Shown in pieces: positions 1 to 40,163 of a stretch of DNA of 40,163 bases (position 1 is the stretch's first letter; every line of letters begins with the position of its first letter). The notes under the pieces were generated by a model that saw only the letters and a list, made by a program, of their open reading frames with translations, had not been told where the DNA came from and made no database searches. A program made the position numbers and the translations under genes. The DNA lies in the NCBI GenBank assembly GCA_013152945.1, contig JAADFL010000025.1:1-40163 (forward strand), given 5' to 3'. The stretch is from Deltaproteobacteria bacterium. GTDB taxonomy: Bacteria; Myxococcota_A; JAADFL01.

Positions 1-1
1 G

Positions 2-1180
2 GAGAATGTAAAAGAAAAACGAAAGGAAATACTTACAAACCGTTCCGAGGCTGGACATGAAAACGACAAGGGAATCTGGCACATAGGTGGCGAGCTTCGT
101 TCGGGACAGACTATTTTCTCGGCACTCGCCTCCGGTGGTGTTCCGGCCGAGGCCGCCGAAAAGGTGGTCAAGGCGCTTTCAGGTATTTTTTCCTTCAGGA
201 GGGCCAGGCCCGGCGACAGGTACAAAATAGTGATCGACGAGGATGGAAAGGTTAAACGTTTCGATTACCGGACAATCGGTTTCGAACATTTCGTGGTCGA
301 GGCAAAAGATGGAAAGTTGGCCGGTAGAAAAGAGGAACTTCCCAGAACCAAGCGTGTCTTCGGTATAGGCGGCAGAATACATTCTTCTTTGTATGAAGCT
401 CTGCGTGAACAAGGCCAAGATCCTTCTTTGGCATATCTCCTGGTGGATGCATTCGCATGGGACATCGACTTCTACTGTGACCCAAGGTCCGGTGATGTTT
501 TCAAGATGGTGGTGGAAGAGGTTCTCGTTGACGGCAGGCCTATCGGATTATTTGAATTGTTGGCCGCGGAGTACAAGGGAGCCGTGGTTTCAGTCAAGGG
601 GTTTAGACACAAGAACGTATCAGGAGGATATGGGTACTATACAGAAGACGGCAGGAATCTACAGAAGACTTTTTTGAAGTCACCTTTAAAATATGCCAGG
701 ATTACTTCAAAATTCGGTTGGCGCGTTCATCCTATTCTGGGTTTTTCCCGGAAACATAACGGAGTGGATTTCGGTGCTCCCAGAGGCACGCCTATTTGGG
801 CGGCAGCCGACGGTACCGTGGAAAGGGCGGGATGGCTGGGACATTGCGGCCGTGGTGTAATACTTCGCCATCCTACCGGGCATGAGACGATCTATTGTCA
901 CATGTCCAAGCTTGGAAGGGGAATAAGGCCCGGAGTCAGGGTTGAGCAAAAGCAGATCATCGGCCTTGTGGGAGCCACCGGCCGGGCAACAGGTCCTCAC
1001 TTGCATTATGGTATGAAGTTTCGGGGCAGATTCATAAATCCTCTGAAGCAGCATTTTCCAAGGGGAAAACCACTTTCAAAGGATGAGATGGATTCGTTTG
1101 GCCGTGAGGTAAGGGAACTCAATGCTATTTTGAATGATATCCAAATTCCCGGTGAGAGCCTTGTGCGGGGAGGAGGATGA
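2..1180 (+). CDS. M23-family peptidoglycan metallopeptidase, 5'-truncated by the window edge
   Basis: Zinc endopeptidase of the LytM/M23 family, expected to cut peptide cross-links of peptidoglycan in the periplasm. The frame is open from base 2 with no stop, and the residues before the GTG at 164 (GELRSGQTIFSALASGG) match the OapA/LysM-like domain that precedes the catalytic domain in MepM/YebA-type enzymes. The true start therefore lies left of the window and the GTG at 164 is internal. The catalytic part carries HNGVDFG (His at 755-757, Asp at 767-769) and the HLH motif at 998-1006, so the zinc ligands are intact. The stop overlaps the next start as ATGA (1177-1180), which implies translational coupling with the GH3 gene. 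The metallopeptidase assignment is firm; whether it is a hydrolase acting in growth or in division cannot be told. Confidence 0.93.
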   Translation, partial: ENVKEKRKEILTNRSEAGHENDKGIWHIGGELRSGQTIFSALASGGVPAEAAEKVVKALSGIFSFRRARPGDRYKIVIDEDGKVKRFDYRTIGFEHFVVEAKDGKLAGRKEELPRTKRVFGIGGRIHSSLYEALREQGQDPSLAYLLVDAFAWDIDFYCDPRSGDVFKMVVEEVLVDGRPIGLFELLAAEYKGAVVSVKGFRHKNVSGGYGYYTEDGRNLQKTFLKSPLKYARITSKFGWRVHPILGFSRKHNGVDFGAPRGTPIWAAADGTVERAGWLGHCGRGVILRHPTGHETIYCHMSKLGRGIRPGVRVEQKQIIGLVGATGRATGPHLHYGMKFRGRFINPLKQHFPRGKPLSKDEMDSFGREVRELNAILNDIQIPGESLVRGGG

Positions 1181-2916
1181 TAAGACAACCCTTTTCTTTT
1201 CTTTTTTTTACCGCGGCGGCCTTGTATTCATTAATAGTCACGGCAAAGGGAATAGTCGCGGCAAAAGGCGCTGATCTTGCGAGGATTGAGGCATCCTTGA
1301 CGCCGGAGGACAAGGTCGGCCAGTTGATGGTGATTGGCCTTGAAGGCACGAAACTGGGGCCTAATCAACGACGTCTGCTCCAAGAGTTGAAACCCGGTGG
1401 TGTAGTGATATTCGGCAGAAATGTAAGGAGCCCCTTCCAGGTGTTTACTTTGCTCCGTGAAATCGGAAAAGTGTTGGAAAAAGAGATAAGGCCGTTTTTA
1501 GCTACAGACCAGGAGGGCGGCGCAGTGGTAAGGCTCAAGCACGGTGCGCTCGTATTTCCCGGTGCGATGTTGCTTGGAGCTGCAGGAAATCCCGGGCTGG
1601 CCCGCAAGGCCGGGAATGCGACCGGCCAGGACATGGCCAGGTTGGGATTCAACGTGAATCTTGCTCCTGTAATGGACGTGAATTCCAGGGCCGACAACCC
1701 GGTAATAGGAATCAGGTCTTTCGGCGATGACCCGGATGAAGTCGCGATTATGGGGACAGCTTTTGCGCAGGGACTCCTGGCCGGAGGAATACTTCCGGTT
1801 GCCAAGCATTTTCCCGGGCACGGGGACACTGCCGTGGATTCACATGGCACTCTGCCCAAGGTCTCTAATGACTTGAACAGACTGCTAAGGGTTGAGCTGA
1901 AGCCGTTTATAAAGGTATTTGACAGTGGATTTTGTCCAATCGTAATGACCGCCCATGTAGCTGTTCCGGCGCTGGAGAAAGATAGGGCCGTCATACCATC
2001 AACGCTTTCGTACAACGTGATAACCTCCCTTTTGAGAAATCGCCTGGGTTTCAATGGAGTCGTGATGACAGATGACTTGGGCATGGCCGCCCTGGCCGGC
2101 ATTCCAACAGGAGAAGCAGCGGTAAGGGCCTTGGAGGCAGGTGCCGACATGCTCCTGGTGAGCAGGGGCAGCAACGTACAACTGGCTGTCAAGAAGGCGG
2201 TGCTCGACGCCTTGAGAAAAAAAAGACTTTCACAAGAGAGGATAGATTCTAGTCTGGGCAGGATATTGAAGCTGAAGAAAAGGGCCGGTATTCTGGACGG
2301 CTATGTCAAGGTGCCGTTCACCAGGAGACCGTCAAGGGCTGGAAAGAGACTCGTAATGGAAGTGGCCAGAAAGGGAGTCACAATGGTGTGGAACAAGGCC
2401 GGCGCTCTTCCGGTAAGAGGCAAAGGTCGAGTGACGGTGTTGTCACAGAGTTTGACGTTTCTCAAAGACATAAAGAGGCTCGTGCCGAAGATCGAGGGAT
2501 GGAGTATCTCGTCGAGGATATCCAGGCCCTCAGCAGCCATGATCGTCAGGGAAGCCTTGCGGGGAGGCGATCCAAAAGAAATAATTGTGGCTGTTACCAA
2601 CAAGAGGGGCAGGTCGATAATGGATTTATTGAAAAACAGAGTAAAGGCGCCTGTGGTGCTGGTGTCACTGGGCTCTCCCTACCTGCTGCAAGGCGGCACA
2701 TGGGCAGATGCAGGTATTGCCGTGTACTCTTTCAGATGGCCTGCCTGCTGGGCCGCGGCGAGCGTGGTGGCAGGCAGATTGAATCCACAGGGAAAGCTTC
2801 CCGTCACCATCCCCGGGGTGGCTGAAAGGGGACGTGGCATTGGTTTTAAAAAATTCAGGGCCAAGCTTTCGTCGGGCAAGGCCGGCAAAAAGGAAGAAAA
2901 ATCGTTCTCTCACTGA
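1177..2916 (+). CDS. Glycoside hydrolase family 3 beta-N-acetylhexosaminidase (NagZ-like, two-domain)
   Basis: Predicted to release N-acetylglucosamine from peptidoglycan fragments. The N-terminal TIM-barrel has the family signatures: DQEGG at residues 111-115, KHFPGHGDT from residue 210 running into the D-S-H of 221-223 (the Asp/His acid-base dyad of NagZ), and TDDLGM at 298-303 with Asp299 as the likely nucleophile. At 579 residues it is much longer than the single-domain E. coli NagZ and resembles the Bacillus YbbD/NagZ type with a second alpha/beta domain (about residues 390-550). A hydrophobic N-terminus (about residues 8-28) suggests export, unlike cytoplasmic E. coli NagZ. The start ATG overlaps the stop of the M23 gene, and a purine-rich GGGGAGGAGG lies right before it. 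Pairing with M23 fits a cell-wall turnover operon. Confidence 0.92.
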   Translation: MIRQPFSFLFFTAAALYSLIVTAKGIVAAKGADLARIEASLTPEDKVGQLMVIGLEGTKLGPNQRRLLQELKPGGVVIFGRNVRSPFQVFTLLREIGKVLEKEIRPFLATDQEGGAVVRLKHGALVFPGAMLLGAAGNPGLARKAGNATGQDMARLGFNVNLAPVMDVNSRADNPVIGIRSFGDDPDEVAIMGTAFAQGLLAGGILPVAKHFPGHGDTAVDSHGTLPKVSNDLNRLLRVELKPFIKVFDSGFCPIVMTAHVAVPALEKDRAVIPSTLSYNVITSLLRNRLGFNGVVMTDDLGMAALAGIPTGEAAVRALEAGADMLLVSRGSNVQLAVKKAVLDALRKKRLSQERIDSSLGRILKLKKRAGILDGYVKVPFTRRPSRAGKRLVMEVARKGVTMVWNKAGALPVRGKGRVTVLSQSLTFLKDIKRLVPKIEGWSISSRISRPSAAMIVREALRGGDPKEIIVAVTNKRGRSIMDLLKNRVKAPVVLVSLGSPYLLQGGTWADAGIAVYSFRWPACWAAASVVAGRLNPQGKLPVTIPGVAERGRGIGFKKFRAKLSSGKAGKKEEKSFSH

Positions 2917-2934
2917 GGTGCAAGGAGTGTGGAT

Positions 2935-3369
2935 GTGAAAAGGACCCTGCTTTCTACATTCGGTGCGGTTTTGCTTATTTTATTGGGCCTGATGAATACT
3001 GTTGGAGGTATTGGTTGGATTTGGGGAAGAACCATGTTGGCAATGGGGAAACTCGGCTCACAGGCCCAAGAGGAACAAATAACAACCAATGAAGCTGTTA
3101 GAGCAAAGATACAAAGATTGGAGAAAGTGGCGCCTGTTCTGGGCGCGTTTACTCTCCTTTTCGGGATTTGCGCAATTGTTGCCGGAGCAGCCGTTCTTGC
3201 CTTGAAACCCTGGTCTCATATTCTTGCCGTCTGTTCTATGGCCGGGGCCGGTGTGGTAACCTTGGCTTATGGAATGTTGCTGCATTTCGGTTTGTTTACG
3301 GTGTTCTTTCTGTTGCTCTATGCCTTTACGGCGGTTGCAGTGCTGTATTCAAAGCAGGAAGCATCGTAA
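2935..3369 (+). CDS. Small four-TM membrane protein of unknown function
   Basis: A protein of about 144 residues with four hydrophobic segments. The first is near the N-terminus, followed by a polar loop containing a short helical stretch (EEQITTNEAVRAKIQRLEK); three more segments fill the C-terminal half. I chose the GTG at 2935 because AAGGAG (2922-2927) lies seven bases upstream; the GTG at 2929 in the same frame is too close to it. The gene starts 18 bases after the GH3 stop and ends 27 bases before the next start, so it belongs to the same transcription unit. I do not recognise the family. The context suggests an accessory inner-membrane protein for the cell-wall enzymes or for the next gene product. 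Confidence 0.72.
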   Translation: MKRTLLSTFGAVLLILLGLMNTVGGIGWIWGRTMLAMGKLGSQAQEEQITTNEAVRAKIQRLEKVAPVLGAFTLLFGICAIVAGAAVLALKPWSHILAVCSMAGAGVVTLAYGMLLHFGLFTVFFLLLYAFTAVAVLYSKQEAS

Positions 3370-3396
3370 CCGATTTCATAGCCCCTGGAGACCAAA

Positions 3397-4950
3397 ATGC
3401 AAGACCGGGAGACTAAGACCGCGCACTTCGGTTTGATGCGATGGGTCGCCTGGTCTGCAGGGATTTCCGCCTTTGCTCTTATTTCGGGACTGATTTGGGT
3501 ATCGACACTGAAAGTGGAAGTTGCAACAAGGGTGTTCGGTCAAAGGGTTATTGTATCAGGAGAAAGGGCTGCGCTGAGATTGGGCGTCGTGGATGCTCGG
3601 ACCGGAAGGTTCATGCCTGGGGCAAAGATTAACGTCAGCTTGGAGAGTGAAAAAGGTATTTTCCATATTTTAAAAGGAAAGAAGGGAATCCAGGATACAG
3701 TTGGAATAAATTTTATAGTGCCAAAAGGCCTGTATGGCCGGTCTGACTACTTGGTGAAAAGCGTATTGAACGGTCATGAGGAATTGCGAAGGATAGGCAT
3801 TCGAATATTGAAGGAAACAGAGTTGGGTGAAGGAGGTGAAAAGTACAGAGATAACGACCTGCATGTCACAGGTGACAAGGCTCCGAGGATAACCAGGCTC
3901 GGCGGAGATGATCGGATCGAACTGTTTGCATTTCCCGAGGGGCCGGCCCTGGTATCAGGAATGGAAAACGAGTTGTTTTTCGTCATAGCCGGGAAAGGGG
4001 GCGAGCCCTTGCAGGCAACACTGAAACTGGATCTTGTGCCCGGCGGCTTCGCAGCAGGTCCGTCAGGTTTGATAACAGTGAAAGTGAAACCCAGGTTTGG
4101 TAGATGGTACAAGATTCATGCACAAGTAACAACGGAAGATCAGAGAACGGCATCCTTCCTGGTCGAGTTGCAGGTGCCTCCGGTTCAGGTGATTGTAAGG
4201 CCAAGGGCAAGGGTCTTGAAAAAAGGCCTTGATACGAGTGTATCTATTTCGAGTTTCAGGAACAAAACTTTCATTTACTGCGACGTGTGGTCACAAGGCC
4301 GGTGGATTCTTACAAAAGCAGTGAAGACTCTGACGGGCAAGGCCGAGATACCGTTAAGATTCGAACATTCGAGTATGATGTCTTCAAAGGCTCTGTCCGG
4401 GCCGCTGATGATTCAGTCGTATCTCAATCCATTCAACCCGGGTCGTGCACATGATGAGAGATTGATCTTCGTAGGAAACAATGTGAATGGGTGCAATATT
4501 GCTCACAAACTCACTGTGGCGGGATACGTATTGCCTGCATTTGAAATGGCATGGAATCATTTGGATGGTGCGGTCTGCAGGGATACGAACATGACCCGTG
4601 CTGCATTGGCATCGGCATTGAAAGGTTTTCATCCGCCCCCATTACTGCTTGATTCATTCAACCTGAAACAAGAGGAATTGAAGGCTTTCAAGTCCCGCGT
4701 GAGGTGGGTCTTGGCCGGGTTGCTTGGAGGTGGCGGCGGCATATTCCTTTTAGTAATCTACATAATCGTTTTGGGAAATTACCGTACAGGGCAAAAGGCC
4801 ATGAATGACGCCCTGACAGAAGAATCCGGGCCGATTAGCAGCTCGAGACCACAAGGCGCTACTATTGAACTTTTTGCATTGATGACAATTATTGCATTGG
4901 CCCTGGCCGGCCTTGTTTACCTCCTGGTCAGCTTGAGATGGAGAATGTAG
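3397..4950 (+). CDS. Inner-membrane protein with large extracytoplasmic domain, unknown function
   Basis: A protein of 517 residues with one TM segment near the N-terminus (about residues 12-32), a long polar part (about 35-430), and two TM segments at the C-terminus (about 434-460 and 488-512). The polar part begins with a beta-rich segment resembling macroglobulin or Ig-like folds (GERAALRLGVVDARTGRFM), but I cannot assign a family with confidence. The ATG at 3397 has GGAG at 3387-3390 with six bases between. It is the last plus-strand gene of the group that starts with the M23 peptidase, and is followed by a dispersed repeat and a convergent gene. Residues 725-745 of the DNA numbering do not matter here; the glycine-rich stretch GLLGGGGG lies at the entry of the second TM segment. 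Confidence 0.75.
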   Translation: MQDRETKTAHFGLMRWVAWSAGISAFALISGLIWVSTLKVEVATRVFGQRVIVSGERAALRLGVVDARTGRFMPGAKINVSLESEKGIFHILKGKKGIQDTVGINFIVPKGLYGRSDYLVKSVLNGHEELRRIGIRILKETELGEGGEKYRDNDLHVTGDKAPRITRLGGDDRIELFAFPEGPALVSGMENELFFVIAGKGGEPLQATLKLDLVPGGFAAGPSGLITVKVKPRFGRWYKIHAQVTTEDQRTASFLVELQVPPVQVIVRPRARVLKKGLDTSVSISSFRNKTFIYCDVWSQGRWILTKAVKTLTGKAEIPLRFEHSSMMSSKALSGPLMIQSYLNPFNPGRAHDERLIFVGNNVNGCNIAHKLTVAGYVLPAFEMAWNHLDGAVCRDTNMTRAALASALKGFHPPPLLLDSFNLKQEELKAFKSRVRWVLAGLLGGGGGIFLLVIYIIVLGNYRTGQKAMNDALTEESGPISSSRPQGATIELFALMTIIALALAGLVYLLVSLRWRM

Positions 4951-4965
4951 ATTTATTGGACATTC

Positions 4966-5043
4966 TTGACGGCTTCGTAAATAGTCGAGGTATGGATCAT
5001 GGATGTTATGATAATAATTGGAAAGGCTTTTAAGAGATCGAAA
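4966..5043 (+). repeat. Copy A of a dispersed palindromic repeat (REP-like)
   Basis: An element of 78 bases that matches 16362-16440 over its whole length with roughly three quarters identity by eye. Shared blocks are TTGAC, GTAAA, AGTCG, ATCATGGAT, ATGAT and GGAAAGGC. Its centre holds ATCAT...ATGAT arms that can form a hairpin. It sits in the convergent gap between a plus-strand and a minus-strand gene, outside coding sequence. Confidence 0.7.
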
Positions 5044-5117
5044 CGTACTGTCCGTATCTGATTATTTTTCTTAGCAAGTTTATTTTACCGGCAGGACAAT
5101 CAGGTCGAGAAAGTTTG

Positions 5118-5852
5118 CTATTGAGTTCTTACGCAGACGGTCTTGTCCTTCAGTTCGTGTTCCCCGACGGTATAGGGCGCCTCACATTGCCATCCTGAGC
5201 TACTTGGGCAATCGCCTACGTTAGAACAGAAATCAGTGCAATAACCTTTACAACTTCTGTCCGGGTGCTCTTTCCTGGCCCTTTGAAGATAGTCCTCCCT
5301 CGATTGATCGGTTGGCGCGAGCTTGACGTAACAGCTACCGGGATCATCGAAGCTCAACTTGACCTGCAGCTTGTCCTTATCAGAGCCCTCCGAGGCCGGT
5401 GGCGCGCATATTCCGGTCATGGTGCCGCCGTATGCCTGTTCCTTTGAAATACTGTCACAAATCGACTGTGTAAAGTCCACCTTGGAATCAGCGAGGGAAC
5501 AGGGCCTGCATACGAAATTTGCCACTCCCTTACAATCGTCATCGGATTTACACATCCTGGTACATGCTCCGAGTGATCTCGATGTATATTTGATGAAAAC
5601 ACCCTCCAGGCAACGGTTGGACTCTTCGCTGACCGTACCGGCGTCGTAACATGGCGTGCATTGGGGTGTGAATTCATTACCCCAGGTTACACACATGCTG
5701 GATGAGCACCCGTTGAGTTTGTTTTGTTCCAGGCAATGCACATCCTTGCCCGTGGAACACTTGGTATTACATGGATCGCCCAAATCCTTGCCGCAACCCT
5801 GGGCCAAGAGCATTGCCGCCATTGCTGCGCCCAGATAGGTAAGCACCTTCAT
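5118..5852 (-). CDS. Cys-rich lipoprotein
   Basis: A 244-residue lipoprotein: the signal peptide ends in the lipobox LAQG-C with Cys20 as the lipidation site. The mature part is very rich in cysteine, spaced in clusters such as CTRMCKSDDDC and CKGYCTDFC, which indicates many disulfides in an extracytoplasmic protein. Proteins of this type are common in Myxococcota and relatives, mostly without known function. The ATG at 5852 is preceded by AAAGGTGG (5862-5869, read on the minus strand). It is transcribed away from the VWA lipoprotein gene, and a good promoter-like pair lies at 5896-5924. No enzymatic motif is seen. It could be a surface adhesin or a partner of the VWA protein, but this is context only. 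Confidence 0.82.
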   Translation of the reverse strand: MKVLTYLGAAMAAMLLAQGCGKDLGDPCNTKCSTGKDVHCLEQNKLNGCSSSMCVTWGNEFTPQCTPCYDAGTVSEESNRCLEGVFIKYTSRSLGACTRMCKSDDDCKGVANFVCRPCSLADSKVDFTQSICDSISKEQAYGGTMTGICAPPASEGSDKDKLQVKLSFDDPGSCYVKLAPTDQSREDYLQRARKEHPDRSCKGYCTDFCSNVGDCPSSSGWQCEAPYTVGEHELKDKTVCVRTQ

Positions 5853-5895
5853 GGCATGTCACCACCTTTCAATGAGAAGACTTTCTAATCATCTG

Positions 5896-5924
5896 ATAGT
5901 ATTGAAGAAGCCCTGCGGGGTCAA
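5896..5924 (-). promoter_or_regulatory. Sigma70-like promoter of the Cys-rich lipoprotein gene
   Basis: On the minus strand, TTGACC (5919-5924) and TACTAT (5896-5901) are separated by exactly 17 bases. The predicted transcript would start near 5889, giving a leader of about 37 bases before the ATG at 5852. Match to consensus is 5/6 and 4/6. Confidence 0.55.
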
Positions 5925-5982
5925 TAGAAATCTTTTGTCCCAAAAGCCTTGCTCGCGGGCGGAATCTTTAAAAAACTTTTAC

Positions 5983-6011
5983 TTGACAGGCAATGCCTGC
6001 TGAAATAGCTT
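5983..6011 (+). promoter_or_regulatory. Candidate promoter/operator upstream of the VWA lipoprotein gene
   Basis: A perfect -35 hexamer TTGACA (5983-5988) overlaps a 13-base palindrome CAGGCA-A-TGCCTG (5987-5999). The -10 at 17 bases spacing (TAGCTT, 6006-6011) is poor, so the promoter may need an activator. The palindrome is placed where a repressor or activator would act. This is sequence inference only. Confidence 0.33.
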
Positions 6012-6108
6012 GAATATCAAGATAAATAGATAGATTCGAAGCTGTCAGGCTGATGTTATTGGTATGTTTTTATAGCTGCACGATGAACCATTTATGACGG
6101 AGGATGCC

Positions 6109-7752
6109 ATGAAACAACAAAGGTGCACCACAAAATTAACTGCTTGGCCACTTTTTTTGGGCTTACCCCTCCTGGTCTTTTCCTGCCAGGACTACAAGTG
6201 GTCACCCAATACCAGTCCTGTGTGCAACGAGACCGATCAATCCTCTGTCCAGCCTGTCATCAAGTCACTGGACATACTGTTCGTAATAGACAATTCGGGT
6301 TCAATGGCCGAAGAGCAGAAGAACATGGCCGACAATTTCAACAAGTTCATAAAGCAGCTCGTGGATTCCGATGCAGACTACCAGATAGGTGTTGTCACCA
6401 CAGACCTGGAATCCGGCAAGGGGGAACTCATTACAAAGGATGGAGATCCGAACCACAAGATTATCAAGTCGACGTGGGCGGCAGCCGATATACAAAATAT
6501 ATTCTCACAAAATATTCAACCCGGAATCAACGGGAGCAACTTTGAGAAAGGGCTTGGTGTTGCAAAGGCCGCGCTTTCACCAGAGATGCTGTCCAAGCCA
6601 CTGGACCAAGGGGGCAACAAGGGATTCCTAAGAAATGACTCCACCCTCGGCATCGTGTTCGTGTCTGACGAGAACGATTGCAGTTACCCGCCAAGTGCAA
6701 AGTGTCCGGGCAACACCAACGCACCGGACTGTATTAGTGAGAGTAACGCCACTTTCGAGTGTGACGACAAGGAAGACCTGCTTACAGACGTGTCGGAATT
6801 CTATGATTTTTTTGTGGACGATGACGGCGCAGGCGCAGCAGACACGGGCCTTCGTCCACCAAAGAAGATAATAGTAGCCGCAATAACCGGTATCCGGGAT
6901 GACACCTCCCAGGAGGCATGTGTAAACGTTGACGGTAATATAAGGAAGTTGGATATCGCTTGCTGGGCCTTGAAGCCCGATGATGTCGGCGGGACAGGCA
7001 CTAATGGTGTTTTAGCTGATCCGGAGGGAGGAGGCAGGCAGTCCAAGTTCACCGTGGATCCGGGAGATCGGCAGTTTTCGGCCCAGGATGTAACTGACAA
7101 TAAATACGTGCGTATTAAGAATTCAACCAAGGAGTGCGACAACGGCGTATGGCCTATCAAGGAAAAGGTGGACCAGGAAAACTCGGTCATGATCGAGAAT
7201 GTAGGCGGTTCGGGTCTTTTCGAGGCCGATACCGGTCTTGACTGGGAGGTCGGGGTTTCTCCTGGATTTGCTACAGAAGGAACAAGGTACCAGGAACTCG
7301 TGAAAAGGTTCCCAAGGGGTTTTCTAGGAACAATTTGCACCTTTGACTGGGGGCCGACCCTGGAGAGGCTCGGAGCCGTGTTCACCTTGAAGTTCGAGTT
7401 TTGCCTGGCCGATCCTCCTGCAGGTCTGGCCGACCTGCTCGCCAAGTATGGAGGCGACGGAGAAGCAGCTTGTCCGGAGGTGGAGAATCTGGTCAATGTA
7501 AAAGTGGATAACACGCAGGTTCATTGCAATGATCCGAGTCACCCTTGGAGGGTCGTGGAGGACAAGACAAACTGCCCGAACGGGTCTGGTTTCAAGGTGG
7601 AATTCTACAACTCCGCGCGTTCAGACTGCAATACGGACCCGCCTGGGCCAAAATGTTTCCCTCAACCGGGGCAAAAGGCTCAAATTTTCTATCTTTCGCA
7701 AGAAGGGAACTCCGAGAGATGTGTGGGTAAGGACAAGAATAAACAAGATTGA
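6109..7752 (+). CDS. VWA-domain lipoprotein
   Basis: A 547-residue lipoprotein with a signal peptide ending in the lipobox VFS-C (Cys26). A von Willebrand A domain follows directly: DILFVIDNSGSM at residues 55-66 gives the MIDAS motif D61-x-S63-x-S65, so metal-dependent ligand binding is plausible. The rest contains several cysteines and acidic, Gly/Asn-rich loops (for example SDENDCSYPPS), typical of secreted myxobacterial VWA proteins. An ATG at 6094 is in frame, but GGAGG (6099-6103) stands five bases before the ATG at 6109, which also gives a proper signal peptide, so I use 6109. It diverges from the Cys-rich lipoprotein gene. It could be a surface adhesion protein, and its closeness to the outer-membrane barrel gene 77-86 bases downstream may be functional. 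Confidence 0.88.
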   Translation: MKQQRCTTKLTAWPLFLGLPLLVFSCQDYKWSPNTSPVCNETDQSSVQPVIKSLDILFVIDNSGSMAEEQKNMADNFNKFIKQLVDSDADYQIGVVTTDLESGKGELITKDGDPNHKIIKSTWAAADIQNIFSQNIQPGINGSNFEKGLGVAKAALSPEMLSKPLDQGGNKGFLRNDSTLGIVFVSDENDCSYPPSAKCPGNTNAPDCISESNATFECDDKEDLLTDVSEFYDFFVDDDGAGAADTGLRPPKKIIVAAITGIRDDTSQEACVNVDGNIRKLDIACWALKPDDVGGTGTNGVLADPEGGGRQSKFTVDPGDRQFSAQDVTDNKYVRIKNSTKECDNGVWPIKEKVDQENSVMIENVGGSGLFEADTGLDWEVGVSPGFATEGTRYQELVKRFPRGFLGTICTFDWGPTLERLGAVFTLKFEFCLADPPAGLADLLAKYGGDGEAACPEVENLVNVKVDNTQVHCNDPSHPWRVVEDKTNCPNGSGFKVEFYNSARSDCNTDPPGPKCFPQPGQKAQIFYLSQEGNSERCVGKDKNKQD

Positions 7753-7838
7753 ATATCCAGGTGAGTGGTGTGCGAGGTAGGCTTGCATACCGGCTGGTGG
7801 ACTAGGATGTTGAAAAAGCACGAGGAGAAATGGTGACA

Positions 7839-8642
7839 ATGGGCCGTATCAATAAGCTGGTCGCAGCAGTAGTCGTCTTTGTTTTCATTCCAGCCGTCGG
7901 GATAAACGCCCAGGAGGTGGATACTCCCAGGAAGGTTGTGCCGCTCAAGGATCGAATAAAGTCGGTCCAGCAGAAGGTGTTCCTGAAAAAGGGAAGGTTT
8001 GAATTCGGCCCGCTTTTCGGCTTCGGCTTAAATGATAACTATGTGCACAACTTCCAATTGGGAGCGATCTTGGCTTACCATATAACCGAGCAGTGGGCAA
8101 TCGAAGCGGGCGGCGGCTACACTTTGCACAAGGTCAAGGGCTGGATAGACGATGTGGAAAATGTCTACAACATGCAAATTTTCCCCCATATCGCCTATAA
8201 GGAATATGCGTTGAATGTCGGTGCCACATGGTCGCCTATCTATGGGAAATGGTCCATACTGGATGATTTCATCATACACCTCGACATGTATTTACTGGCC
8301 GGATTCTCCGGGTTGGGCGTGGATGGATCATTCAAACCCGGTGGCCAAGTGGGCGTGGGTATGAGCATATTTACTACAAGGTGGCTGTCCCTGAGGCTGG
8401 AATACAGAGATACGATGTACGGTCAGGATGGATTCGCCAACCACATGCTCTTCTTTGTCGGTGCCGGGTTCTGGGTGCCCTTCGATTTCCATTACACAAC
8501 AGGTGTAAAGACCATCAGGCGAACAGCCCGGCAGGAACAACCCGCAAAGAAAAAGAAGAAGAAAGAGGAGAAAAAGGAGGAGAAGAAGAAAGAAGAGAAC
8601 GAGCCTTCACTGGACGACATACAACTCGAACTCGGTGAGTGA
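7839..8642 (+). CDS. Outer-membrane beta-barrel protein (OMP_myx_plus type; GltA/GltB/NfsA/NfsB-like)
   Basis: An exported protein of 267 residues (270 if the ATG at 7830 is used). The signal peptide ends near GINA-QE. The mature part has alternating amphipathic strands with aromatic girdles (ITEQWAIEAGGGYTLH; TRWLSLRLEYRDTMYG) typical of the barrel family found in Myxococcota. In M. xanthus, barrels of this kind (GltA, GltB, GltH; NfsA, NfsB) are the outer-membrane part of the gliding and spore-coat machines. After the barrel comes an unusual Lys/Glu tail (about residues 230-250) ending in SLDDIQLELGE. GAGGAG (7822-7827) lies 2, 5 or 11 bases before ATG 7830, GTG 7833 and ATG 7839; the start is therefore uncertain, and 7839 gives the cleanest signal peptide. 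The next gene starts 12 bases after the stop. Confidence 0.82.
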   Translation: MGRINKLVAAVVVFVFIPAVGINAQEVDTPRKVVPLKDRIKSVQQKVFLKKGRFEFGPLFGFGLNDNYVHNFQLGAILAYHITEQWAIEAGGGYTLHKVKGWIDDVENVYNMQIFPHIAYKEYALNVGATWSPIYGKWSILDDFIIHLDMYLLAGFSGLGVDGSFKPGGQVGVGMSIFTTRWLSLRLEYRDTMYGQDGFANHMLFFVGAGFWVPFDFHYTTGVKTIRRTARQEQPAKKKKKKEEKKEEKKKEENEPSLDDIQLELGE

Positions 8643-8654
8643 GGGAGGCGCGGC

Positions 8655-10220
8655 ATGAAGTCAGCATCGCTTTCAATTGTCGCAGCCGTCTTGGCAGGGT
8701 TTTTCTTTCATCCCGGTATGGCTCTGGCCAAGGAAAAGACACTCGACCTGGGTCCCATGACACTCGATGTGGACAGCCCCCAGCGCAAGCGCCTCGATGC
8801 GGCCATGGAGGCGTATCAGAATAAACGTTTCTTTACCGCGAGTCAGGGTTTCTACAACTTGCTGCAGGATCCAGAGGCTGCCGAGTACCACGACAAGTCC
8901 GAGTACTATCTGGCCAAGTGCTTGCTGCATCTCGAGCTTTATCATGCAGCCTTGGGATGGTTCTCAAAGATCCTCGATCGAGGTCCTGAACACAAATTTT
9001 ACAGGAAAACATTCAAGTGGCTTTTCAAGATAAGCAGCAACATCAGAGATGAGCAATTGATTCTCGATTACATGGCAAGGGCCTCGTTACAAAAATTTCC
9101 AAGGCGTTACAAGAACCAGTTTTCCTACCTGTTGGGCAAATACCACTACCTTAGGGGAAATTTCCCGGACTCGAGGGAACTTTTGGCCAAGGTCTCACCA
9201 CGGTCGATATATTATGTGAAGGCAAAGTACCTCGAAGGTATCATGTTTTACAGGGAGGAGAGGCACCAGGAGGCTGTAAATACCATCAAGGCCATGGTGA
9301 AAGCATTCTACAGTCCGGACAACCCGTCTTTGGACGAAACGATTATTGAGATGGCTGTCCTGACGATAGGAAGGATCTATTACCAGAGGCATCGATTTTC
9401 CTTGGCGGCGAAATATTTCAGCCAGATATCCAGGGATTCCGAAAACTGGCTCGAGTCCCTGTTCGAATTGGCATGGACATATTTCAGGATGGGAGATGAC
9501 GACAAGGCCCTTGGCGCGCTTCATACGCTTCAGGCCCCGTTTTTTGCAAATGAGTACTACCCGGAGGCACTTATATTGAAGGCGGTCATCTACCATGAAA
9601 ACTGCCGTTATGAAAAATCCCGGGAGATACTGGAACAGTTCCTCGCCCAGTACAAGCCCTTGAGAGAAGAACTTAAAAGTTATTTGAGAGCCCATGCCGC
9701 TCCTGAAGATTACTATGCCTTGTTCGAGGGAACGTCATCAATCGGAGAGAATACCTTGATCCTGGCAAGGGTTTTGAAACTTGCCCTGCAAGACAGGGAG
9801 CTTCGCAGGATACGCTCTGCATTGAAAGAATTGAAAGACGAGAGGAACGTTGTGGAGAGTTCGGCCGGCAGGTGGAGGGGGACTCCTCTGATAGAAGCAT
9901 TACTTCGTGAATTGGAAAACAGGAAGAAGCAGCTAATAAAGAGGGCGGGAAAGATAATACAACGGAGCTTTGTGAGGGCCGAGGATCAATTGAGAGACCT
10001 GATCAACCAAGCTATGCGAATTCAACTGGAAACGACCTTGGGGGAGAAGGAAACCTTGGAAAAGGAGATGCAGGGGATGAAGCCGCCGAAGCCGATAAGC
10101 GAGTTCGAATGGACGTCCGATGTGGATGATGAACATCTGTACTGGCCGTGGGAGGGTGAATACTGGAGAGATGAACTCGGTACCTATGTGTACGCGATAA
10201 CAAGGAGGTGTCCGAAATGA
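8655..10220 (+). CDS. Periplasmic TPR protein (GltC/NfsC-like)
   Basis: A 521-residue exported protein with a signal peptide ending in ALA-KE (about residue 25). Most of it is TPR-like helical pairs (for example YHDKSEYYLAKCLLHLELYH and ENWLESLFELAWTYFRMGDD). The C-terminal quarter is a charged coiled coil (about residues 390-475) and then a short conserved-looking end, YWPWEGEYWRDELGTYVY, which I remember from myxobacterial relatives in the same gene position. GGGAGG (8643-8648) lies six bases before the ATG. The gene is 12 bases after the barrel gene and overlaps the next start by ATGA, so these are cotranscribed and likely translationally coupled. By position and domain content it corresponds to the periplasmic C component; the exact orthology is inference. 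Confidence 0.78.
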   Translation: MKSASLSIVAAVLAGFFFHPGMALAKEKTLDLGPMTLDVDSPQRKRLDAAMEAYQNKRFFTASQGFYNLLQDPEAAEYHDKSEYYLAKCLLHLELYHAALGWFSKILDRGPEHKFYRKTFKWLFKISSNIRDEQLILDYMARASLQKFPRRYKNQFSYLLGKYHYLRGNFPDSRELLAKVSPRSIYYVKAKYLEGIMFYREERHQEAVNTIKAMVKAFYSPDNPSLDETIIEMAVLTIGRIYYQRHRFSLAAKYFSQISRDSENWLESLFELAWTYFRMGDDDKALGALHTLQAPFFANEYYPEALILKAVIYHENCRYEKSREILEQFLAQYKPLREELKSYLRAHAAPEDYYALFEGTSSIGENTLILARVLKLALQDRELRRIRSALKELKDERNVVESSAGRWRGTPLIEALLRELENRKKQLIKRAGKIIQRSFVRAEDQLRDLINQAMRIQLETTLGEKETLEKEMQGMKPPKPISEFEWTSDVDDEHLYWPWEGEYWRDELGTYVYAITRRCPK

Positions 10221-13200
10221 TCGGCCGCCTGATTACCCTAATTACAGCGACTCTGGTTTCCTTTACTATGATGGTGCCTGTTTCCGCGCTTGGCGCAAAA
10301 AAAGAAGCTAAAGGCAAGAAAAAGGAAAATGCCCGGCCTACCTTGAAACTCCAGGATTTTTACGAGAAGAAGGAATTACAGGTCGGCGTCAAGCGGCGAG
10401 AGGCGATTCAGATGATCAAGAAATTGATCGCTGAAGGCGTATCTGACGAAAAGGAAAAACCCGACCTGTACTTCAGGCTCGCCGAGTTGTATTGGGAAGA
10501 GGGTGAGAGTTGGTATATGCAGGGCATGAGCGTGGATGATGATAAGAATCTTTCAAGGGCGGATAAGAAAAGAAAGAAGAGGGAATATTTTAAGAAGCAA
10601 AAGAAATTTCAACTCAAGGCCATCAACCTGTACAAGTCCATAGTTACTAATTATCCGACCTTTTACAAGAATGACGAAGTACTGTTCTACCTGGCGCAGA
10701 GCCAGTCCGAGGTCGGGCTCGAAAAGGAGTCTTTATACAACTACAGGAGACTCATCAAGGATTATCGAAAGAGCAGGTTCATACCTGATGCTTATCTGGC
10801 CTTCGGAGAGTACTATTTCGATCACAATGATCTGGAAAAGGGTTTGCGTGCCTATCTGAAAGTGGCTACCTTCAAGGAGGCGAAGGTCTATCCCTATGCT
10901 TTGTACAAGATAGGATGGTGTTATTACAATCTTGGGCACTTTGAGAAAGCACTCAAGAAATTCGAGCAAGTTATCAAGCTCCAGAAAACCGGTAGAAAGG
11001 GCCAGAAAAAGATGGCCTTACGTAGAGAGGCTATCAAGGATTTGGTTCGTACATATGCGCAAGTAGGCGAGCCCAAGGAGGCAAAGGATTACTTTCTCCG
11101 AGTGGCAGGTGAAAAGGACTATAAATGGATGTTGGAGGGGTTGGCGATAGCCTTTTCCGACCAGGGTATGGATGATTACTCGTCGGAAATATACAGAGTG
11201 CTGATTTCAATGAATCCGCAAAACCCCAAGAATCCCGTCTTCCAGGCAAAAATAGTGAGTAACACGCAAAGATTGGGTGACAAGAAACGGACTGTCCTGG
11301 AAGTATCCAATCTGGTGAGGATCTATAAGACATTCCTTGAGCAGGACCACCCTGCAAAAATCAAGAAAAAGATAGAGAGGAAAGTCGACAAACAGATCAG
11401 GATGCTGACGGAGATCTATCACTCCGAGGCCCAGAAAACCAAGAATACGTCCACATACAAGTTGGCTTTCAAGCTTTACAGTCTCTACTTGAAGCTGTTT
11501 CCGGATTCTCCCAAGGCCGACGAAATGCGCTTCTATTATGCTGATTTGGCTTATAAATTGCGGAAATACAAGCTGGCAGCCGAGGAGTATACCAAGGTTT
11601 TGAAAAAGAAGTGCGGCAAGGCCAAGGACAAGAAAGACAAGGGTATTCTTGCGGACGCCGCTTTTGGTGCAGTCTCTGCATGGGAGCGGCTGTCTAAGAG
11701 AAAATTGTCCCACCGGGGACAAGTGCGGACCAAGAAAAAGGGACAGGAGTACAAGCCTGAACCGCTTCCAGAGCCGGAAAAGAAGATGCTCGAGGCATGT
11801 GGCAACTATGTTAAATGTGTGCCGAACGGAGATCAGGCTCTTAAGGTTGCATACAATAGTGCACTGATTTTTTACAAGCACAATCATTTCAAGGAGGCTA
11901 TCAGGAGATTCGCTTTTATTACAGAAAAGCATCCGGAGGCAAGAGAAGCAGAGGCATCAGCCAACCTAATTCTTGATTCTTTCAACATACTCCGGGATTG
12001 GAAGAGTCTGAATCACTGGGCACGGAAGTTTCTGAAGGATAAGGTGATCTCAGGTAAAGAAAAAGGCAAGATGAAGGATAGGCTGAAAAAACTTATCGAG
12101 GAATCCCAATTTAAAATAGTGGAGGCCATGGCCAAGGGACAAAAGGGAGCCAAGGTGGCGGAGGCATGGCTTGCTTTTGTCAAAGAATTTCCAAAATCTT
12201 CCGTGGGAGACATGGCGCTTTATAATGCCTCTGTTCATTACATGTTGGACAAGATGATTGACAAGGCAATTAATGTCAGGGAAAGGCTTATCAAGGAGTA
12301 TCCCAAGTCAAAGCTTTTGGCAAAGACGACTTACCAGTTGGCAACCAACTACGAGCAGCTTGCGGAATGGGAAAAAGGCGCCAAGCATCTCGAGAATTTC
12401 TACAAACTCTCGGAAAAAAGACGAAAGAAGGCTTTGAGCAAGGATGAGCGCGATTTTTTCAAGAAGAATGCAGATAAGGCATTGAAGAGGGCGGGTATCT
12501 ACAGGGAGGCCCTGGGCCAGTACAGGAAGGCTGTGGACGACTGCCAAACCTATGCCAGAGTCTTCAGGAAGAACAAGGATGCGCATAAGGTGTTCTTCAG
12601 AATAGGATTGCTTTACGAGAAAGCCAAGATGTGGAGGAAGGCCGCGGATATCTACAAAAAATACAGGAAATTCAAAGGTGATCCTAACTTGATTCTCGAA
12701 GCTTCCACCAGACGCGGGCTGATGTTGCAAAAGATGAGGAAGAGAAAAGATGCCAAGAAGGCCTTTGTTGAAACAATAAAGTTGTTTAATGGTTTTATTA
12801 GACGTAAAAAGGTAATAACTAACGGTGAGCAATGGGTGGCGCAGGCTGATTTTATATTGGCACAGGATACCTTCGACGAATTCAAGGCCGTCAAGCTGAA
12901 ATTGCCGCAAAAAAAGCTTGAGAAATTGTTAATCAAAAAGGCGTCTCTTCTACAGAAGACAGAGGCGAGGTACAAGAGATTACTTAGATACAAGCACTCG
13001 GATTGGCCCATTGCAGCCCTGTTCAAGATAGGAATGGCATATCAGGATTTTGCAAAGTCATTGATCAAGGCTCCTGTGCCCCCGGGTATGACCCCGGAAC
13101 AAAGAGAAATTTATCGATCCGAGCTGGAAAGCAGGGCGATACCTGTAGAAGAAAAGGCCATGGAAGCCTATACAAAGGGTCTTCAGGCCAGTGGTCGCCT

Positions 13201-13354
13201 GGACATATACAATAACTGGGTCACTCGTACGGAGAGGAAACTCGCCGAGGTCAGACCTGAAGAGTATCCGGCCGATACCGAGCTGTTGTACAGCCCGGAG
13301 TACATGTACGAGGGATTTGTTGGAGCCGGCCTGATATCAGAAGGAGGCCGATGA
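10217..13354 (+). CDS. Long exported TPR protein (GltD/AgmU-like)
   Basis: A 1045-residue protein with an N-terminal signal peptide (hydrophobic residues about 5-25, cleavage near VSA-LG) and many TPR motifs along its length (for example YALYKIGWCYYNLGHFEKAL and DMALYNASVHYMLDKMIDKA). Lysine content is high. I chose ATG 10217 over GTG 10208 because AAGGAGG (10202-10208) lies eight bases before it; this ATG overlaps the upstream stop as ATGA. The downstream stop again overlaps an ATG (13351-13354). In M. xanthus, AgmU/GltD is a periplasmic TPR protein of similar size and neighbours. A role as periplasmic scaffold of the same envelope complex is inferred from the order of genes, not from a catalytic motif. 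Confidence 0.8.
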   Translation: MIGRLITLITATLVSFTMMVPVSALGAKKEAKGKKKENARPTLKLQDFYEKKELQVGVKRREAIQMIKKLIAEGVSDEKEKPDLYFRLAELYWEEGESWYMQGMSVDDDKNLSRADKKRKKREYFKKQKKFQLKAINLYKSIVTNYPTFYKNDEVLFYLAQSQSEVGLEKESLYNYRRLIKDYRKSRFIPDAYLAFGEYYFDHNDLEKGLRAYLKVATFKEAKVYPYALYKIGWCYYNLGHFEKALKKFEQVIKLQKTGRKGQKKMALRREAIKDLVRTYAQVGEPKEAKDYFLRVAGEKDYKWMLEGLAIAFSDQGMDDYSSEIYRVLISMNPQNPKNPVFQAKIVSNTQRLGDKKRTVLEVSNLVRIYKTFLEQDHPAKIKKKIERKVDKQIRMLTEIYHSEAQKTKNTSTYKLAFKLYSLYLKLFPDSPKADEMRFYYADLAYKLRKYKLAAEEYTKVLKKKCGKAKDKKDKGILADAAFGAVSAWERLSKRKLSHRGQVRTKKKGQEYKPEPLPEPEKKMLEACGNYVKCVPNGDQALKVAYNSALIFYKHNHFKEAIRRFAFITEKHPEAREAEASANLILDSFNILRDWKSLNHWARKFLKDKVISGKEKGKMKDRLKKLIEESQFKIVEAMAKGQKGAKVAEAWLAFVKEFPKSSVGDMALYNASVHYMLDKMIDKAINVRERLIKEYPKSKLLAKTTYQLATNYEQLAEWEKGAKHLENFYKLSEKRRKKALSKDERDFFKKNADKALKRAGIYREALGQYRKAVDDCQTYARVFRKNKDAHKVFFRIGLLYEKAKMWRKAADIYKKYRKFKGDPNLILEASTRRGLMLQKMRKRKDAKKAFVETIKLFNGFIRRKKVITNGEQWVAQADFILAQDTFDEFKAVKLKLPQKKLEKLLIKKASLLQKTEARYKRLLRYKHSDWPIAALFKIGMAYQDFAKSLIKAPVPPGMTPEQREIYRSELESRAIPVEEKAMEAYTKGLQASGRLDIYNNWVTRTERKLAEVRPEEYPADTELLYSPEYMYEGFVGAGLISEGGR

Positions 13355-13356
13355 AC

Positions 13357-15894
13357 ATGTGTACAAAGTTGAGGGTTAAAGTTGAAGGGTTGTTCCTGGC
13401 AATCCTGACAGCAGCAATGATCCCGGCATGCGGAGGGCCGCAGACAAAGAAGGAAGCGAGAGAGGTCAAGGCTGCTCCGAAACCAGCAAAGCGTCCATCT
13501 CTTAAGCCGATACTGCAGAAATACAAGGAGCAGAAAGCAGTCGGAGCAGTTGATTACAGCGGCCTTATCAAGGAATTGAAGGAAATAGTGAAATCATTTC
13601 CTGATTATGCTGAAGCCTACCATGACATAGGATTCCTCCTGGAGAGGAGTGGGAAGCTGGAACAAGCCGCCAATGCCTATAAAAAGGCAATCAAGGTAAA
13701 TCCAAAGCTCGAAGCTGCTGCAACAAACTTGGCCAGAGTTCTGATGAAAATGGGACGCGCAAAGGAGGGTTTGCAAGAATTCAGGAAATTGGCGGCCAAG
13801 CATCCTTCCAGCTCGGCGGTCCAGAAAAACCTGGGTGACATGTTACGTGCTGCAGGGAAATACAAGGAGGCGGAAGATGCATTCCACATGGCATTGGCCC
13901 GGGACCCGGACGATCCGGATACGCTTGCCCTCTTGGCCAGATTCTATTTTGAACAGGGTCGGACCGAATTGGCCAAAATGGTGGCGTCTATACTAATCCC
14001 GAGGAATGACAAGGCTGGCAGAAAAAAGCAAAACGCCGGTCTCTACAACTTGTTGGCCCAGAACTTGATTAAGGAAAAAAACTATCGCTTGGCAGTCAGA
14101 AAATTGAAGAGCGCCATAAAAGCCGATCCGACTTCCTCTGCGCCTAGGATGAACTATGGAATGCTGGCGTTGAAGTACTGGGATTTCGAGACGGCCAAGG
14201 AGAATTTCGAGGCGGTATTGAAGGTCGATCCGGGCTATGTAGATGCACATGTAGGCCTGGGCGTGGCATTGAGGGGCCTGAAGCGTTACGATGAGGCGAT
14301 TGCGCACTACAACAAGGCATTGGAGATCAATCCGAAATGTGAAAAGGCTTTATTTGCTCTTGGCGTGATCAATGAAAAGTTTATCGATCCTCCCAAATTG
14401 GAAGAGGCCAAGGATTATTTCCAGAAGTACCAGAAGCTTTTGGGTCCGCGTCTTACGAGAAAGGATCCGAGTCATTACCACCTGAAGGAAATCGTCTCGC
14501 GCATTTCTTATAAAAAACGGGAAGCGGAACGAAAGAGTATGCAGGAGAGGTTGGAGCAAGCCAAAGCGCGCAGCGAAGAAGAACGCAGACAAGTCGCGTT
14601 GAATTCCGCCAAGGCCATGGGAGAGACTGCTTTGAAAGTTGCGGTCTCGGCCGAAAAGGGAGCCAGGCAGGTCCTCAAAGAGTTGAACAAGGTGGAAGGG
14701 ACTGCACAGGCATCGCTTATAAAATTAGCGGCGGAGCAGACATTGTTCCAGGGTTGGAGAACGAAAATTGCGTCGAAGAGACTGGCTGATGCCGTGAAAT
14801 CAAAGGATCTGGGCGGTGCGAGGGAATCGTCTGATACTGCCTTGGGTTCTGCGGCAGTGGCCGAGTTGCTTGTTAAAGTTGCTGAAAAGCATCTTTCAGA
14901 GGCAAAGGCTGCCAATGCGGCAAAGGTGGCGAAGGTAGACGCCAAGGAAAGTGCGGAAGCGGCCAAGAAGGCTGCAAAGGCGGCAGCAGAGAGCGCAAAG
15001 GCTGCTGCTTCTACCGGGGAGAAAAAGCAAGCGGCTGTTGCCAAGGCTGCGGCCCAGGGTGCCATGAAGGCGGCACGGGTTGCCGAAGCAGCTTCAAATG
15101 CAGCTTCAAAGGCGGCCGACAAGAATGATGTCTCTGGCGCAAAGGGATCTGCAACAAAGGCAAAGGAGGCACGCAAGGAAGCCGAGGCTCTGGCAAAGAA
15201 GGCAGAGGATGCAAGGAAACAAGCCGACAAGGCTGCTAATGAAAAAAAGAAGGCAAAAGAGGCGAAGTTGAAGGGTGAGCTGGACAAGGCGGCCCAGAGA
15301 GCCAAGAAGGCCTTGGATGATGCGAATAGTGGCGCCACCGATGCATCGACTGCAGTGGAAGGCATCTTGGATTTGAATGTACCCCAGGCCGTGAAAGCAA
15401 AGAAGGCTGCAGCAAGAGCAGGAAGTTTGGCCAAGAAGGCCGCAGCCTTTTATGACAGGGTGACAAAGGCTGTTAACAGCAAGGACCCAAAAGCTGCAAC
15501 CAAGGCGGCCGATCAGGTTGAGCGGCTGGCCGGGCAGGTCAAGGAGCTGTCTAAGGAAGCCCAGGCCAAGGCCGAGGAAGCCAAGAAAGAAGCTGAAGCG
15601 AAAAAAAAGGCCGAGGAAGCCAAAAAGGTGGAAAAACAAAAAAGGCTGGAGGAAGAGAAGAAACTGAAGGAACAGAAGCAGCAATTGGAAGAAAAAAAGA
15701 AAAAAGCAGAAGAGGCGAAAAAGGCGGGTGAAGCGGCGAAATCCAGGGAAAAGATTAAGGAAAAAACCGCCGCCCCGGTTAAAGATGGGAAACCGGGTAA
15801 TGCCAATGCTCCGGTAAAAAAGAAAGAGGAGAAGAAAACAGAAAAGAAAACGGAAAAGACTAAAAAGAAAGAGGATAAGAAAAGTTCGAATTGA
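13357..15894 (+). CDS. TPR lipoprotein with Ala/Lys-rich TolA-like C-terminus (GltE/AglT-like)
   Basis: An 845-residue lipoprotein: the lipobox IPA-C places the lipid on Cys25. About residues 60-370 hold canonical TPRs with DPxxAxAxxNLG-type spacing (for example AYHDIGFLLERSGKLEQAAN). From about residue 385 to the end there is a long helix rich in Ala, Lys and Glu (AKKAAKAAAESAKAAAS and similar), closing with a Lys-rich tail. AglT/GltE of M. xanthus is an outer-membrane TPR lipoprotein in this gene position, but as I remember it is much shorter, so the tail is a lineage feature. Two ATGs compete: 13351 (overlapping the upstream stop) and 13357, which lies nine bases after AAGGAGG (13341-13347); I use 13357. 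The tail is long enough to cross the periplasm. Confidence 0.82.
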   Translation: MCTKLRVKVEGLFLAILTAAMIPACGGPQTKKEAREVKAAPKPAKRPSLKPILQKYKEQKAVGAVDYSGLIKELKEIVKSFPDYAEAYHDIGFLLERSGKLEQAANAYKKAIKVNPKLEAAATNLARVLMKMGRAKEGLQEFRKLAAKHPSSSAVQKNLGDMLRAAGKYKEAEDAFHMALARDPDDPDTLALLARFYFEQGRTELAKMVASILIPRNDKAGRKKQNAGLYNLLAQNLIKEKNYRLAVRKLKSAIKADPTSSAPRMNYGMLALKYWDFETAKENFEAVLKVDPGYVDAHVGLGVALRGLKRYDEAIAHYNKALEINPKCEKALFALGVINEKFIDPPKLEEAKDYFQKYQKLLGPRLTRKDPSHYHLKEIVSRISYKKREAERKSMQERLEQAKARSEEERRQVALNSAKAMGETALKVAVSAEKGARQVLKELNKVEGTAQASLIKLAAEQTLFQGWRTKIASKRLADAVKSKDLGGARESSDTALGSAAVAELLVKVAEKHLSEAKAANAAKVAKVDAKESAEAAKKAAKAAAESAKAAASTGEKKQAAVAKAAAQGAMKAARVAEAASNAASKAADKNDVSGAKGSATKAKEARKEAEALAKKAEDARKQADKAANEKKKAKEAKLKGELDKAAQRAKKALDDANSGATDASTAVEGILDLNVPQAVKAKKAAARAGSLAKKAAAFYDRVTKAVNSKDPKAATKAADQVERLAGQVKELSKEAQAKAEEAKKEAEAKKKAEEAKKVEKQKRLEEEKKLKEQKQQLEEKKKKAEEAKKAGEAAKSREKIKEKTAAPVKDGKPGNANAPVKKKEEKKTEKKTEKTKKKEDKKSSN

Positions 15895-15911
15895 AGACAT
15901 ATTTGAACCTG

Positions 15912-15940
15912 GTGAGCTTTGGAGCTGAATGAGTTATAAT
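15912..15940 (+). promoter_or_regulatory. Weak promoter candidate before the small secreted protein
   Basis: A perfect TATAAT (15935-15940) is preceded at 17 bases by GTGAGC (15912-15917), a poor -35 (3/6). It lies in the 100-base gap after the long operon and about 55 bases before the ATG at 15995. It may give extra expression to the downstream genes. Confidence 0.3.
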
Positions 15941-15994
15941 GAGTGCAGATGGTATCGGATTTTAGGAAACTCTTTGGTTCTTTGGAGGTGTAAA

Positions 15995-16312
15995 ATGAAA
16001 GCCTGCTTGAAACATACTTTTTTATTGCTCCTGGCATTCATTGTGGCAGTGTCATTGATGTGGATTCCTTCTTCTGCATATGCGGATGACGAAGATTCGG
16101 ATGAAGAGGCTGCGGAAGGAACCGTGTCCGAGGGGGGCGTGTTGTACAAGAAGAAGACCGTGTACGATTTCGAAGATGATACGATTACCGGCGATCTGAC
16201 AAAACCTGATGGAGAATTTTTGAGTAGTCGTGAAAAGACCAGGCATAAGAGCCTTATAAAGATAAGGGATAACTTTAAGGAGCAGATATTGCGGTCGGTA
16301 AATGAACTTTGA
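15995..16312 (+). CDS. Small secreted protein of a Glt-type locus
   Basis: A 105-residue protein with a clear signal peptide (hydrophobic residues 8-24, cleavage near AYA-DD), an acidic start (DDEDSDEEAAE) and a compact mature part containing YKKKTVYDFEDDTITGDL and a basic end (KIRDNFKEQILRSVNEL). I remember similar small proteins beside PglI-like genes in myxobacteria, possibly the GltF-type component, but the match is from memory. The ATG at 15995 has GGAGG (15984-15988) six bases upstream; an upstream ATG at 15929 would place 22 non-signal residues in front of the signal peptide and is rejected. The context, between TPR lipoprotein and FHA protein genes, suggests a periplasmic part of the same complex. 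Confidence 0.72.
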   Translation: MKACLKHTFLLLLAFIVAVSLMWIPSSAYADDEDSDEEAAEGTVSEGGVLYKKKTVYDFEDDTITGDLTKPDGEFLSSREKTRHKSLIKIRDNFKEQILRSVNEL

Positions 16313-16361
16313 TGGAACAAAGTAAATGTTGCGGGTGTCTGACGTATTAGTGAAGTCAGAA

Positions 16362-16440
16362 TTGACAGCTTTGTAAAAAGTCGGAGTATGAATCATGGAT
16401 TCCATGATTTTGGACGGAAAGGCTGTAAGAAAGATTGAAA
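16362..16440 (+). repeat. Copy B of the dispersed palindromic repeat
   Basis: This 79-base element matches 4966-5043. Its core is a near-perfect palindrome, AATCATGGA-T-TCCATGATT (16391-16409), which copy A shares in a weaker form. It lies in the 237-base gap between the small secreted protein gene and the FHA gene. The element begins with TTGACA, which could also act as a -35 box, though no good -10 follows at standard distance. Apart from it I see only weak promoter-like words in this gap (for example TATGAT at 16492). Confidence 0.7.
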
Positions 16441-16549
16441 TCAATTGTTACATGAGCCTTGCGCGACATTTTGTGAAGCCACAAGAGTTAGTATGATGTG
16501 TTTTGGTGGCATAAAGTGGCCGGGCTGATCCGGCTTTTGGAGTTGAGGA

Positions 16550-18712
16550 ATGGGTGTGCCGATTTTCCTTGAGGTCTTCAGAGAGGATGAACTGCTTGAA
16601 AAAATTTCCCTTGATAAAAAGGTCATCAAGATAGGCAGGCTTGCCTCGGCTCATGTGCGTATTGATGATGATGATGTATCGCGGGTCCATGCAGTGATTG
16701 AGGTTTCCGGGCCAGGCGAAATCTTTATTATCGATATGGGTAGCGCTAAGGGAACGTCTGTCAATGGCAAGAAAGTAACTACCAAAAGCAGGATATCCGA
16801 GGGTGATGAAATTGTCCTGGGAAAAATAAGAATCCTGGTTCATACGGATCCCGAAAAGATTGGAGTTCTTGAAACCGCCGGTGATGAACCAGAGGTGGAC
16901 AAGGGCGGGCAAGAAGAAGACTTAAAAGAGGACTCGGGTAAATCAGCGGAAGATAAAGTCATTGGGAATGAAGAGGAATCGGACTCCGTCTCCAAAGAAT
17001 CTCCTCCACGGGATGCTAAAGAAACTGTTATGCAGGAAACTGCAAAGTCTGAGACTGAGCCTCCGGCAGAGGCACAGAAGGTGCGCGAAATCAGTGGAAC
17101 GGGCGAACCGGTGGAACAGGAAGAGGAATCCGGCAGGGACTCGGAGCCGGAAGACCTGCCGGAACAGGAAGCTCTGGACGAGGATGACTATCCGGAAGAT
17201 GAAGAAGATCTGCATGACTATGAAGAGGGTTACCACGAGGATTACGAAGAATATGAAGGCTATGATCCTGATTTGAGTCTTACCGAGGAGGATTTGGAGG
17301 AGATTGAGGATCATAGGGCTGGCGAGGTCCTCCAGGTCAAGATGTTCTGGGAAGATACCATGCTCGGAGTCGAGCACCTGAACCCAAAGAAAAACCAAGT
17401 GATAACCGTAGGTGAAGACAAGAAGGCCCATTTTTACGTTCCTACCGATTCAGAAATGGATCTGTGGCCGTTGGTGAAGGTCGAGACAGGCGAATACCTG
17501 CTTTGTATAGCAGAAGGCATGGAAGGATATGTGGAAAGAGGTGGTGAGCGGACTTCTGTAAAGACATTGGTGGAAGAACGAAAAGCCAGGCCCAGTGATG
17601 AAGGAGATGGAATTTATGAGTATCCATTTCCAGGCGATGCCACGGCTCATGTTGCCTATGATACGGTGGAGTTCGACATCAAGTTCGTGGTTCCCGGTAA
17701 AAAAGTGGTGGTACCGTGGTGGACCACCATAAACTGGGCATTATTTCAGACCTTCATTTTAACCGCTGCTTTGGAAATTGCAGTATTGGGGCTTGCATTC
17801 TGGTATCCACCCGAAGCAGAGAGCTTGAGCCTCGACCTGTTTTCTACTCCCAACCGCTTTGTCAAGTTCATTATTCAGGCGCCAAAGGAAAAAAAGAAAA
17901 AGAATCTCAAGCTCGGCAAGAAACCGGGTAACAAGGGAAATGCCGGCAGGTACAAAGGCAAGGAAGGCCGGGCCGGCAACAAGAACAAGCCTATCAAGAA
18001 AAAGAAACTTTCCAGCGAGGACATCAAGAAGTGGCTGGATGCCACCAAGAGAGCCAGGGATGCAAAGGTTGCGAAGAGCAAGGGAATATTGAAGATACTT
18101 GGAAATGCAGGAGGAAGTTCCGGGCTCTCCAGCGTGTTCGGCCGAAGCGGACTGGGGGGTGATATCGACAGGGCCTTGGGTGGTGTCACTGGTGGCGCCG
18201 GCACGGGGAATTCCGACCTCGGAGGCTATGGAGGCCTGGGCGAAAGGGGCACGGGGCCTGGTGGAGGAGGCACGGGTGACCTGATTGGTCTTGGGAGATT
18301 GGGCACAGCCGGACGGGGTGGTGATGGTAACGGTTATGGTTACGGCATGGGTCAACTTGGCCGAAAGGGTGAACGAGGTGTATCGGTAGAGACAGGCCAG
18401 GCCATCATCATGGGAGCCTTGGATCGGTCTATTATCAAACGGGTTATCAGGAGTCACAGGGCCCAGATAAAGTATTGTTATGATCGAGAATTGGTCAGGA
18501 CAAAGGGATTGTTCGGCAAGATAGTGGTTCAATTTACAATACAACCTTCGGGAAGAGTATCACAGGCGAGTGTGGCACAGACTACCATGCATAACCGGAA
18601 CGTGGAGAACTGCGTGGTAACCCGGATCAAGACATGGCGTTTTCCGAAGCCAAAAGGTGGAGGTATTGTCATCGTCAAGTATCCGTTTATATTCAAGACG
18701 GCGGGAAATTAG
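16550..18712 (+). CDS. FHA-domain inner-membrane protein with AgmX/PglI C-terminal domain (GltG/PglI-like)
   Basis: A 720-residue protein with this order: FHA domain (residues 5-100; G29-R30, S44, H47 and N72-G73 match the phosphothreonine-binding positions), a very acidic linker (about 105-245), a second conserved beta-rich domain (about 255-385), one TM segment (about 393-418), a Lys-rich then Gly-rich periplasmic linker, and a TonB-like AgmX/PglI domain (about 618-720) with the two conserved cysteines in IKYCYDRELV and ENCVVTRIKTW. This matches PglI/GltG of the M. xanthus gliding machine, where the FHA domain is cytoplasmic and the C-terminus reaches into the periplasm. GGAG (16539-16542) lies seven bases before the ATG. 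An intact FHA suggests control by a Ser/Thr kinase, but no kinase gene is in the window. Confidence 0.88.
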   Translation: MGVPIFLEVFREDELLEKISLDKKVIKIGRLASAHVRIDDDDVSRVHAVIEVSGPGEIFIIDMGSAKGTSVNGKKVTTKSRISEGDEIVLGKIRILVHTDPEKIGVLETAGDEPEVDKGGQEEDLKEDSGKSAEDKVIGNEEESDSVSKESPPRDAKETVMQETAKSETEPPAEAQKVREISGTGEPVEQEEESGRDSEPEDLPEQEALDEDDYPEDEEDLHDYEEGYHEDYEEYEGYDPDLSLTEEDLEEIEDHRAGEVLQVKMFWEDTMLGVEHLNPKKNQVITVGEDKKAHFYVPTDSEMDLWPLVKVETGEYLLCIAEGMEGYVERGGERTSVKTLVEERKARPSDEGDGIYEYPFPGDATAHVAYDTVEFDIKFVVPGKKVVVPWWTTINWALFQTFILTAALEIAVLGLAFWYPPEAESLSLDLFSTPNRFVKFIIQAPKEKKKKNLKLGKKPGNKGNAGRYKGKEGRAGNKNKPIKKKKLSSEDIKKWLDATKRARDAKVAKSKGILKILGNAGGSSGLSSVFGRSGLGGDIDRALGGVTGGAGTGNSDLGGYGGLGERGTGPGGGGTGDLIGLGRLGTAGRGGDGNGYGYGMGQLGRKGERGVSVETGQAIIMGALDRSIIKRVIRSHRAQIKYCYDRELVRTKGLFGKIVVQFTIQPSGRVSQASVAQTTMHNRNVENCVVTRIKTWRFPKPKGGGIVIVKYPFIFKTAGN

Positions 18713-18818
18713 GTTATCCCCGCTTTATGGATAGTCTTGACGACAGGTGCTTTTCCCGCTGTTTTTCATAATTAGTGATCTTGGCAAATGAAACTGTTTT
18801 GAACTCACTTTTTTGAAA

Positions 18819-18887
18819 TGGTAATGATTTGAATCATTCGGACGGCAGCTTGAAATCCGGGTATCCCGCCAAGGATTTCAATTACCA
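18819..18887. other. Nested inverted repeats in a 588-base gap (possible structured RNA or cruciform)
   Basis: The contiguous arm 18873-18887 is complementary to two separate pieces: TTGAAATCC (18850-18858) and TGGTAA (18819-18824), all perfect. Between these two pieces lies a further hairpin, AATGATT-TG-AATCATT (18823-18838), and the apical loop holds CGGG-TAT-CCCG (18858-18868). No T-run follows, so it is not a standard terminator. The rest of the gap (18713-19300) contains a loose TTGATA/GAAAAT pair (18940-18968) and TTGACT (19054-19059) without a good -10, and no convincing gene. Confidence 0.5.
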
Positions 18888-19300
18888 AAAACAAATGGTT
18901 ATTACCTGCCCCGAGCTGATATGCAATTTTGTCACTTCCTTGATAGGCAGAACTCCTTGTATGAAAATTGCCGAAACTCCGGATTTCATGTTTGGACTTC
19001 GTCAATAATTCGGAGCCGAACCCATCTAACGGCCTTCTTCTTCTGAAAATTCCTTGACTTTAGGCACCCTCATGGTAGTAAAAAAAATGCGGGTATTGAA
19101 AGATTCCCGTCTTAATAAATGTGAAACGAGGATCAGGAGTAGGGTATATATGTTACAGCCTGTCAATGCCGGAAATGCCGACATGGCAATAATGAATTGC
19201 GTGACTTGTCGTAATGGTTCCCTGCGCATGCCGCTGCTGACCCTTGTTGGAGTTTTTAGGGCGGATTGTGCCGGGCAACGCCTATTTTGGAGGCAATATA

Positions 19301-20161
19301 ATGGTTAGGCAGTTGTGGTTGGTCGTTTTGATATTATTGTTTGCTTTTTCGGCATGCACTGAAAGAAAGCAGGCGGTCGAGCACAATAACAAGGGGGTTC
19401 ACTACGCCAGGGACGGCTATTATGACGCGGCTGTGGGAGAGTTCAAAAAGGCCTTGGCATTGAACCAGGACTACTCGGAATGCAGGGTGAATCTCGGACT
19501 CGTGTACATGAAGATGAAAAGGTGGGACGATGCAAAAGAGCAGTTTAATAAAGCGGTCAAGCAAGCCCCGGATAATGCGGAGGCAAGGTTCAACCTGGGA
19601 ATGGTATTCTTGCAAAAAAAGGATTACTCCAGCGCGGAAAAACAATTCAAGAAGGCGGTAGAACTCAACCCCGGGCATGCCAAGGCCAACTACAATCTGG
19701 GCGTAGTGGCCCAGGAGCTCGGCAGGAAATCGGAAGCCATCAGGGCCTATGAAAGAGCGATTGAATTGGATAAAGAGTTAATAGATGCATATATTCGTCT
19801 TGCTCAAATCTACCATGAACAAGGAGCATATGATCGCGCTGTTGGCGTTCTCCTGGACGCAGCCAGGATCAGGGATAACAATGAATTTCTTTTCAATAAT
19901 CTGGGCATGGCGTATGTGGGCCAGGAGAAGTATGAACAGGCTGTGGATGCCTTTGAAAAATCGGTAAAGATAAATTCCAAATATCCTGCGGCACAATTCA
20001 ACCTGGGGATGACATATGCAAAGTTGGAGAAAAACATTCCGGCAATGGAGCACTTGGAGGCCTACTTGAGGATTGCCAAGCGCGAAGACGATCCGGACAG
20101 GTTCGAGCAAGCACAGCAGACGATAAGTATCTTGATGAAAAAACAGTACGGCGGCCAATAA
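19301..20161 (+). CDS. TPR lipoprotein (second in the Glt-like locus)
   Basis: A 286-residue lipoprotein with lipobox FSA-C (Cys19) and about seven consecutive TPRs in near-consensus form (for example AKANYNLGVVAQELGRKSEA, EFLFNNLGMAYVGQEKYEQA). The fold resembles PilF/Tgl-type pilotins and AglT. The ATG at 19301 is set by GGAGG (19289-19293) at seven bases; the frame continues 57 bases upstream, but those codons show no signal peptide logic. The gene ends 37 bases before the start of the giant TPR gene. It probably sits on the inner leaflet of the outer membrane and helps assembly of the machine or binds the same partners as the longer TPR lipoprotein. The assignment as lipoprotein is firm; the partner is inferred. 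Confidence 0.85.
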   Translation: MVRQLWLVVLILLFAFSACTERKQAVEHNNKGVHYARDGYYDAAVGEFKKALALNQDYSECRVNLGLVYMKMKRWDDAKEQFNKAVKQAPDNAEARFNLGMVFLQKKDYSSAEKQFKKAVELNPGHAKANYNLGVVAQELGRKSEAIRAYERAIELDKELIDAYIRLAQIYHEQGAYDRAVGVLLDAARIRDNNEFLFNNLGMAYVGQEKYEQAVDAFEKSVKINSKYPAAQFNLGMTYAKLEKNIPAMEHLEAYLRIAKREDDPDRFEQAQQTISILMKKQYGGQ

Positions 20162-20198
20162 TAATTCTTGATGCCTGCCGGGCACCGCAGAGGAGACG

Positions 20199-23100
20199 AT
20201 GAGCGCAGCGTTGGCTAATAATCTCCGGGAAGCCCTGGGGCACCTCAGGCGCAATCCGGCGAATGATGAGGCTTTATCCCGATGTGAATCCCTTCTTCGT
20301 GATAGAGGCAGGTTTGGAGATCTTGTACGCCTATACGAAGAATTGGCACTTGTGCTTCCACCGGATGAGGCGGCACGAATGCTTGTCAAGGCGGGTAGAT
20401 TATGGCGTGAACATCTTGGCAACAGGGAAGGGTCGAGACTGGCTTTTTTAAAATCCTTGAAATTTCGGGAGACAATCGAGGCCCTGGATGCGCTGATCGA
20501 CATGGCCTTGGAATCCAGGAACTGGTGGGGGGCAGCCGGTTTCATGGAAAAACGCGCAGAGCTCCTGGATGAACCGGTGGAAAAGGCCGAGGCATTTATT
20601 AAAGCGGCCGAGCTTTACAAGGACAGGCTGAGAAGGAACAGGGAATCGGCATTTCTTTACAGGAAGGCATTTCTGGTGGCTCCTGCAAGGGTGGATATCT
20701 TCGAGAACGAGATTGCGATTCGTAGTTCAAGGGGAACATGGGCCGAGGTAACAAGAACCCTTGAGATGCTGGAAGATGTGCAGCCCGAGGCAGAGGTTTT
20801 ATCCAAAGCGTATCTTTTGGCCGGGGAGGCCCTTTCAGAAGCGCCGTTGCAAAGTGAAAGGGCCTTGGATTGCCTGGACCGGCTCCGGGAACTGGGCGTT
20901 GAAGCAGAGCGAGCCGAGGAGTTGAAGGCCAAGATAGAAGCGGACCGGCAGGATAGTAAGAAACGGATTCGCGCATTGCGGGAAGCTGCTTTGAATGCAC
21001 ATAACAAACTCGAAGCGAGCAGTCTCTATTTGAAGGTAGCCGACCTTTACATAGTAGCTGAATCAGACAAGGAGCGAGCTGTAGAAAATGTCGAAAGGGC
21101 ATTGTTATTGCACCCGGGGCATATGGAGGCGATTTACTTCCTGGAGAGGCTGTACTCCGAAGGTGAGAAGTTCAAAGAACTGGTCGAGTTCCTGGAAAAG
21201 GCCGCTGCCGGCTTGTTGGATGAAGAGGATAGGGTTGATGTTCACCTTAAACTCGCGCTCCTGTGCACGACATACCTGGAAAATCCCGAGAAGGCCATAG
21301 AACATTACAAGGCTGTACTGAAAGCCGATCCCAGCAACCAGGAAGCTGTTGACTCGTTGAGAGAATATTTCCAAGCCAAGGGTGATATCAATTCGGCTGT
21401 CGGGTTTCTTTTGAAAGCAGCAGAGAACTCGGGCTTGTCAGCGCAACGGGTTTCTTTTTTCAAACAGGCTGCTGAATTACAGCACGACGCGGAGGATCTG
21501 GACGGAGCCGGGAAGAGTTACGAGAGAATCCTTGAGGATGATCCGTTCAATGAAGAAGCGATGGACTCCCTGGTAGAGATTTACAGGGCCTTGAGCCTTA
21601 ACAGGGAGCTTGCTTCCATTCTCGGCAGGATTGCAGACATAAACACCGGTCAGGCCAGGAAAGAAAAGTTGTTGGAATGGGCACGAGTCCTCGAGGCTGA
21701 CTTGGAAGATCCTCTTGGTGCCTTTGACGCTCTTTCCAGAACGATAATTGAATTTCCGGATGACAATGGTTTTCGAAAAGAGCTTGGCAGACTTGCAGAG
21801 AAAACCGGCAAACTCAAAGAATTGGCTCGACTATACGAGGAGTCCCTGGCCGGTTCTCCAAAGAATGAAGATTGGATGTCCTTGATGTTCGAACTTGCCG
21901 ATTTGTACAAGGGTCGGATCGAGGATTATCGAAAAGCAGAAGAATGCTACCGGAGGATTATAGAGGTGGAGCCGGCCGACCACCGTGCCTTTGCTTCCCT
22001 GAAGGCCCTCTATGAAATGGGCGGCCGGTGGGCAAACCTGGTCGAGCTGTTGAGCCAAAGGGCTGAAATGTTCGAAGAGACCCACCCGGATGAGGCCGTA
22101 TCCCTTTGGAAAGAAAGTTGCGAGGTATACAGGGAGCATTTGCGCTCACCCGAAAAGGCCATTGCAACAGCAAGACGGATTTTACAACTGGCTCCGGATG
22201 ATGGGGAGACCGAAGAACACTTGCTGTCATTGCTCGTGAGCGAACGAAAATGGAAAGAATATACGGATTACCTTATGGCGAAGGCCGAGGCGGCAGAAGA
22301 GACGGCCGACAAGATCGCAATATACAAGCAAATACTGCATGTCTTGGAAACTAACGGTGGTGATTACCAGGTTGCGGCCGAAATCGCCGGAAGAATCGTG
22401 GAAGTTGCTCCGGAAGATTACGAGGCAGTGAAAAAATTTGCCGGATTTCTCAAACACCTGGGACGCTGGGAAGAATATGCATCGGCTCTACAAAGGGTTT
22501 TACAGATTTGCCGGTCCGAACCGGACAAGTGTGAACCGGCAATCATTCGGGATTTGAATTTGGAGCTTGCTTCTGTCTTGGAATGGCAGTTGGAAAGGCC
22601 GGATTCGGCTGCTCAGGAATATGCATCGATAGTTCGAGAAGATCCCTCTTGTGAACAAGCCGTCCAGGCACTGGAGAGGTTGATTGATATAGAGTCTGCG
22701 GCGCCATATGCATCAGAGGTTCTTGAACCCGTATTCGAAAAAAACGAGGATTGGCCTAAGTTGGTAAAGGTTCTGAAGGTAAAACTGAAGGGCATTTCAG
22801 GGAGAGCCAGGAGTAAACTTCAAAAGAGGATAAGCAAGATTGCCGAAGAGAAACTGGAGAGGGTGGACGAAGCTTTTGACGGCTATGCTGCGGCATTCGA
22901 GGGGGATCCGGACAGCAATACGGCAAAGGAAGAGTTGGAACGGGTGGCTGCAGAGACCGGCCGCTGGTCTGAATTGGCCGATATTTTCATCAGGACCGAG
23001 AACGAATTGGACGATTCTGCCAAGGCCGCTGGTTTGAAACTGGACGCAGCTAAAATTCTCGTCCATCGTTTGGGAAAGCTGGATCAGGCGGCTTCCATAT

Positions 23101-26100
23101 ACAAGGAGTTGTACACGGCCGATCCGAACAACCAGGAAGTATTCGATGATTTGGCCGAATTGTATCGACGATTGGATATTCCAGGTGATTTGGCCGCACT
23201 TCTGGTGGGACATGCGGGCCGGGTCGAGGACCCTGAACGGGCTGCCGATTATTTACGCGAGGCCGCCGACCTCTTCGAGGAAAAGTTGGACGATTTGGCC
23301 AGTGCTGCAGATGCCTTGAAGGGAATAATCGAGATTCGGCCCGGAGACAAGGAAATACTGGCGCGTTTAGCCAGATTGTACGAACGGGATCAGGACTGGC
23401 ATGGGTTGGAGAGTGTGCTGAAAGCATTGGCCGATCAGGCCGGTGAAGACAGTGAGCGGACGGCTATGGAGATCATGTTGGGCCAACTCCAGGCAGGCCC
23501 GTTGTCCAGCGGTGAGGAAGCAGTAGTTACTTTCTCCGGAATACTCGAAAGGGATCCGGAGAATGAAGACGCCCTTGCCGGGTTGGAGGAATTTCTCGAA
23601 GATGATGCGTTGAAGGTCGATGCATCCAAGGTCCTCGTTCCCATATACAGGCATAACAAGGAATGGGCTCGTGCCATAGAAGCCATGGAAATATTGTGTG
23701 AGGCCGAGGCCGACAAGGGCCGAAGGAAAGAAATACTGGATGAAATAGCACGGATCTATGGGGAAGAGTTGAAGCGGCGTGATATGCAGATCGTAACGCT
23801 GCTACGAATCTTGAAGGAAATTCCCCAAGACAATGAACTGAGAATGAGGATCGAAAGTATTGCTTCGGATCTCGATGCATGGGAAGAGGTCGTGGCCGCG
23901 TACGAAGATCTGCTTGAAGGATCGCAGGGAGAACTATGGGTCCAATTGCGATTGGCATTGGCCAGGATCTATTCAGAAGGCCTGGAGAATAATGAGAGGG
24001 CGCTTGAACAATTGAGGGCCTTGTCGGCTGCCGATCCTGCCAGAGAAGATGTCAGGATCGCTGAAATCGACTTGCTACGTAAGCTCGGCAAGTTTGAAGA
24101 CTTGGCTGAAGTCCTCGAGGTTGAGGCAGGGCGGGCGGCGGACAGCGGTAACACGGACCGGCAAAAAGAGTTGCTCCTGGAACTGGGTGCAATCGCCAGA
24201 GAAAGGCTGGGTGATGTTCATAGGGCTATTGAGGCATACGAGACATTGGCTGCCTTGGATAAGTCGGATCGTGCGGTGGCATTGACGAGGATTTCCCTGT
24301 ACCGTGAAGCCGGGAGATGGGAAGACCTGGTTTCGGCCTTAAGAGAGCAGGCGGAGTCTACCGGCGACGTGGATATGGCTGTCGCACACAGATTGGATCT
24401 GGCAGAGGTGTTGGAACGGGAATTGTCCAGGCCCAATGAGGCGATCACCGTTTATGCGAGGCTTTTGCAGAGCGACGATCAACCACCGGAGGCGGTAAAA
24501 GCTCTGGAAAGGCTTTTATCCGGTGAAACTACACGGAAGGCTGCTGCAGAGGTGCTGGCACCTTACTATGAAAGAGTAAAAGATTGGCGTCGGCGAATCG
24601 AAACTCTCGAAGTGATTATTGAGGAGGAAAAAGAAACAGAGACCAGAAAGAGACTCCTTTTGGAAATAGCTTCATTGTACGAACAACAATTGGAAAGTCC
24701 GGCCTTGGCTTTCGTGACCTTGTGCAGGCCTTTCAGGGAGAACCCCAACGATGTTGACCTGGAAGAACATTTGGCCTCCCTGGCAAGGGAAGCCGGCCAA
24801 GAAGAGGAGCTTGCGGCGGTATTGGACGAGATCCTGGGGCTTCAAGACTTGGAGACATCGAGAAAGGTCGAGTTGGGACTCAAGTTGGCCGCTCTACAGA
24901 ACGAAAAGCTGGGAGACTCATCAGCGGCTCTGGGGACGTACAAAGCGATACTGAAGTGGGAGCCTTCGAATGCTGATGCGATTGCAGGCCTTGCAGAGCT
25001 TTCAGAACAAGGAGGTAATTGGCAGGAAGTTGTTACCGCCCTGGAGATGAAAATTCAATCAGAAGAGGAACCTGTGGAAAAGGCGAGGCTTTTCTTGAAG
25101 CTGGGGGATACCAGGAGGGAAAAGCTTGAGGATCCGCAGGGAGCTTTGTCAGCATACGAATCCGCCAGGGAATGCAAACCGGACGATATCGATATCATGG
25201 ACAGGATGATCGACCTGTACGAAGATCTGGAGAGATGGCGGGATCTTGCTGTGTTGCTTCCTGAGAGGATAGCCAAATCCTCTGGTGATGAAAGGGTCGA
25301 GTTGGAATTGTCCCTGGCCAGAGTGCTGGAGGAAGAGCTGGAAGACTATGAAGGGGCGGTGGATGTTTACACATCCATACTTGATAGGCATCCGGGAAAC
25401 GAAGAGGCTATAGAGGCCTTGGACGACATAATGAAAGTCGAGGGTGTGGATGCGGAAAAGGTTGCGGACGTGCTCGATCCTATTTTCTTGGCTCGTAAGG
25501 ATTGGGGCAAGCTGTTAGGAAATTATGAAGTCAGGCTTTCCAAGTCCAGGGACCCGGCGGCCAGGTTGGATTGGTACAAGGCTATGGCGGGCATCTGTGA
25601 AAAAGAGATGGAACAGCCCGCAGCAGCTTTCTACATATTGTCCAGGGCCTATGGAGAAGGATTCGATGACAGGAAAGTCGAATTGGAACTCTACAGGTTG
25701 GCCGAATCCACCGGGAAACTTGAAGAATTAGCCCGTGAATTGGCTATGTCCGCCGAGGAGGCTCAAGACCCGGTAAAGAAATCCGGACTGTACTGGAAAC
25801 TTGGAAGACTTCATAAGAACAGGCTGGGAGATCAGGAACAGGCGGTAACTTACTATGAAATGGCCGCTGATTTGGTTCCGAACGACAAGCGCATCCTTAC
25901 AGAATTAGCAGGTATTTACGAAGAACTCGAAACATGGAGCAAATGGGTCGAAGTACAGAAGAAAAGGATAGAGCAAAAAGAAAAAGAATTGGCCGAGAGA
26001 GCGGAACATGAGGCCCAAGTAGAGGGGGATGCCGATTCATCGACAATACCGGTGGAGGTGGATGAATCGGAAATAGAATCCGTTGAAGAAGAACCAAGAC

Positions 26101-29100
26101 AGGGCCGGGATGAAGAAGAGGTAGAGGAAGAAAGTGAGGAAAGTGAAGAAGAAACCCTGGAAAACCTCTATCTTGACACTGCCTCTGTATTGAGAGAAGA
26201 ACTTGGTGACATCGATGCTGCTATTGCACTGCTCGAGTCTGCCAAGTCCAAGGGAGTTGCGACTGAAGCCATTGAAGGAGATCTGGTGGATCTCTATATT
26301 GAAAACGGAAGCTGGGAGGCCCTTACCACCACCCTGGAAGAGAGGATCGCACACCAGGAAAAAGGGCCAGGTCTTTCCTCCATGCTTCTGAACCTGGCAA
26401 GAATATACAAGACGAAGCTCGGTGAGCCGGATCGTGGGTTGGATTTATTGGCTGAGGCGATTGATGCCGACCCGGAGAACAGAGAGGCTCTCGAGGAAAT
26501 GACATCTTTTTTGGAGGATGAAGACCGAAAAGATAAAGCAGCCGGAGTTCTGGTGGAGCATGCTGAACGGCTGGAGGCATGGGACGTTCTGTCCAGGGCA
26601 CTGGAGGTTGCCGTGGACATGGCGCATGATAAAGATCAAGGGGATCTGCTCAGAAAGGCCGCATGGGTACATGAGAAGAAGTTGAATGAGCCTGAGGTGG
26701 CTTTCGCGTATTTGAGCAGGGCTTTCAGGCTATCTCCTTTGATGCAGGATGTTCTGGAAGAGATTGAACGCCTGGTTGAAGTTACAAATAGTTACGAGGC
26801 TGCGGCGGGATTGTTCGAGGAAATGGCGGAACGTCTTGAATTTTCAGACAGAGCCGCGGCTGTAGACTTGTTTGCAAGGGCTGCCGGCATCTACATGGAG
26901 AAATTGGATCTGCCGGATCTGGCTGCAAGTTGTTACAGGCAGGTTTTGGACGTGGATCCCGAGCATGCAGAAGCTTTAAGGGGGCTTGTGAAGGTTTGTA
27001 AAGCAAGGGAGGCATGGGATGACTTGGCCGATGCCTTGTCAAGGGCTATCGCCGTAACAGGTGCAGGACCGGAGTTGGCTGAATTAGTATTCGAACTGGG
27101 CGAGGTCTATGAAAAACACCTGGATGACCTGCAAAGAGCAAGGGAGAATTACGAGCAAGTGTTGTCCATGGATGCAGCTCATCGTGGGGCACTGGAGGCT
27201 CTTGAAAGAGTTTATGAAGATTTCGAGGAATGGGGGCCCTTGTTTGAAATTTATGAAAAGGCGCGGGAACTGGCATCAAGCGAGGAAGCAAAAATCGAGT
27301 TTACCGCGAAAATGGCTGATCTGGCCGGTGAAGAACTCGGCATGAGGGAAAGGGCCATTGAACTGTGGAACGAACTGCTGGTAGCAGACCCCGAGGATCC
27401 GGATGCATTGGAGGCCCTGGAAGAACTCTACACCGCTACGGAGCGATGGCAGGATCTGGTCGAGATATACCGGAAGCAACTGGAATCTACCGTGGAGGAC
27501 GAGGAAAAGATCCGGCTTTTTACAAAGCTGGGTTATCTTCGCAGTGAAAAGATCAAGGAGTTGGACCAGGCCAAGACCGATTGGATTTGCGTCTTGAGGC
27601 TCGAACCGAACAACATGACGGCCTTGGCAATGTTGATGGAGGTGTACGAAGAAAAAGAGGAATGGGAAGATCTGGCCGCCATACTGAAACGTCTATGTTC
27701 ATTGCAGAAGAACGACGAGGTTAAGAAATCTCTGTACCTCAAGCTCGCTCTTGTTTACGGTGACAAGCTTGGCCGAAGGCAGGATGCAATAGCAGCGGGC
27801 AAGGAGGTACTGGAACTTGATCCTCTTACCGAGGAGGAGTTGGACAAATTGGCCGGAATTTTCCTGGACAACGAGGCATGGGAGGAAGCATCCGGTGTCC
27901 TCGAACGCAGGTGGGAACTTGCCGAGGATGAGCTGGAACAGGTGGAAGTACGCCGCAATATTGCAGAGATGTGGCGTGACCGGGCAATGGATGCAGGTAG
28001 GGCTGCACTGGAATACGAGAAGATTCTCAAAGCCGTTCCCTCGAATGAGCAAGCATTCAAGGCCCTGGATGAAATATTACGGACGAGAAGAGAATGGAAG
28101 AAACTTGCAACAGCCTTTGAAAGCAGGGGACAAGCCCTGGTGGAGTCAGGGGCCGATATCGGCGAAATAGTCGAGCACTATAGCGATCTGGCTGATATTT
28201 ATGAGAAAAAACTGGATGATCCGGTAAAGGCTCTGGCCGCCTGGAGAAGGGTGCTGGAAGTAGCCCCGGACAGTGGAGATGCAAGAGTTGAGGTAGAGCG
28301 GCTGGCTGCTGAAACAGGTGGTTTCGGTGAATTGGTTGAATCATTGGCTTCACTGATAGAAGAAGCGGATACTCCTTCTGCAGCAATTGGTTTGAGGTTG
28401 ACCAGGGCTCGAGTTCTCAAGGACGAACTGGATGATCTCGATCAAGCGGAGGAGGAATTCAAAGCAATTCTGGAAATAGCGCCGGAGAACAAGGAAGCTC
28501 TGGACTCTTTGGCCGCTTTGCTTAAAAAGAAAAAAGAATTCGGAGATCTTTCCGAGATTCTCGAAAGGCGCGCACATTGTGAAGAAGGACAGGCAAGGGC
28601 CGCTTTTCTGTTGGAAGCCGCCAAGGTCAGTGAAGAAAACCTTGACGATATGGAAAGGGCTACCAAACTGCGCAAGGAGGTGCTCCGGCTTGGAGGTGAA
28701 GCCTCGGAGGAGGCTCTTGAGGAACTTCGGCGTTCGTTGTCGCAGACTGAAGAGTTCGAAGAGTTGGCATCGGTGCTGGAGGATGCGGTCAGCCGGTCCG
28801 ACAGCAAGATAGATACCAGGAATAGTTTGGAGGAGCTAGCCCGGATTTACGAGAAGAAGCTGAAACAAGCAGACAAGGCAATCGAGAAACTTGAGATAGT
28901 AACAAAAGAGCACCCCAGGTATAGACCGGCATGGAAGGCCCTGGAAAGACTTTATCATAAAGAGGGAAAGTGGCGTGAGCTGATCGAGGTATACAATAAA
29001 CTTGTGACTTTGGCCGAAGAGGACGGGGAAAGGGTCGAACTTTATGCCAATGCGGCTGCGATTTGGGAAGAGGAATTCGGCGAGCGCGTAATGGCCATCG

Positions 29101-31958
29101 AAAGTCTCAAGAAGATATTGGCATTGGATCCTGCCAATATTGGTGCCGTTACTTCCCTGGAAAGATTGTACAGACAAGGTGAAGAGTGGGCCAGGCTTAT
29201 AGAAATCCATCATAAACATATAGCTCTTTCTGATGATACGTCGAAAATCGTGGAATTATATAACAAGATTGGTGAAGTATACGAGCATGATCTGGACAGG
29301 CCTGATCGAGCTGTAGATGCCTATTCCCAGGCGGTAAATTTCGATCCGAGGAACAAAGACGCTTTGTCCGCCCTTGCCAGGCTTTATGAGAAGTCGGGCA
29401 GGTGGGAACGGGCTATCGAAATGCTCGAACGGTATGCAGGCGCCGTGGAAGATCCAGAGGAAAAAACCGAGCTGATATTCAGGGCCGGCAGAATATTCGA
29501 GGTCGAGCTCTCAGATTCGAAGAGGGCAAAGGCTCGTTACAAACAAGCGCTGGATGGTTCTCCGGGGCACTTGCCTTCTCTGCGTGCATTGAAGAATCTG
29601 GCTTCATCAGAAGGAGATTGGGAAGCTTATCTGCCTCTACTGATCCAGGAAGAAAAATGTACGGAGGGAAGTGCCGACAAGGCAAAACTTCTCGTGGAAA
29701 TAGGCCGTTTCTATATGGAGAGAAGAAAGGATCCCGCGGCAGCAATTGAAAGATTTGAACAATCCCTGGAGGTGGATCCCGAGTTCGAGGCAGCGGTGTT
29801 TCCTCTTGCGGAACTCTATTTTGAGGCCGGCCGTTATTCAGAGGCAAGGCCATTGCTCGAGTCGGTGCTTGCAAAGACGGGGGATGATTCTCCTGATGAT
29901 GAAAAGGCCTTGATTATTTATAGGTTGGGATTCGTGGCCGAGCAGGAAGAAGAACTGGATGATGCCCAGGATTACTATACCAGGGCCCTGGAATTGGATC
30001 CGGCCATGTCTACATCTTTGGAGGGCCTTGCCAGGGTTTATTACGCGAAGGAAAACTGGGAGGATGCCCGGACAGCCTATGAAGAAATACTTGAAAAATA
30101 TTCCAGAGGCAGGACCGATGAGGAATCTCTGGAGCTTTATCACCGGCTTGGCAATGTGTACCTCCAGCTAGGCAGGTTGGATGACGCCGCAGCGCTCTAT
30201 GGAAGGGCGCTTCGATTGGACCGGACTTTCAGGCCCGCCCTGCGGGCAATGGTAGATGTGTCGAGTGCCCGGGGAGATTGGGAGGAGGTAATCAACTATC
30301 AGGAGCAGTTGGTGGAACTCGCCGAAGATGATGGAGAGCGTTTGGGTATTCTGACCGCCATGGGGGATGTGTACCGTGACCAACTCGATGATCCTTATGA
30401 GGCTATAGATACGTACAATCAAGCCCTCTCGTTGTCACCGGACGATTTCGAAGTAAACAACCGTTTGTATCGAATGTTCAGGGAAACAGGGCAGTGGCAG
30501 GAAGCCGCCAGGGTTCTGGAAAGGGTATTGGAACAGGAGCAGGAGGAGGCCAGGGTGGCGGTATTCAAACAGGCCTTGGGAGAGATATATCTTACCAAGG
30601 TGGGCGAACTGGAAAAAGCGGTTCGTTGTTTTCAGGATATCCTGGAGATAGATCCGGTTAAGGACGATGCAGCAGAGGCGATAGAGGATATCTTTACAGA
30701 AGATGAAAACTGGAGTGGACTGGAAAGTCATTACAGGAAGATGATCAAGCTGCTCCCCAAGAAGGAAAGAGAGAGGAGAATAAAGATTTGGAAGAAACTC
30801 GGGGAATTATATGGATTGCGTTTGAACAATTTGGATGGTGCAATCATGTCCTTCGAGGTGCTTACCAAATTGGACCCGGAGAATAACAAGCATCTCGAGA
30901 GCTTGGCTGAATTGTACTCAAGCAGTGAAAAATACCGTCCCAAGGCTATTGATACGTACCAACATCTTGCAAAACTCTCGGCTGTGCCGGTCCTTTCCTT
31001 CAGGGCCTTGAGGCGTCTCTATGCGGAAGCAAGGGAATACGATAAGGTGTTCTGTCTTTGTGCTACGTTGCGTTTCTTAAAGGAAGCAACCACGGAAGAA
31101 GAAACTTTTTTCAGGAAATTTTTACCCAAGGCAAAGATGAAGACTTCGAAAGGGCTCAATGATGAGACGTTTTGGAGTCATTTGGTTCATGAAGATGCAC
31201 GAAGCCCGGCAAGCAGGATTTTTGGCTATCTGTACAGGTACGCTGGTCCGAATCTTGCGCCGGGTACTATGATGACCAGGGTTAAGAAAAAGGACAGGAT
31301 AGATCCGAATGACAGTCTGCTTTTCTTCTGTAAGATGCTGAACTATGTAGCACAGGTTCTCAATATGGACAGGCCGGAACTTTTTAGGACGGAAATCCAG
31401 GGACGAGGAATAGCTGTGGCAGACAGTCATCCTCCGGCCTTATTGTTGGGTGAGGATATGTTCAAGGACATACCCAAGCGGGACCTCTGGTACCTGATCG
31501 CCAGGAATTTGATTTATTCCAGGCCTGAATTCATACTATCAAGGCTTTTACCTGCTGACATGTTGAGGGCTCTGCTCGCAGCAGTTATCACGTCTTTCTT
31601 CCCCAAGGCTCCCGCTGATGCAGATCCGAGGGAGATAGAAAGATGGCAAAAAAGGGTGCTACGTAACTTGCCCGGCGAGGTGCAGGATTATTTGCTTGAG
31701 TTGTCAAGGGAATATGTAAAGGAGATAGGCGAACCGTTCGATGCTCATAAATGGCTTGAAGCGGTTGATTACACTGCGAACAGGGCTGGTTTCGTTGTTT
31801 CCAATGATCTCGAGGTTGCAATGCAGCAACTTGTGGCCAGAAAGGATCCTGCGATGACTTTGCCACACAGGGCCTTGGTTAGAGATTTGGTGCATTACTC
31901 TGTTTCCGAGGATTATTTTACTTTACGGGAGAGGTTGGGATTTTCAATACTTACTTGA
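20199..31958 (+). CDS. Giant cytoplasmic TPR protein, 3919 residues (GltI-like)
   Basis: One uninterrupted frame of 11,760 bases. There is no signal peptide or TM segment, so the protein is cytoplasmic. From the N-terminus to about residue 3590 it is built of repeated helical units in which a Trp-containing helix (GRWANLVELLSQRAE type) alternates with TPRs ending in a DPxNxEA turn; the module recurs about every 100-130 residues. A highly acidic, low-complexity insert lies at about residues 1925-1990. The last about 280 residues are not TPR and include LLLGEDMFKDIPKRDLWYLI near 3747, which resembles an M48-type peptidase core without its HExxH. A TPR protein of similar giant size, GltI, stands beside GltJ in M. 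xanthus, and the same neighbour is found here. GAGGAG (20190-20195) is close to the ATG. Role: probable scaffold below the inner-membrane part. Confidence 0.88.
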   Translation: MSAALANNLREALGHLRRNPANDEALSRCESLLRDRGRFGDLVRLYEELALVLPPDEAARMLVKAGRLWREHLGNREGSRLAFLKSLKFRETIEALDALIDMALESRNWWGAAGFMEKRAELLDEPVEKAEAFIKAAELYKDRLRRNRESAFLYRKAFLVAPARVDIFENEIAIRSSRGTWAEVTRTLEMLEDVQPEAEVLSKAYLLAGEALSEAPLQSERALDCLDRLRELGVEAERAEELKAKIEADRQDSKKRIRALREAALNAHNKLEASSLYLKVADLYIVAESDKERAVENVERALLLHPGHMEAIYFLERLYSEGEKFKELVEFLEKAAAGLLDEEDRVDVHLKLALLCTTYLENPEKAIEHYKAVLKADPSNQEAVDSLREYFQAKGDINSAVGFLLKAAENSGLSAQRVSFFKQAAELQHDAEDLDGAGKSYERILEDDPFNEEAMDSLVEIYRALSLNRELASILGRIADINTGQARKEKLLEWARVLEADLEDPLGAFDALSRTIIEFPDDNGFRKELGRLAEKTGKLKELARLYEESLAGSPKNEDWMSLMFELADLYKGRIEDYRKAEECYRRIIEVEPADHRAFASLKALYEMGGRWANLVELLSQRAEMFEETHPDEAVSLWKESCEVYREHLRSPEKAIATARRILQLAPDDGETEEHLLSLLVSERKWKEYTDYLMAKAEAAEETADKIAIYKQILHVLETNGGDYQVAAEIAGRIVEVAPEDYEAVKKFAGFLKHLGRWEEYASALQRVLQICRSEPDKCEPAIIRDLNLELASVLEWQLERPDSAAQEYASIVREDPSCEQAVQALERLIDIESAAPYASEVLEPVFEKNEDWPKLVKVLKVKLKGISGRARSKLQKRISKIAEEKLERVDEAFDGYAAAFEGDPDSNTAKEELERVAAETGRWSELADIFIRTENELDDSAKAAGLKLDAAKILVHRLGKLDQAASIYKELYTADPNNQEVFDDLAELYRRLDIPGDLAALLVGHAGRVEDPERAADYLREAADLFEEKLDDLASAADALKGIIEIRPGDKEILARLARLYERDQDWHGLESVLKALADQAGEDSERTAMEIMLGQLQAGPLSSGEEAVVTFSGILERDPENEDALAGLEEFLEDDALKVDASKVLVPIYRHNKEWARAIEAMEILCEAEADKGRRKEILDEIARIYGEELKRRDMQIVTLLRILKEIPQDNELRMRIESIASDLDAWEEVVAAYEDLLEGSQGELWVQLRLALARIYSEGLENNERALEQLRALSAADPAREDVRIAEIDLLRKLGKFEDLAEVLEVEAGRAADSGNTDRQKELLLELGAIARERLGDVHRAIEAYETLAALDKSDRAVALTRISLYREAGRWEDLVSALREQAESTGDVDMAVAHRLDLAEVLERELSRPNEAITVYARLLQSDDQPPEAVKALERLLSGETTRKAAAEVLAPYYERVKDWRRRIETLEVIIEEEKETETRKRLLLEIASLYEQQLESPALAFVTLCRPFRENPNDVDLEEHLASLAREAGQEEELAAVLDEILGLQDLETSRKVELGLKLAALQNEKLGDSSAALGTYKAILKWEPSNADAIAGLAELSEQGGNWQEVVTALEMKIQSEEEPVEKARLFLKLGDTRREKLEDPQGALSAYESARECKPDDIDIMDRMIDLYEDLERWRDLAVLLPERIAKSSGDERVELELSLARVLEEELEDYEGAVDVYTSILDRHPGNEEAIEALDDIMKVEGVDAEKVADVLDPIFLARKDWGKLLGNYEVRLSKSRDPAARLDWYKAMAGICEKEMEQPAAAFYILSRAYGEGFDDRKVELELYRLAESTGKLEELARELAMSAEEAQDPVKKSGLYWKLGRLHKNRLGDQEQAVTYYEMAADLVPNDKRILTELAGIYEELETWSKWVEVQKKRIEQKEKELAERAEHEAQVEGDADSSTIPVEVDESEIESVEEEPRQGRDEEEVEEESEESEEETLENLYLDTASVLREELGDIDAAIALLESAKSKGVATEAIEGDLVDLYIENGSWEALTTTLEERIAHQEKGPGLSSMLLNLARIYKTKLGEPDRGLDLLAEAIDADPENREALEEMTSFLEDEDRKDKAAGVLVEHAERLEAWDVLSRALEVAVDMAHDKDQGDLLRKAAWVHEKKLNEPEVAFAYLSRAFRLSPLMQDVLEEIERLVEVTNSYEAAAGLFEEMAERLEFSDRAAAVDLFARAAGIYMEKLDLPDLAASCYRQVLDVDPEHAEALRGLVKVCKAREAWDDLADALSRAIAVTGAGPELAELVFELGEVYEKHLDDLQRARENYEQVLSMDAAHRGALEALERVYEDFEEWGPLFEIYEKARELASSEEAKIEFTAKMADLAGEELGMRERAIELWNELLVADPEDPDALEALEELYTATERWQDLVEIYRKQLESTVEDEEKIRLFTKLGYLRSEKIKELDQAKTDWICVLRLEPNNMTALAMLMEVYEEKEEWEDLAAILKRLCSLQKNDEVKKSLYLKLALVYGDKLGRRQDAIAAGKEVLELDPLTEEELDKLAGIFLDNEAWEEASGVLERRWELAEDELEQVEVRRNIAEMWRDRAMDAGRAALEYEKILKAVPSNEQAFKALDEILRTRREWKKLATAFESRGQALVESGADIGEIVEHYSDLADIYEKKLDDPVKALAAWRRVLEVAPDSGDARVEVERLAAETGGFGELVESLASLIEEADTPSAAIGLRLTRARVLKDELDDLDQAEEEFKAILEIAPENKEALDSLAALLKKKKEFGDLSEILERRAHCEEGQARAAFLLEAAKVSEENLDDMERATKLRKEVLRLGGEASEEALEELRRSLSQTEEFEELASVLEDAVSRSDSKIDTRNSLEELARIYEKKLKQADKAIEKLEIVTKEHPRYRPAWKALERLYHKEGKWRELIEVYNKLVTLAEEDGERVELYANAAAIWEEEFGERVMAIESLKKILALDPANIGAVTSLERLYRQGEEWARLIEIHHKHIALSDDTSKIVELYNKIGEVYEHDLDRPDRAVDAYSQAVNFDPRNKDALSALARLYEKSGRWERAIEMLERYAGAVEDPEEKTELIFRAGRIFEVELSDSKRAKARYKQALDGSPGHLPSLRALKNLASSEGDWEAYLPLLIQEEKCTEGSADKAKLLVEIGRFYMERRKDPAAAIERFEQSLEVDPEFEAAVFPLAELYFEAGRYSEARPLLESVLAKTGDDSPDDEKALIIYRLGFVAEQEEELDDAQDYYTRALELDPAMSTSLEGLARVYYAKENWEDARTAYEEILEKYSRGRTDEESLELYHRLGNVYLQLGRLDDAAALYGRALRLDRTFRPALRAMVDVSSARGDWEEVINYQEQLVELAEDDGERLGILTAMGDVYRDQLDDPYEAIDTYNQALSLSPDDFEVNNRLYRMFRETGQWQEAARVLERVLEQEQEEARVAVFKQALGEIYLTKVGELEKAVRCFQDILEIDPVKDDAAEAIEDIFTEDENWSGLESHYRKMIKLLPKKERERRIKIWKKLGELYGLRLNNLDGAIMSFEVLTKLDPENNKHLESLAELYSSSEKYRPKAIDTYQHLAKLSAVPVLSFRALRRLYAEAREYDKVFCLCATLRFLKEATTEEETFFRKFLPKAKMKTSKGLNDETFWSHLVHEDARSPASRIFGYLYRYAGPNLAPGTMMTRVKKKDRIDPNDSLLFFCKMLNYVAQVLNMDRPELFRTEIQGRGIAVADSHPPALLLGEDMFKDIPKRDLWYLIARNLIYSRPEFILSRLLPADMLRALLAAVITSFFPKAPADADPREIERWQKRVLRNLPGEVQDYLLELSREYVKEIGEPFDAHKWLEAVDYTANRAGFVVSNDLEVAMQQLVARKDPAMTLPHRALVRDLVHYSVSEDYFTLRERLGFSILT

Positions 31959-32001
31959 CCGCTGCCCGGTGGATTATTTCGAAGAGGGGTCGGACATGTT
32001 C

Positions 32002-32030
32002 TGGACAGTTGAAGCCAGTATTGGTACAAT
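32002..32030 (+). promoter_or_regulatory. Sigma70-like promoter before the GltJ-like gene
   Basis: TGGACA (32002-32007) and TACAAT (32025-32030) are 17 bases apart; each matches consensus 5/6. The start of transcription would be near 32037, about 57 bases before the ATG at 32094. It lies in the 135-base gap after the giant TPR gene and suggests separate control of the last component. Confidence 0.55.
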
Positions 32031-32093
32031 TAGAAGATGCCGGGTATGTAGGGTGGCCGAACATGGGGTTTTCGGACCCAGGTGGAGCCAGGT

Positions 32094-33131
32094 ATGAAGT
32101 TTAGCTGTGATAAGTGTAACACCTCGTATGTTATTGCCGATGAAAAGGTAGGGCGCAGATTAAAAGTGCGTTGTAAGAAGTGTGGCAATATCATATTGAT
32201 ACATGGCCGCACGGCGACGGTTCCTCCGGCTTCGGCAGTCGATGAGAGCGAGGTTACCCAGAGAGTGGTAACAAGCGCACCGGCGGCCGTTGATTCAGAG
32301 GCAAACCCATCGGCAGGAAATGAAGCCAAGGCGGGAAATGCGGGAGGAGGTCTGCTGCAAGGGCTTTCTTTCGACGACGAGAAGACCGTTCAATATGATC
32401 CGAGTGAATTATTGGGAAAGACAGAGGAAAAACCCGGGGAGAAGTCTGCAGACCTGGAAGGAGAAGAGGATCTTAGTGAGGAGGAAACCCGTGTATTTGA
32501 TGTAGAGCGTCTCCGGGAACTAATGGAAGAACGGGAAATAGCAGCGGCCGAGAAACGGGAGAGGCCGGCTGCAGGAATGCCCGGATTTGCGGTTCAGCCC
32601 CCCAGGCCTGCGTCAGAGCCGGTGTGGTACCTTGCTATCGGCGGGCGCCAGGTAGGCCCTTTGCCGATTGATGACGTCAAAGACAAAATGAAAAAGGGTG
32701 AAGTGGAACTGACCACCTATGTATGGCGCAGTGGATTCAAGGATTGGACGTACGTATCCGGAGTCCCCGAACTGGAAAGGTTGTATCGAGAGGCAGGGCC
32801 GAAAGAGGGCGTTGGTAAGGCAGGTGGGGAAAGTGCCGCTGGTCCGGTTGTGGCCAAAATAAAGATTTCTGAACGTCATCCCCTTACAACGGGCAGGATG
32901 TACGGTGGTGTAGCTGCCGGGCAGGCCGTTGACGAGCCTTTCGCCCAAGAGGGTAAACTACAGGAGAAGCAAGATGGTGCGATAGAGGTGAAGGTAGGTG
33001 GTCAGCGTGCTGTACACACTCCTTCGCCACAAAGAAAACGCAAGGCCACTGTTGTGGAATTCGATCTTTCCGAGTTGGCTTCCCTGGCGAAAAAGGAGGT
33101 GGAGGAGGAAGAGAACCGGAGGAGGAGGTAA
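32094..33131 (+). CDS. GltJ/AgmX-like protein, N-terminal part: zinc ribbon and GYF domain
   Basis: A 345-residue frame carrying the cytoplasmic half of an AgmX/GltJ-type protein. Residues 1-35 form a zinc ribbon of the MJ0042 kind (C5-C8 and C27-C30, with YVIADEKV between). A GYF_2-like domain follows at about 176-228 (WYLAIGGRQVGPLP; YVWRSGFKDW). In M. xanthus these two modules bind MglA/AglZ-type partners and control the machine. ATG 32094 is set by GGTGGAG (32081-32087); the in-frame GTG at 32082 is inside that site. The frame stops abruptly after an Arg run (33129-33131) in a purine-rich stretch, while the missing TM and C-terminal domain continue in the -1 frame just downstream. The gene is therefore best read as the first part of a split gene. 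Confidence 0.85.
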   Translation: MKFSCDKCNTSYVIADEKVGRRLKVRCKKCGNIILIHGRTATVPPASAVDESEVTQRVVTSAPAAVDSEANPSAGNEAKAGNAGGGLLQGLSFDDEKTVQYDPSELLGKTEEKPGEKSADLEGEEDLSEEETRVFDVERLRELMEEREIAAAEKRERPAAGMPGFAVQPPRPASEPVWYLAIGGRQVGPLPIDDVKDKMKKGEVELTTYVWRSGFKDWTYVSGVPELERLYREAGPKEGVGKAGGESAAGPVVAKIKISERHPLTTGRMYGGVAAGQAVDEPFAQEGKLQEKQDGAIEVKVGGQRAVHTPSPQRKRKATVVEFDLSELASLAKKEVEEEENRRRR

Positions 33132-33148
33132 AGGAGACCGCCCGGGAT

Positions 33149-34615
33149 TTGGCAAGGGACCTTGCAAAGGGCGATGCATTTTCCGAAGGGGCCGTAAGGG
33201 TCGAATCAAGGGCTCCGCAACACGCGGGGGAAGATGCGGCAACCGGTTCAGGGCAGGACGCGGTCGCACGGCAAGTCGAAGCAGGCGGCCCGTCTGTAGG
33301 AGAATTGATACAGCAAGAACTCGCAGCAGCAGATGATGAACAGGGGTCCCAGGGAATCCCGATAGCAAGGGCGGACGTCAGTGTTGCAGGGGAACTCCAG
33401 GAGAAGGTGGTGCCCAGCGCCAGAGCGGAGGATGCATACAAGAGAAGGGACAGTGGAATCTATAGTGCACGTAAGGGCGAGCCGGAAAAGAAAGCCCTGA
33501 TCAAAGTCGCAGCAGTTTCCTTCGTTGCAGCTACGCTTCTTTTCGGAGTGATTATTCCATTTGGTCTCGTGGTCGGCCTGAAGGTTCGGGTTCCACTGTA
33601 TTATGATTGGGTTTATGGAGAGGGTGTCGTAAACAATGCAAAGGCCGCTGTTGCAGGCAAGGGAAAGGTGTCGAAAAAAACGGCTGTAACGGAGCAACGG
33701 GCCGGGAGGCAAGGGAAAGAAAATATCGAGAAGGGCAAACCCGCTGACAAAACCGCCGATAATGAAAAGGTTGCGGCAAAAGAAAAGCCTGTGAATTCGG
33801 GAGGGGCGGTAGAAAAAAAGAAGAAGGAAGAAAACGAAAAAAAGGACAATGGCACCGAGCCCGGGCATGGGACTAAAAAGGTTGCAAAATCCAAACGTTC
33901 TTCACACAAGCTTGAAAAACAAAAGAACAGGTCATCGCGTTCGAGAAGAAACAGTTATGGCAGGCGTTCGAGTTACAGGACCGCATCCAGGAACGAAGCG
34001 CCGCAGCACAGACAGCGAACCGAGCCAGTATCGAGGCGCAGGTCGAAAATAAAGAGACAAGCGCAGAAAGCTTCTGTCGCGTCCGCAGACGAAGGCGATT
34101 TCGATGACATTTTGGATGACACACCCAAAGTGCCGATGGGTTCAAAGACAAAGAAAGATAAAGGCCTAAGGAGAAGATCGAGCAGGCGTTCTAAATCACG
34201 CGCAGCAGTTGAACCTGATTTTGGAGATGATGAAGAGGACTTCAAGCCGAGGAAAAAGAGGCACAAGGTCCAGCCTCCTCCGCCACCTATGCCAAAGCAA
34301 AAAAAAGGCGCAGTGTTGCCCGATACCTTGGGGAAAAAGGTAGTGCTCAATGGAATAAAGAGAGGGCTTGCAAGGATACAAAGATGTGCCCAGGAGCAAT
34401 TGAGCAGGGATAAGAGTGCTGTGGTGAGCAAGATAGTGCTGGGCTTTACGATTCAGCGTTCCGGGAGATGTACTAATATTTCCGTTGGCCCCAGCAAAGT
34501 GAAAGGAAGCTACCTGGAGAGTTGTGTCAAGAGGTCTGTAAGATCATGGCGCTATCCCAAGTTTTTCGGCGAAAATATAAAAGTCAAGATACCGTTGCCA
34601 TTGAATGTGCATTGA
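33149..34615 (+). CDS. GltJ/AgmX-like protein, C-terminal part: TM segment and AgmX/PglI domain
   Basis: A frame of 488 residues from a TTG at 33149, but open further upstream without a good start. It holds one TM segment (about residues 117-147, VAAVSFVAATLLFGVIIPF), a long Lys/Arg/Ser-rich periplasmic linker with a Pro run (QPPPPPMPKQKKG), and a TonB-like AgmX/PglI domain (about 394-488) with the conserved cysteines in IQRCAQEQL and LESCVKRSV. Reading back from 33149 in this frame gives acidic PEEEVKETARDLARD, which joins smoothly to the acidic end of the previous frame. The only start (TTG, 12 bases after AAGGAG at 33131-33136) is poor. Together the two frames give the full AgmX/GltJ architecture, so one missing base near 33089-33125, or -1 frameshifting, explains them best. 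Confidence 0.83.
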   Translation: MARDLAKGDAFSEGAVRVESRAPQHAGEDAATGSGQDAVARQVEAGGPSVGELIQQELAAADDEQGSQGIPIARADVSVAGELQEKVVPSARAEDAYKRRDSGIYSARKGEPEKKALIKVAAVSFVAATLLFGVIIPFGLVVGLKVRVPLYYDWVYGEGVVNNAKAAVAGKGKVSKKTAVTEQRAGRQGKENIEKGKPADKTADNEKVAAKEKPVNSGGAVEKKKKEENEKKDNGTEPGHGTKKVAKSKRSSHKLEKQKNRSSRSRRNSYGRRSSYRTASRNEAPQHRQRTEPVSRRRSKIKRQAQKASVASADEGDFDDILDDTPKVPMGSKTKKDKGLRRRSSRRSKSRAAVEPDFGDDEEDFKPRKKRHKVQPPPPPMPKQKKGAVLPDTLGKKVVLNGIKRGLARIQRCAQEQLSRDKSAVVSKIVLGFTIQRSGRCTNISVGPSKVKGSYLESCVKRSVRSWRYPKFFGENIKVKIPLPLNVH

Positions 34616-34637
34616 TCAAAGGGAGCACTGTCTTACC

Positions 34638-34664
34638 TTGACTCGTCAGTTACGATGGAATAAT
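34638..34664 (+). promoter_or_regulatory. Promoter candidate of the OPT transporter gene
   Basis: TTGACT (34638-34643) and AATAAT (34659-34664), each 5/6, are separated by 15 bases, which is shorter than ideal. The site is in the 154-base gap between the GltJ-like gene and the OPT gene. Confidence 0.38.
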
Positions 34665-34680
34665 TCATTTTGTGCAAAAG

Positions 34681-34732
34681 TTTGATCGACTTTTTATTTG
34701 TATTTCAATAATCTCGGGAACCGTCGATCAAA
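34681..34732. promoter_or_regulatory. Perfect 10-base inverted repeat in the OPT gene leader
   Basis: TTTGATCGAC (34681-34690) is repeated inverted as GTCGATCAAA (34723-34732) with 32 bases between. GATCAAAGG also occurs once more at the end of the upstream gene (about 34614-34622). The arms are 38 bases before the ATG at 34770 and downstream of the promoter candidate, so they could form a leader hairpin or a two-site operator. Confidence 0.45.
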
Positions 34733-34769
34733 GGCTGTGAAAACTAAAAGGAAAAACGGAGTATTCAAG

Positions 34770-36779
34770 ATGGGCACAAAATTCGAACCATTCGTGCCGG
34801 AAGCCGCCAATCAGCGGGAATTTACCTTTAGAGCCTTGGTATTGGGGGTTTTGATGGCGGTTATACTCGGAGCCGCCAATGCATACCTCGGACTGAAGGC
34901 GGGAATGACGGTTGCCGCTACATTCCCTGCAGCCGTAGTGGGTATGGCGGTACTCAAGCTTTTCAATGGCAGCATCCTGGAAGAAAATATTACCAGGACT
35001 GTCGCGTCAGTGGGAGAGGCTCTTGTTGCGGGAGCCATTTTTACTATTCCTGCTTTTGTCATCGCCGGGCCATGGAAGGATAACTTCGGCTCCACAGAGA
35101 GGTATTTCGAATCGACTTCAATCATGCTTGTCGGTGGTGTGCTGGGTGTTCTTTTTGTTACCGTCTTGAGGCGGATAATGGTGCAGGAGAGCGATCTTCC
35201 CTTCCCGGAATCAGTAGCTGCCGCAGAGATACACAAGGCCGGCAGGTCAGGGGGAACCGGCGCCAAGTATGTGTTCGGCGCCATGGGTATCGGAGCCTTG
35301 ATACAACTATTCGCCAAGATGAAGGTCTTCGCTGTAACATGGGAGCGGTTCATTCCGTTCAGCCGCTCCTCCGTAAAATTCGTCACATCAAAAGGTGAGA
35401 ATATTGGAGAGGTGCTGGGCGGCGGAGGGGCCTTTGTCTCCAGTTTCGCCATCAGTCCTGCTTACTTGGGCGTAGGCGTGATAATCGGCCCGAAATTATC
35501 GGCAATAGCCTTTTCAGGCGGAGTTCTTGCCTGGGGCCTGTTTGTGCCGCTATTGCTCTACTTTACCGGACCCACGACATTGCAACAGTGGATAGGTTTG
35601 CCTCCTGCCGGCGCTCCAGGCGGTGCTCCGGTCGACTGGAGTATGCTGTCGATCGATGTGTGGAAGTTCATGGTAAGGCCTATTGCAGTGGGAGGGATGC
35701 TGGTGGGCGCTGTCTATACCCTGTATGGAATGAGAAAGGAGTTGTTTGGAGGTATTGCAAGGGCGGTTCGTGATTTGAAAAAGATCAAAACCGGAACCGG
35801 TGATGAGAGCAGATTGGACAAGGATCTGGATTTCCGGTGGATTTTCGCAACCATCGGGTTGCTCATTATAGCCATGGTCGGACTCTACATGTACTTTACG
35901 GGGAGTTTCCTCGGTTCTCTGGTGTCCGCTCTTGTCATGGCAGTGGCCGGTTTCCTGTTTGCCGCAGTGGCGGGCTACCTGGTCGGATTGATAGGTTCAT
36001 CAAACAATCCCATATCCGGGTTGACATTATCCACTGTAATTATCGCTGCTTTACTCATGGTGGGAATAGGCCTGACCGGAGAAAAAGGGATTGTAGCCGT
36101 GCTCGCTGTGGCTGCTGTTGTGTGCTGTACCTGTGGAGTTGCGGGTGATATGTTGCAGGACCTGAAGGTCGGACACCTGCTGGGCGGAACGCCATGGAAG
36201 ATGGAAGCGGGCGAGATAATCGGAGTGATTTTTGCAGCCGCGGTGATGTTCTTTCCCTTGTACATATTGCACCAGGGCGATATCTTGGCGGGAGGAACAG
36301 GATTTGGCGGAAAGAATCTCCCTGCGCCGCAGGCGGGTTTGATGGCGATGCTGGCCGAAGGCATCGTGGCAGGCAAAATGGCTTGGCCGCTCGTTATCTC
36401 CGGTATGCTCATGGCCGTCGGTCTCATCCTGGTTGGCGCTCCAAGCCCCATGTTGATAGCAGTCGGCATGTACCTGCCGTTGGAAACCACCTTTGCCATA
36501 TTCATCGGTGGAATTGTGCGCCTGGCAGTGGATAGGGCGGTTCGAAAGAAAGGGATGAGCCAGGAACAGGCTGTGGAGGTGGAAAATACCGGTGTATTAC
36601 TATCGTCCGGTTTTATTGCCGGTGAGGCATTGATGGGCCTATTTGTAGCTGCGCTGGCCTTTGCGAGCATCAAGCTGCCGGCTGTGTTTGAACATCCAAG
36701 CTTTATCGTTGGTTTGTTTTTCTTGGCCCTCTTGATTGGAATGCTCTACTACATTCCGTTGAAAAGAGCACAAAAATAA
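34770..36779 (+). CDS. OPT-family oligopeptide transporter
   Basis: A polytopic inner-membrane protein of 669 residues with about 14-16 hydrophobic segments. The start has the typical bacterial OPT look (REFTFRALVLGVLMAVILG, then NAYLGLKAGMTVAATFPAA), and SDLPFPESVAAAEIHKAG (about residues 140-157) is the family hallmark. Glycine/proline-rich loops such as SSNNPISGLT also fit. OPT proteins import peptides or metal chelates by proton symport; the substrate cannot be told here. ATG 34770 has CGGAG (34757-34761) eight bases upstream; the frame extends to a TTG at 34698, but those residues are not typical of the family. It is followed after four bases by the PqqD-like gene, which suggests one operon. 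Confidence 0.92.
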   Translation: MGTKFEPFVPEAANQREFTFRALVLGVLMAVILGAANAYLGLKAGMTVAATFPAAVVGMAVLKLFNGSILEENITRTVASVGEALVAGAIFTIPAFVIAGPWKDNFGSTERYFESTSIMLVGGVLGVLFVTVLRRIMVQESDLPFPESVAAAEIHKAGRSGGTGAKYVFGAMGIGALIQLFAKMKVFAVTWERFIPFSRSSVKFVTSKGENIGEVLGGGGAFVSSFAISPAYLGVGVIIGPKLSAIAFSGGVLAWGLFVPLLLYFTGPTTLQQWIGLPPAGAPGGAPVDWSMLSIDVWKFMVRPIAVGGMLVGAVYTLYGMRKELFGGIARAVRDLKKIKTGTGDESRLDKDLDFRWIFATIGLLIIAMVGLYMYFTGSFLGSLVSALVMAVAGFLFAAVAGYLVGLIGSSNNPISGLTLSTVIIAALLMVGIGLTGEKGIVAVLAVAAVVCCTCGVAGDMLQDLKVGHLLGGTPWKMEAGEIIGVIFAAAVMFFPLYILHQGDILAGGTGFGGKNLPAPQAGLMAMLAEGIVAGKMAWPLVISGMLMAVGLILVGAPSPMLIAVGMYLPLETTFAIFIGGIVRLAVDRAVRKKGMSQEQAVEVENTGVLLSSGFIAGEALMGLFVAALAFASIKLPAVFEHPSFIVGLFFLALLIGMLYYIPLKRAQK

Positions 36780-36783
36780 TTCG

Positions 36784-37158
36784 ATGACCGAATTGCTTCC
36801 AGGAGATGTCATTGCCAAGCGAAAAATAGCCTGGTTGGAGGAAGATGGGAAAGTCGTCCTGCTGGTGCCCAAGTTTTCTGATGGTTTTTTTGGAAGACTG
36901 ATGAAGAGGCTGGCCATATCTTCAGAGGCAAAAGTCAAGCTGGATGAGTTGGGAAGCTATGTATGGCATAGGCTGGATGGAAAGAATACGCTGATGGGTA
37001 TCGCCGCTGCCTTGGAGGAAGAGTTCGGCGACAAGGCTGACTCGGCAAAGGATAGGGTGGGCCTGTTTTTGACAAAGCTTTACAGGGAAGGGTGGATTAG
37101 CTTGTTGAAGAAAGTGCCTGTCTATGAAGGGGGAGACAGTGAGGGCAAAGCCGGGTAG
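36784..37158 (+). CDS. PqqD-family protein
   Basis: A 124-residue protein with the PqqD/RRE winged-helix pattern: an N-terminal beta part (DGKVVLLVPKFSDGF), then KLDELGSYVWHRLDGKNTLM and IAAALEEEFG, and a final helix (RVGLFLTKLYREGWI). PqqD-type proteins bind precursor peptides for radical-SAM enzymes, but stand-alone relatives of this longer kind are common and mostly uncharacterised. No radical-SAM gene or precursor peptide is visible nearby. It begins four bases after the OPT stop without a clear ribosome site and overlaps the start of the type III export gene by up to 35 bases, so all three are probably cotranscribed and coupled. Confidence 0.85.
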   Translation: MTELLPGDVIAKRKIAWLEEDGKVVLLVPKFSDGFFGRLMKRLAISSEAKVKLDELGSYVWHRLDGKNTLMGIAAALEEEFGDKADSAKDRVGLFLTKLYREGWISLLKKVPVYEGGDSEGKAG

Positions 37159-39094
37159 ATCCGGTAACCGGGCCGTTGCAGGTATATTCTCGGCAGGCAG
37201 CTTGTCGAAATATGGAGATGTGGTCCTTGCCGCTGCGGTTATAGCCATAGTCGGCGCAATGATCCTTCCAATGCCTACCTGGCTGTTGGACGTTCTTCTG
37301 TCAACGAATATCTCGGTTGCGGTCATACTCTTGCTCCTTGGAATATACATGGATCAACCTGTATCCTTTTCATCGTTTCCTTCCCTGTTGTTGATAACCA
37401 CATTGTTCAGGTTGGCGCTCAATGTGAGCAGCACCAGGTTGATATTGTCCCAGGCCTTTGCAGGCGAAGTAATACAGGCCTTCGGTGAATTCGTAGTGGC
37501 CGGTAATTACGTAGTGGGCGGCGTGGTTTTCCTGATTTTGACGATTGTACAGTTCGTTGTCATTGCAAAGGGTAGTGAACGTGTTGCAGAAGTATCCGCT
37601 CGCTTTGCCCTGGATGGTATGCCGGGAAAGCAGATGTCTATAGATGCGGATTTGAGGGCCGGTTTGATAGATGGAGAAATGGCAAGGGACAGAAGGAGGA
37701 AACTGGAGCGGGAGTCTCAACTCTACGGCGCCATGGATGGCGCCATGAAGTTCGTCAAGGGAGATGCTATTGCAGGAATACTAATAACCACGGTCAACAT
37801 TTTGGCCGGCCTGGCAATAGGGATAACACAAAAGGGAATGTCTGCAGGAGAGGCGCTCAAGACTTATAGCCTGCTTACAATCGGCGACGGCCTTGTCTCC
37901 CAGATACCCGCCCTGCTCATTGCAACCAGCGCGGGTATGATTGTGACGAGGGTGGCTGGAGAGGAAGAAGGTTCTCCACTGTCAAGGGAGTTGGGCAGGC
38001 AGATCCTTTCAAAGCCCAGGGCCATAGCTGTGGCTTCAGGACTCTTGTTGTTGATTGCCTTGGTTCCCGGAATGCCGACGACACCATTTTTACTGCTGTC
38101 GATGTTCTGCGGCGCGGCAGCCCTGATGCTCTCCAAAAAAAGTCGTAAGGCATCGCAACAACAAGGCGGTATGCGCCTGTTTCCGGTGAATGTTCCGGAT
38201 TTTGCCGTTAGAATATCTCGGGTGGAACACGGCCTGCGAAAAAAGGACAAGACTGATCCGGTTATTCCGGTCATGGACACTGTGTCGAAAGCCATGATTG
38301 GATTGGCCTCTGACTTGGGATTTCCCTTGCCGGTGCCGGAGGTGATATCAGACCCTGGCATGGAAGCCGGCCGCTTCAAGGTCGAGCTTAGGGGCGTTCC
38401 AATTGGTGAAGGGACGATGGAAGGCGATGCCGGCGAGGTGGCTCGTCATATACTACGTTTGATCATGACTCACGCCAAGGAACTACTTGGGATCCAGGAG
38501 GCTAAGATGATCCTGGATTCCATGCGTAAAGAAAGCCCGGATCTGGTTGAATCGGTGCAAAAGATAGACCTTTTTGTATTGGCCGGAGTATTCAGATTGT
38601 TGGTTGCCGAAGGCCTGGGACTTGGAGACAAGAAAGGCCTGTTGGAAGCCTTGGCTTCCGCGCCGGACCAGGAATTACATGACGCATCTGCTTTGGCTGA
38701 AAGAGTGAGGGCGGCATCATCCAGGAGAATTACCTGGCAGGTAGGTGGTGAGCAAAAGGAGGTGTCTGCAGTATTGCTTGCTCCGGAGGTTGAAGACGAG
38801 ATCAGGTCCTCTGTAAAGACTTCGCCGGATGGAGCGTTCCTGGCCCTTGGGCCGGAGTTGGGACGCCAGATCGTGGAAGAGATAGGGAAGATTGTCGGCG
38901 TCAAAAGAAAATCGGGAGAAAAACCCGTCCTTCTCGTTTCCGCCGATACGAGGAGATTTGTCAGGGCACTCACAGAGAATGTACTGCCTGATTTGCCTGT
39001 TGTCACCTACAGGGAACTGCTTCCTGATACAAAGCTGAAACCTATTGCAACCATCGGGACCGCCCGGCAGCAACATGTAATATTGTTTTATTGA
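37124..39094 (+). CDS. sctV: Type III secretion export-gate protein, SctV/FlhA (FHIPEP) family
   Basis: Inner-membrane export gate that forms a cytoplasmic nonamer ring in injectisomes and flagella. Of 656 residues, the N-terminal half has about eight TM segments and the family signatures RLALNVSSTRLIL (about 96-108) and GMPGKQMSIDADLRAGLID (about 165-183), followed by YGAMDGAMKFVKGDAIAG. The forms MSIDADLRAG and ESQLYGAMDGAMKF are closer to SctV (LcrD/InvA) than to flagellar FlhA. The C-terminal half (about 350-656) is the complete cytoplasmic domain, with VLPDLPVVTYRELLPDTK near the end. The start is uncertain: ATG 37124 lacks a clear ribosome site, whereas GTG 37139 follows GGGGGAG closely. 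It overlaps the PqqD-like gene. No other type III gene is in the window after it, which is odd for this family. Confidence 0.9.
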   Translation: MKGETVRAKPGRSGNRAVAGIFSAGSLSKYGDVVLAAAVIAIVGAMILPMPTWLLDVLLSTNISVAVILLLLGIYMDQPVSFSSFPSLLLITTLFRLALNVSSTRLILSQAFAGEVIQAFGEFVVAGNYVVGGVVFLILTIVQFVVIAKGSERVAEVSARFALDGMPGKQMSIDADLRAGLIDGEMARDRRRKLERESQLYGAMDGAMKFVKGDAIAGILITTVNILAGLAIGITQKGMSAGEALKTYSLLTIGDGLVSQIPALLIATSAGMIVTRVAGEEEGSPLSRELGRQILSKPRAIAVASGLLLLIALVPGMPTTPFLLLSMFCGAAALMLSKKSRKASQQQGGMRLFPVNVPDFAVRISRVEHGLRKKDKTDPVIPVMDTVSKAMIGLASDLGFPLPVPEVISDPGMEAGRFKVELRGVPIGEGTMEGDAGEVARHILRLIMTHAKELLGIQEAKMILDSMRKESPDLVESVQKIDLFVLAGVFRLLVAEGLGLGDKKGLLEALASAPDQELHDASALAERVRAASSRRITWQVGGEQKEVSAVLLAPEVEDEIRSSVKTSPDGAFLALGPELGRQIVEEIGKIVGVKRKSGEKPVLLVSADTRRFVRALTENVLPDLPVVTYRELLPDTKLKPIATIGTARQQHVILFY

Positions 39095-39277
39095 CAGAAT
39101 GTATGATTGGTCCTGCGTGGAACAGAAAAAATAGTCTTGGTTCAGTCTTGAGTCATTCTATGATGTTGTCCCGGTGCCAATAGTATTCTCCCCGTCTCTC
39201 GAAACGGCCGGGCAATCATTCCGGTCGCTCGCCTATATTGACTGAATACCGGAAAATGCTTTCGTAAGCACCTGGTC
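39095..39277. other. Convergent gap; inverted repeat only
   Basis: Between the SctV stop and the likely true end of the lipoprotein gene I see no gene. TTCCGGT (39219-39225) and ACCGGAA (39248-39254) form a seven-base inverted repeat around a 22-base loop, without a T-run. It might help end transcription from either side, but support is weak. Confidence 0.3.
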
Positions 39278-40002
39278 CTACTTTTCCTCTCCACCTGTAG
39301 CCTTGGATTCGGGAGGAGGGGGCGGTGCCGGGGGAGCAAGCTCGGCGGCTTTTTTTTGCTCTTCTTTTCGTATGTTTCCCACTTGTCAACGTTCCCATCG
39401 CCGTCGGTGTCTATTCCCAACCTGGTCAGTTTGCCGTTCTTGTAGTATTCCCAGGTATCCACCTTTCCATTGTTCGTAGTATCACGCTCGATTCGTTGGA
39501 CCTGACCTTTGTCGAAATACTTCCATGCAGTAGGCTTTCCGTCAAAGCTGAATGATTGTTCTTGCTTGACCAGTTCACCCCCGCGATAGTAGCTCACCAC
39601 ATCGATCTTACCATCGAAATCAAGGTCAAGTTCTTCTCTCTCTATCTTGCCCTTGCTGTCGTATATTCTACGCATGTCCACCTTGCCGTCGTGGTTGAGA
39701 TCCACTTCACGGCGCGTCAATACTTTTTTACCCGAAGCATCCTTGATAAAGAATTTCCACGAATCAGGTTTTCCATCATCATCAGTGTCGAACTGCTCCC
39801 TTATTTCACCGGGCTTGGCCTGGGGTCCACCAATGTCGGCGCCCGCCCTTGATGCTTGTCCTGCTTGATTTCCAGCCGATTGGCCGCCGGCTGCCTTAAA
39901 AGTGTCTTGTTTTGACTGGTCGCCGGCACATGACCAGAAAAGAAATGCCGCACCACACAACACTGCTAGCCGCCTTAGTAGCGAATACATCCTTACGGCC
40001 AT
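39142..40002 (-). CDS. Lipoprotein with DxDxDG calcium-binding-like repeats; C-terminus probably frameshifted
   Basis: A lipoprotein (lipobox FWS-C, Cys25) with five or six repeats of about 22-25 residues, each holding an EF-hand-like loop: DTDDDGKPDSW, DLNHDGKVDM, DLDFDGKIDV, DTTNNGKVDTW, DTDGDGNVDKW. Such repeats usually bind calcium at the surface. ATG 40002 has GGGGG six bases upstream on the minus strand. After the last repeat the encoded frame turns into a basic, Pro/Arg-rich, unlikely sequence ending at 39142. In the -1 frame after an A8 run (39350-39357, minus-strand sense) the protein would read KKAAELAPPAPPPPESK and stop at 39278, giving about 241 residues with a normal low-complexity tail. 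One base is probably missing from the run, or slippage occurs there. Confidence 0.8.
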   Translation of the reverse strand: MAVRMYSLLRRLAVLCGAAFLFWSCAGDQSKQDTFKAAGGQSAGNQAGQASRAGADIGGPQAKPGEIREQFDTDDDGKPDSWKFFIKDASGKKVLTRREVDLNHDGKVDMRRIYDSKGKIEREELDLDFDGKIDVVSYYRGGELVKQEQSFSFDGKPTAWKYFDKGQVQRIERDTTNNGKVDTWEYYKNGKLTRLGIDTDGDGNVDKWETYEKKSKKKPPSLLPRHRPLLPNPRLQVERKSRTRCLRKHFPVFSQYRRATGMIARPFRETGRILLAPGQHHRMTQD

Positions 40003-40045
40003 TGATAACCCCCATCAGGTTTATGCATGAATCAAAGACTCCCGA

Positions 40046-40076
40046 AACTCCAACCCAGAAGTTCCAAAAGGATACT
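40046..40076 (-). promoter_or_regulatory. Weak promoter candidate of the DxDxDG lipoprotein gene
   Basis: On the minus strand an AT-rich stretch containing TATAGT (5/6 for a -10) lies about 70 bases before the ATG at 40002, and TTGCAC stands about 18 bases further upstream as a poor -35. Exact limits are approximate. Confidence 0.25.
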
Positions 40077-40114
40077 ATATATTCTTTTCGATCAAATGTG
40101 CAAAGGGATTTTTA

Positions 40115-40143
40115 TTGACGACATATATGTTGCCATATATGGT
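40115..40143 (+). promoter_or_regulatory. Promoter-like pair overlapped by two palindromes at the right edge
   Basis: TTGACG (40115-40120) and TATGGT (40138-40143) are 17 bases apart, pointing rightwards out of the window. The spacer and -10 hold two perfect 10-base palindromes, ACATATATGT (40121-40130) and CCATATATGG (40133-40142), with centres 12 bases apart. This looks like a repressor operator on a promoter of a gene beyond the edge, divergent from the lipoprotein gene. Confidence 0.45.
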
Positions 40144-40163
40144 AATTTTTTCGAGGTTGACTA

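Follow-up and report, generated by a model that had tools for sequence, protein, structure and literature searches.

A Glt-type gene cluster from an uncultured lineage that unites parts of both M. xanthus glt loci next to a candidate VWA adhesin gene

Introduction

When a run of genes resembling those of the Glt gliding and Nfs spore-coat complexes of M. xanthus is found with no motor gene in sight, is it the same kind of machine, and what does it do? We addressed this question for the cluster in a 40163-b stretch of DNA, the window, which is the entire contig C25 of a draft genome (218 contigs, completeness 94.27%), so that the cluster is seen only within the contig ends. The contig has a GC content of about 50%, and the genome also carries flagellar genes (contig C98). 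The original prediction that the base composition is unlike that of classical myxobacteria was a fair point; the relatives of the host among the sequences compared are related at the phylum level only, and the host is not a classical myxobacterium.

Results

Layout of the cluster. Ten ORFs on the + strand, from 7830 to 34615, encode a GltA-like barrel, GltC, GltD, a GltE-like protein, CglF/GltF, GltG, a TPR lipoprotein, GltI and GltJ, the last in two ORFs (Table 1). The direction and order that had been predicted for nine genes were borne out, and the count rises to ten given that the AgmX-like protein occupies two ORFs and a TPR lipoprotein lies between GltG and GltI. The predicted ATGA overlaps are real, at 10217-10220 between C and D and at 13351-13354 between D and E. 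No tRNA or Rfam matches were found in the window, nor was a second barrel gene or one for GltH or GltK recognised there. The window likewise holds no gene of the MotA/TolQ/ExbB kind, as predicted; the genome has eight of this kind, all on other contigs.

Table 1. Features of the cluster and its upstream gene in the window
Feature	Position	Strand	Evidence or remark
Putative VWA/MIDAS lipoprotein, candidate CglB/CglD-like surface adhesin	6094..7752	+	directly upstream of barrel gene
Outer-membrane beta-barrel, GltA-like	7830..8642	+	TIGR04565, 102.7 bits (cut-off 60)
GltC	8655..10220	+	NF033756, 479.9 bits (cut-off 450)
GltD-like TPR protein	10217..13354	+	ATGA start overlaps gltC stop; GTG at 10208 is an alternative start
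GltE-like TPR lipoprotein, long Ala/Lys/Glu-rich tail	13351..15894	+	NF033758, 123.9 bits (below cut-off 225); ATGA overlap with gltD
CglF/GltF small secreted protein	15983..16312	+	NF033764, 100.5 bits (cut-off 90); listed ORF start 15929
GltG: FHA, TM, AgmX/PglI TonB-like tail	16550..18712	+	NF033760, 500.3 bits (cut-off 650); FHA PF00498; tail tree
Gap of 588 b at the M. xanthus gltH place	18713..19300	.	without CglE/GltH
TPR lipoprotein T	19301..20161	+	several TPRs
GltI-like giant TPR protein, 3919 aa	20199..31958	+	match to M. xanthus GltI
GltJ N-half: zinc ribbon and GYF domain	32094..33131	+	NF033761, 129.1 bits, profile 1-199; listed ORF start 32082
Overlap of the two gltJ open frames	32957..33131	.	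codon-usage scan: coding signal shifts frame near 33075-33100
GltJ C-half: TM and AgmX/PglI tail	33149..34615	+	NF033768, 58.4 bits (cut-off 40); NF033761, 47.2 bits, profile 536-668

Family assignment of the parts. The D, E, G, I and J proteins had been predicted to belong to Glt or Nfs families, and GltD and GltI do match Glt proteins. For GltE, GltG and GltJ, the Glt families are the best-named ones but the scores fall below the NCBI equivalog cut-offs, which GltC and CglF pass. The best matches of the barrel are the Archangium and M. xanthus barrels that adjoin GltC (106 and 105 bits). GltD is 32.9% identical to Archangium GltD over 1081 aa (478 bits), and in the GltD tree it lies on the Archangium GltD side (SH-aLRT 87). 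Profiles, matches and tree together place the superfamily core of GltC, GltD, GltE and GltG in one locus. The AgmX/PglI tail profile scores 119 bits in GltG, well over its cut-off of 40. The sole CglE/GltH gene of the genome, at C48:220-765, adjoins a different GltG tail and a different Glt set. The TPR lipoprotein T is kept between gltG and gltI in the loci of seven relatives (L117, L121, L129, L142, L146, L182 and L184) and follows gltG in those of three others (L183, L178 and L195).

GltI and the two gltJ ORFs. The window GltI is 29.7% identical to the 4132-aa GltI of M. xanthus (585 bits), with the C-terminal end included in the match, and scores 521 bits against Archangium GltI. Both GltJ halves score below the NF033761 (GltJ) cut-off of 450, and the N-half matches M. 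xanthus AgmX structures in the PDB for the GYF domain (7z3c, 1.4e-9) and the zinc ribbon (7zok, 1.5e-7). The kinship predicted for the AgmX/PglI tails held for the C-half, which groups with GltJ tails in the tail tree, although weakly (94/53). The other genomes compared, among them M. xanthus and Archangium, have GltJ as a single ORF, in contrast to the two ORFs of the window. The run in which the frame switches is purine-rich, a setting in which an indel introduced during sequencing or assembly is plausible, and ahead of the second ORF stands AAAGGAG, which resembles a ribosome-binding site; the split may be natural, a -1 frameshift or such an indel.

A candidate VWA lipoprotein gene upstream. 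The protein encoded directly ahead of the barrel has a lipobox and a DNSGS MIDAS motif, and its T and D residues are conserved across five sequences. It scores 51 bits against the MIDAS adhesin profile NF052240 and 28 bits against CglD, both far below cut-off, and 24.3 against Pfam VWA_2, under the cut-off of 27. A PDB profile search with the VWA family gave no match. VWA proteins dominate the Foldseek hits of its structural model, which are only a hint at the low confidence of that model (mean pLDDT 39.7). A VWA gene likewise lies upstream of A-C-D-E-F-G in loci of two other genomes (L116 and L119). Two VWA lipoproteins, CglB and CglD, are components of the machinery in M. xanthus (PMC13104615, PMC4488436), and we infer that this protein belongs to the Glt complex.

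Motor, Mgl and paralogue sets elsewhere in the genome. A genome-wide look for AglRQS and MglA/MglB found two Agl-family R-Q-S motor sets, on contigs C212 and C78, and mglB-mglA at C110:576-1700, whose MglA scores 356 bits against M. xanthus MglA. Each motor set includes two ExbD-like genes and is tied to another Glt-like paralogue set. Both R proteins fall inside the AglR clade (100/99), which is itself well supported in a large tree where some non-Agl rows were read in the wrong frame and have very long branches, and both lie on the M2 side of the AglR tree (99/94). With M. xanthus locus L280 (exact lengths 245/162/194) as the AglRQS (M1) reference, no ortholog of AglR proper or AglRQS was found in the 94%-complete draft. 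Both Q subunits carry Asn where AglQ of M. xanthus needs Asp; this Asp is also absent from the Q subunit of most relatives sampled in the phylum. A further set on C74, with C48 as its probable continuation, has an A-C-D-E-F-G-H layout and is the more Nfs-like set of the genome; its GltD pairs with those of another M. xanthus/Archangium set (L233 and L300).

Discussion

The locus encodes a Glt-type complex, which adds a member to a known family and is not a new kind of machine. The Glt/Nfs kinship that the original prediction proposed is upheld by profile, PDB, tree and synteny evidence, and the gene order is common to many Myxococcota. Homologues of A, C, D, E, F, G, I and J are shared with the M. 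xanthus Glt system (G1, gltD-J; G2, gltK,B,A,C; motor AglRQS, M1), as are the FHA-TM-tail GltG, the zinc ribbon-GYF-TM-tail GltJ, the giant TPR protein GltI, unlinked motor genes and mglBA. G1 and G2 occupy two loci in M. xanthus, whereas the window has parts of both in one cluster. Also unlike M. xanthus, the window has no local GltH or second barrel, GltK was not seen and T stands at the gltH place, and in the host GltJ is in two ORFs, a candidate VWA adhesin gene is linked and no AglR-proper ortholog was found. Fused Glt clusters in Myxococcota MAGs (L117, L121, L129, L142, L146, L182-L184 and L178) share the C-D-E-F-G-T order, and those loci that extend far enough continue with the beginning of gltI; their larger proteins are 25-37% identical to those of the window, and their GltD forms a separate branch. 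The core complexes of gammaproteobacteria, Geobacter and Fibrobacter combine gltC,D,E,G with aglR,Q,S (Luciano et al. 2011, PMC3169522); C, D, E and G are common to these and the window, but they have R, Q and S in the same locus and are without F, I and J. The C78 locus of the host resembles that core-complex layout.

Homologues of A and C-G that cluster together with no motor gene among them also recall M. xanthus Nfs (nfsA-H). Two proteins present here, GltI and GltJ, have no counterpart in Nfs (PMC3858216), and so the cluster is Glt-like rather than Nfs-like. The missing motor gene had been taken as a possible pointer to another cargo or function. This argument fails on the precedent of M. 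xanthus, and we rejected an unlinked motor as a sign of different function: the lack of a motor on the contig says little because aglRQS is unlinked from glt there too (PMC3169522), one Agl motor drives both Glt and Nfs (PMC3858216), and the host has two R-Q-S sets and mglBA. The cluster might nonetheless encode a Glt-family complex for transport alone, shifting a polymer or adhesin at the surface of a cell that stays static, be it to build a spore or capsule coat in the manner of Nfs or to adhere to prey or substrate; this would fit the Nfs precedent of the same parts and motor, the local lack of GltH and a second barrel and the linked VWA gene. We consider it quite unlikely given the presence of GltI, GltJ and mglBA and of a more Nfs-like set on C74 and C48.

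A somewhat better prospect, although still on the unlikely side, is that a dedicated AglRQS ortholog exists and is missing from the draft, which would make the C212 and C78 motors irrelevant. The completeness of the assembly leaves room for this, and the two motors that were recovered go with other Glt-like sets and group on the M2 side of the tree; on the other hand, both of these R-Q-S sets are complete, and one motor for two complexes is documented in M. xanthus (PMC3858216). This account is compatible with gliding and overlaps our preferred explanation. That the cluster is decaying or non-functional would agree with the split of gltJ and seems highly improbable, given that every other gene has an open frame, even gltI with its 3919 codons, that an indel is plausible at the frame switch and that a ribosome-binding-like motif stands ahead of the second ORF.

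Homology of the parts, the gene order, its conservation and that of the VWA gene in other genomes, and the R-Q-S sets and mglBA were obtained directly. The complex most likely serves gliding by focal adhesions with the motor and VWA adhesin proposed here, a reading that we favor with some reserve; the motor used, the contact with MglA and gliding as the output are what we infer. MglA contacts the Glt complex in M. xanthus. The proton motor, which would be the C212 or C78 R-Q-S set or a third one that the draft lacks, may engage the TonB-like tails of GltG and GltJ, and cytoplasmic MglA-GTP would use the zinc ribbon of GltJ and the scaffold formed by GltI to recruit the complex. The periplasmic D, E, F and C proteins would then pass force to the outer-membrane barrel, which may hold the upstream-encoded VWA lipoprotein as a surface adhesin. 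Points against gliding are the lack of a local GltH, GltK and second barrel, motors that are not AglRQS-proper orthologs, the Asn-bearing Q subunits, the sub-cut-off scores of E, G and J, and an uncultured lineage with flagellar genes.

Whether AglQ and AglS form homodimers or heterodimers is an open question (PMC9389320). We tentatively suggest, while thinking it rather doubtful, that a deep lineage lying apart from the classical myxobacteria powers a Glt machine of the gliding type with an Agl-family motor in which Q has lost the proton-binding Asp and S alone carries it; such motors would be asymmetric Q-S heterodimers or have a non-conducting Q. The existence of natural Q subunits that lack the Asp would be an argument that S is required in every functional motor of this kind.

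In summary, Glt clusters bearing GltI and GltJ are extended to an uncultured lineage with about 50% GC in the contig and no close relatives among the sequences compared. A single cluster here holds parts known from both glt loci of M. xanthus together with a gene for a candidate VWA adhesin, which suggests that the adhesin and the transducer may at one time have formed a single unit.

Gene content and identity of the cluster

The window comprises the entire 40,163-base contig C25 of a draft genome (4.84 Mb, 218 contigs, 94.3% complete), and an ORF listing showed that positions 7830-34615 are filled by ten ORFs on the + strand. Parts were named from NCBIfam profile matches, each judged against the model's own cut-off; none of the models matched was specific to GltD or GltI, and these two were placed by direct comparison. 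The original prediction of nine same-direction Glt/Nfs-type genes was correct in genes and order but not in count, which rises to ten because GltJ occupies two ORFs. The predicted ATGA overlaps between C and D and between D and E are real in the sequence.

Features of the Glt-type cluster and its upstream neighbor
Feature	Position	Strand	Evidence
Candidate VWA lipoprotein	6094-7752		77 bases upstream of barrel gene; MIDAS motif DNSGS
Outer-membrane barrel, myxobacterial	ORF 1	+	TIGR04565, 102.7 bits (cut-off 60)
GltC	ORF 2	+	NCBIfam, 479.9 bits (cut-off 450)
GltD-like TPR protein	ORF 3	+	Direct comparison
GltE	ORF 4	+	NCBIfam, 123.9 bits (below cut-off 225)
CglF	ORF 5	+	NCBIfam, 100.5 bits (cut-off 90)
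GltG, FHA domain and AgmX/PglI tail	ORF 6	+	500.3 bits (below cut-off 650)
TPR lipoprotein	ORF 7	+	Between GltG and 3,919-aa TPR protein
GltI-like TPR protein, 3,919 aa	ORF 8	+	Direct comparison
GltJ, two ORFs	ORFs 9-10	+	129.1 bits (profile 1-199) and 47.2 bits (536-668), cut-off 450

The proposed kinship to Glt and Nfs was borne out, given that profile searches, PDB domain matches, and trees of GltD and the AgmX/PglI tails agree. The zinc-ribbon and GYF domains match solved M. xanthus AgmX domains (7zok, 7z3c), and the giant TPR protein aligned, C-terminal end included, with the 4,132-aa GltI of M. xanthus strain AM003 (585 bits) and with Archangium lansinium GltI (521 bits). The window GltD matched the Archangium GltD that adjoins GltE-F-G (32.9% over 1,081 residues, 478 bits) and fell on its side of the GltD tree (SH-aLRT 87); paralogues from the same genome grouped with other sets, from M. 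xanthus or Archangium (C74 with L233/L300, 87; C78 with L296/L286, 100; C212 with L231, 100). In the tree of C-terminal tails, the window GltG was placed among GltGs (90/89) and the tail of the GltJ C-half, weakly, with GltJs (94/53). Nfs is without GltI and GltJ (PMC3858216), whereas the window set has both. Because of these matches and this difference, the cluster, as judged by sequence, belongs to the Agl-Glt/Nfs superfamily on its Glt side. The cluster is not assigned to the M. xanthus gliding machine in the strict sense, because neither GltH in the cluster nor an AglR-proper ortholog in the genome was found. Among the sequences compared, relatives of this lineage were at the phylum level only, two of them deposited as Myxococcota.

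Neighborhood comparison found the order C-D-E-F-G, then the TPR lipoprotein, running into the start of gltI in L117, L121, L129, L142, L146, L182, and L184, and as far as the TPR lipoprotein in L183, L178, and L195. Grouping of parts from the two M. xanthus glt clusters (gltD-J and gltK,B,A,C) had already been noted in Anaeromyxobacter by Luciano et al. (PMC3169522). The layout is therefore established and no novelty of this genome.

Where gltH would be expected, a gap of 588 bases is followed by the gene for the TPR lipoprotein; CglE/GltH is absent from the window cluster, and the only copy in the genome adjoins a GltG tail on C48. The window cluster has one barrel gene, compared to two in M. 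xanthus Glt. GltJ, a single ORF in the genomes compared, is split in the window at 32957-33149 with a -1 offset. The codon signal changes frame near 33075-33100, ahead of the first stop (33131), at a purine-rich run and just after GCG AAA AAG, and AAAGGAG stands ahead of TTG 33149, the start of the second ORF. An assembly indel, a -1 frameshift, and a true split are all possible.

Elsewhere in the window, an M23 endopeptidase (ShyC-like) gene overlaps a family-3 glycoside hydrolase (beta-N-acetylhexosaminidase-like) gene (164-2916), possibly a peptidoglycan-remodeling pair. A cysteine-rich lipoprotein with no family assigned (5118-5852, - strand) is divergent from the VWA gene. A FHIPEP export-gate protein (37124-39094), scoring higher as SctV of type III secretion (658 bits) than as FlhA (544 bits), both under cut-off, adjoins a PqqD-like gene and an OPT transporter.

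Motor genes, MglA/MglB, and other Glt-type loci

The window holds no MotA/TolQ/ExbB gene, as originally reported; all eight matches in the genome lie outside it. Tree and neighborhood sorted them into TolQ (C10), MotA (C98), and ExbB types (C51, C40, C136), with one gene each on C212 and C78 inside the AglR clade (100/99 support). Only these two of the eight show the R-Q-S pattern, with two ExbD-like genes after R. M. xanthus AglRQS (L280, strain AM003) was recognized by exact lengths of 245, 162, and 194 aa; in the R tree, the C212 and C78 sets were both placed on the M2 side, M2 being the second set of M. xanthus (99/94). The suggested search for AglRQS thus returned two Agl-family sets but no AglR-proper ortholog in a genome of which ~6% may be missing. 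That for MglA/MglB recovered the pair, with mglB and mglA side by side (C110:576-1700); MglA aligned end to end with its M. xanthus counterpart (356 bits) and MglB scored 206 bits. The genome yielded a single Robl_LC7 protein.

M. xanthus shows no linkage between its motor genes and glt (PMC3169522), and its one motor serves both Glt and Nfs, binding GltG and NfsG (PMC3858216); a motor-less locus therefore matches the type system. Given this and the sets on C212 and C78, the absence of a motor gene no longer argues for another function.

The C212 motor set is accompanied by GltG, two barrels, GltC, and GltD, and that of C78 by GltD, GltE, and GltG. C74 (L045, L046) carries a second, Nfs-like set, A-C-D-E-F plus the start of G at the contig end. 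C48 opens with a GltG tail followed by CglE/GltH (both within L052:1-768) and is probably the continuation of C74; the join is ambiguous because the end of C142 has the same 100-odd bases.

Candidate adhesin and output of the complex

In the candidate VWA protein, the MIDAS motif and the Thr and Asp positions are conserved (alignment of five sequences). Its profile scores were low (NF052240 MIDAS adhesin, 51 bits; CglD, 28 bits; Pfam VWA_2, 24.3, under the cut-off of 27), and a low-confidence structural model matched VWA proteins in the PDB, e.g., integrin beta chains, Ku, and SpaC. L116 and L119 carry the gene as well, again upstream of A-C-D-E-F-G. The genome has six VWA places of this kind. 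A second VWA gene, with choice-of-anchor-D repeats (L045:8910-11909), adjoins the C74 set, and its relatives flank A-C-D-(E)-J sets in genomes G383 and G384. VWA/MIDAS lipoprotein genes thus adjoin two of the four Glt-type loci of the genome that includes the window. The gliding machine of M. xanthus includes the VWA lipoproteins CglB and CglD (PMC13104615, PMC4488436), and linkage suggests that the window protein may be the adhesin of its Glt complex.

Homology and order of the parts, the R-Q-S motors and mglBA in the genome, and the conserved VWA linkage were observed. By analogy with M. xanthus, the motor would engage the GltG and GltJ tails, MglA-GTP would load the complex via GltJ and GltI, and D, E, F, and C would carry force to the barrel and adhesin. 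We consider gliding the most likely output, with reasonable though not strong confidence. The main rival, transport of a polymer or adhesin without gliding, appears rather unlikely; these estimates are not exclusive, as a missing third motor set fits gliding too.

Q subunits without the proton-binding Asp

Asp28 of AglQ is essential in M. xanthus, given that D28N abolishes proton conductance and paralyzes the machine (PMC3858216). The Q subunits of C78 (L048:17231-17791) and C212 (L014:7512-8027) carry Asn at this proton-binding position in the membrane helix (PMMNL, PIMNL), and the S subunits of both sets keep their Asp. The Asp was absent from 31 of 43 Q proteins compared (28 Asn, 1 Gly, 1 Ala, 1 Ser), mostly from the same phylum, a share that is not representative because the sample was chosen by likeness to an Asn-bearing Q; the other 12, with Asp, include M. 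xanthus AglQ and the M2 Q. S keeps its Asp wherever the membrane helix is readable (30 loci chosen by likeness to the C78 Q). AglQ and AglS may work as either homo- or heterodimers (PMC9389320), and natural Q subunits without the Asp offer a test between the two.
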